A stretch of 64,000 nucleotides of DNA from Cepaea nemoralis. Its lineage: Eukaryota > Mollusca > Gastropoda > Stylommatophora > Helicidae. Position 1 is the first letter of the stretch. The number at the start of each line of letters is the position of its first letter. The DNA is taken from the NCBI GenBank assembly GCA_014155875.1, contig JACEFZ010021736.1, positions 1-64,000 of the forward strand, given 5' to 3'. Under the pieces are notes generated by a model, which had not been told where the DNA came from, made no database searches, and saw nothing but the letters and a program-made list of their open reading frames with translations. Shown here piece by piece: positions 1 to 64,000 of this stretch. Position numbers and translations under genes: made by a program.

Positions 1-50
1 GTAAATGCTGGTGTAGACAGTGATGTCCTGTAAATAGGATATGCAACAAG
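1..50 (+). repeat. 3' tail of the shared SINE family
   Basis: The window opens inside a SINE. The segment with gtgatgtcctgtaaa and ggatatgcaac is the 3' end found in about ten other copies here (for example 22787-23045). Confidence 0.7.
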
Positions 51-455
51 AAAAAAGTGTTCTTAGAGTGTAAAGCACGCTCTCTAATATAATTTTAAAC
101 ATCGGGAACCATTTACATTGTTCTTATTTGCGACAATTTGTTGCCCGAAAACATCCACAAAATAATCTTTATCGACCTCACGTAACTTTCATTTTACCGT
201 CTAAGGTGCATAAATGTCAAAGTTTTTTTTAAAAATAGTTTTTCCTGTTTCCGAGGTTTTTCCCAGCCCTGTGTCACATTCCGTTCCAGGGTTTTCCCCG
301 TTTTCGAGGGCCCTACTACACATAATCAAATAGCTTTCAGGAAAACAATCCACAGTCGTTTTCCCGCAATAGCACTCCCATATAAATTTATCAGTTTCCA
401 CTAACGACCAACTGTATAGTAAATAACTCTTTTACACGCTTGAAGGCGCATTGGA
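51..455. other. No gene seen
   Basis: I see no exon, RNA gene or repeat of a family recognised elsewhere in the window. The minus-strand frame at 201-401 has no recognisable motif. Confidence 0.5.
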
Positions 456-599
456 CAAGTGGTCCTGTTTAAAGACTGTCGTTATTCTGTGGGTGATGTG
501 GTTATTATCAAGCCGGTCGCCCACGACATTTCCTGGTACAAATTTAATTTAAGCTCGGTCGATCTGGAAAAACAAAATTTCGATTTCGTCCCGATACAA

Positions 600-1075
600 A
601 TCGAACCCATGACCACCAGGGAAGCGTCTAGCCACAACGCTACCGCGGCTCCCATTAAAGACCATGAGGTATGGTATCCGCCTCGAGTGCTGGGGGTCCC
701 GGGTTCAAGCCCCAGGTGAGGGCCGGGATTTTTTCACGCGGACTTCTAGTAACAAAATTTTCCCTGGGCTCTAGGTAGTGAGTTCGGACGCCCGTGTGTA
801 TTGTTGCGCACGTAAAATATCCATTGGTAGTTGGAAATCGAAAAAGAGTAGCCTAAATGGCGCTACCCGGGCAAAATTTCGTGTTTAAAAATCTACCCCA
901 AGTATTTCAGGATCCTCGCCGGTGCTACGGAGTTCGTACACTGAGCTGAGATTCTCCAGACTCAGGCTTGAGTTAGGAGTAGAACGGAGCACCGTGTGCC
1001 GTGATGTTGATCCGTCGACTAAATTATAATTAATGACCATGGTATCAACGCCAACATCTTGCATTTCAAACAACA
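600..1075 (+). repeat. tRNA-derived SINE-like repeat, copy A
   Basis: The segment at about 655-720 has tRNA-like promoter boxes: a box A-like ggtatggtatccgcc and a box B-like gggttcaagcccc. The sequence up to 1075 is the reverse complement of 23430-23880, including the shared ttagtcgacggatcaac end. A second, inverted copy plus Pol III-type boxes supports a SINE. Confidence 0.65.
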
Positions 1076-1189
1076 ATTAATTTTAATCTGAAGTATCAAC
1101 ATTGTTCAAATATGACCAGAAACAGTGTGTTTTTAATCTGACAAACTACAGATGAAATTGTAGGCATACTCTTAAAAACCATCTTGTAA

Positions 1190-1640
1190 TACGTTGTTAA
1201 TGAGCAGACAAGCTGAAAATCATCTGATGGCTGTGGAAATGTGGTTTCTGAGGAAAATAAAAAGAATACCATCAATCAATCAATCATGTACCATGCCGGA
1301 AAGCGTGGGCGGTCATGACTCGCCATTTCACTCGATCACCAGAGTCGTGGATCAGCTCAGTGTTCCTGTCTCGTCCATGCCTTGTGGCCAAGCCATCCAG
1401 GTATTAACTTCTCGGTCTTCCTCTTGGTCTGTTCCCTTCGATCTTGCCAGTTGTCACCAAGTTCTCCAATCCATTTCTTCTCATAAAATGTCCAAAAATT
1501 TTGACTGTCTACGTCTAATTTCTCTAATCAATTTACGATTTTCATTTGTCTCCTGTAATACTTGGTCATTGGTTTTTCTATCTGCCCATGTGTCAAAGTC
1601 TTGCTTAGCGCAAGAGCTATGGCTCGTATCTTGACAAGTG
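1190..1640. repeat. Two LINE 3' fragments head to head
   Basis: 1190-1285 (+) encodes the SRQAE.HLMAVEMWFLRK segment seen at 5888-5945. 1290-1640 (-) encodes the following part of the same LINE family and ends near a (GATT)n tail. The opposite orientations mean two insertions or an inversion. Both are decayed. Confidence 0.65.
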
Positions 1641-2165
1641 TGATACTAAATATGATTATCAAATAACACGAGGATAATCACCGATAATATAATTCGCGCT
1701 ATTTATTCGCGCACTGCACACATCAGAAACAATACAGGCTTCGCGCAATCACAATTCACATTATCAAATAGATCATAAATACAAGCAATCAATACATCAA
1801 TATACTAATACATCAATGCATTCAACTTACAAGTCAAACACACAGGCGTTCCATCTCCAACGTCCATACAGGCTAGCTATCAAGACATGCATAAACTCTC
1901 AAGCCGCGTTCACACGTCAGTCCGTTACGGCCCCCAAGCCTAGTCTGGCTGGCCTTTTAGCACACACCTCAGTTGTGCTCGAGTCAGCTTGCGTGACTCC
2001 TCAATGTTCACGCTGTGTTCCAGCTGACCGCCGCCTGCTTAGCATCGCGCAGTGTTGATTGCCTGGCGTTGTTGTCGACGCCGCGTTATAGCTGTAGTGT
2101 TTATCATAGTTCAGCGTTGCATTGTTGGGCGTTGGTACAACAACGCGTTATAACTCTGGGTGAGA
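1641..2165. other. Non-coding stretch, unassigned
   Basis: The sequence is moderately GC-rich around 1900-2130. Open frames exist but show no domain, splice pattern or copy elsewhere in the window. Confidence 0.4.
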
Positions 2166-2169
2166 CTCT

Positions 2170-2345
2170 GACTTTGCATTTTCCTCAGAAACCACATTTC
2201 TGCAGCCATCAGATGTTTTTCAGCTTGGCTGCACATTTTCCAAGTTTCACATTAATACAAAAGAACAGGCTCTATGTATCCCCTCAACACTCTTTTTCTC
2301 ATTTCAATTGACATCTTTTTATTGGTCAGAATGTTTTTCATCTTT
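2170..2345 (-). repeat. LINE 3' fragment
   Basis: The reverse complement encodes a decayed version of the RKRALKCYIEPVLF...MWFLRKM region found intact at 5820-5945. Confidence 0.65.
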
Positions 2346-2439
2346 TTTTCATATTTTTCATCCGGTACAAATGGCGACGACGTGACGTGTTTATTTTTCG
2401 GGAGACGCTGTTTAGTGTTTTACGCTGTTTAGTGTTTTC

Positions 2440-3058
2440 CTGTGGATTATGTGGTGTCATTTCGTTTTCGTTTATTGGAAGTGTTCAAGAGAAGCCACGG
2501 AAGGCAGGTGGTGGATGAAACTGTGAGGGCAGCCGACAGATATTTGCTGGTTATGGCCTCAAGTTTCGCGGCGGCAGGCAGAGGATCTCTTTCGAGAGAC
2601 AATGGTTGCGGTCATCTGACCAGTATGGTCACTGTCATAGAGGAAAGCAACGGTAAACTACCTCTTTAAAAGTGCCTAGTACATTGTGATTCGTCTAAAG
2701 ACTGATCATCGCAATACAAGGACAGAGACATTAAAAGAATACCATGGACAGATAGAAAAACCAATGACCAAGTCCTACAAGAAACAAATGAAAACCTTAA
2801 ACTGATTAGAGAAATAAGACATAGACAGTCACAATTTTTTGGTCACGTTTTGAGAAGAAATGAGTTGGAGAGCTTGGTAACAATAAGCAAGATCGGGGGG
2901 AAGACAACAAGGGGAGGGCAGAGAAGTAAATACCTGGATGGCTTGGCCGTGTGACATGGTCAAGACAAGAACACAGAGCTGATCCACGATACTGGTGATC
3001 GAGTAAGATGGCAAAACATGACCGCCCACGCTTACTGGCATGGTACATAATGATGATT
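2440..3058 (+). repeat. Internally deleted LINE copy
   Basis: 2470-2690 matches the LINE leader seen at 3405-3570 (gtggtggat..., tatggtcactg, ggaaagcaa). At about 2700 it jumps to the LINE 3' coding segment (RIPWTDRKTNDQVLQETNE, matching 5950-6010), with the endonuclease and RT missing. It ends in a (GATGATT)-like tail. Several stops interrupt the frame. Confidence 0.6.
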
Positions 3059-3260
3059 AACACTTCGTTCAGAAAACGGTACTCTCGTCACGGCTCGCCG
3101 AACAGTATCTTGATCTTTTGTTAGTTCCAAGCCCAAGATGTCTGCAGTGTCCTGCGCCCATCTTCTTGCATGTCGAGCCATAGTTCTTCTTCCAGAAACC
3201 ATGTTTTCTTCAAGTATTCTTTCCAAGTCACATCTTTCTCTTCACTTTCAAGTAAATTAT
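3054..3260 (-). repeat. LINE C-terminal fragment
   Basis: The minus frame reads MARHARRWAQDTADILGL, the tail following reverse transcriptase in LINE ORF2 proteins, then decays. No endonuclease or RT remains. Confidence 0.5.
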
Positions 3261-3394
3261 CAGTTTTCTTTGTCGTATATTTGCACAACGGTTGGCGGGA
3301 TAGGGGTACCGAAAGTATGGTGCCTCATTCCCTGCTAACCTACTTGACATCCTTGGGCAAGGTGAAATACCCGTTTAGTCCTCCGATCAGGGTA

Positions 3395-4190
3395 ATGTGA
3401 AGCCATGGATGCAAGTGGTGGATAGAGTTGCAGAACAAAGACAAATGGTTATGGTCTCAAATTTCACGACAGGAGGCAGGGGATTTCTTTTTTGAGAAAA
3501 TAGCTACGGTTATCGACCAATATGGTCACTGCTAAGAAGGAAAGCAATGATTACCTTCTTTACAGATGCCTAGAAAATCATGTGTCCTCGATTTATAGAG
3601 AATCAGACGGCATAAATGGGTGCTCCATAGGAGTAGCCTCGCCCGGTAGGGGTAGTCATGCACTCCAGACCATCAGAAGGCGACTGAGTGCAAAAGAAAA
3701 AAGATTAACATCACTTAAAATGGAACGTGGAATGTGCGAACTATGAATGGGGGTGGCAAATTAGATTGTATCAATTAGAAGATTACCTTCTTTACAGATG
3801 CCTAGAAAATCATGTGTCCTCGATTTATAGAGAATCAGACGGCATAAATGGGTGCTCCATAGGAGTAGCCTCGCCCGGTAGGGGTAGTCATGCACTCCAG
3901 ACCATCAGAAGGCGACTGAGTGCAAAAGAAAAAAGATTAACATCACTTAAAATGGAACGTGGAATGTGCGAACTATGAATGGGGGTGGCAAATTAGATTG
4001 TATCAAGCCATAAATGGGAAGAATGAATATTAACATGTTAGGTCTATGAGAGTCCAGATGGAAAGGAACAGGCTTGATAATATCCAAGCAATATAGCATA
4101 ATCCATTCAGATGGAGAGAGACAACAGCGAGGCGTGGCACTTATTATGGGTCTGGATAGATCACAATTCAGTAAGGATGTTGGATAGATC
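3395..4190 (+). pseudogene. LINE leader and start of endonuclease domain, with tandem duplication
   Basis: After a leader shared with 2470-2690, the sequence encodes the beginning of a LINE ORF2: TWNVRTMNGGGKLDCIK, then a degraded MNINMLGL and RGVALIMG. This is the N-terminal region of an apurinic-type endonuclease. The segment 3549-3780 is repeated at 3781-4006 (see separate entry), so the start is present twice. Stops and frame breaks make it inactive. It ends at a poly-C tract (about 4191-4209). Confidence 0.65.
3549..4006 (+). repeat. Perfect 232-bp-period tandem duplication
   Basis: The 226 bases from 3549 recur with no difference that I can see from 3781 to 4006. Both units translate to the same terminal peptide. 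The identity implies a recent event in an otherwise decayed LINE. Confidence 0.85.
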
Positions 4191-4204
4191 CCCCCCCCCC
4201 CCCC

Positions 4205-4430
4205 CCCCCGCATATCCTTTTGCAGTCAACACCAACATTTTTCAGCTGCTATGACTTGGCAAGTTTTACGTTCAGTAGTTTGCCATTGCTTTCTGAACGA
4301 CCGGCTCACATACACTCCGTAAGTAACCAACGCAGCACGATCCACTGCTGAATCTCGAGCAGCTGTTTCTTACGAATATACAGGATTACAAACAGCGCCG
4401 TTAAACCCTTCACCAGGGAGACCAGCAACT
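4205..4430 (-). repeat. SINE, head type 2
   Basis: This is the reverse complement of the family at 22225-22450 and 56180-56395. It has the shared core (rc of cagaaagcaatggcaaacta) and tail, plus the head with ctccgtaagt and atctcgagc. It directly follows poly-C. Confidence 0.7.
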
Positions 4431-4559
4431 ATTGGATAGTGTCAGATAGAATATTACTGCCCACGCATATCAGCATCCCACATGATGATTATATTTGTGC
4501 ATCTCTCTAACATATCTATGCTTTCTCTTAGTGTTGCCAATCCATTCCTATCATTTATT

Positions 4560-5300
4560 ACAATGTAATCCGGCTGCTGTTGAGGCTGAAGTACAAGCGT
4601 TGATTTTCGAGAATTCGCTAGACGGTGACGCGGTCATCTACACAGATGGGTCGGTCGTCCGACATGTGAGAAGTTCATGGGCCTTTACAGCTCGGGCCGG
4701 AGGGAGAATTGTGAAGGAGGACTCTGGTGCTTTCACTGAAACCACAAGTAGCCTGACCATGGAAGTCATGGCAGTAAGTAAAGCAATAACATGGCTCGAG
4801 ACACAGACATTCACTAGGGCTTGTTTCCTTAGCGACTCAATGAACATGATCAAGAGGATAGAGGAGGGGTCGATCCGAAGAGAATGGTTGCTGCCTCTGG
4901 AGCGGTCTCGACTGGCAAAGATTAGTTTCATCTTCGTGCCAGGGCATGCGGGAGTACAAGGAAATGAGCGGGCTGACAAGCTCGCAGGTGAGGCTACTGT
5001 GGAGGGCGGACGCGCCATGGACCAGGCCGACATTCTGAATGCTCTACGAGAAGTAAGACTTTTGCGAGAACCAAGTGATGACTGTGAATCTACAACAATG
5101 GCCAGACTGCGAGAGCAGCAAATTAAAAGAGGGGTGGCCAAACAAGAACACTACGCAGGAAGCCAAAGAAGATTGATAAACCAACACAGAACTGGCGTCG
5201 TTAGCCGCTACACGTTGCGGGATTTGCTGAGGAGGGGATCCGAGCACTTATGGACTGAATGGTTTGATGTGCAATGAGGATGATCTGTCGACTAACTAAC
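4560..5300 (+). pseudogene. LINE fragment with RNase H domain
   Basis: The open frame 4495-5277 encodes a type I ribonuclease H, which in LINEs removes RNA from the RNA:DNA hybrid made by reverse transcriptase. All four acidic positions are visible: YTDGS (Asp), SLTMEVMAVS (Glu), FLSDSMNM (Asp) and GNERADKLAGEA (Asp), with the PGHAGVQ loop between. A tail with LRDLLRRGSEHLWTEW follows. The RT and endonuclease are absent, so this is a 5'-truncated 3' end. The upstream residues of the frame (MCISLTYL...) are not part of the domain. Related relics lie at 17995-18275, 36150-36290 and 44700-45120. The (ctaa)n-like run at 5289-5305 is probably its 3' tail. Confidence 0.85.
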
Positions 5301-5315
5301 TAACATTACAATGTA

Positions 5316-5425
5316 ATTCTTCTTTTTTCGTTCGCTTGAAATATGTCTATAACTGCAATCTGTCTCTTGTATGAACTGAACTGTCTTTTTCAGTTCACAC
5401 AGCAGTCCATAGAGTTCAATGTAAT
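5316..5425 (-). repeat. Extreme 3' end of a (GAA)n-tailed RNase H LINE
   Basis: The reverse complement matches the last ~100 bases of 37609-38091: CGGTCC..., the TCATACAAGAGACA-like stretch, TATAGACATATTTCAAGCGAACG, then GAAGAAG. It is a severely 5'-truncated insertion. Confidence 0.7.
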
Positions 5426-5559
5426 AATTGTCTGAATTCGCCTGTTAATGTTATTTCCTGAAACAGGTCCCCATATTTTCCCTCAACTGGAGGTATAGTG
5501 ATGAACAAATGAACAGGACCTGCAACATGTAGTAGATGTGGTTGTTGCACACAGTGAAC

Positions 5560-6250
5560 AACTGGAGTTAGAATTGAATTGTAAGAAGACACAGATTATG
5601 GTCGTCACTAGGAAGGAAGACAAGCAAGCAAGCAATACCACAATGTAATATACAAGTAAATGGGCATATTCTTAAACAAGTGAATCGGTACAGCTATCTC
5701 GGAACAGTCATAACATCTGACGGGAGATGCCTTGAAAAGATTAGAACAAGAATTGCCATTGTGAAGGTAGCCTTTTGCAAGATGAAAAACATACTGACCA
5801 ATAAAAAGATATCAATTGAAACGAGAAAAAGAGCGTTGAAGTGCTACATAGAACCTGTACTTTTTATATGGATGTGAAGCGTGGACAATGAGCAGACAAG
5901 CTGAAAAACATCTGATGGCTGTAGAAATGTGGTTTCTGAGGAAAATGCAAAGAATACCATGGACAGACAGAAAAACCAATGCCCAAGTCCTACAAGAAAC
6001 AAATGAAGGTCGTAAACTGATTAGAGACATTAGACGTAGACAGTCAACATTGTTTGGGCTTGTTGTGAGAAGAAATGAATTGGAGAACATGGTGACAACA
6101 GGCAAGTTCGAAGGGAACAGACCAAGGGGAAGACCAAGAAGTAAATACCTGGATGGCTTGGTCACGACAGGAACACGGAGCTGATCCACAACTCTGGTGA
6201 TCGAGTGAGATGACAAAACTTGACCGCCCACGCTTATCGGCATGGCACAT
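5560..6250 (+). pseudogene. LINE reverse-transcriptase C-terminal region and 3' end
   Basis: Frames at 5680-5877 and 5888-6184 together encode the post-catalytic LINE segment: NRYSYLGTVITSDG, then CKMKNILTNKK, then after a frameshift at about 5875 SRQAEKHLMAVEMWFLRKMQ, RIPWTDRKTN, IRRRQSTLFGL and GKFEGNRPRGRPRSKYLDGL. The order is typical of LINE ORF2 tails. The (GGAT)n run at 6250 is the likely 3' terminus. The catalytic motifs lie upstream and are missing. Confidence 0.8.
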
Positions 6251-6254
6251 GATG

Positions 6255-6890
6255 GATGGATGGAGGTATAGTTTATTATAAACAGAACAGTAACAGGCGA
6301 ATTCAGACCATTATCATATAATATAGCAAGATTGGTCATAATGATATAATAATAACGGGAGATTTTAATGCTAAAGTAAGTATAGGAAGTGCTGAAGAGA
6401 GACGTTTTAGGAAAATTTGGACTGGGAAATAGAAATGATGCAGGTGATAAATTAATTGAATTTTGCAACGAAAATGAGTTAACGATAGCCAACACGCTTT
6501 TAAACAACACCCAAGAAGACTCTTCACATGGAAGTCCCTGTACAGTATTACCAAAAATCAGATAAGATTATATTTTTAACTGCAAGAAGTGGAGATCAAG
6601 CATAACATCTGCAAAAACCATACGAAGTGCAGACTGTGAACAGATCATCAGTTATTAGGAAGCAGATTCCGAAATGAAAACTCAAAAAGCTTACCCGAGG
6701 ACCAAGGCCACTTTCGTTGTTGATCTCACAAAAATACCAGAGCATACACGTAGAAGTGAGGAATCGTTTTTGGGTCTTGACGTCTGGAATGACACCCGAT
6801 GAACTGGCATTACAAGCTAGAGATATCGTGATAACAGCACGCCAAAGATTTAATTCTGACAGGACTAAGTAACAAGGCCATGGATTTTGC
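6255..6890 (+). pseudogene. LINE endonuclease (C-terminal half) fragment
   Basis: Translation gives IIITGDFNAKV, the catalytic GDFN motif of LINE apurinic-type endonucleases. After a frame break come GNRNDAGDKLIEFCNENELTIANT and KKWRSSITSAKTIRSADC, which are standard segments of this domain. Several frame changes and stops show it is dead. It comes from a different copy than 5560-6250, because endonuclease should precede RT. Confidence 0.75.
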
Positions 6891-7087
6891 CGACACTACC
6901 TGCTGTGTGTGTGGGTTGGGGGAGGAAGAGGGAAGTGTGTGGACATCTGGAATGACTCAATCCTCTTACCGAGCACTCTCTCAGACATAGGACTGGAATG
7001 GTTAGTAGGCACTGGAAAAAAAAAACCAGAGAGAGAGGAGAGCGGGGGGGAGAGGAGAGGGGGGAGAGGAGGGAGGGAAGGGCGGGA

Positions 7088-7600
<513 letters not shown>

Positions 7601-7619
7601 TCATAGACACTGAAAAATT

Positions 7620-8800
7620 TTAAGTATATTAAATCTGACAGAATATTTCTTTTTCATCTGGCAGTTAATGAATTAAAATAAACATTTGAAAAAAAAAAAA
7701 AAAACTCAAAATCTGCTGGAAGTTTTAATGATAAATTTAATGTAACCAATAACAGACATCTGCAAACACCCATCAAACACAATCTTCTCAATCTCTCAGA
7801 GCTCTTTAAACCACACTCCCAATCTCTCAGAGCTCTTTAAAGTACACACAAAATCATTTGCTATGATCACAAATGGCAGAGATAAAAGGTACAACACAAT
7901 CTTTAAAATTATTTTCACTCTCATGAAACTAAGCACATAACCAAGTTTAACTCTCACGAAGGCAGAACTAATTTCACATCATTTAACCCAGAAGCTCCCA
8001 AAGATTGGAGATTGTTACTACATTGTTACTGCAAAAGTGGGTTCCAGGTCTGACCCGGAAGATTCAAACATGATCAAAACTTCAGTAAATATTTTCAAAG
8101 CAATGAAATACATCAAATGGAAATGTGAAGGCCTATCTTAATAATCGTGTTTTTATATACCTGCAGTATTTATACTTCATAGTTGTTCTAGTCATATCTT
8201 AAAGCTCTCGTGTTCTTAGGTATAACACACTGTTAACTGTTAAATTTTTTCAAGGTATATCTTACCATTACAAAAACCCAATATGATGCAAGAAAATCTG
8301 CATACTCAAAAGTGCAGCATGAATTGATTATGAAAGATGTGTTTCATAATATCTGTATAGAAAAATCTCTATCCTCTTGTATAAGTAAAGGACTCGCTTT
8401 CACTCTGAATTCGGTATATGGTGCTCGCCACATATACCAGTTGGCACTCGATTTTTGTGAATATCATAACTGCGTACTCCCCAGAATATTTCCTGGTACC
8501 TTGGGAGCCCATGCTAAAGTAAAAAAAATGCCTATCCCAAAAAGGATTGAATAAACACAAGACCACTAGGCTAGTAGAGACTGAAAAGAATGATAGAAAT
8601 GTCCTTGAAACACAGAAAAGATTAAAGAAATTCCCTTGACATATAGCTAACAATTAGCTTATTTCTTTGTCCCTGAATAGACCAGAACTGTTTCTCTGTA
8701 CATCTAAAGGAAAAAATGTCTGGCAACCAAAGAATCCCTTCGGAACATTGCACATAATATACATACATCTCTATAACTAAGGCCCGCATAAACAAATGTG
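7620..8800 (-). other. Probable Tim8 3' UTR and intergenic DNA
   Basis: AT-rich sequence with no recognised domain lies directly downstream of the Tim8 stop codon on the minus strand. Part of it must be 3' UTR, but I cannot place the polyadenylation site. A short direct repeat with ctctcagagctctttaaa sits at about 7790-7840. Confidence 0.4.
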
Positions 8801-8803
8801 CTT

Positions 8804-8977
8804 CTACATATTAGCTGCCGCTCCTTGGAGAAGTTTCTGAAAACGAGTAGCAATAGTCAGTGAGGTGTCAATAAATCTTTCTACACAATTTGTGACGCAA
8901 GTTTCCGTTTTACTGTCCAGTTTGTCTCGTGGACGGTCAATACACTGCTCCCAGCATACATCAGCCAATTTATGAAC
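8804..8977 (-). CDS. TIMM8: Tim8 mitochondrial intermembrane-space chaperone, coding exon 2 (last)
   Basis: This exon encodes residues 34-90 of a Tim8 small translocase chaperone. In the known family, Tim8-Tim13 hexamers escort hydrophobic precursors across the mitochondrial intermembrane space. The twin CX3C signature is complete: CWEQC, a 14-residue spacer, then CVTNC. These form the two disulfides of the helical hairpin. CVERFIDTS after the second pair is the family's hallmark helix. The acceptor (tttcag, minus strand) lies at 8978-8983 and the exon starts in phase 0. The stop is TAG at 8806-8804. The 90-residue total matches the family length (about 80-100). No disrupting changes are seen, so the gene looks functional. 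Confidence 0.92.
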   Translation of the reverse strand, partial: VHKLADVCWEQCIDRPRDKLDSKTETCVTNCVERFIDTSLTIATRFQKLLQGAAANM

Positions 8978-9239
8978 CTGAAACCATACAGAACATTGCC
9001 AATTATAATTTCCTACAAATAAAAGTAGATCAGTTCATATAACAATATGGCTTGCTTCTTTTTTATTGAGGGAAACAGATTAGTATTTAATGTTTATATG
9101 TTTAAGCTGTTCTCTCTGTCTGTCTCTCTCTCTCATTATTCAGTCCAAATAAATAAGAAAGATGTTGATTGTAGCAGGTTAGGACAATATAAAATAACAT
9201 CCAAAATGTCGGACACATGTAAAATTATTATAACTTTCC

Positions 9240-9420
9240 TTAGCAGAAGTGTTAGGACAGTTGATAGGAGCTGCGCTGACAATGTCAAGAGCGCAGCCAG
9301 CCGAGGAATGGACGCCTGAGTTCATCATGTCGCTAAGTGAGCGAAAAGACTGGCCAACTATTCCTCCGTGCGTTCAGGCCTACAAAATGTGAAGGCCCTA
9401 TACCCATCAGAGACCCATAG
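9240..9420 (+). repeat. tRNA-like SINE fragment (family also at 47630-47820)
   Basis: It shares gttgatagg..., gctgacaatgtca, actggccaactattcctccg and cagaaaac with 47630-47820, in the same order. Confidence 0.6.
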
Positions 9421-9441
9421 CAGAAAACTGCTTTGGGACAA

Positions 9442-9443
<2 letters not shown>

Positions 9444-9509
<66 letters not shown>
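9444..9509 (+). repeat. (TA)n microsatellite
   Basis: About 33 uninterrupted TA units in the Tim8 intron. Confidence 0.97.
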
Positions 9510-9511
<2 letters not shown>

Positions 9512-9540
9512 ATTCTCATTTTTCGAATGATTTCTGTTCA

Positions 9541-10050
9541 ACTGGCCGGAGCTCATTGTCAGGTATGCAAATGTTTATGCTTGTTGTGTCTTCGCACAAT
9601 CTCAACGTACTTTTTTTGTTACATTTTACATCATTCAGCACAAAAACTGGTGTGGGTTTTTAAACATGCCCGCCACCATAAATCTAGCACTGAGACCTTC
9701 CATATGCTCACACTTTGGAAATTAATATAGTTTCCCCTCACCTTCCACACACATATAAGTTTCTCATGTTATAAATTATTCTCAGTGGTCTTCTTTTCGT
9801 GTCACATGGTCGGAGCTCATTGTCAGGTATGCAAAGTTTATGTTTGTTGTGTCTTTGCACAATCTCAATGTACTTTTGTTGTTACATTTTATATCATTCA
9901 GCACAAAAACTGGTGTGGGCTGTTTTTAAACATGCCACACCACCATAAATCTAGTACTGAGATCTTCCATATGCTTACACTTTGGAAATTAATATGGTTT
10001 CCCTTCACCTTCCACACACATATAAGTTTCTCATGTTATAAATATTTCAG
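9541..10050 (+). repeat. Direct duplication of about 260 bp
   Basis: The segment from about 9546 (ggagctcattgtcaggtatgc) to 9780 recurs from about 9812 to 10045 with modest divergence. Both end at ttctcatgttataaat. Confidence 0.85.
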
Positions 10051-10076
10051 TGGTCTTTTCCTCTGCTTTTAATCTT

Positions 10077-10127
10077 CCCCCCCCCCCCCCCCACCCCCCC
10101 CCCCCCCCTCCCCCCACCCCCCCCCCC

Positions 10128-10189
<62 letters not shown>
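10077..10189 (+). repeat. Poly-C tract
   Basis: About 110 bases of nearly pure C with a few A/T near the start. The proline-rich frame over it is an artefact. Confidence 0.95.
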
Positions 10190-10191
<2 letters not shown>

Positions 10192-10627
10192 AGCCTAGGC
10201 CCTCAATAAACCTGCACCGAGCTGTTAGCCATTTTTAGAATTTTCCACCTACATGAGATCTGTGACATTGACAGCTGACCTCATAATTTCTGCCTTTGTC
10301 CAAGAATGGGGCAAAGAAGATAATACTGAGAGAAGTATCACAGAAAGGTCATATCAGTAGGGTATCTGGTCCACCTCCCCAAGGAAGGGATGGTTTGTGG
10401 GTAGGCACACAGAGTGATGTTTCTGAGGGATAGGTGCAAAAAACTTAACATCTCAAAGGCGGGGGTGCAGAAGTAGGGCAGCAGAAAAATGCCTAGGAGT
10501 CGTGACACCGTAGGCTGGATGAGAAATGACCCAGTAGGCCTGGATGAGAAATGATCCAGTAGGTCTGGATGAGAAATGACCAACTAATAAAATGAGGCAT
10601 TTTAGACCTCTTTCTAGAGGGCCCTAC

Positions 10628-10726
10628 CTGAGCTTGGAGTTCTGCCTTTTGAGATTCCATTTGAATAAAGCTGGCCACTTCTGGGTCAACCTCATCCTTA
10701 TTTGGTAATGAGTCAAATGATGACAT
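10628..10726 (-). CDS. TIMM8: Tim8 chaperone, coding exon 1
   Basis: Encodes the first 33 residues: MSSFDSLPNKDEVDPEVASF followed by IQMESQKAELQAQ. The helix reading DPEVASFIQMESQKAE is the N-terminal arm typical of Tim8 proteins just before the first CX3C. The ATG lies at 10726-10724. A perfect acceptor (ctttcag) sits three bases upstream, so translation starts at the head of a second exon and a non-coding 5' UTR exon should lie at higher coordinates. The donor is CAG|gtaggg at 10628/10627. Phase 0 joins Gln33 to Val34 of the exon at 8977. The longer open frame to 10771 is not needed and would read through the acceptor. Confidence 0.9.
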
Positions 10727-10898
10727 TATCTGAAAGACAAGTAAACAATAAATTGAAGCTAAACCTTGCATTGATATATTACGTTATTGAAGTGATTATA
10801 AGCAAATGTTTGCTAGTAATGTACGGACATTATACGCAAACGGCTGGTCACGTGACCTACATTTGACTACATTATTAATGTTTGTGGAAATATCAGTG

Positions 10899-10972
10899 TG
10901 TCTTCGGTAGTGTAGTAGTTAGTATCTCCGCCTGTCACGCGGGAAACTGGAGTTCAACTCCCCGCCTGTTTT
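10899..10972 (+). tRNA. tRNA-Asp(GUC)-like pseudogene or SINE head
   Basis: The sequence follows tRNA-Asp closely. The D region has tagtgtagtagttagtat. The anticodon stem-loop tccgc-ctgtcac-gcggg pairs at all five positions (one T-G) and carries anticodon GTC. The T-arm is built around gttcaactcc. The acceptor stem does not pair and one T-stem pair is broken, and T/GT-rich sequence follows. It is therefore a decayed tRNA or the tRNA-derived head of a SINE, not a working tRNA. Confidence 0.6.
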
Positions 10973-11189
10973 TTTGTTTTGTTTTGTTTAATTGAGTTCT
11001 AATACCCTTGTCGATGAACACCCGAAAAATTGCAAATCCTGTCATTATTATCTTCCTCCCCCACCTTCCTCTCTCCAGTTGTATGGACAGATGGAGAAAT
11101 AGATGCAAAGCATAGGCGAACAAAGGGAATTTCAAAATAACGACATTTATCAAATAAGCAAAGTATATTACCGAAAAGTATATTACTGA

Positions 11190-13130
11190 GTGAACTAAGG
11201 CAAGCTAGGAAGGATGTGCAAAAGGCTGCCAGACAGTGTGCAAATGATTATTGGATCAAGTTATGTGAGTCCATTCAAATTGCAAGTGATAAAGGAAACA
11301 TAAGAGGCATGTATGAAGGAATAAAGAAAGCCTGTGGTCCAGTGATCAAAAGTGCACCATTGAAAACCTTGACTGGAGAAATCATCACTGATAAGAAACA
11401 ACAGATGGACAGATGGGTAGAGCACTATTTGGAGCTTTACTCAAGTGAGACCAAACTAGTGGATGATGCCCTCAACGCCACAGAGGCTCTACCAACTCTT
11501 GACCACCTGGACACACTTCCCACCATAATAGAAGTTAAGTGTGCTATAAATGAACTTGCATCTGGCAAGGCTCCAGGTAAGGATAGGATTCCAATAGAGG
11601 TTATAAGGAGTGGGCAAGACACACTCACTCTACATATCCACCAGCTAATAGAGCTATACTGACGAGAAGGACAAGTCCCACAGGATTTCAAAGATTCAAG
11701 CATCATAACACTGTACAAGAACAAGGGCGATCGGAGCGACTGCAACAACTATAGGGGTATCTCACTTCTGTGTATTGTTGGAAAAGTATTTGCCAGAATT
11801 GTTCTGTGCAGACTTCAAGTCCTAGGAGATCAAGTCTACCCTGAATCACAGTGTGGCTTCCGACAGAATTGGTCTACCATTGATATGATATTCTCATTGC
11901 GACAAATGCAAGAAAAATGCCGTGAACAGAATCAACCACTGTTTATTGCCTTCATCGACCTCACAAAGGCATTTGATTTGGTCAGTCGTGAGGGTCTGTT
12001 CAAGGCACTAAAGAAGACTGGTTGCCCACCAACTCTTCTGTCCATTGTGGAATCATTCCACACAGGCATGAAGGGTATAATCAAGTTTGATGGTGCAACT
12101 TCTGAAGAATTTGAAATCAAGAGTGGAGTTAAGCAAGGTTGTGTACTAGCTCCCACCCTCTTTGGAATATACTTTTCACTTCTACTGAAATATGCCTTTC
12201 GTGATCAGGATGGTGGTATATACATTCACTCACGCTCAGATGGCGGCCTCTACAATGTCTACTATCTGCATTCTCCAAAGCTTGTTCTGAATTTGGTTTA
12301 ACAATTAGCAAAAAGAAGACACAGATTATGTCACAAGGTGCATATGGGGCACCATCAATCTTTATTGACGACGCCGAACTAGAGATGGTAGACCATTTTA
12401 CATATCTAGGATCAGTGGTAAATTATCCCTAGATCAGGAAATCAACATCCGGATTGGTAAGGCAGCAACAACAATGAAAAGGTTAAGAAGAAGAGTCTGG
12501 GAGAACAGGAAGCTTACTGCCAAAACAAAAGTCCTTGTCTATCAAGTCTGTGTCCTTAGTACTCTTCTTTATGGCAGTGAAACCTGGACAACTTACTCAC
12601 ACCAAGAGAAACGTTTAAACAGCTTTCATATGCAGTGTCTGCGAAGAATTCTTGATATTAAGTGGCAAGACAAAATCACAAATACTGAAGTATTGGAAAG
12701 ATCAGGTTGTGTGACAGTTTATTCCATGCTCAGTCTTCGTAGACTTAGGTCGACAGGACATCTTGGGAGGATGGATGATGGTAGAATACCAAAGGACATC
12801 TTTTTTGGTGAATTACAGATGGGTAAGAGATCTCAGGGTCGGCCTCTACTACGATACAAAGATGTGTGTAAGCGGGACATGATTGATACAAGCATTGATA
12901 ATGCACATTGGGAGCAAGTCGACGCTGAGCGTGTTGCATGGAGGGCAAACATCAGAAATGGAATAAAGACAAAGGAGAAAATTATTGCAGATAAGTCACA
13001 CACCGAGCGTTTGAGACGTAAGATGGTGCATGATGGTGGAAATGACCACGTGTTCACATGCACCCACTGTGAACGGACATTTACAGGCGCAAATTGGCCT
13101 TATCAGTCACATTCGCTACTGCCATAGGTA
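11190..13130 (+). pseudogene. LINE reverse transcriptase lacking its catalytic segment
   Basis: Reading across frames gives a non-LTR retrotransposon ORF2 remnant. First comes a pre-RT region (CANDYWIKL, then GKAPGKDRIPIEVI). After a TGA at about 11660 come ITLYKNKGDRSDCNNYRGIS, FIAFIDLTKAFDLVSREGLF (catalytic Asp of motif A) and GVKQGCVLAPTLF (motif B). The motif C (F/Y-A-D-D) region expected after SRSDGGLYN is deleted near 12255. The frame then resumes with KKKTQIMSQG, DHFTYLGSVV, LLYGSETWTTYS, GRPLLRYKDVCKRDM and a C-terminal CTHCERTF zinc-finger-like tail (12474-13127). The 5' end (endonuclease) is missing. No polymerase activity is possible. Confidence 0.88.
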
Positions 13131-13309
13131 AAAGTTATGCCTTTTTAAAGCACAAACTATCGTCTGTCAAGACGGCAAGGTGCCAATGAATGAATTACTG
13201 AAAGGAAGGCGAACAAGAAATATAGATGACAGGTGTAATCTTAGAGTTGATGGATAATATAAAACAAAGTAAAAACGACAAATAATATTCTTCCATATAT
13301 GTTGTGCTG

Positions 13310-13690
13310 ATGCCGAGGTAAGTGGTTCAACCCCTACGCCGGACAGCTGGACTAAAATGTTGACCTGTCGTCCTTTGACTTGGAGGTGTAAATTACAAGT
13401 ACCTCTGAATTCAGAGTGTGTTTGCCTGATGGCGAGGGACACCGGCTCTGTGGCGAAGGGATTAAGGATGCAATTTGTAATCCCACATACCTTGGTTGAA
13501 ACACAGTAGGCCTACGTGATTTGGCAGCAGACTGCCTTGCGTTGGTTTTTATACAATTGTGTGAGTACTGGTCATTCAGAAAGCAATGGCAAACTACTGA
13601 ACATAAACTTGCCAAGAGATCACAAACAGCCAAAATATGCTGGGGTTGACTGCGATATCCTGTAAAGGATATGCAAGTAACTTTAACTCT
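13310..13690 (+). repeat. Two adjacent SINE fragments
   Basis: 13310-13437 is the central part of the Leu-tRNA-like SINE (gtgctgatgccgaggta, gttcaacccc, acctctgaattcagagtg). 13438-13690 is SINE head type 1 with the shared core and tail (ctctgtggcgaaggga, attcagaaagcaatggcaaa, tcctgtaaaggatatgcaa). Confidence 0.75.
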
Positions 13691-13699
13691 TTTTAGCAG

Positions 13700-14320
13700 C
13701 CAAAGAGCAAGTATGAAGTATACATGATACATATAGACTTCAAATGTACACACCAAGTTTTGACATATCAAGAATTAACAGTTAGATATCTATCTTGTAT
13801 CCAAGATTCAATCCCCAAAAGAGGCAGAATTTAAGGCAGCTGTAAAGTCTAGAAAAATTGGCACCTAAGATCTTTCTGGGAAGAAAATTGTTCCCCTCGT
13901 CAAATAAAGTAGTGTATATGAAAATCACATTTGAGTTCCTGGAAATGTACATACACAAAAGTATAGACTGCATTTCATGACCACAAAAACAAATATGATA
14001 CGCCTTAGAGAACTGTTTATGAATGTAAGCTGATGTAAATAATAAAAGAAAAGAGAAATAAAATAGTTTGTTCACATTAAAGGACGTGACAATAAAAAAA
14101 ACTGAACTGGAGTTCAATCCCCAGCAGAGACGAGATCATTTTTTCTACAAGTATGGACCTGGGATCAACCCAGAGTAATAAAAATGGGCACTTTTCCAAA
14201 TGATCAGGGAATTGTTTGGGAAGGAAAGAAGATGGGAACTGGCTATGCTTTCTCATATGTCATGGACTAGAATATACGAAGGCCTAACACTTCATACCCC
14301 AACAACAGTATTTGTTATGG
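13700..14320. other. AT-rich spacer
   Basis: No exon or repeat family recognised. A few fragments resemble the box B region of SINEs (for example ggagttcaatcccc at about 14108). Confidence 0.4.
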
Positions 14321-14329
14321 GACAACATT

Positions 14330-14885
14330 TACAGGAGGCGAAGGCAGACAGGCAGGCAAGAGGTGGATACAAGCAGGAAGATGTCAAGATATGGACAAAC
14401 TGTCTATCAGAATGTAAAACAAATGAAAGACAGAATCAGAAAGCTAAACTTGTTTATGGAGATGTTGCTTGAAGTACTATTGCTTCATACTTCAACAGCA
14501 ATATCTGTCTCTACCTACATCCCACTCCTAAGGAAATTCAAATTGTATTATAAACTGTACCAATTATCGTACCAATAAGTCACACTAGCAACATCATCTC
14601 GTGAATTATCATGAAGAGGGCTGGAATTAAGTTCACATATGAATTACAGGCAGGTTAGTTTTTGTAACTAAGTTTTCTACGAAGTGAGTTAGCTAGACTC
14701 ACGTCACATCAACCATCCTTAGTCATCTCTTACATTATGGGTACTGTGATTCTTTGCTTCTCTTATGGATCTGATGGTTATTGTTATATTATCGTTAATT
14801 TTCAAATCTTCTTCTTCTTCAGCGTTCCGAGCCATTGAGGTTCTTTGCTGCAGATACAATCTGTCTCCATTCGTCTCTCTGGTTA
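14330..14885. repeat. Scattered LINE crumbs
   Basis: 14335-14475 (+) matches the RQ.GRQ.Y.WEDNIKRW-like tail at 16225-16300. 14805-14885 (-) reads RDEWRQIVSAAKNLNG, a LINE ORF2 C-terminal end. Confidence 0.45.
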
Positions 14886-14889
14886 ATTT

Positions 14890-15900
14890 TCAAATGGGGG
14901 AGGAAATATACAATTATACAACCTTTAAATTTAAATGAAACTTTAACTCACAATAAATTAAAATGAGCATTTGAATTTGAGTTTAAAGGGGGGAAAAACA
15001 TTATTATTAGATTTTTTAGTTGGGAATCTTTCTTTTGTCATTGGTGTGAACTGTGATAATTAATTAATTTCATTCCTGAATTCAGTTTCAATGTATGTAA
15101 TGATGTAATGTATCATTGCATCATTCTCATGTTCAGGATGATTCTGCAATATTAAAATTAAAAAACACATTCAAAGTCAAGAATACAATATACATAGTTC
15201 AACGATGGACTGAGAGAAGAGGCTGGAGTCGCCAACAGAATAATAATCAGGGCACAGTACAAAACAATACGTCAACACAGGCACAGGACATTGATGACTC
15301 AGTAAAGAGGGACTGGAAAGGATAAACAATCTTTTCCGTCGGCAGGTTGTGATGAAACTTTGAAAGCCTGCAAGCAAAGGATAAAACACATTCATTATTT
15401 CATGGTTCCTTGAAGAAACAGGGGTCGCCAGCACGAAGATGGACACAGTACACTTTGTAGTCTGTAAAGCAATGTATGTAATGAACGATTGCAGGACAGG
15501 ACATTTTTTGAAGTTCTGAAGACTCGAGACTAAAAAAAATACTAAGACAAGACTGTTTGTGGACAAGAACACAGAAACTGGCAACCGCAAAGGAACTGGA
15601 ATCTGTCGAGCCATGAAGACAGCGACTGGGCAAAGGACACGCTACAGGATGACAGTTCCTTTATTCAACGTACAGCTCCTGAAATCCAGGCAAAATATTT
15701 TTTACAAAAATAAGGCAAAGATCTTTCGCCAACTTACGCGTGTGTATGTTTGTGTCCCTGGCTGTCACGTTTTCTTTTGTAGAAGAGCAAAGGAGAGCCC
15801 ACAAGCGGAACTAGTTTCTAAAGGTCATCTATAAATAGATTTTCTCTGCTCGAATATACGCAAGTCGATTATTCTAATACCGGTATCGATTCTGTGAGGC
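14890..15900. other. Unassigned unique sequence
   Basis: Contains overlapping open frames (15177-15614 minus, 15559-15834 plus) without recognisable domains or paired splice sites. It could include 5' exon or promoter sequence of a neighbour, but nothing visible supports that. Confidence 0.35.
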
Positions 15901-16009
15901 TTCCAAAGTTTTGAGTTGGGCTGAGTTGAGTCATGAACAAACATCTAAACAGCACTTGGGTCTTTCACTGTCCTCACCTTCAACAGTATGTGAAGGGTCC
16001 CAGAAGCAA

Positions 16010-16320
16010 CTGGAAAGTCGCATAGAGGCCCTGGAGATGTGGATATACAGATGAATATGTCGTATTTCATGGAAACAAAAACAATCAAATGCAGAGGTTC
16101 TAGAAAAACTGGGAATTAAGAGAGAGTTGAAAGAAATAAAGAGGAGGCAAGTGAAATATTTCGGTCACGTTAAAAGACATGATACTCTAATAAAACCATA
16201 CTGGGTGGCAAGGTTGAGGGCAAGCGAGCAAGAGGTAGACAACGATACAAGTGGGAAGATAACATCAAGAGATGGACGAACATCAATCTGTCAGAATGTA
16301 CAGTCGGGGCAATAGACATG
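16010..16320 (+). pseudogene. LINE 3' coding fragment
   Basis: Reads ESRIEALEMWIYR, SNAEVLEKLGIKRELKEI, RRQVKYFGHVKRHDTL, the ORF2 tail of a LINE subfamily different from 5888-6184. A stop replaces one Arg/Trp codon. Confidence 0.7.
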
Positions 16321-16514
16321 CAGAATACAGTGTTGGAGATCCATTGCCGCCAACCTTCATTGTGGAGGCGGCACCTGATTGAAGAGTCCCAGCACCCAGG
16401 GTACCAGTTGGAGTCTGATTATGTGTCCGCCTGGCTTTTCCAGAAGGACTGACTGAGTGTCGGTCAGATAATCTGATCACTCCCTGCCGAAAACTTCTCT
16501 CTAGGCTATGTTAG

Positions 16515-16765
16515 TTACTTGCGTATCCTTTACATGATGTTGCAGTCATCGCCAGCATTTTTTGCTGTTGTGATGTTTTGGCAAGTTTACGTTCAGTAGT
16601 TTGCCATTGCTTTCTGAATTATATATTTCTGAATTACTCTGGCATCCATAAAATTTTTCGTTTAAAAAATCGCAACGTGGTTTGCTGCCAAATCGCGCGC
16701 AGCTGTTTCGAACGCGGGTATGCAGGATCACGAAGTGCGCCCGTAATATCTTCGCCACGGAGCCC
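16515..16765 (-). repeat. SINE, head type 1
   Basis: Reverse complement of the 22787-23045 family: tail, core (cagtagtttgccattgctttctga), box B (tttcgaacgcggg) and head (cttcgccacggag). Confidence 0.8.
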
Positions 16766-16775
16766 GGTCTAGGCT

Positions 16776-16945
16776 ATGTAAACTATATAAAATAACACAA
16801 AGTAATGCAGCTTTACAGAACATAATTGAACAAAACACGGGTATGTTCATATCTATGTTTTGTGTAATTCTGTTCTGTAAAACTGCATTACTTTGTGTTA
16901 TTTTATATTGTTTACATTTCCACAGCTTTACCGCAGTTTAACTAA
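16776..16945 (+). repeat. Foldback (inverted repeat) element
   Basis: Arms of about 55 bp, at 16776-16831 and 16858-16914, are near-perfect reverse complements (ataaaataacacaaagtaat against attactttgtgttattttat). The loop is about 26 bp. The right flank (tttccacagctttaccgcag) recurs at 54780-54835, so the arms derive from a dispersed element. Confidence 0.8.
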
Positions 16946-17284
16946 TATAAATCATACTTTCTCTAGGCTATGAAGGTGTATCTGTTCTTCCACACTATAC
17001 ACGCGATCCAAAACGCCATGATTACGTCTGCAGACAGTGTTGGAGATCCATTGCAGCCAACCTTCATTGCGGAGACAGCACCTGATTGATTGATTGATTG
17101 ATTGATTGATCGTGTCCCAATACCCTACCCAGTAGTGCAGACCCGACCAATATGTCCGCCTGCTCCTTTCCGGCCTTCCAAAGCAAATGGGCAACGCCAC
17201 AACACCAAGTAGGCGTCCATCACCTTCGTGTGTCCTGCGAACTGGCGTAGGCGTTCATGTCTCTCCACAGATCTTGAATCAGCT

Positions 17285-17900
17285 CTGCTGATGATACTCA
17301 GTCGCAGACCATCGGCATCATTTTTGTCAGTGTTCCCCTCCCTCTTTTCCCACTGATTGTTTCAGTCGTCACGATGTTTTTCAATGCCTCGCATCTTATT
17401 ATATGACTAAATAATACCGTTTGTCTCTTTCTTATAGATATATGCAATGATTTACTTTTATTGGCCTCTTCCAGGCAATCGTTATTACTTACTCTGGCAG
17501 CCCAATGTATTGGCAAAATTAGCACCAGGAAGCAGAGGAAGAGGCCGAGCGTTGGACGTAGAGAATAACAGAGTCCATGGGAATATCGATACATGAAGCC
17601 CATAAGCGGGCACTCTCCCACTGTTTATACTTTACCTCGATACCGCAAGGTACAAGAGGAACCTGATGAGATGAGATGAGATGAGAACCACATCACCGTT
17701 ACTTTTAAGCTCTCCTGATTGGTTCATTCACTTTTCACGATTCATTGCCATACAGGAAAACAAGTTCTGTATGACATTTCAGTATTTTCTTTCTTACATT
17801 CAATGATAGTGACTTATTGCATAAGATACTTTTTATTTTCTGAAATAAAACTTTTGCTTGACCTGTTCTACTCTTAATTTATGTTCACATGTACCATCAT
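17285..17900 (-). repeat. LINE 3' fragments
   Basis: The minus frame (17298-17621) reads RVSNNDCLEEANKSKSL, IRKRQTVLFSHIIRCEALKNIV, RGRGTLTKMM. This is the same subfamily as 34416-34730. 17740-17900 continues upstream of that ORF. Between them is (ATGAG)n at 17665-17690. Confidence 0.7.
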
Positions 17901-17994
17901 TAAACATTTTAAGGAAATGTAGTAGATCGGATACAGTAGATATTTTCCTAGCAGCTTCACACTTACACACAAGCGGATACTCAGTTATGATTTC

Positions 17995-18275
17995 ATGAAT
18001 TCCTGGACATGTATGGCAATGAAATGGCAGATAGTGATAGGAAGGCAGAAACAGGCAGAGACAATCATAATAAAGTAAATGTCAATATGAATAAAGAAGA
18101 CAATAATACAGTGGTTACAAATTACACCACAAAAGAATGGAATACATTGTGGAATCATAGGAAGACACGCCTACAGAACGTTCAACAAAAATCTCTCACG
18201 GAATATGTGTCCCAAAGCAATCTGACAATAACAGAAGAAACCTTACCGAGGATAGATGGCCTGAGAGAGGTGTAG
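17995..18275 (+). pseudogene. LINE RNase H tail fragment
   Basis: The frame includes MYGNEMADSDRKA, matching the GxxGNExAD segment with the last catalytic Asp of RNase H, followed by an Asn-rich C-terminal region. The rest of the domain is missing. Confidence 0.6.
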
Positions 18276-18349
18276 ACTTAGCTTATTTGTAATATATACA
18301 ACCCGGCGTTGCTGGGCTGTATAGATTATTTACTGTGATTTTTATTTTC

Positions 18350-18500
18350 TTTATAGTTAGTTAGTCGCGGTTCCAACTTCACGGCAACGGGTCGGCCCCA
18401 TAATGCCCCGTTCCTGTGCCAGTGAACATCACACAAAATGCTCCTCACTGCCCAATGTGAAATGTGGAACAGGCGGGAGTCACCGTCGCCGTCTGGAAAA
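18350..18500 (+). repeat. Dispersed repeat, 'gttagttagtcg' family
   Basis: Related to 39709-39995 and 58230-58500: gttccaacttcac.gcaa, gccagtgaa, aaaatgctcctca, gtgaaa.gtgga. Confidence 0.7.
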
Positions 18501-18675
18501 ACTCAGCGGGAATAGCACAATCCTGCTTTCTTATAATTCGTGACGTCATCATAAAGCGGGTTTCTGAATGGGAAGTCAACAATTAAGTTTAAATGATCGG
18601 TGTATGTGGAAATAACCAGTTTCAGCGCGTTAATCCCCTCAGCCACGCCGATCAAAGTATGCATATGACAACCGC

Positions 18676-18850
18676 TGTAGTGTAATGGCTAGACGCTTAC
18701 CTGCCGGCTCGGTGGTCATGGATTCGAAACCGTAGAGACGCGGATTTTGTTTAGTTCAATTTAGTCGACGGATCAACATCACGGCACACGGGTGTAACCT
18801 GTCACGGAACGCCGCATTATTATCCCGGAATAATTTATCGGTCTGCCCAT
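18676..18850 (+). repeat. tRNA-derived SINE fragment
   Basis: Box A-like gctgtagtgtaatggctag and box B-like ggattcgaaacc are spaced as in a tRNA. They are followed by the ttagtcgacggatcaacatc stretch shared with 600-1075 and 23430-23880. Confidence 0.6.
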
Positions 18851-18904
18851 CTGAGGGACCACTTAGAGAAATAAATATAAGAATTCAAAACAATGTTTTC
18901 CCGT

Positions 18905-20660
18905 AGTGAATTTGAATAACGAAGACACAAACAATAGATTGCACGATTTATTGCCTGGCATATTTCGCTGCATCTCGTCAGGTACATACTGCAGAAATCA
19001 CACAACTCACGTGAATTAACTAGATAAATCCTTCAAGTTGAAATATACACATATTCGCACAGTAATGTCACTTATCTACCACGGTAATTTTAAGCTGACT
19101 AACATGTCTTTCTGTTTGCACAATTTTCTGTAATTTACAGAATTTTTCTTCTGCAAATTACTTTGAAATTTTTTGAGATACAAATTGAGATACATTCCAA
19201 CTGGTGGAATTATTGGATACAATGGACATAAATAACAAACACATGGCATCCATGGATATAGCCTCCCTATTCATTAACGTTCCGTTAGAGGAGACAGTGA
19301 AAATAATAAGGGAACGCATTGAAGACAAACAACTAAAATTAGGCATACCAACACCTATTCTGGAGAGGCTACTACTACTATGTACTGCCAACATACAATT
19401 CAATTTTCTAACTAAGTCATACCGCCAAATTGACGGAGTGGCCATGGGGAGTCCTCTTGGTCCTATTCTAGCGGACATCTTCATGGCACATTTAGAAGAA
19501 AAGAGATCCTCAGACATCAACAACTTGGCCTTTTACCGTCGTTATGTGGACGATATACTAATTATCACCACAGACGAGCTACAAGCAACATCGTTTCAGG
19601 CCACAATGAACAAGACGCATAAAAACATCTCTCTATCTATGGAACACGAACACAACGAAGCGTTACCGTTCCTAGATATTCTAATGAGACGTAGAGCAGA
19701 CGGCACAATTCAAAGATCGGTGTATCGCAAAGGAACATGGACTGGCCAATACCTAAATTTTCAGAGCTTCACACCTGTCCAGTACAAACGGGGCTTAGTA
19801 CGGACCTTGTTTGACCGTGCTAGAAAGATATGCACCCAGGACACACTGACAGAGGAATTTGAAACTCTGAAGAATGTCTTAAACCTGAATGGGTACTCCA
19901 CAGGATTTATAAAGCGCCACTGCCAACAGCCCAAACCCAAAGCAGACGTAACTACAGTCCCTAAACTCAAGGTATTCATCCAGCTAACCTTTCGAGGGGA
20001 TGACGTAATGCAACGTCTACAAGACCGGCTTACTACAGCAGTAGGCCGAACATTCTGTGCGGCAACTCCAGTCATTAGATATAAAACCGTACCGATTCCT
20101 ACACCAGCAGTCAAAGAGCCTGTTCCTCTGTACGCCACAAACAATTGTATTTACCAATTCACATGTAGATGCCAGGCCGTTTACATTGGTAGAACAGAGA
20201 GACAGCTTAACAAACGGGTGTCAGAACACATACCTCAATGGGTCAACAAGATACAACACACAGGAGATGCTAGCCTCGTGGGGCCGACACACCGGAAGCT
20301 CCCGGCGTCTTCAATCGGTAGGCACATTGTCGAAAGTGGCCATGTGGTGGACAGAGACACTGCATTTCGCGTGTTGTTTAACACACAGAATACTCGCTTG
20401 TTAAAATTTGCAGAAGCAATTATGATCTATCAACGCAAGCCAAAATTGTGCAAACAGAAAGACATGTTAGTCAGCTTAAAATTACCGTGGTAGATAAGTG
20501 ACATTACTGTGCGAATATGTGTATATTTCAACTTGAAGGATTTATCTAGTTAATTCACGTAAGTTGTGTGATTTCTGCAGTATGTACCTGACGAGATGCA
20601 GCGAAATATGCCAGGCAATAAATCGTGCAATCTATTGTTTGTGTCTTCGTTATTCAAATA
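18905..20660 (+). mobile_element. Penelope-like retroelement with inverted terminal arms
   Basis: The element carries one long RT/GIY-YIG frame. Its left arm, 18910-19127, is the reverse complement of 20442-20658, about 217 bp and nearly identical. Weaker homology continues to about 19160 against 20405. Penelope-like elements are known to be flanked by copies of their own ends in direct or inverted orientation. The right arm includes the end of the ORF and its stop codon. Confidence 0.9.
19189..20493 (+). pseudogene. Penelope-like polyprotein: reverse transcriptase plus GIY-YIG endonuclease (5'-truncated)
   Basis: The open frame runs from 19189 (after a TGA at 19186) to the stop at 20491-20493, about 430 residues. 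RT motifs, numbered from 19204: SMDIASLFINVPL (about 16-28, motif A Asp), GVAMGSPLGPILADIF (about 78-93, motif B) and RRYVDDILII (about 111-120, catalytic YVDD). The C-terminal third has a Cys pair (CIYQFTCRC) leading into YIGRTERQLNKRVSEH, the variant GIY-YIG nuclease used by Penelope-like elements, then GRHIVESGH. Catalytic motifs are intact and no internal stop occurs. The N-terminal part before motif A is missing, replaced by the inverted arm, so this copy is probably not autonomous. Its good preservation implies recent insertion. Confidence 0.9.
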
Positions 20661-21300
20661 TAAGAATAAACGGCATTCACTATGATAAAGAAACTGGGGC
20701 GATTTTAACAGAGATTTTAGGGTTTCCCGGGGGGGGGGGGGGGGGAGAATTAAATTATTTCAAGATCGTTTCTAATAGAAGAACCGATTACTTGATATTG
20801 TTTTTCCCTCCATACTTTACGCTTATGTATTTCTCGCCTTTCTGAAATTCGTTTTATAACGTAAGTAGACCAGCAAATCACGTTTTATGTACACGTTTAG
20901 ACTTGTTCTACTATGTGTTATTAAATTTAGCTTCAATTTTTACATATACTATGTAGAGCCGGGGTGGGGGATATTTATAGGAAGGAAATACGAAAGGGGC
21001 GGGGGAGTGGCGACATTCTGAACATATGGTGAAGGGGTGCATGGGCCAAAAAAGGTTGAGAACCACTGTCTTAATATGTCTAAGAGTACTTACCTCAGCC
21101 GACTTTGCAGAACGTGCCCGATGACAAGTTTCGGGATCTTGCAACTTCTCCTGCCCCGTACATTTTATCCATTTAAAAAGTTAGTTTCTTGTCCTGTACA
21201 GGACGTCGCAATCCACCCAAGCATTTATTGGCATTTTTTGGTTTTTGTTTTGTATAAAACGATATATTTACTTCCCTAATATATTTTTTATATGAATCCT
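20661..21300. other. Spacer with poly-G
   Basis: Poly-G at about 20729-20746. The stretch at 21040-21065 (ccaaaaaaggttgagaaccactgtc) matches in reverse 33210-33240 (cagtggttctcaaccttttt), a short dispersed repeat. No gene seen. Confidence 0.5.
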
Positions 21301-21301
21301 T

Positions 21302-21302
<1 letters not shown>

Positions 21303-21370
<68 letters not shown>

Positions 21371-21528
21371 ACAACCACCACCACACACACACACTTGTGC
21401 GAGAATATCCTAATAACTAACATTACGCACACACACAGACACTCATACGTAACACACCCACATATTTATATATCCTAATAACTGTCATTTACTGCCTACG
21501 TAGATGACAGTTATTAAGATATACACAG

Positions 21529-21563
<35 letters not shown>

Positions 21564-21600
21564 TGTGTGTTGCGTATGTGTGTTTGTGTGTGCGCGTAAC
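21303..21600. repeat. (CA)n ... hairpin ... (TG)n foldback
   Basis: (CA)n at 21303-21395 and (TG)n at 21531-21592 flank a stem-loop with a perfect 13 bp stem (taataactgtcat / atgacagttatta, 21474-21516). The whole block can fold back on itself. Confidence 0.8.
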
Positions 21601-21684
21601 TAATACGTAATATTCTTCGGATTTCCAACAGGAATAAACTAAAGATATGAGATACTGATGAAAATGGCCGCGGAACTGATCCTC

Positions 21685-22115
21685 TTCTTCTTTCGTTCGC
21701 CTAAAATATGTTTATAACTGCAATGTTGTCTCTTGTATGAATCTAACAGTCTTTTTTAGTTCATTCAGCGGTCCATAGAGTCTATCCTCCACTGTCGTCT
21801 CTCCAGGCCAGAAGGTTCGCCTGGATATGTTGTAGTTTGGGCAATCCTGGAGCATGTGCTCTGCTGTCCGCGACGCCAAACGACATGTGCACATGGCTGA
21901 GTCACCAATCTTGAATTTTGTATACATGTGGCCGCGCAATCCATTGTGTCCCGTTCTGAGGCGCAGAAGAATGACCTGTTCTGGTCTGTCCACAACGTGG
22001 CAGTCGTCCTGAGTAAGGCTCGGTGGCCCTCTGGCCGATCTGATCATTCCTTTCCCCTGGTGGTATGCAATAGGCACATCTGGTTGTTCTTCCTGTGCTC
22101 CTTCCCTAGCGGAAC
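21685..22115 (-). pseudogene. 3' end of (GAA)n-tailed RNase H LINE
   Basis: Minus frame: AREGAQEEQPDVPIAYHQ, VVDRPEQVILLRLRTGHNGL, HMLQDCPNYNISRRTFW, LYGPLNELKKTVRFIQET. This is the segment after RNase H. It aligns with 37649-38050 and 48390-49030. The RNase H core is truncated. Confidence 0.8.
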
Positions 22116-22224
22116 TGATAAAATTACAGCTAAACATTTATCGCAGAAGTGGCTAAAACTAATTTGGCCTAAATTCGCTCCATTTGAAAACACATTCTAG
22201 GCTCTAGGGAGATGTTGGCCGTGC

Positions 22225-22450
22225 TCCCTGGTATAGAGGTTACACGAATTTCTCCGTAATCTCGTATACTCTCGTAAGTAACGTGACGTTGCGCGAGAAT
22301 CGGTAGCGGTTCTGTCCAAGTCGGTAACTTACGGGGTATGTGAGCCGGTCGCTCAGAAAGCAATGGCAAACTACTGAGCATAATCTTGCCAAGAAATCAA
22401 CAATCAGCTGAAAGATGCTGATGTTGACAGCGATGTCCTGTAAAGGATAT
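22225..22450 (+). repeat. SINE, head type 2
   Basis: Head ttctccgtaatctcgtatactctcgtaagt..., then the common core (ctcagaaagcaatggcaaactactgagca) and tail (atgtcctgtaaaggatata). Same family as 56180-56395. Confidence 0.75.
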
Positions 22451-22723
22451 ACGAAAAAAAAGGGAGATGTCAACAAGTTTACGTTAACATCCGCTTTCTT
22501 TGCATTTATTCGTATGGAAGTCTGACGTTGTACGACGAAGAAGGATATGAATATATCCAAATATAACCCAGACGGGTTGAACTTTTTAAAAATGAAAAAT
22601 AAAGCGTTTTCTCTGTTCTACACACGTCGGACAATCCTGCACTAATGAAAGCTGTTATTTTATCAGTCTTACGGTTATATGATATAACTTATATCAATAC
22701 ATATTACATCAGCTAAGTAACTC

Positions 22724-22724
<1 letters not shown>

Positions 22725-22774
<50 letters not shown>

Positions 22775-22780
22775 CGTGCG
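22725..22780 (+). repeat. (TG)n microsatellite
   Basis: Pure TG run followed by (CGTG)n, immediately before a SINE head. Confidence 0.95.
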
Positions 22781-22786
22781 TGTGTA

Positions 22787-23045
22787 TGCCGACTCCGTGG
22801 TGAAGTGGTTACATACGCAGTTCATAACCCCGATTACCCGCGTTCGAAACACAGCTGCGGGCGATTTGGCAGCAGACCGCCTTGTGTTGGTTTCTTACGA
22901 AATGGTATAGGCACTATGGGTGACGGTCGTTGAAAGCAATGGCAAACTACTGAACGTAAACTTGCCAACAGCAAAACAAAAAATGCTTGTGTTGACTGTG
23001 ACGTCCTGTAAAGGATATGCAACTAACTAACTAACTAACTAACTA
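22787..23045 (+). repeat. SINE, head type 1 (best copy)
   Basis: Pol III-type promoter boxes: tggtgaagtggttac (box A) and gcgttcgaaacac (box B). Then a linker (ggcagcagaccgcctt), the core (gaaagcaatggcaaactactga), the tail (gtcctgtaaaggatatgcaa) and a terminal (ctaa)n repeat. The tail organisation resembles the 3' ends of RTE/BovB-mobilised SINEs. Confidence 0.85.
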
Positions 23046-23062
23046 ACTTTATGTATGTATAT

Positions 23063-23395
23063 GCTTGCTTGCTTGTGTTAGTTGGCTTGAGCTCCAACGC
23101 GAAGTCCTGTATGTCGGATGAAGGCATCCTGTTGTCCAACATCAGTGTGATGTCATACAGGACCTGATGTTTGCGTGAGTATCCGTTGTCCCATGTCTGG
23201 CTTATTGGTGTGCAGACTGGTGGTTCCTCGCCATACAGGCAGACACTCTCCGACTTCGGAGGAATCGGCGATCCTATTGACTTCAGCCAGGACCCCGAAG
23301 GGACCTGTTGCCCAGGACGCTCGACGAGGACGCGTCAATAGGTCTTGGCCAGTATATAACCCGGCCCTGGTGCCTTGGAAACACCTCTGTGTCCC
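23063..23395 (-). repeat. Unclassified ~335 bp element, copy 1
   Basis: Flanked by a perfect 12 bp target-site duplication (atgtatgtatat at 23051-23062 and 23396-23407). In minus orientation it starts gggacacagaggtgtttcc and ends in a (CAAG)-type simple tail. Short minus open frames are conserved among copies. Confidence 0.85.
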
Positions 23396-23429
23396 ATGTA
23401 TGTATATAATAATAATAATTTTTTTTCAG

Positions 23430-23880
23430 TTTAATTTAATCGACGGATCAACATCAAGTGATTGCCGGGCCGATGCAAATGAGGCTCTAAGGGATACATC
23501 TTGTTTGCGGTGAATTAAAATTGAAGTACCCACGGTTGTAACCCAAAAGTGCTCCGTTCTACTCCTAACTCAAGCCTGACTCCAGAGATTCTCAGCTCAG
23601 TGCACGAACTCCGTAGCACCGGCGAGGATCCTGAAATACTTTGGGTAGATTTTTAACTCAAAATTTGGCCCCGACAGCGCAGTTTGGCTACTCATTTTAG
23701 ATTTGCAACTGCCAATGGATTTTTTTACGTGCGCAACAATACACACAGGCGTCCGATCTCACTACCACAATTTTTTTTTACTAGAAGTCCACGTGAAAAA
23801 AAATCCCGACCCTCACCGGGGCTTGAATCCGTGACCTCCAGCATTCGAGGCGGACACCATACCTCTAACTATCTCAGTAC
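23430..23880 (-). repeat. tRNA-derived SINE-like repeat, copy B
   Basis: Inverted relative to 600-1075. In minus orientation the tRNA-like head lies at 23880-23815 (tatggtgtccgcctcg..., ggattcaagcccc). Confidence 0.7.
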
Positions 23881-25335
23881 TAACTTAAAGTGTGGCCTCA
23901 AAGAGTTCCCCAATAATAATAATAATAATAATGTAGTTGTACGGTACAACTATCATCAACTATTGTCATTAACTATCAACTATTTACTATTTGTAACTAT
24001 TATTATTATTTAGAGTACTTGTAACAGTGTATGTTTGTTATTTGTGTGCTGACAAAGGCCGCAATGTCCATCTTGTAACTTGAGTTTGTGTTCTAATAAA
24101 GCGTATCGATTAGACTACTCGCTCGTTTTCATTTATCTAATATCTCCGACATACCGAATTTTTACAAAAAAAACTTATACCAAGGTTCGATAATAAACAC
24201 AAACTGTGCCCAACCATTGGCTAAAATAAACGTCTCCCTCTGTTTACGATATTCATGCATCATACTGACACATACTCCATTCAAGGTGGGTTTCCCCGTT
24301 TATCCAGGATATTAAAACTTTCCCATATCCTGGTTATTACGTTCCAAATCACGATCTGCTGTTATAATTATCACAAGGGACAGAGACGTCTGAGAGAGAT
24401 AGTGATGACTAGTAAGCTTCAGACATGTACTTGTCAACGGCCATCCTCAGACCTTATTGAAGCAGTTGTACGGTTCTTGTTTGAAATGATACGATATGGA
24501 AAAAAGGAGTCACACTTGTGTTTTTCTTGTAGTTTTTCTGTTACTTAGGCAAATGGATCTTGTAAGTACTAACTACTTTAACTTAGCGTAGAAAGTGAAT
24601 TTCGTTCACAGTAATTTAAATTTACATTAATCATATTCATTGTCATCAAGTTCCTTGCCAATTGGCGTAAGTTATCAATCAATTAATATTATTAATCATG
24701 TTTCTTCACATCTTTCGATCTCCAAAAAAATGTATCATCAGTATGTGCTGCTAGTCATGAAATAATGAAAGAAAAACAGCCCAAAAGCTGCAACGTTGGC
24801 TATGGGTTCTCGTGTCAAGGCCATCACGTTTTGTTGACCTGAATGCTCGGAGGAATAGGTAAATCAGTATTTTAATTTGTATTTACTATTTCCCTCACTT
24901 GGCGAGACGGCGAACGCAGACTTCGAATTCTCGTCTGACCGTGCTCATGATATTATCGGCGTAGTTCCCTATCGACTACGCCAGGCAGCCCTCTACATGA
25001 AAGGCGTCACGAATATTCTTCTACGATTAGTTATTTATTTAGGAGCATATTCTCAGCCACAAGCAGTGTACTTGTCTAGGTTAGGATTTCAGTATAACTG
25101 TAACATATGCAAGCCTTGTAGTTTGTAGTAAAATCTGTCTGGGCTAGAAATAATAACTAGTAACAGTAACAGCATATATTATTCATATTCATATAGTAAC
25201 AGTAACAGCTGGAACATAATGGCTTGCTACAAGCCTTGTAGTGTACTTGTAGTAAAACTGGGCTGGAAAGAATAAATAGTAACAGTAACAGCATAAATAG
25301 TAACTAGTAACAGTAACAGCATAAATAATAAAAGT
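23881..25335. other. Mostly unique AT-rich sequence
   Basis: Contains (AAT)n at 23915-23932 and repeated agtaacagtaacagc motifs at 25150-25330. A minor open stretch near 24700-24835 has no convincing splice acceptor. No gene assigned. Confidence 0.4.
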
Positions 25336-25349
25336 AAAACATGTGAAGG

Positions 25350-26704
25350 CTCCCCCCGATGTGTCTCCACCATGCCGTGGTGGGGGAGCTTGAGTGTCCC
25401 TCTGACCCCAAGCGCTGTTCCGATGGATATTAACTGCATATTGGACAGCTCTTGGGATAGGGACCAGACTAAGAGAGACACAGCCTGCTGCTCTGCACGT
25501 AGACTGAGGATAACAGTCAAAATCAGGCAAACGATGCCAATAATCTCAGTCCGGACATAACCTCTAAGGCTCCCAGCCGAGGTATATGGCTGAACGTCTC
25601 TAAGCCATAAACCCTCGGAAGTGAGAGCCTGGCCGACACAAACATACATCAAAATTGAGGTGAGGTGCTGAGCACGCTACATGCTTGGCGCAGATACTCG
25701 TTCGATGGCTCTTAGCTGGGGGATGAGAGGGCCTGACCGTTACTCGCCCACAGACGCACGGAGGTAAGGTGCTGAGCCGGCAGCACATGTAGCCTACCTC
25801 GTGAGCGAGTACAAAAGGTGGAAAAACACCTCGGTCGCACGTTCCGTAGAAAGTCTGTAACCGTACTCATGGAGTGAGTGTAGTCAAAGGTGGAAAATTG
25901 TCTCGTTGACACGAAATGGAACGCCTGTCTTGCGAATCCATTACGTGGCAGCCCGAAGCAAAAGCTTGCTGTGTGGAAATAAGAGTCTCGAAACCCGAGG
26001 AAGGCTAACCTCATCAAAAATGCCCGCTGAAGCCGGAAGTGCCAGCCTACGGGCGGCAAAATAAAAATGGCACTACGCAATTACGTCCGAGTGAAATGTC
26101 TTTCGTGACCGGAAAAGCTCTAACTAGTCTTCCCTCGTGCTAGGAACAGCTACCTAGTCTCCGAATGCCGCTCTTGTTCGGAACAGCTCTGACTAGGTAG
26201 TTTCCGAATGTCCGACGTGTCTGGAACAGCTCTGACGGACACAACGACAAGCACATGTCCGAAAAACTCGCTGAGTGGATATTGACTGCAGACCAGTTTG
26301 GTCTGTGCGGGAACGGCCCGGGGCGAACGAAATGCCCAATATATTGAAGTGAGGAATTAAAGCAGCCATGAGCAGGACGTGACGATTCCCTCGGTGAGCC
26401 CAGGACCAGGGCGCTATGTGCCGGCCCTGCAATTATGGAAGCCACCCTGGATGGCGGAAAATGCCATGGACTGTCCCTACCTTCCTTTGAGGGACGACTG
26501 TTGTCTTCACCTGTTCCAACTTGGCCAGCTGGGTTGTGGACGGTACCGCAAACAGAGAGAGTCTCCCAGGAATGCTACCTGGTCAAAAAAGCACGCTGAA
26601 GCCGGTTGTGGTGGCCTACGGGTTTCGGCCCAAGGGCGCATAACAGACACACCGCAATCACATCTGAAAAAACACTCCGGATGATCGCAAAGAAGAAGAA
26701 GAAG
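25350..26704 (+). mobile_element. 1.36 kb (GAA)n-tailed non-autonomous element with target duplication
   Basis: A 13 bp target duplication (aaacatgtgaagg, 25337-25349 and 26705-26717) brackets the unit. It begins ctccccccgatgtgtctcc and ends (GAAGAA)n. There is no coding capacity for RT or transposase. Two internal related modules (about 26005-26095 and 26560-26700, each cc.gctgaagccgg...cctacggg) match the short ~145 bp elements at 33410, 35558, 46907 and 47909. The insertion lies at the edge of a SINE. Confidence 0.8.
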
Positions 26705-26975
26705 AAACATGTGAAGGACCCTTTTACATGCTTCGAGGTGTGCTGGGTATATCGTGCTAGCCCCATGTGTTTATAAACCAACCAGCACTCAATCTATGAT
26801 ATGGTTACTATGGCTCTGGCCACCGTTACTTTCCCAGATATTTTCTGGTAATATTTTAGACTGGGTCGACCTGTAAACACAGGTTAATTTTTAAAATCTA
26901 CATTGATGGGGATTCGAACACACAGCCCACTGAGCTGGCAAGCAAGGGTGCTACTGCGGCTCTAAACAGCAGGAA
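26705..26975 (-). repeat. tRNA-derived SINE ('aaggacccttttacatg' family)
   Basis: In minus orientation the head has a box A-like region and ggggattcgaac as box B (rc), then cccagtctaaaat, and ends aaagggtccttcac. Same family as 27295-27525, 38280-38515, 44205-44510, 46290-46580 and 63225-63530. Confidence 0.75.
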
Positions 26976-27024
26976 CAGCAAATATTAACCCATTTAATCT
27001 CAGAAGTTATCCATAAGAGAAGAA

Positions 27025-27175
27025 GTGTGTATATTTAATGACTGTGTAGGGATTAAAAATATTGCCAGTCCAAGTTTTGTATTTACTTATTATGTTGCAT
27101 GAATTTTACAAAGGGTGAATACAAAACTTGCACCGGCAATATTTTCAAAAACTGCACAGTCATTAAAAATACATC
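27025..27175. repeat. Foldback element
   Basis: Arms at about 27031-27085 and 27113-27172 are imperfect reverse complements (aatgactgtgtaggg...aatattgcc / ggcaatatt...actgcacagtcatt) around a 27 bp loop. Confidence 0.75.
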
Positions 27176-27294
27176 CTGTATTGCACTCACAGGAAGTAAG
27201 GTGTGGGGGGGGGGGGGGGGGGAGAGATATGTATGTTCGTGACAACAAATGTCAGATTTCTAGATAATTTTTGTTAAGTTAAAAAAAAAAGTAC

Positions 27295-27525
27295 AGGACC
27301 CTTTTACATGTCTTTAGGCATATTTGTGTAGACCAATCGGCATTCGGTGAGTGATGTGGTCAGTATTATACCGATCACCGTTAATTTCTCAAGACACTTC
27401 CTTGTACCCATTTTAGGTCTGCGAACACAGGTAAATTTTTAATTCAATTCTAACCAATGCAGATTCAAACTCATGACCAACGGCCGGCAGGCCAGCGTCT
27501 AGCAATTACAATATCACCGCTCCCA
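27295..27525 (-). repeat. tRNA-derived SINE ('aaggacccttttacatg' family)
   Basis: Shares caggacccttttacatg, tgatgtggtcagtattatacc and ggtaaatttttaa with the other members. It follows a poly-G tract at 27206-27222. Confidence 0.75.
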
Positions 27526-27734
27526 TTTCTTGGTTGTGTTCTGACTAAATGTGATAAGCACAATCGCACGTGATTCAATGATTAGTACACATGAGAAATA
27601 ATCAGTTCCTCATTGTTTTGATGTTTAGGGGCAGCAAGAGTTAAAGTTTAAACTGTCTGGGACTGAAGGAGATAATGGAGCAAATAAAGCTAAGCTTATG
27701 GCACAGTTTACTATTGCTGGTATATGGCAAAAGT

Positions 27735-28265
27735 AGTAACTAACAAGGAAGAAATTGAATATGACACAAACTTTGAATATCTTGGCTCCCTAATCACCAA
27801 TAATGGAGACTTTTCAAAAGAAGTCAGATACTGATTGGCCATAGTAATGCTCAAGTTAGGCTTTTATGATATTCCTCCATCCCACCATCACAGTCCATCC
27901 AACACCATTTCTCTCGGTCAGCCCCTATTACTTCTACCATTGATCTTTCCAGCCATCATGATGTTTTCCAGTGTCTCTCTTCTCATTACATGACCAAAGA
28001 CTGCTGTTTGTCTCATTACATATGTATATAATTTCTACTTTAATTAGCCCTTTCCAGACACGTTGTTAGTTATTCTGGCAGTTCAAGTTCTTTGCGACAT
28101 ACATCACAGTAACCACATCTTCATTGTCTCCAAGCACTTCTTAACCTGTTTGTTTATCTTACATGATTCACTGATATACAACATAACAGGCTCTATGTTA
28201 CATTTCTATACTCTCTTTCTGATATTCAGTGACAGTGACTTATTGTATAAAATACTTTTCATTTT
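27735..28265. repeat. Two LINE fragments in opposite orientation
   Basis: 27735-27860 (+): KVVTNKEEIEYDTNFEYLGS, ITNNGDFSKEV. 27862-28265 (-): ORF2 tail of the subfamily at 34416-34790. Confidence 0.6.
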
Positions 28266-28389
28266 TCTGAAATGCTGCCTTTGCTTTACCTATTCTGTTC
28301 ATGCTATATTTTGATTTTTAAATATGCAGTTTTAACAGTCATGGATGTAATTTGTTTTCTAAATGTTCACTCCTGTTCTTATGTTTCAG

Positions 28390-28421
28390 GTTCAGACATC
28401 CCCTATCATTGATTGTGACAA
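28390..28421 (+). CDS. Possible 32-nt exon of unknown gene (or of the receptor)
   Basis: A strong pyrimidine tract and cag precede it and gtataa follows. Read in phase 0 it gives VQTSPIIDCD and leaves two bases. Those complete Lys with the next candidate exon (28912), which is the simplest assignment. The leftover phase also fits the receptor exon at 30111, where the Cys would sit plausibly before the YCMECKIC motif. This is splice-logic inference only. Confidence 0.35.
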
Positions 28422-28911
28422 GTATAAATTGTAAGATGAACTTATTTTTGTTAAAAAGTGTGTGTTGTGCATATTTTTTTAGCATTAAGTTCTTCTAGCA
28501 CACATGTTTAACCTGGGACCGTAAGGGAAGCCAAGAATACTTAATACTGTGACCTAAAATGCATGTCATTAGAGGCAATTAAGGAGGGTTTGTGGGAAAC
28601 TGGCTATCACAGCCTATAGAAAACTTGAGCTGCAAGATCTAACCAGTCATGAACAAGTCAATAAAAAATAAAATTTCTCTCCTGAGTTACAGTAGTATTA
28701 CTAGTAAATGCTTCTATCTCCTGTATTACTGTATTATCACCTATAAATGTTAGTATATCCCGTGAATTACTGTATTATTACTACTAAATGATCATATTCC
28801 CGATAAGTTACTGTATTATTATTACTAAATTATTTGTATCCCCTTTGAGTTACCTTCTATTTTGTGCAGGCACCAATTAATGAATATTTGTAATTAGTAT
28901 TAACTTTTTAG

Positions 28912-28990
28912 GACGGAACAACATTGGGCCAAATTTAGGTTTCCCTCTGAAGAAGACGGAGCCATTTTTTTGGAGTACAGAAATGACTGA
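28912..28990 (+). CDS. Terminal coding exon of an unrecognised gene
   Basis: After a pyrimidine-rich acceptor (taactttttag), one base completes a codon. The frame then reads TEQHWAKFRFPSEEDGAIFL and EYRND, with a TGA stop at 28988-28990. The composition (charged residues, aromatics, no low complexity) looks like a real protein C-terminus, and no copy is seen elsewhere in the window. AT-rich sequence follows to an AATAAA at 29154, as in a 3' UTR. I do not recognise the protein. Upstream exons were not found apart from the 28390 candidate; they should lie before the repeats at 26.7-28.3 kb. Confidence 0.5.
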
Positions 28991-29175
28991 AGTGACAATT
29001 TTATAAATTCAAAACAAAATATTAGAACCCTATATAGGTATACAAGTATATATATTCTTAAAGAGGATATAGTAAAGTTTATTTCTGTGTATGATTGAAG
29101 TTGTTTTGTTCATGTTTATGCAAATTTGATGACCTCATTTGTATTTTGTGAAAAATAAAATATGTCATACCTCTA
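28991..29175 (+). terminator. 3' UTR and polyadenylation signal
   Basis: AATAAA at 29154-29159 is about 165 bases after the stop at 28990. The exact cleavage site cannot be seen. Confidence 0.45.
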
Positions 29176-29291
29176 TGTATGAATTGGTACTAAATATTTT
29201 TTTTAAATGGTACTCACCTAAAATTTCCTCATTGAATACCTACACCACTTTAAAATAATTTTAAACACTTATGGTTAAATAAACAACAACT

Positions 29292-29371
29292 ATGAAGTCC
29301 CTATTGACATTTGTAATAGGTGGGCTATCAACTGGTGACATGTTTTTTGGTCCGGCCATTGCCATGAATGG
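29292..29371 (+). CDS. Candidate signal-peptide exon of the death-domain receptor
   Basis: An ATG at 29292 opens MKSLLTFVIGGLSTGDMFFG followed by PAIAMNG. This is a short N-terminus with one Lys and a hydrophobic stretch, like a signal peptide. It runs to a possible donor, gg|gtatag, at 29371/29372. The remaining two bases (phase 2) complete a codon with the first base of the exon at 30111. The hydrophobic core is weak and a minus-strand Ser/Asp-rich frame lies close by, so this is a hypothesis. The true first exon may be elsewhere. Confidence 0.35.
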
Positions 29372-29869
29372 GTATAGATAATACGATTCTTTTTATTCCC
29401 AATACACAAAACTACGGGGACACGAGGTTGAAATCCTCATGGGCACTTTCTGTATCACTAAAGTCATTATCTGACAGTCTTGAACTGACAAAATCGCTAC
29501 TATCAGAGCTAGTCAAGTGCTAGTACGGTCTTCAGGTTCAAAGCTGGCCATTTTAGAATTCACAAATCCACGAAAAACCGGGTATCTGCGTTAAAACGCA
29601 TGCTATAAGCTGCCATTTTCAAAAGCAAAATGGCTGACGGTTACAGGGCAGCATTTGATTGGCCTGTACTATTAAAAGCAAACCAATCAAAGCAGCTCTT
29701 ACAAACAGAGCCGATCTTCGGCCCGGTCGTCCTTCTGAATAGTGCAATGTGGCGACCCCAAGGCCGGAAAATCAGCCCGGCCAGGTTATAAAGGTTAATT
29801 TTACTTACTTGATTATTACTACTGAGTTACTGTATTATTACCACAAATGAGAGTATTCTCTGGCTCTTA

Positions 29870-30035
29870 ACCTTCTGGTGTGCTGATGGTGGTTAGCGGT
29901 ATCAACCCCTATACCGGTCTATTGGACTTCAATGCTGACTTCTTATTCAGAAAGCAATGGCAAACTACATAATATAAAATTGCTTAGAAAATCAATCTAG
30001 GGTTGGGGTTAAACACAATGTCCTGTAAAGAAAAC
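29870..30035 (+). repeat. Joined SINE fragments
   Basis: 29875-29935 resembles the Leu-tRNA-like SINE (gtgtgctgatgg, tcaacccctataccgg). 29940-30030 is the common SINE core and tail (attcagaaagcaatggcaaacta, atgtcctgtaaag). Confidence 0.6.
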
Positions 30036-30110
30036 TTTTAAAAAGAACATATATTAGCTGCATACACGCACATATTTCCTTTGTAATGTATTTGTCTTAT
30101 CTCTCTACAG

Positions 30111-30271
30111 CAAAGTACTCCATCCGTATCAGCAGTATTGTATGGAATGCAAGATATGTCCTGCGGATGTTGAAAGCAAACTTCACAATAAAGATTGTAA
30201 AAAGAAGATTCCGAATAGTGTACCAGGTCAAGGTCATGCATGGTGTACGGGCGACAATGACAAATTACCAC
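30111..30271 (+). CDS. Death-domain receptor: Cys-rich extracellular exon
   Basis: The acceptor (ctctctacag) and donor (c|gtaagt) are both strong. One base completes the incoming codon, then the frame reads KVLHPYQQYCMECKICPADV and ESKLHNKDC, with a last Cys in HAWCTGDND. The CxxCxxCP cluster with a further Cys 11 residues on recalls one cysteine-rich repeat of TNF-receptor proteins, but five Cys are too few for a full module, so the label is tentative. Frame choice rests on the Cys pattern and on phase agreement with the next exon; the alternative frame gives a basic sequence without Cys. Confidence 0.7.
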
Positions 30272-30359
30272 GTAAGTATTGGTACTTTTTTTGGTTCACT
30301 CGCTTTGAACTCATTGTAGTCCATACATGTGCTACTACTTGCCACTACTGGGGATTGCA

Positions 30360-31125
30360 CTGGACTGACTTTTGTGTGTAGAGTTTCGCTCTCGTTTGAG
30401 CTCATCAGTAGTACATCCTTGACCGGACCCAGAAACAAACCCCGGATCACTGGCGTGTGAAGCGGGTGTGTAACCATGCGGCACACGCTGGACACAGCCA
30501 AATTATCATAACAGAATACTACGTCACCCATCGTAGGCCGTAGCTCAAGATTTGCCTGATCGCCGCGACTGACGTCCGTCAAGTGAGTCTAGTGCTTCCA
30601 CATTGACGTGGATAGGCCTTAGGTTCATACCAGAATACGATCAGCATTGCCAGTAGTGAGTTTTGCTCAATATTTAAATCTCAAATCCCGAAAAAACCAA
30701 ATAAATTAATTTGATTATTGCTCGCTGGACATTAGGTGGCCTGGTGTGCCTTGCCAGTGAGAAGACCTGATCGTTCGGGTCCATATAGATTGATGGACAT
30801 CAGTCGCGGCGATCGGGCAGATTTTGAGCTATGGCCTACGATGGGTGACATAATATTCTGCTATGAAAATTTGGCAGTGTGCCGCGTGGTTACACACCCG
30901 CTTTCACACGTCAGTGATCCGGGGTTTGTTTCCGGGTCCAGTCAAGGATGTGCACTACTGACGAGCTCAAACGAGAGCAAAACTCGAGTCTAGTGCTTCC
31001 ACATTGACATGGATAGGCCTTGGGTTCATACCAGAATACGATCAGCGTTGCCAGTAGTGGGTTGTGCTCAATATTTAAATCTCAAATCCCGAAACAACTA
31101 AATAAATCAATTTTGTGTGTAGATT
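30360..31125. repeat. Inverted pair of a dispersed repeat
   Basis: 30395-30590 (-) and 30790-30992 (+) are reverse complements (gtgccgcgtggttacac, gatccggggtttgttt...). The module tagtgcttccacattgac...caaatcccgaaa appears directly repeated at 30587-30712 and 30992-31115. A third copy of the family is at 39000-39240 (-). Confidence 0.75.
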
Positions 31126-31129
31126 AAAT

Positions 31130-31330
31130 TTTCTTATTACCAGTGTCCCTCACCATCACGTGAACCCACTCCAACTTCTGAGGTACTTGTAATGTACGTC
31201 CCTAAGTCAAGGACAAGAAGTCAAACATTTTAGTCCAGCTAATTGGTGTAAGGGTAGCACCCGCTACCTGAGCATCAGCACACCAGAAGTTTAAGAGCAA
31301 GCGCTTTTATCCATTCAGCCATGCTGACCT
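31130..31330 (-). repeat. Leu-tRNA-like SINE
   Basis: In minus orientation: ggtcagcatggctgaatgga (tRNA-like 5' part), gtgtgctgatgc, then aaatgtttgacttc...gggacgtac. Same family as 41856-42060, 42843-43125, 36776-37025 and 61843-62148. Confidence 0.75.
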
Positions 31331-31620
31331 CCAGTATTTGTACTGAGAGTTTGGATCATGCCAAGTTCTTTCTTCTGTGTCATTGGTTGAAATTTCGTCC
31401 ATGTCTTTTCCCATTTTCCCATATTGTTGATCTCCAGTATTTGTACTGAGAGTTTGGACCATGCCAAGTTCAATCTTCTGTGTCATTGGTTGAAGTTTTG
31501 TCCACGTCTTTTCTCATATTGTTGACCTCCAGTATTTGTACCGAGAGTTTGGATCATGCCAAGTTCTTTCTTCTATGTCATTGGTTGAAGTTTTGTCCAT
31601 GTCTTTTCCCATAATACTTA
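31329..31620 (+). repeat. Three tandem units of about 90-105 bp
   Basis: tgacctccagtatttgtact..., cattggttgaa, gtcttttcccat recurs at about 31326, 31430 and 31523. Confidence 0.85.
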
Positions 31621-31739
31621 TGGATAGGTCTGTATTTTTTTTTAAATTTGTATTTTTATCCATAGCCCAAAAGGTTGTTGGAACACCACCCTCTGCTGAA
31701 CTCTGCGCTTGGACACCTCCATAAGTGCCCTGTTCTCCT

Positions 31740-32255
31740 CCTATCTTCTTCTGTTATGTGTGTAAAATAAATTGTCTATATCTCGAATGTTATAGCTTGT
31801 ATAAATTTGACTTTTCTTGTTTTTAAGTTCACTCAGTGGTCTGTGAAGTTTGGCTTCCCCTGTTGTTTCTCTAGACCAAAAGGTTTACCTTAATGTGTCA
31901 TATATGGAGTAGTCTTGGAGTACATGATCTATTGTCTAGAGTGCCAATATATGCCTGATTTTGCAAGATGGACAACATACTGACCAAAAAAATCTGTCAG
32001 TTGAGGTGAAAAAAGGTGTTTCAGTGCTATATAGAGCCAGTACTGCTATGTGCACGTGAAACATGAACAGTAAGCATGTAAGTTGAGAGGAATCTAATGG
32101 CAGTGGAAATGAGATTTCTTAGAAAAATGCAAAGGATATCATAGGCTTATTGAAAAATGAATCAAGACAAGAGCACAAACCTGATCTTAGACTGATGATT
32201 GTGGAAGATGACAAACTATGACTGCCCACATATATTGGTATGGCACATGATGATT
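31740..32255. repeat. Decayed LINE fragments
   Basis: 31741-31930 (-) is the 3' end of the RNase H LINE. 31955-32250 (+) is the KMDNILTKK...VEMRFLRKMQRI segment of the 5680-6240 family. Confidence 0.55.
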
Positions 32256-32776
32256 TGCAAATTCTTCTTCTATAGATCACTCAAGAGACAACTCAACACA
32301 CTGCTCAAACACCATAGCACGGTTGAGAATTTAAATGTGTGGGTAGCAGAATCTCACATCTATAAGTATTCCTATTTTTTTTCGTTGATAGGTTTTCTAA
32401 TTTTGAAATTTAACCTGAGTTACAGCCAACCTGGTCTGCTCTTTTTGATTAGCAACTGCTATGGGAATTTTAATGTGCACCAGTTTCTCAAAATTGTTTG
32501 CTCTTATGTGAGTAGGCTAGATATCGGTTCCACTACCGCAGACTCATTGATTGTATACCATCTTTATGTTTCTTTTTTTTAAAAACTTCCACATCGTTCA
32601 CACTGTGAAATGTACTTGGTCTCCTCAAGTTAGAGGTGGACATGATACACAGTGGTGTGGTTGTAAAATAAACAGTGCCAGGCACTTTAAAAAACTGCAA
32701 ATACTAGTAGTAATTGTAAATATGTTAAGCTACACAATATGGTGTCATAGCTGTTAACAAGTTTATAATAATAATA

Positions 32777-32786
32777 TATCATCATT

Positions 32787-32830
<44 letters not shown>

Positions 32831-32834
32831 ATAT
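32777..32834 (+). repeat. (ATC)n microsatellite
   Basis: Tandem TCA/ATC units. Its end serves as target site of the following element. Confidence 0.95.
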
Positions 32835-33161
32835 GCTTGCTTGTGTTCGTTGGCTTGAGCTCCAACGCGATGTCCTGTATGTCGGATGAAGGCATCCTGA
32901 TGTCCAACATCAGTGTGATGTCATACAGGACCTGAGGTTTGCGTGAGTATCCGTTGTCCCATGTCTGGCTTATTGGTGTGCATACTGGTGGTTCCTCGCC
33001 GTACAGGCAGACACTCTCCGACTTCGGAGGAATCTGCGATCCTATTGACTTTAGCCAGGACACCGAAGGGACCTGTTGCCCAGGACGCTCGACGAGGATG
33101 CGTCAATAGGTCTTGGCCAGTATATAACCCGGCCCTGGTGCCTTGGAAACACCTCTGCGTC
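32835..33161 (-). repeat. Unclassified ~335 bp element, copy 2
   Basis: A 14 bp target duplication with one mismatch (tcatcatcatatat / tcatcatcttatat at 32821-32834 and 33162-33175). Ends as in copy 1. Confidence 0.85.
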
Positions 33162-33409
33162 TCATCATCTTATATAACTAGTTACATTCAGTTATTATAT
33201 AATACTGCCTAATACAGTGGTTCTCAACCTTTTTGGCCCATTGCACCCCTTCATCATATTTTCAGAACGCCATTCCTCCCCCCCCCCCTTTTGTATTTCC
33301 TCCCTACCTCCCCCCCCCCCCCCCCCCCCCCCTCCCCAGTTACTGATGTACAGGAATGTGCTAAAAGATTATCTGGGAAGACTTATCTGGTCATCAAATG
33401 CCACAAGAA

Positions 33410-33556
33410 CCTCGGGAAGGTTAACCTGGTCAACAAATGCCCGCAGAAGTCGGATGTGTCGGCCTAACGGCGCAAGAACGCAGCTGTGCTGTAAACAGGC
33501 ACAACACAATCACATCCGAAAAAAAACACTCCGGATGAACGCAGAAGAAGAAGAAG
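33410..33556 (+). repeat. Short (GAA)n-tailed element
   Basis: Target duplication aaatgccacaagaa (33396-33409, 33557-33570). Body ggaaggttaacctggtcaac, cgcagaagtcggatgtgtcgg, ctgtaaacaggcac, then (GAAGAA). It corresponds to the 3' module of 25350-26704. A poly-C tract lies just upstream (33307-33332). Confidence 0.85.
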
Positions 33557-33689
33557 AAATGCCACAAGAAGTCAATTGTGACGTCCAAAGGGTACACATT
33601 TTGCAGTTTTACTTTAAACAGACACAATGCAAATACTGTTCCAGATAAAAATCCACGTGAATGAAGAAGAAGAAGAATATGTTTTATTG

Positions 33690-34060
33690 CAATATACCTG
33701 GAAATGAAGACATCACAGATTGACAAAGGAGGGTGGAAGACTACCTCAACCTGATGAAGACATAACTTATGATTTTTTTCTTCTTTCTTTCACTTGAAAT
33801 TTGTCTATAACTGCAATGTTGTCTCTTGTATGAATGTATCTGCCTTTTTTAATTCACTCAGTGGTATAACCTATGATGAAGCAAGAGATTTATCAGAATT
33901 GGTTGTTGAATCAAATGGGAATCAGAGCAACCAAACCACCAGAAAAGATGATGAATATTACCAGCTCTACTGAAGAGAACACGTCACAGTCCCCAGACTC
34001 TGCACAGGACACAAGAGACTGAAATACCACGTGTTTAATAAACTAAAGATACTGATGAAT
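33690..34060 (+). repeat. LINE relic interrupted by a LINE 3' end
   Basis: The host frame reads PDEDITYDEARDLSELVVES and HVTVPRLCTGHKRLKYHVFN, like a LINE region after RNase H. At about 33774-33865 (-) a ~92 bp 3' end of the (GAA)n-tailed LINE is inserted, with an imperfect duplication (ataacttatgat / ataacctatgat). Confidence 0.6.
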
Positions 34061-34414
34061 GTAACTGGGACTAGTATATGACATCCATTTGTTGCAGTAG
34101 TGTCCAACATATTCAGAACAGAGAACTATTTTGGTCTACACCCACTCCACTCCACTTAAAGACAAGATCTATAGAGAAGTCAACAAGCTCAGGTTGACAG
34201 CTGCTTTCTCTAAATTGATTCATATTGACACGTGAAGGTGTGTGAAAAAGAAGATGGTTTTGAAGATGTGCTTGAAGCATCTCAGGAAAGGGGTTGGCTC
34301 TACCAGGTTTTGAAACTGTTTAAGAGAACCACAATACATCAGAGCTGAAAAACTATGATATTACCAGTATGTATCATCAAGTACTATGCCATCTGGCATA
34401 GGCATTCGTGTCTC

Positions 34415-34790
34415 TCTACATATCTCGGTGTTTGGTGTTCTGGATAAACTCTGCTACTGATATTCCTCCATGCCACAGTCTCAGTCCATCCAGCATCATT
34501 TGTCTTGATTGGCCTCTGCCTCTCTTCCCCTCGATCTTTCCAGTCATCACGATATTCTCCAATGCCTCTCGTCTCATCACATGACCAAAGAAAGCTGTTT
34601 GTCTCTTTCTTATTGTTGTATATAATGTTCTAGTTTCATTAGCCTCTTTCAGGCAATCATTGTTAGTTACTCTGGCAGTCCAAGGAATTCGTAACATTAG
34701 TCTTAGGAACCATATCTCTGTAGCTTCCAAGTTCTTCCTAATTTGTTCATTTACATTCCAAGATTCACTGCCATACAGCTCAGCACGTAT
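34415..34790 (-). pseudogene. LINE ORF2 C-terminal fragment
   Basis: Minus frame MEATEIWFLRLMLRIPWTAR, then IRKRQTAFFGHVMRREALEN, GKIEGKRGRGQSRQMMLDGL. This is the best-preserved copy of this LINE tail. It lies in the intron just before the CCP exon. Confidence 0.85.
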
Positions 34791-34813
34791 ATTATTATAA
34801 AATTATTTCTTAG

Positions 34814-35002
34814 GATGCCCACAACTGACAGTCCAACATGGCAAACTTAATTGTACCAAGGATAATGGTGTATACAGCACATGCCATCTTCTTTGTGATT
34901 TTGGTTATAAGCCAGAAAATAGCAGTTGGATAGAACTAAAGTGCTTAGAAAGTCTTCAATGGAGCATTCCTAGCCAGTCTGTGATTAGATGCCAAAGATC
35001 AG
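34814..35002 (+). CDS. Death-domain receptor: sushi/CCP domain exon
   Basis: A single exon encodes one complete complement-control (sushi) domain of about 62 residues: CPQLTVQHGKLNC, VYSTCHLLCDFGYKPE, IELKCLESLQW, SQSVIRC. Visible marks are an opening Cys-Pro, the CxxxCxxGY core, a late Trp and a final Cys before the exon end. Six Cys are present, one pair more than the minimal domain, as in some selectin- or SVEP-like repeats. The exon starts and ends in phase 1 (acceptor ttcttag, donor g|gtagga), the standard symmetric phase for shuffled extracellular modules. Confidence 0.88.
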
Positions 35003-35116
35003 GTAGGATTGTGTGATGTATGCATATCATATTGTTTTATAGTTTCATTTTCATTATGTAATTGTTTTGTTATCACAGATCAAGTTCTGCTGTTTAGGGG
35101 TCATTCAGATGGGAGC

Positions 35117-35250
<134 letters not shown>

Positions 35251-35557
35251 TTCTGTTTCATTCCTTCTTGCTCCTTCTCTCCCCAGTACTAGGTCACACA
35301 CATGTGAAGACCGCTTTGCCAAAGATCTTCTGTGCAACCTGTTTCAGGACCAGTCCTTAGTCCCATAGTGAATACTCAGTGTTACATCTTCAGTGAACAC
35401 TTGGATGCCCATGAGTTACAGGAACTGTTAGTGGAAGCAAAGAATAGTAACATTGTAACCTACCATACATGTCATAAGTGGCAAATAAACTAAGTTGTCT
35501 TTGTGTCTTCTAAAATACAGAGACAGCCTATTTATAAGATGGTTGGGTTTGAGGTTT

Positions 35558-35698
35558 CTTCTTCTGCATTCATCTGGAGTTTTGTTTTTTCGGATGTGAC
35601 TGCGTTGTGCCTGTTTACAGCAGAGCTGCGTTCTTGCGCCGTTAGGCCGACACATCCGACTTCTGCGGGCATTTGTTGACCGGGTTAACCTTCCCGGG
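35558..35698 (-). repeat. Short (GAA)n-tailed element
   Basis: Minus copy of 33410-33556. Target duplication gggtttgaggttt (35545-35557, 35699-35711). Confidence 0.85.
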
Positions 35699-35847
35699 GG
35701 GTTTGAGGTTTGAAAGTCTGTTGTTATAAAATATCTTATTATTATAGTCCAAGCCATGGGGCAGTGGTGATCATGTTTGTCCACAGCCTTTTTGTAAAAT
35801 AATATATAAGAATAATTAAAATAAAATGTGTAATGTTTCGTAAATTA

Positions 35848-36093
35848 GCCGACTCTGTGGTGAAGGGGTTACAGGCATAATTTGTAATCCTGCATATCAC
35901 GTTCAAAACACAGCTGCAGGCAATTTGACAGCAGACCACCTTGTGCTGGTTTTCATACAATGGTATGTGTGCTGGTCATTCAGAAAGCAATGGTAGACTA
36001 CTTAATGTAAACTTGCCAAGAAATCACAAACAGCTCAAAACTGCTGGGGTTGACTGTGACATCCTGCAAAGGATATGCAACTAGCTTAACTTT
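35848..36093 (+). repeat. SINE, head type 1
   Basis: gccgactctgtggtgaagggg, cgttcaaaacacag, ggcagcagacc-like linker, cattcagaaagcaatgg, cctgcaaaggatatgcaac. Confidence 0.8.
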
Positions 36094-36149
36094 GTAGATT
36101 AACAATAATAATGCTTATTTTATATTTTGTTTTCTTATGAGACGGACAT

Positions 36150-36290
36150 ATAATCAGATTGCTACTGGAACTATTAGTGTTGGAACTCTTCGCTAGCTGC
36201 TGAGGATGGGGACGGAGCGCTTATGGGAATGCCCCGAATGCTGTGATGTCGGTTCCTAAATCAATCATTCAATTAATGAACTATATTGCA
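36150..36290 (+). repeat. LINE RNase H family, extreme 3' end
   Basis: ggaactcttcgctagctgctgaggatgggga... and gaatgccccgaatgctgtgat recur at 45040-45110 downstream of an RNase H fragment. Confidence 0.55.
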
Positions 36291-36317
36291 TAAACTGTAT
36301 ATATTTTTTTCTTACAG

Positions 36318-36614
36318 CAAAACCAGGTAAACCTTTATTAACCTCCCCTGGACAAAGACAGGAAGTGAAAGCTGGCTCAGACAAGACTCTACAGTGTATT
36401 TCTGCATCAGAAACTGTTGGAAAACGAAGAATATTCTGGTTTTTTAAAGATAAACAGCTTTATGGTGATTCTGATTTGGACATTTATGTAATTCGTAAAA
36501 CAAATAAGGAAAATGAAGGTGAATATTTTTGCCAGGTGGAAGATGAAATTGGCACGTCAGATTTGAGTGCTGGCTACTATTTGAAGGTGGAAGAGACACA
36601 TTCATTTCATTCAG
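36318..36614 (+). CDS. Death-domain receptor: immunoglobulin domain exon
   Basis: One exon encodes an Ig fold of about 98 residues. The B-strand Cys is in DKTLQCISAS, the core Trp in RIFWFFKDKQL, and the F-strand signature in NEGEYFCQVEDEIGTSDLS (the usual D/E-x-G-x-Y-x-C). Cys-to-Cys spacing is about 54 residues, within the Ig range, and the closing strand YYLKVEE follows. The domain resembles I-set modules of adhesion receptors. Boundaries are phase 1/phase 1 (acceptor ttcttacag, donor g|gtgagt). The start codon suggested by an open frame at 36365 is internal to the exon and not used. Confidence 0.9.
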
Positions 36615-36775
36615 GTGAGTGAGCAGTCCTAATAGGTATGTCATTTCATTCTGCACTCTTAAACACCATACAAATGGACATAGGTAATATCTTGTCACAA
36701 CCATTGTTCTTGTTTGCTGTGTGTGTGGGGGTGTTCTCTTGCTTAGAACTCGAGTGTAGTCCACACAAGTTTTTC

Positions 36776-37025
36776 TACTGTTGCTACTAATTGCAATTAC
36801 TACCACCAGTGATTAACGATGGACTGATTTTGCGTGAGGGCCAGCTTTTCCTATATCAGCATCCCTCGCCATCAGGCAAAAATTCTCCAACTTCTGAAGT
36901 ACTTGTAATTTTCATGCATAAGTCGAGGACAAGAAGTCAACATTGATGTCCAACAAACCTACTATGCCACAATCAGAAGAGAAATTTTAAGCATGTTAAA
37001 CCTCTCAGCCATGCCAACTTCCTAT
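36776..37025 (-). repeat. Leu-tRNA-like SINE
   Basis: Reverse complement of 61843-62148 (aggacaagaagtcaaca, ccctcgccatcaggc). Confidence 0.7.
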
Positions 37026-37309
37026 TTGTTGATTAGTTCTATCAATAGACATATTTTTATTTAGAATTAGAAACCCATATTGATACTTTTTCTCTCTGCC
37101 ATCATCTGGCTTTTTATTCCACCAATATTGACTGTTACTACCAGGTATTCCAGTTTTGTTTTTTTCATTATAGCTAAACATATCTTGCCTTCTTTCCTTT
37201 CATTTTCGTGATAATTGTATGTAAAACAGTTTTAAAAAACAGTAAGCATGCCTTTTTCATGCCATGAAGTGCTATGGGAAATTGGTGTTAACCTTATATT
37301 TTTATAATG

Positions 37310-38260
37310 ATTTGAAGAATCAGATTCGCTGGGCTGGTCACATAACTCGCATGCCAGATCACAGGCTCCCTAAATGAATTTTGTACGGCAAGTTGTGTTG
37401 AGGTAAACGCTTCCAAGGCGGCCAGAGGAAACGTTTTAAAGACACTCTGAAAATCTCACTGAATGCTTTTGGAATTCATCATGACACCTGGGAGACTGCA
37501 GCCAGAGACCGAAATTCGTGGCGTGCATCATTACGCAAGGGTGCAGTCACATGTGAGGCAACCAGGACTGCAAGAGCTGTGAAGAAAAGGCAGGACAGAA
37601 AAACCACTATCCCACTGTGGAGTACCCGGGAACGACAGAGCTGATCAATTGGCTAAGGAAGGAGCCAAAGAAGAACAGCCTGATGTGCCTGTAACATACC
37701 ACCAAAAGAAAAGAATGATCAAATCAGTCAGAAAGCCACCAAAACCTGCTCAAGATGACTACCACGTTATGGATAGACCAGAACAAGTCATTATTCTGCG
37801 CCTCAGAACAGGACACAATAGATTACGCAACCACATGTATACAAAATTCAAGATTGGTGAAACAGCCATGTGTACACGTGGATTGGCGTCGCAGACAGCA
37901 GAGCACATACTCCAAGACTGCCCAAAATATAACATATCTATGCAAACCTTCTGGCCTAGAGAGACGACAGTGGAAGATAAGCTCTATGGACCGCTGTGTG
38001 AACTGAAAAAGACAGTTCAATTCATAGATTCAAGAGACAGCATTGCAGTTATAGACATATTTCAAGCGAACGAAAGAAGAAGAAGAAGAAGTAAAACCAC
38101 TGCAGGAAATCCTCCCCCAGAAACGTCAAGCATTCTTTGTCCACATTGTCAAAGAATATTTCAAGCCAAAATAGGCCTTATCAACCATCTTAGAACTCAC
38201 GGCTCCATACTTTCAACCCCACTGGATGAAATGAATGGTCATCATCATTCTTGATGGACA
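37310..38260 (+). pseudogene. LINE 3' end carrying a nested RNase H LINE insertion
   Basis: Host LINE: RIRWAGHITRMPDHRLPK, then FKDTLKISLNAFGI, ATRTARAVKKRQDRKTT, and after the insertion a C2H2-like CPHCQRIFQAKIGLINHLRT tail. The insertion, 37609-38092, holds the end of RNase H (GVPGNDRADQLAKEGA, frame-shifted at its start) and the tail to (GAA)n. It is flanked by the 9 bp duplication aaaaccact (37600-37608 and 38093-38101). The unbroken host junction exists at 45840-45870, which proves the insertion. The 201-residue open frame 37649-38254 is therefore a chimera of two elements. Confidence 0.85.
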
Positions 38261-38279
38261 AACAACACAACAACAAATG

Positions 38280-38515
38280 ATTTAGCACTCAATGGGGGAC
38301 GTGGTCAGTCTCATGCTGGTCATCTTTAATTCCCAGCATATTTCCTGGCATCCACTTTAGACTGGGTTGACCAATTTTAGACTGGGTTGACCCATTTTCG
38401 ACTGGGTTGACATAGGAGCAAAGGTCAATTTTTACAATCAATTTTGATTGGGATTCGGACACAGGACCAGTATGTGAGTGTGCTAGCTGCTGGGCAACTA
38501 CAGCTCCTGAGCCAT
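38280..38515 (-). repeat. tRNA-derived SINE ('aaggacccttttacatg' family)
   Basis: tttagactgggttgac occurs as a small triplication (about 38360-38415). gggattcggacacaggacc is the box B side. Confidence 0.7.
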
Positions 38516-38623
38516 TTTAGTGATATAACAACGAAGTTTTGTGTTTATTTTTTTGTTTGGTTTTTGTCATACAATACCTTTACTATTTATGAAAGTAACT
38601 ACATTATATTTTAATTATTTCAG

Positions 38624-38653
38624 TGAATCAAATTACAGTGGAGATTATATATG
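38624..38653 (+). CDS. Death-domain receptor: candidate 30-nt stalk micro-exon
   Basis: It sits between a good acceptor (ttaattatttcag) and a gtttgt donor. It is phase 1/phase 1, so inclusion or skipping keeps the frame. It encodes VNQITVEIIY between the Ig exon and the transmembrane exon, which would lengthen the juxtamembrane stalk by ten residues. Size and phase fit an alternatively spliced exon. Support is splice logic alone. Confidence 0.45.
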
Positions 38654-38879
38654 GTTTGTATATTTGTTCTTATTTGAAATTTATTGTTAAAGATGATGCA
38701 GTTACTTATGTCAGTTTGCAAATGTAATTCATATATTTATCAGCTATGTTGATGATTTCAAAAGGAAATATGTAGGTGAAAGAAAAGATTGGTATGAGAG
38801 ATGAATATAGCAAAGATAAAGGGTAGAAAAAAATGGAAATGGAGAAGAAAGATAGATATACTTTCTCTAGAGTTTTTGT

Positions 38880-39240
38880 TTGTTTTATACACGAATAATA
38901 AAAGTAATGTCATATAAATATTATATTTTTTGTTGTAGTAAATTGTTTAATCATTAAATAATTTTGAAAAACAACCAGAGTAATTTGATTTCCACAAGAA
39001 AACTCAGTTTGAAGACTGAGCACAACCCACTACTGGCAACACTGATTGTAATCCGGTACAAACCCTGGGCCTTGTCCACAGATTGGAAGCACTAGACTCG
39101 AGTTTCACTCTTATTTGAGCTTGTAAGTAGTGCATATGCCTGACTGGACCCAGGATCGAAGTCAGGATCACTGGCGTGTGAGGCAGGTGTATAACTGGCA
39201 TTTTAGGCGACACACTAGACATGACCAAATTATCATACTT
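38880..39240 (-). repeat. Dispersed repeat (family of 30360-31125)
   Basis: gcacaacccactactggcaa, cactagactcgagttt, ggatcactggcgtgtga and gaccaaattatcata match the 30.4-31.1 kb units. Only 39000-39240 is clearly homologous. Confidence 0.65.
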
Positions 39241-39530
39241 TAGTAGGCTCTAGAATATGCTCTAGAATCAGGGGACAATTATTAGAATTTCATCAAAGTG
39301 TTGCAGCTAATAGTTCAACCCTTAACTGTGGCTATACAGAATACCGTGTGCTGCTATTTATGAGTGTACAGCTGCATTTCTGAATGTCAGATCTACCAGT
39401 TAATGAGAATTATTTATTAGAAATTGTGTGTATGCTTTTTCTTACTTGTGTTTAGTTATTTACTTTAATGATTGTTTCTTATATAACTGCAGTTTTACAT
39501 AAATTAAACTGATTTCCACATTAAATCCAG

Positions 39531-39686
39531 GAAGTCTACTTGTCGCCTGTGTTCTGGCCATTGTGGGTTTTCTGTATTGGAAAAGATCCAGAATGTACAC
39601 ATGCAGTCTTGCACTCTGGCACAGCATAACAAACTGTCAACATCGTGGAGAAAATAAATCAATAAACAGTTGTTTGAGTTCAGTAG
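39531..39686 (+). CDS. Death-domain receptor: transmembrane exon
   Basis: The exon reads GSLLVACVLAIVGFLYW (one hydrophobic helix, 17 residues) followed at once by the basic stop-transfer KRSRM. It then has a Cys-rich juxtamembrane stretch (YTCSLALWHSITNC) that could be palmitoylated, by analogy with other receptors. Phase 1/phase 1, acceptor aaatccag, donor g|gtaaga. The orientation (basic side C-terminal) agrees with an outside CCP-Ig part and an inside death domain. Confidence 0.85.
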
Positions 39687-39708
39687 GTAAGATATTTGTT
39701 GTATGTAG

Positions 39709-39995
39709 TTAGTTAGTCAAGGTTCCAACTTCACAGCAACGGGTCGTCCCCATTATGCTCCAGTCATGTGCCAGTGAATATCACATCAAAATGCTCCTCA
39801 CTGTCCAATGTGAAAAGTGGAATAGACAGGTGTCTCGGCAGTCCAAAAACCCACACAGGTACACTGTGCATAATGCCGCAGCCAGAATGCCAACACAAAA
39901 TTCATCCATGAGAACTACAGTTCATCATCACAGTTACCAGAAAGACCTCATTGACCTGGGTTTTCTCACATGGCTCCATGTGTTAACGGGACACT
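39709..39995 (+). repeat. Dispersed repeat, 'gttagttagtcg' family
   Basis: Best match to 58230-58500: gttccaacttcacagcaa, cagaatgccaacacaa, agttcatcatc. Confidence 0.75.
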
Positions 39996-40239
39996 AAGAG
40001 GAGCAGAGAATAGTAACATTGTAACCTACCATGCATGTTATAAGAAGCAATGAAGGATGGCTGGGGTGTGGGGCTGGTTTATCCCTTTGTAGAAAAACTT
40101 TAGCTGCAATATCCAACCACTTGTGAGCATGTTTGAGACAACCTGGGAATAGTATAACTTAAAAAGGTTTTTGTCTGAAATTAAAGGATAAAAGAAATAG
40201 AGGAAGAGGTGAGTTGAGGGTCAATGCCTAATTAGTCAG

Positions 40240-40650
40240 AGCAGTTAAATGTTGAGAATTTCATACAATCAGCCTCATAAACCATGTCACTAAGCTTTTA
40301 CTCAGAATTACAATCAGAAGAACAACAAAGAAACTGAAATTGAAAATTGGTGACGAATAGAATGGATTTGTTGAAGGAAAAGGTACAAATAATACAATAA
40401 ACGCATTATGAACACTAAAAGAGAGATCTGTATACTATAGAGACACGGAAAGACATATTTGTGCTTTACAGATTATACCAAGGCATCTGATAAAGTAAAA
40501 ACATGATGAAATGATTAAAACTTTGGAAGATATCAGTATTAATGGGTAAGATCTCAGATTAATACAGAATATTTACTAGAAACAAGTAGCAGCAATTAAA
40601 ATGGGGAATAAATAGGGCAGTTATGAACAGATAAAACAAGGAAAAACATG
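40240..40650 (+). pseudogene. LINE reverse transcriptase fragment
   Basis: With frame breaks it reads FIDYTKAFDKVKH (motif A), MIKTLEDISINGKDLRLIQN, YWKQVAAIKMG. Heavily decayed and truncated on both sides. Confidence 0.7.
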
Positions 40651-41094
40651 AAGCTTTTAATTGAAGCCTGAAGGACATACACTGACTGGGAGATTGTCGT
40701 CACTTTCTCGACATTTCATTTGAACCTCAAGATTAAATATTTGTTTATGTAGCAGGATCGCTTAATTTCTTTGTAATTTCACCAGAATCAAATTAATTTG
40801 AACCATCACTTTTGAACAACAAATACAAGAATGTCTTTGTCGAGGTAGATATCTTGTGAATTTCTCAACATAGAATAATTGCGTTCATAGTAACGATACA
40901 ACACTAGAACAAGAACTGTTCCTACTTCTACAAATACCATTGAAAAGAGTGTCATGTTTCAATGTCAGCAGTGTCTTATTTTGGAATTTCATTTAGTTTA
41001 AATGTAATTCAATCCATGTGTTTCAAAAATATGTGTTTATTATTCGAGAATACATGAGCCAGATTTGCCTCACACCAGTTTCGTACCACCACTA

Positions 41095-41265
41095 ACTGCT
41101 CATACAGTACATAACAAAACCTGTGGCCTTGTGGGTAGACTGGGGACAGTCAAAGACTAGGGAAAGAAAACCTGGAAAATAAAACTAAACACAACCTGCT
41201 GCCTTGTAGGTAGACTGGGGACAGTCAAAGATTACGGAAAGAAAACCTAAAAAAGCTTGTTAAAG
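41095..41265 (+). repeat. Two tandem ~83 bp units
   Basis: gccttgtgggtagactggggacagtcaaaga recurs 84 bp downstream with few changes. Confidence 0.8.
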
Positions 41266-41639
41266 TCGGATGTCATGAGCCAAAGGCTTGACAAAATAGT
41301 GCAATACAACAAGTTTAATGATGACACCATAAGGAGTCTGGTATTGAAAAAAAGAACATTCAGAATTGTGTTAGTCAAATGTTACAATATATCCTGTGTA
41401 GTTTGTGTACAACATTAGAACCAACCAATCATTTCTCTTCTTTAAATGTTTGTGAATATACTGGACACAGCATTATGGTTCAATGTTTTTTATCTGACCT
41501 ATGCTGGTTTAATATAAAATTATGAGACCTATGGTGGTATCTCAATGGTGTGATACGAATTCTGTCCGTATTCCATAGTTGTAGGTTCATCTGTATGATA
41601 GACCTGGCTAATGAAACACCTTTTTTTGGGGGGGGAGGG

Positions 41640-41760
41640 GGAGGGGTGTCTAGTTGGTCATGTGTTTAAGTACATTTGTTCCTACAGTGAGGCGCCATCG
41701 TCATTTGGAGGTGACAGGTTCAAATCCCGGTCAGCTTTCAAATTTTATGTTGTCTAGTGC
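41640..41760 (+). repeat. Possible tRNA-like SINE head
   Basis: gttggtcatgtgtttaag... and ggtgacaggttcaaatcccgg have box A/box B-like spacing. Only one copy noticed. Confidence 0.35.
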
Positions 41761-41855
41761 ATCCTCTAATCTTTACTTTCTTCTTCTCCTTCTATGAGCG
41801 CCAAACAATACTATGTGTGTTTATTTATGAACTACAATACATCAGAAGAGCTGGA

Positions 41856-42060
41856 GGTAAGAATGGCAGAATGGATAAGAGTGCTTGTTCTTAAACGTCC
41901 GGTGTGCTGCTGCCGAGGTAGCGAGTTCAACCCCTACACCAATCATTTGAACTAAATATGGTAATAGGGAAAACTAATCCACACTCAAAAATCAGTCCAG
42001 TGCACTAGAAGTAGTAGCACGTGTGTCAGCTACACTTGAGTTCAAAGGGAGTGAATATTT
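41856..42060 (+). repeat. Leu-tRNA-like SINE (5' part)
   Basis: gaatggataagagtgcttg, gtgtgctgctgccgaggtagcg, gttcaacccctacacc. Confidence 0.75.
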
Positions 42061-42329
42061 TTATTTTTAAATCAGAAAATCTCCTTGACCCATTCCTAGC
42101 AATGGTTTTATTTATTGTCTACCTCAAGCCTTTTTCAGTATTTTATATTGTTGTGGCAAACACTTGGGTGGTCATCCTTTAGGTCTTAAATACTTTCCAG
42201 AAGTTAAAGGAAGACTGACTATTGGCTGATCACCAGTTTTCAAAATCCACAGATTGTGGGGTCAAGGTTGTGGATCATTCTGTGCAATAGTCTGCTTTGT
42301 TGTCATGTGACTCATCAATCAGTGGCTTG

Positions 42330-42790
42330 TTCTGTGCTGAACTTTGCCCTCTTTCTAAATTTCTCGCTATCATAAGCCAGATGTCCTGCCTCTGTTGCTG
42401 TCACATTTAGGTTATTAATCACAGCTTGAATACATCTATGCTGTGGTCTTTCTCTTCTTATTTGCTTCTGTTCTAGATCTCCCTCCATACTGATCTTTTT
42501 CAGACATTTAAGTCTTTTTACATGCCATAAACATTTAATTTTTCTTATGTTTATTTGTCTTAATAACCAGTCTTCTTCAGTATTGATTTCTTGTTGGATG
42601 GATCTGTTTGTTCTCTATTTTGTCCAGTGAATTTTAAACACATTTCTATAACACTTACTCTCAAAGGGAATATGTACCTGTCAGCTGATTTGTTAAATAT
42701 CCAAGCTTCATTCTCACTGGAAATATGCATGTCTGGGTATTCTAACCTTCATCGTTCTAACTGTTCCAGTCCATTATCATTATGGTTTTA
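42330..42790 (-). pseudogene. LINE ORF2 C-terminal fragment, third subfamily
   Basis: The minus strand reads EINTEEDWLLRQINIRKIKC, then KCLKKISMEGDLEQKQIRRE, RPQHRCIQAVINNLNVTATE, AGHLAYD. Related ends occur at 53395-53470 (-) and 61580-61660 (+). Confidence 0.65.
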
Positions 42791-42842
42791 ATTGCTTTAG
42801 ATTTTGCAGATTAATGTTTGTTCTTTTTTTCTTTTTTTTTCC

Positions 42843-43125
42843 TCGCTCACTTTGACCTCAAGCTTAGTTCACATACATGCTGCTACTTTTAGTGCACTGG
42901 ACTGATTTTTGCATGTGGATTAGCTTTCTCTGTTACCAGTGTCCCTTGCCATCAGGTGAACCCACTCTGACTTCAGAGGTATTTGTAATTTACGTCCTCA
43001 AGTCAAGGACTAGAAGTTAGCAATTTAGTCCAACTGACCGGTATGGGGGTTGAACTCGCTACCTCGGCATCAGCACACTGGAAGGAACAAATGCTTTTAT
43101 CCATTCAGCCATGCTGACCTCCTGT
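42843..43125 (-). repeat. Leu-tRNA-like SINE
   Basis: Minus copy with 5' tRNA-like part at 43125-43035 (ggtcagcatggctgaatgga). Confidence 0.8.
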
Positions 43126-43137
43126 TCTTCTGATAAT

Positions 43138-43560
43138 TCTGGTCAAGTGAATAAACTTGTTAAATAATATACAACTGTATCTCTTTCCTTAGAGAGTTCT
43201 ATGGGGAAAAAAAAAGGGGGGGGGGGGGTGTTCCAGTCAGTCAAATGAATAAGCTTGTTAAATGAAATACAACTGTATCTCTTTCCTTAGAGAGCTCTAT
43301 GGGGGGGGGGGGGGGGGGGGAATATCCAGTCAGTCAAGTAAATAAACTTGTTAAATAATATACAACTGTATCTCTTTCCTTAGAGAGCTCTATAGGGGGA
43401 TCCAGTCAGTCAAGTGAATAAGCTTGTTAAATGACATTCAACTGTATTTCCTTAGAGAGCTCTGTGGGGGGGGGGGGGGGGATCTAGTCAGCCAAGTGAA
43501 TAAACTTGTACAACTGTATCTCTTTCCTTAGCGAGCTCTGTGGGGGGATCCAGTCAGTCA
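43138..43560 (+). repeat. Five tandem copies of the linker exon's 3' splice site
   Basis: Each unit has caactgtatctctttccttag then .gagctct.tgggg, a poly-G tract of variable length, and atccagtcagtcaagt. AG dinucleotides lie at 43191-43192, 43289-43290, 43382-43383, 43454-43455 and 43530-43531. Only the last leads into the open linker exon. The earlier units meet gaataa, an in-frame stop in the cleanest copy, 43382. Confidence 0.85.
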
Positions 43561-43894
43561 AGTGGTACAACTGGTACAACTGATGGTGGAAGCACTGATG
43601 GAGAAAGCTCATTGCCTCTACTGAAAGTACCTGATGAAAAAGTACAGCTTCCTCAATTTATAGTGCAAACTGACAAGTCACAACCCTTGGAAACTAAACT
43701 TCTGTTGGTATCAGGGAAAGAAATCTCAGCCAATGATAAAAAAGTTACGCTCCTGCCTCTGACGAGTGCATTGAAAGATCCAGCACTGAAAGATCCAGTT
43801 CTGAAAGACCCAGCATTGAAAGATCCAAACAATGATACTTTACACACAAGTTTCAGAAAACATGGCAAAACAATAGAAACTGGACACAATAACA
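43532..43894 (+). CDS. Death-domain receptor: cytoplasmic linker exon
   Basis: The exon begins inside the last unit of the tandem array and encodes a low-complexity start (SSVGGSSQSSGTTGTTDGGS). Then comes a more ordinary segment (LPLLKVPDEKVQLPQFIVQT, LLLVSGKEISANDKK). A fivefold Leu-Lys-Asp-Pro repeat (LKDPALKDPVLKDPALKDP) precedes GKTIETGHNN. Phase 1 in, phase 1 out (donor gtaagt at 43895). It is likely an unstructured spacer between membrane and death domain. The Gly/Ser/Thr-rich start was probably formed from repeat DNA. The open frame continuing to 44136 is read-through into a SINE. Confidence 0.75.
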
Positions 43895-43929
43895 GTAAGT
43901 GTAGTTTTGTGTGTGTTATGTTGCATATC

Positions 43930-44160
43930 TTTTTTACAGGACATCGCTATCAGCACCAGCATTTTACTACTGTTGTTGATGTCTTGGCAAGTTTAAATTC
44001 AGTAGTTTGCCATTGCTTACTGAACATCCGGCTCCCACGCCAACTCGTTAAAACCCAGAGCAACTGGGTCTGCTGCCAAATCAGCCCCAGCTGTGTTTCG
44101 TACGCGGGTAAACGGGCTTACGAATCGCATCCATAAGCCCTTTGCCACAGAGACCAGCAA
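43930..44160 (-). repeat. SINE, head type 1
   Basis: Directly downstream of the linker exon's donor. Tail, core (cagtagtttgccattgctta) and head (ctttgccacagaga) in minus orientation. Confidence 0.8.
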
Positions 44161-44204
44161 ATGTAATTTAGTGTGTTTATTTTAACCAAGTCTCATTGAC
44201 AGTA

Positions 44205-44510
44205 GAGAGTGCCTGTTACGTAGTGGCTAGCAAATTGACTGCCGGCCTGTGGTCATGGACTCAGATTTGCAACAAGGTCGATTTTTACAATTGACCTGGG
44301 CTCCCATGGGCACTACAAAATGTCTTGGGAAGTAAAGATTCCTGGCATAACACTGACCACATGACCCACTGAGTAATGATTGGTTTATAAAATATGGGTT
44401 TAGCACCATATGCCGAATATGCATGAAGGCATGTAAATGGTTCCTTGCTTACTTCCATATGCCCAGCTTGCCTCTAGGCATGTACAAAGGATCCTTTACT
44501 TTCTGTACTT
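44205..44510 (-). repeat. tRNA-derived SINE ('aaggacccttttacatg' family)
   Basis: Head at the low-coordinate end (ttacgtagtggctagcaaattga, atggactcagatt) and aggatcctttac at the tail, so the element's own 5'-3' direction is plus relative to its tRNA head. The orientation sign here follows the other entries of the family (reversed). Confidence 0.6.
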
Positions 44511-44699
44511 TTTTTACTGTAATTCATTGACAGTAATTGATTTATTTGTCTTTCTCATTTTTTGTGAAAAGAACTTTGATGGCAGCGTTTACAGGTGAAG
44601 CTGCAATATTTCAGTCAAAAGAGCCCTGTGTTTTAGAACTGAGTTTGCCTTCCTTCTTTAAAACATCCTTTCTCTATTTTTCATCTTCCAAAAATGGAG

Positions 44700-45120
44700 A
44701 AAGGAATGTTTCATGTAGAATGGCTTGCCTAGCTTCAGAGGTTACAGATTATGAGAAATTGTATGGATTTTCTGCCCTGATCATGCAGGAGTGTGGGGGA
44801 ATGAACGTGCTGATACACTGGCAGGGAATGCACCTCTTGGTGATAAATTACCTATGGACAAGGGAGAGGTGGTCAGGTGCCTGTAGGACCAGGTGGAGAA
44901 AGCAAGTGGAACAGACTGAGAATCTCTATGTGGAGAGAATTATATGGTGGTGGGTCGACAGGGGTTCTGGACTAATCTCAAAACAGAGAGAAGACCAGGA
45001 GAAATTTCAGTCAGATGGTAGTTGGAATGATTAGCAGTATGACTCTTTGCTGGCTGTTAAACGAGGGGATGGAGTGCTTGTGGGAATGTCCTGAGTGCAG
45101 TAATGTCGTTTCTTAGCTCA
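44700..45120 (+). pseudogene. LINE RNase H C-terminal fragment
   Basis: Reads PDHAGVWGNERADTLAGNAP (last RNase H helix with catalytic Asp) and continues to the 3' end shared with 36150-36290. Confidence 0.7.
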
Positions 45121-45213
45121 ACATCAACAACAACAACATCATCTCCCAATGTAGCATAGGCCCTGAACCAACTCACACCAAGCCTGTTGTAGACTTGTTC
45201 ATGATTGGGTTTT

Positions 45214-45480
45214 GCAGCTAGTTTTCTACGGGATGAGGCAGCTAGTTTTCTATGGGATGAGGCAGCTAGTTTTCTATGGGATGAGGCAGCTAGTTTTCTA
45301 TGGGATGAGGCAGCTAGTGTTCTATGGGATGAGGCAGCTAGTTTTCTATGGGATGAGGCAGCTAGTTTTCTATGGGATGAGGCAGCTAGTTTTCTATGGG
45401 ATGAGGCAGCTAGTTTTCTATGGGATGAGGCAGCTAGTTTTCTATGGGATGAGGCAGCTAGTTATCTGTGGGATGAGGAA
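45214..45480 (+). repeat. 24 bp minisatellite, about 11 units
   Basis: Unit gcagctagttttctatggga-tgag. Being a multiple of three it stays open in two frames (AASFLWDE and QLVFYGMR). No splice sites flank it, so I treat it as intronic. Confidence 0.95.
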
Positions 45481-45831
45481 GCCAGTCTCACTCCAACCTC
45501 TTATTTTCTCTTCATCTTCTGTGATCAGTGTTTGCTATGTGCGGTGCATAACATCCATTGTAGGCCGTACATGTCCACTTTCTGATTCCCTGCCACTTAG
45601 GCCAACATACTCTGACTTCGATGGATGAGGTTTATTTTCTGGATTCCTCATCCCATAGGCAGATTGCCTTCCCAGACTTGTGGGCTCTGCCTGCCTATAG
45701 TCACCTCTTATTACATGGATGGTAAGTTACAGTGTTTTATTCTTTGCTTCCCTCATGGGCCCGGTAACACAAGGACGACTTCAAAACATTGTATAGAGAT
45801 TTTTCTTTGTTCAAATAGATTAATAGATTAA

Positions 45832-46010
45832 AAAAGGCAGGACAGAAAAACCACTGCAGGAAATCCTCCTCCAGTAACGTCAAGCATTCTTTGTCCACAT
45901 TGTCAAAGAACATTTCGAGCCAAAATAGGCCTTATCAGCCATCTTAGAACTCATGGCTCCATACTTTGAACACCACTGGATGAAATGAATGGTCAAACAA
46001 CAGATTAATA
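45832..46010 (+). repeat. LINE 3' end with zinc-finger-like tail
   Basis: Uninterrupted version of the host element at 37580-37608 + 38093-38260: KKRQDRKTT, then CPHCQRTFRAKIGLISHLRT. Confidence 0.8.
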
Positions 46011-46289
46011 GTAATTGACTCTTGCATGTATTTTGTTGTTCCTTCTACTGCTGTTGTTTTGCTGCTGGTGTTATGTATTTGTATCCAGTTTAGATATGGA
46101 ATGTCCCTTTAACTTTGGTAATACAAGCTGGATGGTAGGTTCAAGAGAAAGTTAAAAACAGCTTCAGATAAGTACTTAACTTTGCTGTAATTAAAAAAAG
46201 AAGAAAAGAACTTATCGTCTAACCTTATATAGTGATCGAAGGATAAAGCTTCTAATCCACATAAACCTACAGCAATACTGACTTCATGG

Positions 46290-46580
46290 GTGTTTTTACT
46301 TGCATGAAAAAATTAAAAGTAAACGAAGAAAATGGCTTGCTTGTCACCCCGACGGTCATGGTTTCAAATTCACATCGATGCAGTTTCTTTAACAAAAAAT
46401 TGACCTGGACTCCCAGGTCAAACCAGCCTAAAATTAGTACCAGAAAATGTAATGGGACATAAAGGCAGCTGGCTTGGTACTAACTACATCATCCAGCAAG
46501 AACCAAACCTTTAACAGATTTGGAGCTAGTACCATATGTCAGAAGGCACGTATAAGGATCTTTTACTGTTTTTTAATTTA
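46290..46580 (-). repeat. tRNA-derived SINE ('aaggacccttttacatg' family)
   Basis: Contains ttgacctggactcccaggtc, taaaattagtacc and aaggatcttttactg, in the same order as 44205-44510. Confidence 0.7.
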
Positions 46581-46634
46581 TGAACAACGTTCCTTTCTGT
46601 TTTGTCTATATTTTATTATCTTAATTAGTTACAG

Positions 46635-46806
46635 GAATCAGCAACAAAGATCAAGATTACTTAAGATTAGTTTTCAAAGACTACAAATTGATGAAAAGAA
46701 TTCTCACCCTATTGGACCAGAAAGCTGAAATAAACATGAACAAACCTACATTTCACAGTTTGGGCAGATATCTTGGAGACAGCCCTGATGATGTATCTCA
46801 TTTTGA
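46635..46806 (+). CDS. Death-domain receptor: death domain, N-terminal half
   Basis: The acceptor is ttagttacag (an alternative AG six bases earlier would add two residues in frame). The donor is ga|gtaagt, phase 2. The frame reads ISNKDQDYLRLVFKDYKLMK, then ILTLLDQKAEINMNKPTFHS and LGRYLGDSPDDVSHFE. The last part matches the death-domain core (aromatic/Trp position, LxxxLG, then D/E-D-I/V and a final acidic residue), covering helices 1 to 3. The Trp usual before the core Leu is Phe here, a common variation. Splitting the domain by a phase 2 intron after helix 3 is unlike the upstream phase 1 modules. Confidence 0.85.
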
Positions 46807-46906
46807 GTAAGTTTACTATCTCATGTCTCATTTAAAGTAATGTTTTCCATTTTATTTTAACTATTGCATTAGCATCATTAACACCTGGACTTAACATGTC
46901 CTATTG

Positions 46907-47046
46907 ACCCGGGAAGGTAAATCCGGTCAACAAACGCCAGAAGAAGTTGTGTGTGTCGGCCAAAAGGCGCAAATATCGCAGCTCTGCTGTAAACAGGCAC
47001 AATGCAATTACGTCCAAAACAAACATTATCGATGAACAAAGAAGAA
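46907..47046 (+). repeat. Short (GAA)n-tailed element
   Basis: Target duplication atgtcctattg (46896-46906, 47047-47057). More diverged than the copy at 47909. Confidence 0.85.
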
Positions 47047-47256
47047 ATGTCCTATTGCAATGTGGTGGGCTGTTAGGAGTGCCTTGATGATCCCACTATC
47101 CCAAATTGTTGATGAAAACTAATTTTCTTGTGAGTTTTAGCAATTTTAAGCAAAAATTGTGCGAAGGCCACACACACTGAACACTTTCTGTCTCCAGGAT
47201 ATGGGAGGATGGCCAGCGCTTTTGACCATCATAATAATAAAGTTAGTTGCATGGCC

Positions 47257-47430
47257 TTTTCAGGACATCACAACCAGCCTCAGCATTATTTGTTGGCTAT
47301 TTATGATTTACTGGGAAATTGTTATGTTCAGTATTTTGCCATTGCTTTCTGAATGACCGATGCCTCACAGCATCACAATCAACACAAGGCTGTCTGCATC
47401 CAAATCTCTCACAGCTGATTTGGAACCCTA
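47257..47430 (-). repeat. SINE fragment, head type 1
   Basis: caggacatcacaaccagcctcagc, agtattttgccattgctttctgaa, acaaggctgtctgc in minus orientation. Confidence 0.65.
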
Positions 47431-47629
47431 GACTCGGTATGTCGGGGAATTGTGAAACACGTTCATTGCCTCTAAGCATAATACTCCTAATGAATTGATT
47501 GTCACAGAAACAACAGATCTTTAAGACAGGAGACCTTTGTAGTTCTCTAGTACTATCTATACTTTAATGTTTTCAAATTGTCTCATTGTATAGAAAATTT
47601 TTCTCTTTCTATATATTTCTTGGCAATGG

Positions 47630-47820
47630 ATATAGTGTAGTTGATAGGGGGTTCGCTGATAATGTCATGACCGTGGTCGGGCAAGGGTTCGATACCTGTG
47701 TTTGTCATCCATAAGCAGAGAAAAAAACTGGCCACCTATTCCTCTGTACATTCAGGCTGCAAAATGTGATTGCTCTATCACATCACAGCCCTTAGCAGAA
47801 AACGTTTTTCGAGACAAATT
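47630..47820 (+). repeat. tRNA-like SINE (family also at 9240-9420)
   Basis: tatagtgtagttgataggggg and caagggttcgatacctg give a tRNA-like box A/box B pair, followed by actggccacctattcctctg. Confidence 0.65.
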
Positions 47821-47908
47821 TCCTCAACAAATGTATATTTAACATATTTTCACATTGTCCCATTATCTATAATGAAAATATTGCTGTATATATCTTATAT
47901 ATACACTT

Positions 47909-48051
47909 CCGGAAAGGTTAACCCGGTCAACAAATGCCCGCAGAAGTCGGATGTGTCGGCCTAACGGGGCAAGAACGCAGCTCTGCTGTAAACAGGCACA
48001 ATGGAATCACGTCCGGAAAAAAACAACTCCGGATGAACGCAGAAGAAGAAG
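47909..48051 (+). repeat. Short (GAA)n-tailed element
   Basis: Target duplication atatatacactt (47897-47908, 48052-48063). Near-consensus copy. Confidence 0.88.
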
Positions 48052-48244
48052 ATATATACACTTTAGTTCTCTAGTACTGATTATACTTAACATGTTAGCT
48101 GGTTTTCTGGTGATGTTTTGGTTTAGATATTCTGTTGAGTATGTAATTCGTAACTGCCTGTAACTGACTGTAGGCATATGTCAAAGAATCAATACTACTG
48201 CATTCAGGATAAACCTAAACCATGGAACACCACCTGTAAAAACA

Positions 48245-49072
48245 TTGCTTAAGGTGCTCCTGTCTGGGAAATTGCCATTACTACGGACACTACCTTCTGA
48301 ACTAGGCAGCCAGCATAAGGTCACCATACAGTTGATACCATCTCACTGTGGAGTACCTGGAATCAAGAGAGCTGATCGATTAGCTAAGGAAGGAGCAATA
48401 GAAGAACAACCTGATGTACCTGTTACATACCACCAAAAGAAAAGAATCAGAAAGCCATCAGAAAGACACCAGCTCAAGACTATTACCACTTTATGGACAG
48501 ACCAGAATAAATCATTATTCTGTGCCTCAGAACAGGAGACAGTAGATTTTTTTTCAATGTTGCATATTCCTTACAGGACGTTGCAGTCAACCCCAGCATT
48601 TTTCAGCTGCTGTTGATGAACTAGGCAAGTTTTCTTATGTTTAATAGTTTGCCATTGCTTTCTGAACAACCGGCTCTCATACTCCTGTAAGTTACCAGCA
48701 TGGCCCGAACCGCTGCCGATTCTCGCAGCTGCTGTTTTCCCCATACGGATATTCGGGATTACGAACAATGTTGCTAACCCCTTGGCCAGGGAGACACAAT
48801 AGATTACACAACCACATGTATACAGAATTCAAGATTGGCGAGTCAGCCATGTGCATATATGAATTGGTGCTCAGACAGCAGATCACTTACTCCAAGACTG
48901 CCCAAAAAAACGACATATCTAGGCAAACCTTCTGGCCTAGAAAAACAACAGTTGAAGATAAACTCTATGGACCGCTGAGTGAACTAAAAAAGACAGTTAA
49001 ATTTATACAAGAGACACATTGCAGTTACAGACAAATTTCAGCGAATGAAAGAAGAAGAAGGACAAACCTATA
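48245..49072 (+). pseudogene. (GAA)n-tailed RNase H LINE, split by a SINE
   Basis: Reads HKVTIQLIPSHCGVPGIKRA, DRLAKEGAIEEQPDVPVTYH (RNase H end), then after the SINE SPRLPKKTTYLGKPSG-type tail and LYGPLSELKKTVKF, ending (GAAGAAG). Related to 37609-38092. Confidence 0.75.
48550..48795 (-). repeat. SINE nested in the LINE at 48245-49072
   Basis: Minus SINE (head type 2). It is flanked by an imperfect duplication around agacagtagatt / agacacaatagatt. The uninterrupted LINE sequence is seen at 37800-37830. Confidence 0.75.
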
Positions 49073-49084
49073 AGTTCCGGCATC

Positions 49085-49320
49085 TGTGGCTAAGGAATAG
49101 CAAATGCTTTTCACAATCCCACATAACAGCTTTGAAATCAGCTGTAGGCAGTGTGGAAGCAGACTGCCTTGTGCTGATGTTTAACAATGGTATGAGCATC
49201 GGTCGTTCTGTAAACAATGGCAAACTACTGAACTTAAACTTAACTAGAAAATCAAAAACAGTCAAAAAATGCTGGGGTTGATTGTGATGTCCTATAATGG
49301 CCATGCAACTAACATTTGTT
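49085..49320 (+). repeat. SINE fragment, head type 1
   Basis: agcagactgccttgtgctg, ggtcgttctgtaaacaatggcaaactactgaac, gatgtcctataatggc. Confidence 0.7.
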
Positions 49321-49524
49321 TTAGATGCTGATTGTCCCTGTTGCAAACTGGTTAACTACATGCCGCCACATCGTTTGAATTTATTGAAACAAGTTCCATA
49401 CTTGATTCCTGACTCCAGCAGCCATAATCAAGAAGATTCATGAAGAGCTTGTTTTACCATGCATAAGGGTGCCATTTAATGCTCCCAGTATATCTCCTGT
49501 GAGATAACAATACAAGGAAATTGC

Positions 49525-50110
49525 TTAACCGAGTTAATCGATTTAAATATCTAGGGGCAATCATAATATCAGATGGAAAATGTGTCTCAGAAATTAAGAG
49601 CGGAAAAGATCAAACAAAAGCTGTATTTTGGAAAGTGAAAAGTATCTTATGCAATAATTTACTATAATTGAATGTTAGATAGAGAATATTGAAATGCTAA
49701 ATGGAACATGTTTTGATGTATGCCAGTGAAACATGGAACAAGAATGAACGAACTAGGAAGAGCTTGGAGGCAATGGACATGAAATTTCAGAAATGAGTGT
49801 TGCCAATATATTACTATTAGACTGCCAGAGTAACTAACAATGAAGTCTTGGAAGAAGCTAAAGAAAGTAGAATTTTATATACAACTATACAAAAAAGAAA
49901 AAAGCATTCTTTTATCATATATTGCAAAGAGAGGCATTGGAAAACTTATTGACAACTGAAAAGATCAATGGCAGAAGAGGAAGACCAAGAGAAATGGATG
50001 GTGGATGGACTGAAAATGATGTCATGGAGGAATATCATCAACAGAGTTGATTCAGAACAAAAAGAACTGATGTATGATCACCAACACCAGTTGGCAGGGC
50101 ACATTATAGT
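49525..50110 (+). pseudogene. LINE ORF2 C-terminal fragment
   Basis: NRFKYLGAIIISDGKCVSEI, VEVMDMKFQK-like, ATRVTNNEVLEEAKESRILY and GRRGRPREMDGGWTENDVMEEYHQQS-like segments across frames. Confidence 0.65.
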
Positions 50111-50358
50111 GATGATATTCCCTGTGACCATTTTCAGTGTACCAGAGATAGGTGGCTTTTAAACTAAAATAGCAGCTCCTCCCTTTCCATACACATTTGG
50201 ACCTGAATAATAGATTCACATGTTCTTGAATTCTTGCCTCCTCCACAAATGATGGCCACTCATGCCACTGTCCTCCATTCTAAATTTTCTGAAGATAAAC
50301 TGAGAGAAAGTGACAGTAATCACTTGCCTTAAATATAAAAACTGTGATTGTATTTCAG

Positions 50359-50536
50359 ATTCCGCTGTCAACACAAGGAGCTGAGTCCAACAGAGGGATA
50401 CATAAAAAGGATGATAGAAGAAGGTCAAGGGTTAAGTAACTTGTTAGCCTTCTTCAAACAGCACAAACATACGCTAGAACTTGCAGAGGACATTGAGAAA
50501 ACTGTATTACATCCTTATCAAGCGTCCAATGATTGA
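50359..50536 (+). CDS. Death-domain receptor: death domain, C-terminal half and stop
   Basis: The last coding exon (acceptor tgtatttcag, one base completes Glu). It reads FRCQHKELSPTEGYIKRMIE, EGQGLSNLLAFFKQHKHTLE, LAEDIEKTVLHPYQASND and a TGA at 50534-50536. SPTE, the amphipathic IKRMIEEG, LSNLLAFFK and LAEDIEKTV correspond to helices 4-6 of the death-domain fold, in the place of the usual ...ptxxLLxxW...LxxxLxxLgrxDvxexl. With the previous exon the domain is about 95 residues, a normal size. Only about 9 residues follow it, so the domain is C-terminal as in TNF-type death receptors. Confidence 0.85.
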
Positions 50537-52040
50537 TGTATGCATATTCCAAAATTCAATATATTGAACAATTAGACAATTTGGAACATAGTTTGAAAAT
50601 CCTAGGTCACCGTATTTTGTGCTCAAGATTATGTTCTGGATTTAAAGACTAAATTTTGGTTATCTGTTTCCAAACATAGTTTGAATGCTAGATGCAGACA
50701 TGTGTGTTCATGTTTGACACAGTCTCAGTTTTGCCTATTTGGTGCGTGCTTTCATCACATTCATTCTTGCAAACATGTGTTGATGAGGGGCTGTGAGATG
50801 AAAGTCACAGTCTAGCACTTGTTAGACTCACATGCTTTTCCTTCACACAAGTAACACAAAAACGTGAAGGACCCTTTTTATACTTCTTGAGGTCTGTTGA
50901 GCATATAATATATATTGTTCCTGGACAATATGGCAGAAGGCAGGCGGGCCAGTAAAACCCTGGAGAATTGATTGTTTCCTGGTTCAGTTTACTGGTGCAT
51001 TTTCACCATGTTTGGACTTTCATCACCCAACTGCTGAGTTGAGCGCTTGGTGTGACACTGTGAGCTGTGAAATTCATTTAAAATGTCTTTTGTGTCAATG
51101 GGGACTGAGATGAAATGCATTTTCTGAAAATGATGGATGGCTGCACTTCCGGCATGTGATTATGCATGTACAGGTTGCTTGTGTTTGTTGGACAGCTGTC
51201 TCCTCAACAGTGAACTACACATTCAAGTTGTTGGTGCTCTAGAAATTTGGCTTGTTGAAACTACTGTTTCCTTCACGAGTTCACATGGGACAATGATGAG
51301 TATTTTGTGTGGTCTTTCGCTGGCACATAAATGGAGAAGTTATGGGGTGACCCATTGCTGTGTAGTTGGAACTGTATGACTACTACTGTGACTACACCGG
51401 GCATATGGTGCTCTCCCCATATTTTCATTCAACACTTGAAGGGTGAAATAGTCAATATCACCCTGACCTGCCTTACTATCAAGACATTTCCAAGAAGTCT
51501 GTTAAGAAACTGGAAAGACAATGTAAAATTATGCTTTATGACTAATATGTAATTTTATATGCTAATTGCTCAAAGATGGTTTCGGTGGAACATGACCGAT
51601 GCACAGAATAACATGGCAGAACACAATGGCAGCACTTTATGAAAAGCATATTGAACATTGCTAAGAGCAACACCTACTTCTTTCCATGAAGCTTGTATGT
51701 AGATGTAAGTAAGAGTGTAAGTAAAGGTGAAGGACCATTTTACACACCATGAGGAGTGTTGGGCGCATGGTTTTTTAAAATTTTAAACTTTACTGTAAAA
51801 GAGTGCCAAGATGCTAGTGTGGGGGGTTGACTTGAAGATAATACTGCTGACAATGATTACTTGAAATAATGGCTCAAACACACAAGAATCTGGCAGATGC
51901 TCAGGTGAAAGTATCAAGGCAGACTCACGGTGGTAACTGGTATAACGTTTATTCCCAAAGGATATACTTCACATATGCTTCCACGACAAGCTGAGATACT
52001 TTGTCACACTAGGCAGTCGTACTGGTTCACCTCTCGATTA
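50537..52040 (+). other. Probable 3' UTR/flank of the receptor gene with repeat crumbs
   Basis: No convincing coding exon. Fragments of the 'gttagttagtcg' family flank (ctgagttgagcgcttggtgtgacac at about 51030, reverse of 58620-58650) and of the 'aaggacccttttacatg' SINE (50870, 51725) are visible. The polyadenylation site is not identifiable. Confidence 0.4.
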
Positions 52041-52055
52041 TGTGCAGTACATTTG

Positions 52056-52394
52056 CTTGCTTGTGCTTGCTTGTGTTCGCTGGCTGTGAACTCCAGCGTG
52101 AAGTCCTGTATGTCGGATGAATACACCCTGTTGTCCACCATCGGTGTGATGTCATACCGGACCTGAGGTTTGCGTGAGTATCCGTTGTCCCATGTCTGGC
52201 TTATTGGTGTGCAGACTGGTGGTTCCTTGCCATGCAGGCAGATACTCTCTGGCTTCGGAGGAATCATCGATCCTACTGATGTTAGCCAGGTCCCCGAAGG
52301 GACCTGTTGCCCAGGACGCACGATGTGGACGTGTCAGCAGGTCTTGGCCAGTATAGATCCCGGCCCTGGTGCCTTGGAAACACCTCTGCGTCCC
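52056..52394 (-). repeat. Unclassified ~335 bp element, copy 3
   Basis: Perfect 14 bp target duplication gtgcagtacatttg (52042-52055, 52395-52408). Ends as in the other copies. Confidence 0.9.
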
Positions 52395-52619
52395 GTGCAG
52401 TACATTTGATGGCCCTAAATAATTTATGCACAGTCCAAATGTATCACACTGTATTCTTACTCTGTCACTACTTGGTGCAGCCCAGTAAAGCAGTAGATTA
52501 TGAATTTTTTTTAATGCACAATGAACTAGAACTCACTCTTTTCTTACAGCTGCTTACAATTGACGATCAACACTGCCATCAGCTACTGGGACTTTCCATC
52601 ACTCTAGTTTGCACCCATC

Positions 52620-55400
52620 TCATCTCTTCTTAGTTTTTCTATGAGCAGTATGAAGATCCCCTGCCGGCTTGCTAGGCCAGACGCAGGTTTAGGACAAAAA
52701 TCTGACCATAGAGAGTCCATCCCCTATGGCGAGCCATAGCCCCATTAGCCCATGACCTTGCGGTCATGGTTTCCCAGTCTACACCGCGTGGAGGTGGGGT
52801 TGACTTGTGTAGTCTGTGGGTCATCGGCAGGGTACTAATTTTCACTTTTCACCCTCCTGGGAGAGGCTAGTCGATCTTAACCTTGCTGGCTGCTGAGGGC
52901 CAGGCGCAGTCCACACCTTTATGAATATTAACAGAATGTCACTTGTGAATCATTTTATGATGTAGGACATTGGTTGATAGTGTCAAGGTGGAATAAATGC
53001 AAGTCATTTTAGAAGTATTCCTGATCTAGTGTTATGTGATGTTCGTCCTATTTGTGTCTACTCTGTGACTTGTAGGACAAAGTCTTGTCGCTAAGCTGCC
53101 TTGTGCCAAAATGAGGGACACTTACTTTCTTGATTTGGAAAGACAACTCTGGTCGCAAGCTTTACTTTTGTTTAACCCAAGTTTTTGTCAGTAGTGTTCA
53201 CTAGCTAGCCACTTGACTGGCTTTCTGGGCTTGCAATGCATTTATTCTTGCTATAGTCTGTTTCAGTTGAATTGTTTGTAACTGTCTTTAACTCTATTTA
53301 ACTCTATCTAGCTATCAGACTAGGACATTTTCACCTGCTTTAAGGCATATTGGGTATGTTGTGTTAGCCCCATATTTTATGGAGGAATGCAGAACTTGTC
53401 CCAATGACAATCTTTCTAAATTTCTATCTATCATAAGCCAAGTGTCCTGCCATTGTTGCTGTCCACCATTTCTTTGCCTGCTATAAATTTCTAGGCATCT
53501 TTAAAGAAGTTGTTCTGTCGCTGCTTTCCTTTTTGTCTGTGACCATAGCAATTGTCTCTATAAAGAGGACCTGTGCTTGCTGTTATGAACTAGTGACCAT
53601 AATCGACAACTATTTATTGGTTGTTTTTAAGCACAATACCATTACATAAATTAATATTCAATAATATTTCATTTTAACCAAAAGAAACTCAATATTGTCA
53701 AAGATGTGCTATATTTTTTAAGCACTGTATCTCTACTCAACATGCAGTTGTGATTGGCTGAAAAGTTTTCAATAGAGTGCCTCAAGTCTGAAGTTTTTGG
53801 AGGTTACCTTGGTTAGGAAGACATCAACACAGAACTCTTGGAAAGCTTTAGGGAATTAGATGTTTGAGGGAGGTTTAAAAGGACAAGAAGTGTGCAGGTC
53901 TGCAACCAGACATTACATAAGTCTTTATTTTCATATCCTAAAAACGGGTTAGAAGAAGCAGGTTAGACGAGACCGAATTTTAAACCTTTTTTTTTTTTGG
54001 AATTGGAATCAGAATCGGAATCCTAAAAACTCAACTGTCTGCAAAATGAAAGTAGATAGGCAGTCATGACAAGCATGGAAGGCAACAACTAGAGTTCTGT
54101 ACCTCCAGGATGACAAAGTGTTTGAGAACTGCAAGCTTGAGCAGTCTTATAGAAAAAAAATGACTTCACACTGGTCCAAAAGAAAGCTGGTGATTGAAAT
54201 ATTATACACATCAGTCTACCCAAACTTTAAAACTCGCCTCACAATAACATAAAAGAGTACATAGTGTGAGTTTCGTTAGTATAGCCATCATACTTGGGTG
54301 CACACTTCATTGCTCTTCAATATCCAACCCACTCATGCTTTGTAAGTACATCCACTGGGATTCCTCAGATTCCTACCTTCCTGCCTCCTCCTCCTCCCCC
54401 CCCTTCTTTCATTGTACCACTTCCACTCCAATACCATGAATGCTCACTGAACTGTTACACCCACCACCCCATCATCATTCTACATCCCACCCCTTTGGTT
54501 GGGTATAAAATCAGACATCTCTGGCATACAGGGCTATACACAGCTCGGAATTCTGAGGTAAATAGGAACATTTTTTCCAATTTTTATTTTCTCTTCATTG
54601 CTTTCATTTTTTCATCTTTTTATTCTTCTCATTCTGGAGTCACTTCTTAATGTAGTCACAGGAAATCTCCGTGACTATTGACTATATGTTGTGTTTGGTG
54701 TATGTGTTTGTTTGCTGATGAAGGCTAATCGCTGCAACGTCCTGTATGTGTCATAATTCTGTTATGTAAAGCTGCACTACTGGTGTCATTTTATATTGTT
54801 TACATTTTCACAGCTTTACCGCAGTTCCACCAAATTTTATTCATATTTTTGAAATATTATCTATGCTATTGGGACTTTTCTCTGAGTGACCTCTCCACTG
54901 TGAAACACAAGAGGAGTAATGAGTAAATAACCTAATATACCAGAGCTTTCATACCAAAGTGCTTTTATTGTTTGTAAGAAGTGATATAACAAGTGTTTGT
55001 TCAACAGTATATGTATGTGTGTGTGTGTGTGTGTGTTTATATTAAGTAAGAAAGTTTTTTAAAAAAAGAACATGAAGGTCAAGATGACTTCACCTATGTA
55101 CCAGTCTTGACATATGGATGAGAATCATGACCAATGACTACATTTCAAAGCAATTAGCCTGCAGGCCTAGGATATGGGACACCTTAGAAAGACTAGGAAG
55201 ATATCAAAGTGGAGCGAGGTTCCACACATGGCCAATACAGCAAGCCTAGAGAACTCTTGCAGGCCCACATAAAGAATCCTAGCTGAAACAGTTTGGTCTT
55301 GTCTGCAGTTTGAGAAAACTAGCAACCATGTCAGCCAAATGTTAAAGTCTCTTGGACATAACACAGTTTTCTGTATGTGATAACACCAAGCAGTCACTGA
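52620..55400. other. Mostly unassigned flank
   Basis: GC-richer block at 52640-52920 without recognised origin. A LINE crumb (-) at 53395-53470. An open stretch after an acceptor-like AG at 53080-53196 (GQSLVAKLPCAKMRDTYFLD) that I could not link to a gene. At 54715-54835 a ctgatga... block and a tail matching 16873-16945. (TG)n at 55016-55035. Confidence 0.35.
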
Positions 55401-55401
55401 G

Positions 55402-55610
55402 GATTCTTCTTCTTTCTTCTGCTTGAAATTTGTCTATAACTGCAATGCTGTCTTTTTTAGTTCACTCAGTGGTCTATATAGTTTATCTTCCACTGTTGTA
55501 TCTCCAGGCCAGAAGGTTTGCCTATATATGTCATATTTTGGGCAGCATTGGAGTATGTGATCTTCTGTCTGCGGCATTAATCCACATGTGCACATGGCTG
55601 ATCCATCACT
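55402..55610 (-). repeat. 3' end of (GAA)n-tailed RNase H LINE
   Basis: Target duplication actgaggat on both sides (about 55396-55404 and 55607-55615). Decayed minus frame of ...CGLMPQTEDHILQ.... Confidence 0.75.
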
Positions 55611-55649
55611 GAGGATAACCCATCTTCCTTAGCGAAACCCCACTTTAAT

Positions 55650-56150
55650 AAGTGGATTAGTACATCTATTTAGGTATCAGTGTAGACACAGATGGAAGTA
55701 CAGACAACAATATTAAAATAAAAATGCAAAAGGCAAGACCAGCTTTCATAGCCCTAGGCAATTTGCGGAGTCAGCAGAAATTAAATGTCACACTAAACTT
55801 AGAACAACTCTAACATTAAATCAATACTATTGTATGGATTAGAAGTATGGAAAATGACTAAAACAATTACTAAAATATTGCCAGCATTCATTAATTGGTG
55901 TCTACGCAGAATAGGACTAGCAAGGTATAACAGGGTCACCAATGTGGAGCTCTTGTAAAGAACTAAACAAATACAAGTGAATCAAAGGGTAGGAAAACAT
56001 GTTGGTGCTGGGTAGGACACACACTGAGAAAACCTGAGAATAGTATCAAGCTCTCAAAAGTGGTAAGCTCCCACAAATGAAGAGTGCACTAAGCAAGATA
56101 GATGCCAGAAGGACAACTGTAGTGGGCACATTTCCATTGTAGATTACTTG
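55650..56150 (+). pseudogene. LINE ORF2 C-terminal fragment, fourth subfamily
   Basis: YLGISVDTDGSTDNNIKIKM, QKARPAFIALGNL, then decayed segments with VTNVELL. Confidence 0.6.
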
Positions 56151-56179
56151 GAAATTAAAATGCAGATAAACATGCAAAC

Positions 56180-56395
56180 GTCTTTCTCCGTAATCCTGTA
56201 TACTCTCGTGAGTAATGTGATGTGCGCAAGAAATGGTAGCGGTTCTCGCCGTGTCAGTAACTTACGGGGTATGTGAGCCTGTCACTCAGAAAGCAATGGC
56301 AAATTACTGAGCATAATCTTGCCTAGTACATCAACAGCAGCTGAAAAATGCTGGTGTTGACTGCAATGTCCTGTAAGGGATATACAACAAAACAA
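56180..56395 (+). repeat. SINE, head type 2
   Basis: Nearly collinear with 22225-22450 from tttctccgtaat to tcctgtaagggatatac. Confidence 0.8.
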
Positions 56396-56906
56396 AACAA
56401 AAATATTTTTTTCAAAAACGTGCAAAAAAGGGAGGCGAATGTGTGCAAGAAAATAACAAAGTCTCACGCTCTGAGAAAAAAACAAAAGAGCTATCCGGGC
56501 AATGAGAAACACTCAGAATCAACTCAACAACAACTAGCATACTCTTGGCAGTCAGGGACAGCTAACCAGTTATTGCTTTATGATGAGGATTAACAGACAG
56601 AATAAATACATACATACGCTTCATGTCTGCTTCACAACTAGGCATATTTGGACTAAGAAAACAGACTGCTGGACAATGAGCTAAGAAAGACATACTGGCC
56701 CACTGAATCAATATTAAATCCTCAAGCTGGATGGAACTGAAGAGGAACTAAAATAAAATGGCTGAGTTCATCTTGAGTACTTGCATGATGATCTAATCAT
56801 CAAACAGCAATTTCAAGAAGAAGAAGAAGCTCTCCAAGACTACCAGCTCCCTAAGATGTGCTACGCAATGAAAAGGCCTCCCCATCATTACTGAGTGACA
56901 AAGCTC

Positions 56907-57008
56907 TTCTTCTTCTTTCACTCGCTTGAAATTTGTATATAACTGCAATGTTGTCTCTTGTATGAATTTAACTGTCTTTTTTTTTAGTTCACTCAGTGGT
57001 CTCTAGAG
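56907..57008 (-). repeat. ~100 bp 3' end of (GAA)n-tailed RNase H LINE
   Basis: Target duplication gagtgacaaa (about 56893-56902 and 57006-57015). cttcttcttt...gaaatttgtatataactgcaatgtt. Confidence 0.8.
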
Positions 57009-57419
57009 TGACAAACTCTATAGTGATGGGAGAAGCCTGAATTGAACTGCTTGCTTTGTGAGTGAGACAGATGTGACTGTTTTAGAATGAAGAAAATGAA
57101 GAAAAAGACAACTATCTTTAATCTCTTTAAGAAGTTTGGTGCTTTTATCACAGATTGTGTTTTAATAATCCTGTGCTCAAGCAAATAAATGCTTTGATGT
57201 TTTTTTTGTGGTTGATTTATCCACTGTTTTGATTATTGGTATTTCTAAATTCTTTGTCATAAATTATTTTTGTGGTGCTTTACTTTTCATGATGTGTTTG
57301 CCAGTAAGTTAACATTGTTATAAGTGGACACATGTTTTTAAAACCATAGTGCTCTTAACCCACTTTTTTTAAAACTGAAGATTTGCAATTGTTATGCATG
57401 ATAGCCTAAATGTTGCATG

Positions 57420-57785
57420 CATGTGAAATAAGAACAGGAAACAGACAAACAGAGAAATATTCCCATGGTAACAAAAATATGGTGTCTGAGAAAAATGCAA
57501 AGAATAGTACAGTGGTAGAATGGCCAAAAAATCAATGATGCCGTCCTTCAAGCAACAGATACATGAACAGCCATAGACAGTCAAGATTTTTTAAGCATGT
57601 TATGAGAAAAAATAAACTTAAATCTTAGTGACACTTGGCAAAATTAATATGAAAAGAGCAATGGGAAGACAAAGAGATTAAGACCTGGATGGCTTGGCCA
57701 TCTGGTATAATTGGGACAAGAACTGAGACCTTATCTGAGATACTTGTGATCACATGAGGTGACTGGGCATTAAAAAAAGTCGCAT
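57420..57785 (+). repeat. Decayed LINE 3' fragment
   Basis: Relic of the 5888-6240 segment (ggtgtctgagaaaaatgcaaagaa, acctggatggcttggcca, tgatcacatgag). Confidence 0.6.
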
Positions 57786-58015
57786 AAAAGTCGACAGGGT
57801 CAACTTCATTGCACCAGGTTTTATCTCATATCGCTCAGTCTCTTTCTACAGCACGGAAAGCGCCCCACAAAGCATGAACTCTGTAGCTCCAGCGACAACC
57901 CTCAGGAGTCTCTGAAAAAATGCACTCGTGAACCGAAGGACATGGCCCAGAATTTAACCATCAATCTTCAGAGCCCGAGTCAGACGGCTTGACCACTTCG
58001 CCACGGAGATTCCCA
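57786..58015 (-). repeat. tRNA-like SINE fragment
   Basis: Minus head ctccgtggcgaagtggtcaa (box A), then the reverse of the catgaactctgtagctcc region shared in part with 600-1075. Confidence 0.5.
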
Positions 58016-58229
58016 GACTGAGTATAATCATCTATGCTTATCAGCATGGCACATGATGATGATGACAGTTCTCTTAATTAAACAGAAATATCGATATAAT
58101 TGGCGACTTCAACCTAAACAAAGCTATGACTATTACACGTCTATACAGGTTAAAGAAGTTCATACAATATATTTTTTTAAAGTTAAAGAACATCGATCAA
58201 TACAAACCTTTTCATGCAAGAGAACTGTA

Positions 58230-58660
58230 AGCAGTTAGTTAGTCGCTGTTCCAACTTCACAGCAATGGTTCACTCCATAGTTGCCCTATTCCTTTGCCAG
58301 CGAAAAACACACAAAATGCTCCTCATTGTCCCGTGTGAAAAGTGAAACAGACAGCAGTCCTGATGTAACCAACAGGATGCTCAAGCATGCATGCATAAGG
58401 CTGCTGCCAGAATGCCAACACAACAGTCTGCCACTGATAACTACTAGTTCATCATCAGTAGAAGCAGCAGTCACTAGAAAACCAGCAGTTACACACACAT
58501 CACTGCAGAAGCCAAACCAGCTAGTTTAGCAACTGGCCACCTACCATTTTTCTGAACATACAGTTCACAAAACAAACCACAGCGGATAGATGAAAAAGGA
58601 ATTCCACATGAAATCAACTACTCAACAGTGTCACACCAAGCACTCAACGCAGTAGCTGGG
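58230..58660 (+). repeat. Dispersed repeat, 'gttagttagtcg' family (longest copy)
   Basis: Extends the homology of 18350 and 39709. The part at 58600-58660 also occurs inverted near 51000-51060. Confidence 0.65.
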
Positions 58661-58799
58661 TGAAGGAATCATGTACTACAAGTCCAAATGAGGAAAATAC
58701 AAAAATAAACCATGGCTAGAAGCAAACAATGCTCCAAGGCCTTAACGGATTGCCCACCTGTCTGCCATATTAGACTGGAAATCAGCTGTACAAAGCTCA

Positions 58800-58975
58800 A
58801 CATACAAAAGAAGCTTTGAAAACACAAGAAGAGAATTAAAGACAGAGATGAATAATATAAAGAGGACATGGAGGAAGCTGCAGGAGATAGCGAAAGATAG
58901 GACAAGTTGGCATGAGTTGGTAGAGGGCCTATGTCCCAATGTGGGAAAAGGGCAAAAGAGAGAAGATGCCAAAGA
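58800..58975 (+). repeat. LINE ORF2 C-terminal end
   Basis: TWRKLQEIAKDRTSWHELVE, GLCPNVGKGQK: the last residues of an RTE-like ORF2. Confidence 0.65.
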
Positions 58976-59074
58976 TGTTCTCAAATTTCAAAAATTTTTA
59001 TGGCAAAAACATACCACCAAATCAAGTACCTGCAGACCAAAGAACATTTAACAGCACAAAAAAATGTTTATGCC

Positions 59075-59225
59075 AAAGAACTTTCAGCAATGCAAACATC
59101 CTTGGACAAAAGACTGTTGACAACACTGACTTCTTTATGCCAAAGAACTTTTTGACATTGCTGACTTCTTTATGCCAAAGAACTTTTGGAAATAGAGATC
59201 TCTTCATGGCAAAGAATAACTAGCA
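59075..59225 (+). repeat. Degenerate short tandem repeat
   Basis: tttatgccaaagaactttt and relatives recur four to five times at 30-50 bp spacing. Confidence 0.7.
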
Positions 59226-59264
59226 GTGCACACCTCTTTATACTAAAACTGTTTATACGAAAAG

Positions 59265-59820
59265 TCAAGGGTCAGTTAATAAGTAAGTCACAAATGGCTG
59301 TAGAAAAATAACTATATAGGATAACAACTTAAAACCAGTTTATTTTTATGCATACATTGTCCCTTTATTTCTCAACATAATTTCCACCAACATTGATGCA
59401 CTTATCCCATCGTTTTATCAGACCTCCCAAACTGGCTGCATAGAACTGCATGCTCTGTTTTCATTTACTTGCCATCCCACAGAACTGTGTGACTTACTTA
59501 TTGACTTGCCCTCATAACTTTTTCTACCGAGCTGTGCATCGCTTTATGGGAAATCGCTAGGGGCTAAGTCCACTGAAAACCCACCTTGGCGGGAGACATT
59601 TTGCGAGTGACGCTGAAGTTGAATGTGAAGTGAAAACGTGGTTTAGAAATCAGAGCACGCAGTTCTATGCAGCTGGTTTGGGATAAGTGCATCAATGTTG
59701 ATGAAAATTATGTGGAGAAATAAAGGGACAATGTATGCATAAAAATAAACTGTTTCAAGTTGTTATCATAGTTAGTTATTTTTCTACAGCCATTTGTGAC
59801 TTACTTATTAACTTACCCTC
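59265..59820. mobile_element. Mariner-like foldback element
   Basis: Ends at 59268-59480 and 59625-59818 are reverse complements for roughly 180-200 bp (gtcagttaataagtaagtca / tgacttacttattaactta). The right arm in plus orientation encodes VWFRNQSTQFYAAGL then a stop, with VHQC after it, resembling the C-terminus of a mariner transposase. Both arms carry the same transposase end. No complete transposase is present. Confidence 0.65.
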
Positions 59821-60550
59821 GTTCTAACCGCTTTATACTAAACCTATCAGAAATACTAAATACTTTAAGAAATACTCAAACTATTAGAAATACAACTGTC
59901 TTCATACCACAGAACTTCCAACTACATACATCATGGAGAGGAAATATCAGTCTAGTATATTCACTTTATATTCACATATCTTTTAGAAAAATATTATGTG
60001 TAACTGACAGTTTGTGTATAGAAATGATCTCTTATTACATTTGGACAAACCACAATTTTTTTTTTTTAAATCTGCTGTTCTAGTACAATTTGTACACTGC
60101 TGGTAATTTGAAGCCAGACAATTTTGTGCTGGTTATACATTTGTATTTGTCTAAGATTAATAATGTGTATGAAATGTGTCCATAATATTTTCTGTTATTT
60201 TAAATTCCAGATTTGCATAAATTACTGTAATTACTGACACCGAGTCGTGATTTACCAATCCTGACCTTAACATTCAACATTTTGTCAGTAGTTAATTTTA
60301 ATAGACAGTTTTTTTTAATTATTAGTAATCCATACTTTATTTGGCATATTGTTTTCTGCCTGTTTTCTATTATTTAATAGCTATTCCCAACTCATACATA
60401 TATAGAATCACAAAACATGCAGTTATCGTCCTCCTAACATTGTCAGTTGTGGCCTTATGCAACAACTACAGTAAACTGCGACATTCCTATCTTTCTTATT
60501 TGTCATCAATATCCTGTTCAGCCTTTCAGGGTTATATTTAGGATGTATAT

Positions 60551-60879
60551 GCTTGCTTGTGTTCACTGGCTGTGAACTCCAGCGTGAAGTCCTGTATGTC
60601 GGATGAAGACATCATGTTGTCCAACTTCAGTGTGATGTCATACCGGACTGAGGTTTGCATGAGTATCTGTTGTCCCATGTCTGACTTATTGGTGTGCAGA
60701 CTGGTGGTTCCTCGCCGTGCAGGCAGACACTCTCCGACTTCGGAGGAATCAACAATCCTACTGACTTCAGCCAGGACCCCTAAGGGACCTGTTGACCAGG
60801 ACGCTCGGCGAGGATGCGTCAATAGATCTTGGCCAGTATATAAACTAGCCCTGGTGCCTTGGAAACACCTCTGCGTCCC
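60551..60879 (-). repeat. Unclassified ~335 bp element, copy 4
   Basis: Perfect 10 bp target duplication ggatgtatat (60541-60550, 60880-60889). The minus frame here is open for 94 codons, including DIQDFTLEFTASEHKQA near the tail. Confidence 0.9.
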
Positions 60880-61094
60880 GGATGTATATTATATGTTATA
60901 TATATATATTTAAATCTCCATATTTTCACATATAATTTTGTATATATACTGTTATATTATTTTGTAATGTATACAATGACATATATGCTGTCATGGTGTA
61001 GTTTATTTTTCATCCAGGCCTGCAATATTATTGTGTACTTGCAAATGTGTACTGACAGAACATGTGTAATTTTACACAGATTACATTATCATCA

Positions 61095-61835
61095 TCACCA
61101 CATGCTTTGCCAAGTGGCATAGTCATTCTGATCTCTCCTTAGATCTTGGTCCCTGGTGTTCTGGATCAATTCTGTTCATGACATTCCTGTAGCCATCTTC
61201 TTAGACCATCAAGCATTATTTTTCTCCACCTGCCTCTGCCTTTTCTTCCACCCAACTTTCCAGACATCGCAATGTTTTTTTGATGCCCCTTTATTAAACT
61301 GTTACTATCTTATAGTTGTGTATAATGTTCTATTTTCATTAGAATCTTCCAGAAACTCAGTTACTCTGGCCACCCAAAGTGTTCACAGCATTAATTTCAG
61401 AAACCACATCTCTGCTGCCTTCAAACTCCTTCTAATTGTATTGCTCACATGATTCACTACCATACAGCAGGACAGGCTTGATATAACTTTGCAGTACTCT
61501 CTTTCCGACATTCATTGAAAGTGATTTATTGCAAAAGATATCTTTCGTATTTTTATTTTTGCTTGTCCTATTCTGCTCTGTCAAAGAGAAGATGGGTGCA
61601 GGATGTGGTGGATGATCTCCAGATGGGTGTATCGGACGTGGGACATCTTGCTTATGATGAGAGGTTTTCCGGAAGGTTGGTATGGGAGCGAGGTTCTGCA
61701 AAGGACATGCTACTGAATGATATGAATGAATTCTGCTCTTAATATCTGTCATGTATCTTCTATCTAATGTTTTAACTGCCTCTAAATATTTGAATTTATT
61801 TACTGTGTTAAGCATTTTACCTTTCATTGTTATAT
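61095..61835. repeat. LINE fragments, mixed orientation
   Basis: 61095-61500 and 61745-61830 (-) belong to the 34416-34790 subfamily, including NTVNKFKYLEAVKT. 61575-61742 (+) reads RRWVQDVVDDLQMGVSDVGH, related to 42330-42790. The plus piece looks inserted into the minus one. Confidence 0.65.
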
Positions 61836-61842
61836 TAACAGA

Positions 61843-62148
61843 TGAAGGTCAGCATGGCTGAATGGATAAGAACGAACGCTTTTAATCATCCGGTGTGCTG
61901 GTGGCGAGGTATTATGTTTAACCCCTTACACTGATCAGTTGGACTAAAATGTTGTCTTCTGGCCCTTGACTTGGGGATGTAAATTACAAATACCTCAGAA
62001 GTCGGAGTGAGTTCACCTGATGGTGAGGGACACTGTTAATAGGTAACACTAATTCACACAGAAAATTCAGTCCAGCACTACTAGAAGTAGTATGTATGGA
62101 CTAGGCTTGAGTTCAAAGTGAGCAAGTGCCAATATATATACAATATAT
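61843..62148 (+). repeat. Leu-tRNA-like SINE (most complete copy)
   Basis: The 5' part (ggtcagcatggctgaatgga) has box A, and a long variable-arm-like stretch (ggtgtgctggtggcgagg) precedes a weak box B. The body continues with cttgacttgggg, cagtccagcactactagaagtagta and a 3' end at caaagtgagc. Confidence 0.8.
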
Positions 62149-62149
62149 A

Positions 62150-63220
62150 TAATGCTAATAAGATAAAAGCAGCATAATGTGTATATCTTGTCTTACTGAT
62201 ACAGGTTAGTCATTTCCACTTGTGTTAAGCAGAATATCTGTTGTTTATATTTGCCAGTTTTGCAGGGTGAAATAGAAAGATTAAGAAAGTCTACAATTTG
62301 AATTATTATGTAAAATCACGTATTTACTATAGATCTAATGTGATTCACATGTATTATATATTTTTTAGCTGTGCTTACCCAGTTTCTGATTCTTGTCTGT
62401 TGAAACCTGGTTGTTAATTTGCGTTTGTTAAAACCTGGTTATTTGCTAATGCTAATATTTATGTAACTAATATTTGCTTCAATTTGGGCACTGCTGTTAA
62501 AATATTTATAACTGATGTTTGAGATCTGCAGAGAATGCAAATTCAACAAACTATATCTTACACATATGATTGTTGCATATCTCAGGTTTTACTAAACAGT
62601 TTGTATTAATTATTTCTCTGCAAGAGCTCAAGATATCCTATTTCTTATATTTTATATTGCTATATTCATCTACATTCACTTCTTCTTTTTCATAGACCAC
62701 TGAGGGTCATTGCTGGATCTACAGAATTCGTGTTCTGTGTGTCGCTTTCGGTAAAAGTATCCTCTAAATATGTGTCCTGTAAATATGGAACTAAGATATT
62801 TTCTTTATTCCTGCATTTTTTGTACTGTTTTTTGTTGTTGTTGCAGTAATGTCTTTTGTACATAAGACATAAAACTGTAGACAGACGTGTGATAACCAAT
62901 GCCACATGGCATGAACCACAAGAATGATTTCTTCTTATACAAACCTCTTACCTGTTAGGCCAGAACAGATCAGTTTCTGTCTTCGTAACAAAGTTCAGCT
63001 ATACTGAATCACCAGCACCTTCTGTCTTTCATTGTAGTAAAACTGTTTTGAGTTCATCTCTAGATGATTGCCTTCTGTTTAAATATTTGTCTTCCTATTG
63101 CACCTGTGCCTTTGACCTTTTCCTGTAGTATGTTTATTATGTGCCGTAAATATTTTGTGTGCCAAACTTTGATCTTGTATAGTCTCTGTATTCCTAGGTT
63201 GTTTAATAAAAAGAGTCAAG
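62150..63220. other. AT-rich spacer with a LINE 3' crumb
   Basis: No gene assigned. 62685-62780 (-) reads NSVDPAMTLSGL then a stop and (AAGAAG), which resembles a LINE ORF2 end. Confidence 0.4.
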
Positions 63221-63224
63221 TAAA

Positions 63225-63530
63225 GACTCCTTTAACATGCCTTGAGATGCATTTGGTAATTGCAGAAAAAAATAAAGGGCCTTTTTATACAACTTGAGAC
63301 AAGATGGGCCGATGCAGCTAGTTCCATATTTGTGTAGATAAAAACCAGCAACTGAGAAGTGATGTCAGAATCATACTGGCTGCAATTACTGCGAAGGATA
63401 TTCCCGGTACCCATTTTAGGCTGCACTTACCTGGGAGCCCAGTTGAATTTAATAAATCTGCCTCAGTGGGGATTTAAACACATGACCTCCAGGCCAGCAG
63501 GCGAGCATGCTAGCCTCTGCACCACCACAA
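63225..63530 (-). repeat. tRNA-derived SINE ('aaggacccttttacatg' family)
   Basis: agactcctttaacatgccttgaga, ttttatacaacttgagac, ggggatttaaacacatgacc and ggcgagcatgctagcc near the head. Confidence 0.75.
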
Positions 63531-63674
63531 CTCAAAGTAATATAGCTTGGAAACATTCAAGTCTGCTCTTCTGTAGATAAAAGCAATGACAACTGTGTTT
63601 AGATGCATGAATTAACCACTTCCCAACCATGGCTATAAATATTGTGTAACTAAGGTTGAATGTCAAACTGATTG

Positions 63675-63780
63675 TTCATGAAATAAGTAACGCAGTTTCA
63701 TGTGTCTTGTTTCATCATGAAATAAGTAATGCAGTTTCATGTGTTTTGTTACTTCATGAAATAAGTGACATAGTATGTGT
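63675..63780 (+). repeat. Short tandem repeat, ~44 bp unit
   Basis: catgaaataagtaa.gcagtttcatgtg.tttgttt recurs 2.5 times. Confidence 0.85.
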
Positions 63781-64000
63781 TTCCATGTGTGTTATTTTTT
63801 AAATGCTATTAGCATAGACTGTGATATTAAACATGATGTTTTCATACATTGTAATATCTCTTCTGGTTATATTATTTGGGTGTTGAATATTGTGAAGGCT
63901 CATGTTAAAGAGATGTTGTGTATGAGAAACAAAGAAATTAAGACTGTTATTGCCAGTTTGTATTTTTTTTCCATACACACACACACACAGGTAGTTCTAA

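Follow-up and report, generated by a model that had tools for sequence, protein, structure and literature searches.

The UNC5 netrin receptors, with two Ig modules, two TSP1 modules and ZU5/UPA, pair an Ig ectodomain with a cytoplasmic C-terminal death domain. The TNFR superfamily, with several cysteine-rich domains (CRDs) per receptor, includes the death receptors TNFR1 and p75NTR, type I single-pass proteins with a C-terminal death domain. MyD88 is cytosolic and carries a TIR domain, and the selectins, whose SCR (CCP) modules have six cysteines, have C-type lectin and EGF domains but are not known to contain a death domain. Ig and death-fold-class domains also occur together in one invertebrate gene, a sponge 'gene containing Ig domains and a CARD domain' (PMC6208332), a wording in which a CARD replaces the death domain and CCP is unmentioned.

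The locus analysed here, on the + strand of a 64,000-nucleotide stretch of Cepaea nemoralis DNA (the window), would encode a protein that shares with TNFR1 and p75NTR the type I single pass and, if its last two exons do encode one, the C-terminal death domain. With UNC5 it shares the Ig ectodomain and a cytoplasmic C-terminal death-domain-like piece. Pfam lists six families for its 504-aa chain at E<=10, and the ZU5 and TSP1 that mark the UNC5 family are not among these. An ectodomain with CCP and Ig modules sets it apart from TNFR1 and p75NTR, as does a single divergent Cys module in place of several CRDs. Its predicted transmembrane (TM) helix contrasts with the cytosolic, TIR-bearing MyD88, and its six-cysteine CCP is shared with the selectins.

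The preliminary description had proposed phase-compatible exons on one strand, and this stands. AG precedes all seven exons that it named and GT follows the first six (borders read from the sequence); the chain is in frame throughout, with no internal stop or frameshift, and terminates with TGA at 50534-50536; all junctions from 30271 to 46635 are in phase 1 and that between the last two exons is in phase 2. Three candidate exons were added (24496-24561, 28390-28430 and 38624-38653), splice-site strengths being ranked as percentiles among AGs or donors. The chain as given starts at 30111 and lacks an N-terminus; ahead of it come 28390-28430 and perhaps 24496-24561. The 504-aa chain comprises the seven named exons, and the 514-aa chain adds the micro-exon without the two upstream candidates. 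Along the window, the features are as follows:

24496-24561, + strand: candidate first exon, signal peptide MEKRSHTCVFLVVFLLLRQMDL, ending in phase 0 at GTAAGT (weak)
28390-28430, + strand: candidate exon encoding, with the next base, VQTSPIIDCDKYKF; would contribute the Cys-rich module's first cysteine
30111-30271, + strand: Cys-rich exon (borders and phase)
34814-35002, + strand: Sushi/CCP exon, six cysteines, phase 1-1 (Pfam PF00084; weak acceptor, top 16.5%)
36318-36614, + strand: Ig exon, phase 1-1 (Pfam PF00047, I-set)
38624-38653, + strand: candidate 30-nt micro-exon, VNQITVEIIY, phase 1-1 (acceptor top 4.4%, donor top 13.2%)
39531-39686, + strand: TM helix GSLLVACVLAIVGFLYW, then the basic stop-transfer KRSR (borders, hydropathy)
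43142-43563, + strand: tandem array, five copies of the linker exon's acceptor and exon start (TRF)
43532-43894, + strand: cytoplasmic linker exon, 15-nt repeats of KDPAL type (borders; no Pfam match)
46635-46806, + strand: death-domain-like half 1, expected H1-H3 (weak similarity)
50359-50536, + strand: death-domain-like half 2, expected H4-H6, stop TGA (borders; weak similarity)

At the sequence level the exon chain is sound, and we infer that all exons belong to one mRNA. In a set of nine exons that includes two candidates, G occupies codon position 1 at 26.3%, versus 18.8% and 16.3% at the other positions. Transposon-type ORFs lie both around the gene and inside its span; Pfam scanning of other parts of the window covered nine ORFs. 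Within the window, an Rfam search gave no match and tblastn found no paralogue, the best match outside the gene's own exons being no better than E 0.13. Although the transposon-type ORFs would suit the relic of a gene, decayed or never expressed, amid repeat-rich DNA, the uninterrupted reading frame and the coding periodicity make such an origin highly improbable.

The extracellular and membrane-spanning parts previously assigned to 34814-35002, 36318-36614 and 39531-39686 were all borne out. The Sushi and Ig exons both exceed the curated Pfam gathering scores that served as thresholds: PF00084 Sushi gave 29.0 bits on its exon (cut-off 20.7) and 23.1 in the 504-aa chain, PF00047 ig gave 29.4 bits (cut-off 21.8) and 23.6, respectively, and I-set gave 24.6 bits on the Ig exon (cut-off 23.7). 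The best sushi-type PDB match of the CCP exon is an E-selectin SCR (E 0.00054). The TM helix, followed by KRSR, has a best 21-residue Kyte-Doolittle mean of 1.69 without the micro-exon and 2.29 with it, so that inclusion of the micro-exon would lengthen and improve the helix by raising its hydropathy.

At the N-terminal end, 24496-24561 was the sole + strand candidate with a hydrophobic score of at least 3 (3.59); an identical scan of the - strand gave three candidates (3.58, 3.16 and 3.01, the first two nested). The exon at 28390-28430 has an acceptor in the top 0.1% of AGs, a donor in the top 8.2% and a phase that matches the next exon, and together with 30111-30271 it would yield cysteines spaced C-x14-C-x2-C-x2-C-x12-C-x15-C. 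If this candidate exon is used, the module has all six cysteines in an arrangement that is partly TNFR-like, its C-x14-C-x2-C-x2-C being the spacing of TNFR1 CRD2. The first half of the TNFR/NGFR cysteine signature (PROSITE PS00652) matches the Cys-rich piece, as it does 170 of 20,000 shuffles; the full signature does not match the module, and a loosened six-Cys pattern, designed post hoc, matches it and 7 of 20,000 shuffles. Pfam TNFR repeats were found in neither the Cys-rich piece nor the chain, and a PDB phmmer search with that piece gave no match at E<=10. Two Pfam hits on it, Churchill (E 0.0017; 19 bits, cut-off 25) and Baculo_RING (14 bits, cut-off 26.7), were taken as chance cysteine spacing. 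The earlier view of an ectodomain that has CCP and Ig 'instead of TNFR repeats' may be wrong, the Pfam and full-signature results notwithstanding: with exon 28390-28430 the N-terminal piece takes on the C-x14-C-x2-C-x2-C pattern of a TNFR cysteine-rich module.

On the cytoplasmic side, the linker exon gave no match in a Pfam scan, and patterns for TRAF2, TRAF6 and ITIM-type motifs found none in the tail, where a single YxxM (YKLM at 451) falls within the death-domain-like piece. The array at the start of this exon (TRF rows 43142-43400 and 43324-43563) can be read in two ways. Its five acceptors lead to exon starts at 43193, 43291, 43384, 43456 and 43532. Only the last copy reads open, the other four reaching stops after 10-22 residues, and use of one of those four upstream acceptors would give a receptor whose short tail lacks the last domain. 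This exemplifies a wider alternative, that we are dealing with neighbouring genes or alternative transcripts in which no single main mRNA contains both CCP-Ig-TM and the helical C-terminus; the exon joins in our model, for which the evidence is splice signals, phase and exon order, would leave room for it. We regard it as improbable, given phase 1 from 30271 to 46635, phase 2 at the last junction and the single final stop. Alternatively, and only as a tentative and rather unlikely proposal, the array can be seen as switching between signalling and tail-less decoy forms of a hybrid death-domain receptor (TNFR-type Cys, selectin-type CCP and Ig), which would link complement-like or Ig-type recognition directly to death-fold signalling.

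Whether the 46635 and 50359 exons score as a death domain had been set beforehand as a refutation test of the intracellular part, and in Pfam they do not. At E<=10, Pfam Death (PF00531) was listed neither for the 504-aa chain nor for the 116-aa piece encoded by the two exons nor for linker plus piece, in a search whose HMMER filters drop most matches above about E 0.1. Our own profile, built from nine death domains, matched 80 different PDB sequences with E<=1 (among the 60 of these 80 matches listed were FADD, RIPK1, Fas, TNFR1, MyD88, p75NTR, UNC5B, IRAK4 and ankyrins), yet it gave the piece -1.1 bits, a score equalled or exceeded by 1038 of the 1729 shuffles that scored (2000 made). That the profile recovers known death domains and misses the query counts against the death-domain reading. 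PDB phmmer with the last domain matched no death domain; its sole matches, two O-GlcNAcase-type chains (E about 0.09), were taken as chance.

More tolerant alignments give a weak signal towards a death domain. In BLOSUM45 global alignments the best partners were p75NTR, the best pairwise match of the piece, MyD88, with the second-lowest shuffle count, and TNFR1 (scores reached in 1, 10 and 17 of 500 shuffles, respectively; 3, 29 and 82 of 500 with BLOSUM62), whereas six of the nine death domains, UNC5B among them, stayed below z 1 in both BLOSUM45 tests, several of their alignments being out of register by eye. The mean z over the nine was 1.22 (reached by 2 of 1000 shuffles but by none of 58 window decoys) and the best-of-nine z 4.06 (19 of 1000 and 1 of 58); the nine true death domains all exceed the query on both measures (mean z 2.53-7.80, maximum 6.42-15.05). 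In local mode, hhalign aligned PTFHSLGRYLGDSPDDVSHFE...PTEGYIK with the profile's H2-H4 stretch, a result as good in 2 of 150 shuffles; the hhalign probability was 1.27%, and in global mode the score was reached by 22 of 150. The halves, split by the intron, were modelled separately from contiguous translations, and both are predicted, at low confidence, to be helical: half 1 (mean pLDDT 69.9) has a long helix at 3-32, a short one at 42-47 in the expected H2 stretch and none at the expected H3, and half 2 (mean pLDDT 64.0) has helices at 10-20, 25-34 and 39-55, where H4-H6 are expected. Foldseek matched neither model.

A CCP-Ig receptor ending in some other small helical module, and signalling unlike a death-domain receptor, would account for the failure of both Pfam Death and our profile, for the absence of a Foldseek fold match and for the missing H3 helix. 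It fits less well with the choice of p75NTR, MyD88 and TNFR1 by the tolerant alignments, the local hhalign match over H2-H4, a mean z seldom reached by chance and the agreement of half 2 with H4-H6, and we consider it possible, if unlikely. A death domain in the last two exons is plausible, not established. Of the single-pass receptor initially described, CCP, Ig and TM on one phase-compatible chain are upheld, and the intracellular death domain is the part that is not established.

Searches for relatives in the protein collection used here returned nothing at E<=10, from 6261 candidates for the 514-aa chain and, with a 550-aa chain, 56 for region 436-545 and 91 for region 30-250. Viral contigs scanned with the Ig exon gave five pattern matches, none of which was confirmed. 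Within the open-access literature searched, this domain architecture is undescribed.

With moderate confidence, we favour a receptor that carries Cys-module, CCP and Ig parts in its ectodomain and functions in the manner of a death-domain receptor. One + strand gene would encode a type I single-pass protein of the order (signal peptide), six-Cys module, six-Cys CCP, Ig, TM, a low-complexity cytoplasmic spacer of about 155 residues and a death-domain-like helical domain. Its ectodomain would bind a microbial surface or a complement-like or TNF-like protein, and ligand-driven clustering would bring the tails together, such that the C-terminal domain could assemble death-fold adaptors of the MyD88/FADD/TRADD class and thereby trigger NF-kB or caspase signalling; we infer the ligand and the pathway, as well as the folding of the last two exons as a death domain. 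If true, CCP and Ig outside with a death domain inside would be an unusual build for a death-domain receptor, and would bear on the assembly of death receptors and complement-type recognition by exon shuffling; the junctions flanking the CCP and Ig exons are in phase 1. Should both chain and death domain be real, this animal would couple CCP/Ig recognition straight to death-fold signalling.

Seven exons on the + strand, put forward in the preliminary description as a phase-compatible chain, agree in their AG/GT borders, phases and open frame. Checked base by base, all seven have AG acceptors, the first six have GT donors and the last closes at TGA; splicing gives a single open frame of 504 residues and a stop, with phase 1 throughout to the first death-domain-like exon and phase 2 at the last junction. 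These exons, and three candidates that could be added to them, are:

24496-24561, +, candidate signal-peptide exon, the sole + strand candidate with a hydrophobic score of at least 3 (3.59)
28390-28430, +, candidate Cys-module exon; its acceptor ranks among the best 0.1% and its donor among the best 8.2%, and its phase is the one needed by exon 30111
30111-30271, +, Cys-rich exon
34814-35002, +, sushi (CCP) exon
36318-36614, +, Ig exon
38624-38653, +, candidate 30-nt micro-exon (VNQITVEIIY); phase 1-1 fit, poor donor (top 13.2%)
39531-39686, +, TM exon, encoding GSLLVACVLAIVGFLYWKRSR
43532-43894, +, cytoplasmic linker exon
46635-46806, +, first death-domain-like exon
50359-50536, +, second death-domain-like exon

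Ranked by a simple consensus against every AG and GT in the window, the donors of the seven-exon chain fall in the top 0-5.8% and its acceptors in the top 0.9-7.7%, save that of the CCP exon (top 16.5%). Across nine exons, two of them candidates, G occupies 26.3%, 18.8% and 16.3% of first, second and third codon positions. The best 21-residue hydropathy of the membrane segment rises from 1.69 to 2.29 when the micro-exon is included. This looks like a sound CCP-Ig single-pass receptor gene.

Both proposed ectodomain modules are borne out by Pfam scores over the curated cut-offs (Sushi, 29.0 bits; ig, 29.4 bits, and I-set, 24.6 bits). The sushi exon encodes six cysteines, and its top sushi-type match in PDB is E-selectin (E 0.00054); selectins typically have six-cysteine SCRs. 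The seven-exon chain has no N-terminus and starts mid-protein. With exon 28390-28430, the N-terminal module reads C-x14-C-x2-C-x2-C-x12-C-x15-C and fits the first half of the TNFR/NGFR cysteine signature (PS00652), as do 170 of 20000 shuffles; none of 1242 stop-to-stop segments (at least 30 aa, six frames) does. A loosened six-cysteine pattern, drawn up post hoc with the sequence already seen, is matched by the module and by 7 of 20000 shuffles. Because the full signature is unmatched and a Pfam search of the Cys-rich part found no TNFR repeat, the TNFR-likeness suggested by cysteine spacing is a lead, not membership. The signal-peptide assignment of 24496-24561 is weak, since the same scan of the - strand yields three comparable candidates (3.58, 3.16 and 3.01, the first two nested).

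The last two exons, spliced into a 116-aa piece, had been described as a death domain. In the Pfam test set beforehand, no Death match was listed for their product at E ≤ 10, and given this result in the defining test we call the domain death-domain-like rather than a member. Searching PDB with phmmer found no death domain, and Foldseek with the model of each half gave no match. A profile built from nine death domains, which retrieves PDB death domains, scores the piece at -1.1 bits, equalled or beaten by 1038 of 1729 scored shuffles; hhalign gives a probability of 1.27% against the death-domain profile, and the piece's global-mode score is equalled by 22 of 150 shuffles. Of 1000 shuffles, 19 equal its maximum z, as does one of 58 decoys from the window; all nine true death domains lie above the piece on mean and maximum z, and with BLOSUM45 z is below 1 for six of the nine.

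Other comparisons favour the assignment. The mean z over the nine is matched by 2 of 1000 shuffles and none of 58 decoys. BLOSUM45 global alignment gives z 4.1 for p75NTR (1 of 500 shuffles as good), with 10 of 500 for MyD88 and 17 of 500 for TNFR1; the BLOSUM62 shuffle counts are 3, 29 and 82, respectively. By eye, the alignments are in register for p75NTR and TNFR1, partially for MyD88 and not for several of the other six. Local hhalign aligns the stretch spanning death-domain helices H2-H4 (2 of 150 shuffles equal). Modelled separately and without an alignment, the first half has helices at 3-32 and 42-47 and lacks one where H3 would be expected (mean pLDDT 69.9); the second has helices at 10-20, 25-34 and 39-55, at the expected H4-H6 (mean pLDDT 64.0). 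We judge it reasonably likely that these exons encode a death domain, and the receptor gene probably ends in a divergent one.

Elsewhere in the window, reverse-transcriptase ORFs lie at 11663-12298 (Pfam RVT_1, 83.8 bits) and 19189-20490 (44.3 bits), the latter ending in a YIGRTERQLNKRVSEH stretch that resembles the GIY-YIG end of Penelope-like elements. An RNase H ORF (4489-5274, 52.8 bits) probably derives from a retroelement. At 3549-4006, a 232-bp unit is tandemly duplicated with a 100% match, either a recent event or an assembly artefact.

No homologue was found in the protein collection searched or in viral contigs. The portions consulted of PMC6208332 list a gene from a sponge that combines Ig domains with a CARD; the CCP-Ig-death domain order is not described in the consulted portions of that paper or of PMC9334734, PMC5094078, PMC11797021 and PMC12909245. 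The novelty of the receptor depends on the death-domain identity of its last domain.

The intron separating the linker and death-domain-like exons carries a 24-bp repeat (45214-45486, 11.4 copies, 97% match). At the start of the linker, TRF arrays at 43142-43400 and 43324-43563 have a unit comprising the intron end and linker-exon start, a tandem copy of the intron-exon boundary with five TTTCCTTAG acceptors. The last copy alone, with exon start 43532, reads openly through the linker; any of the other four would add 10-22 residues and then reach a stop. Use of these upstream acceptors would yield a tail-less receptor.
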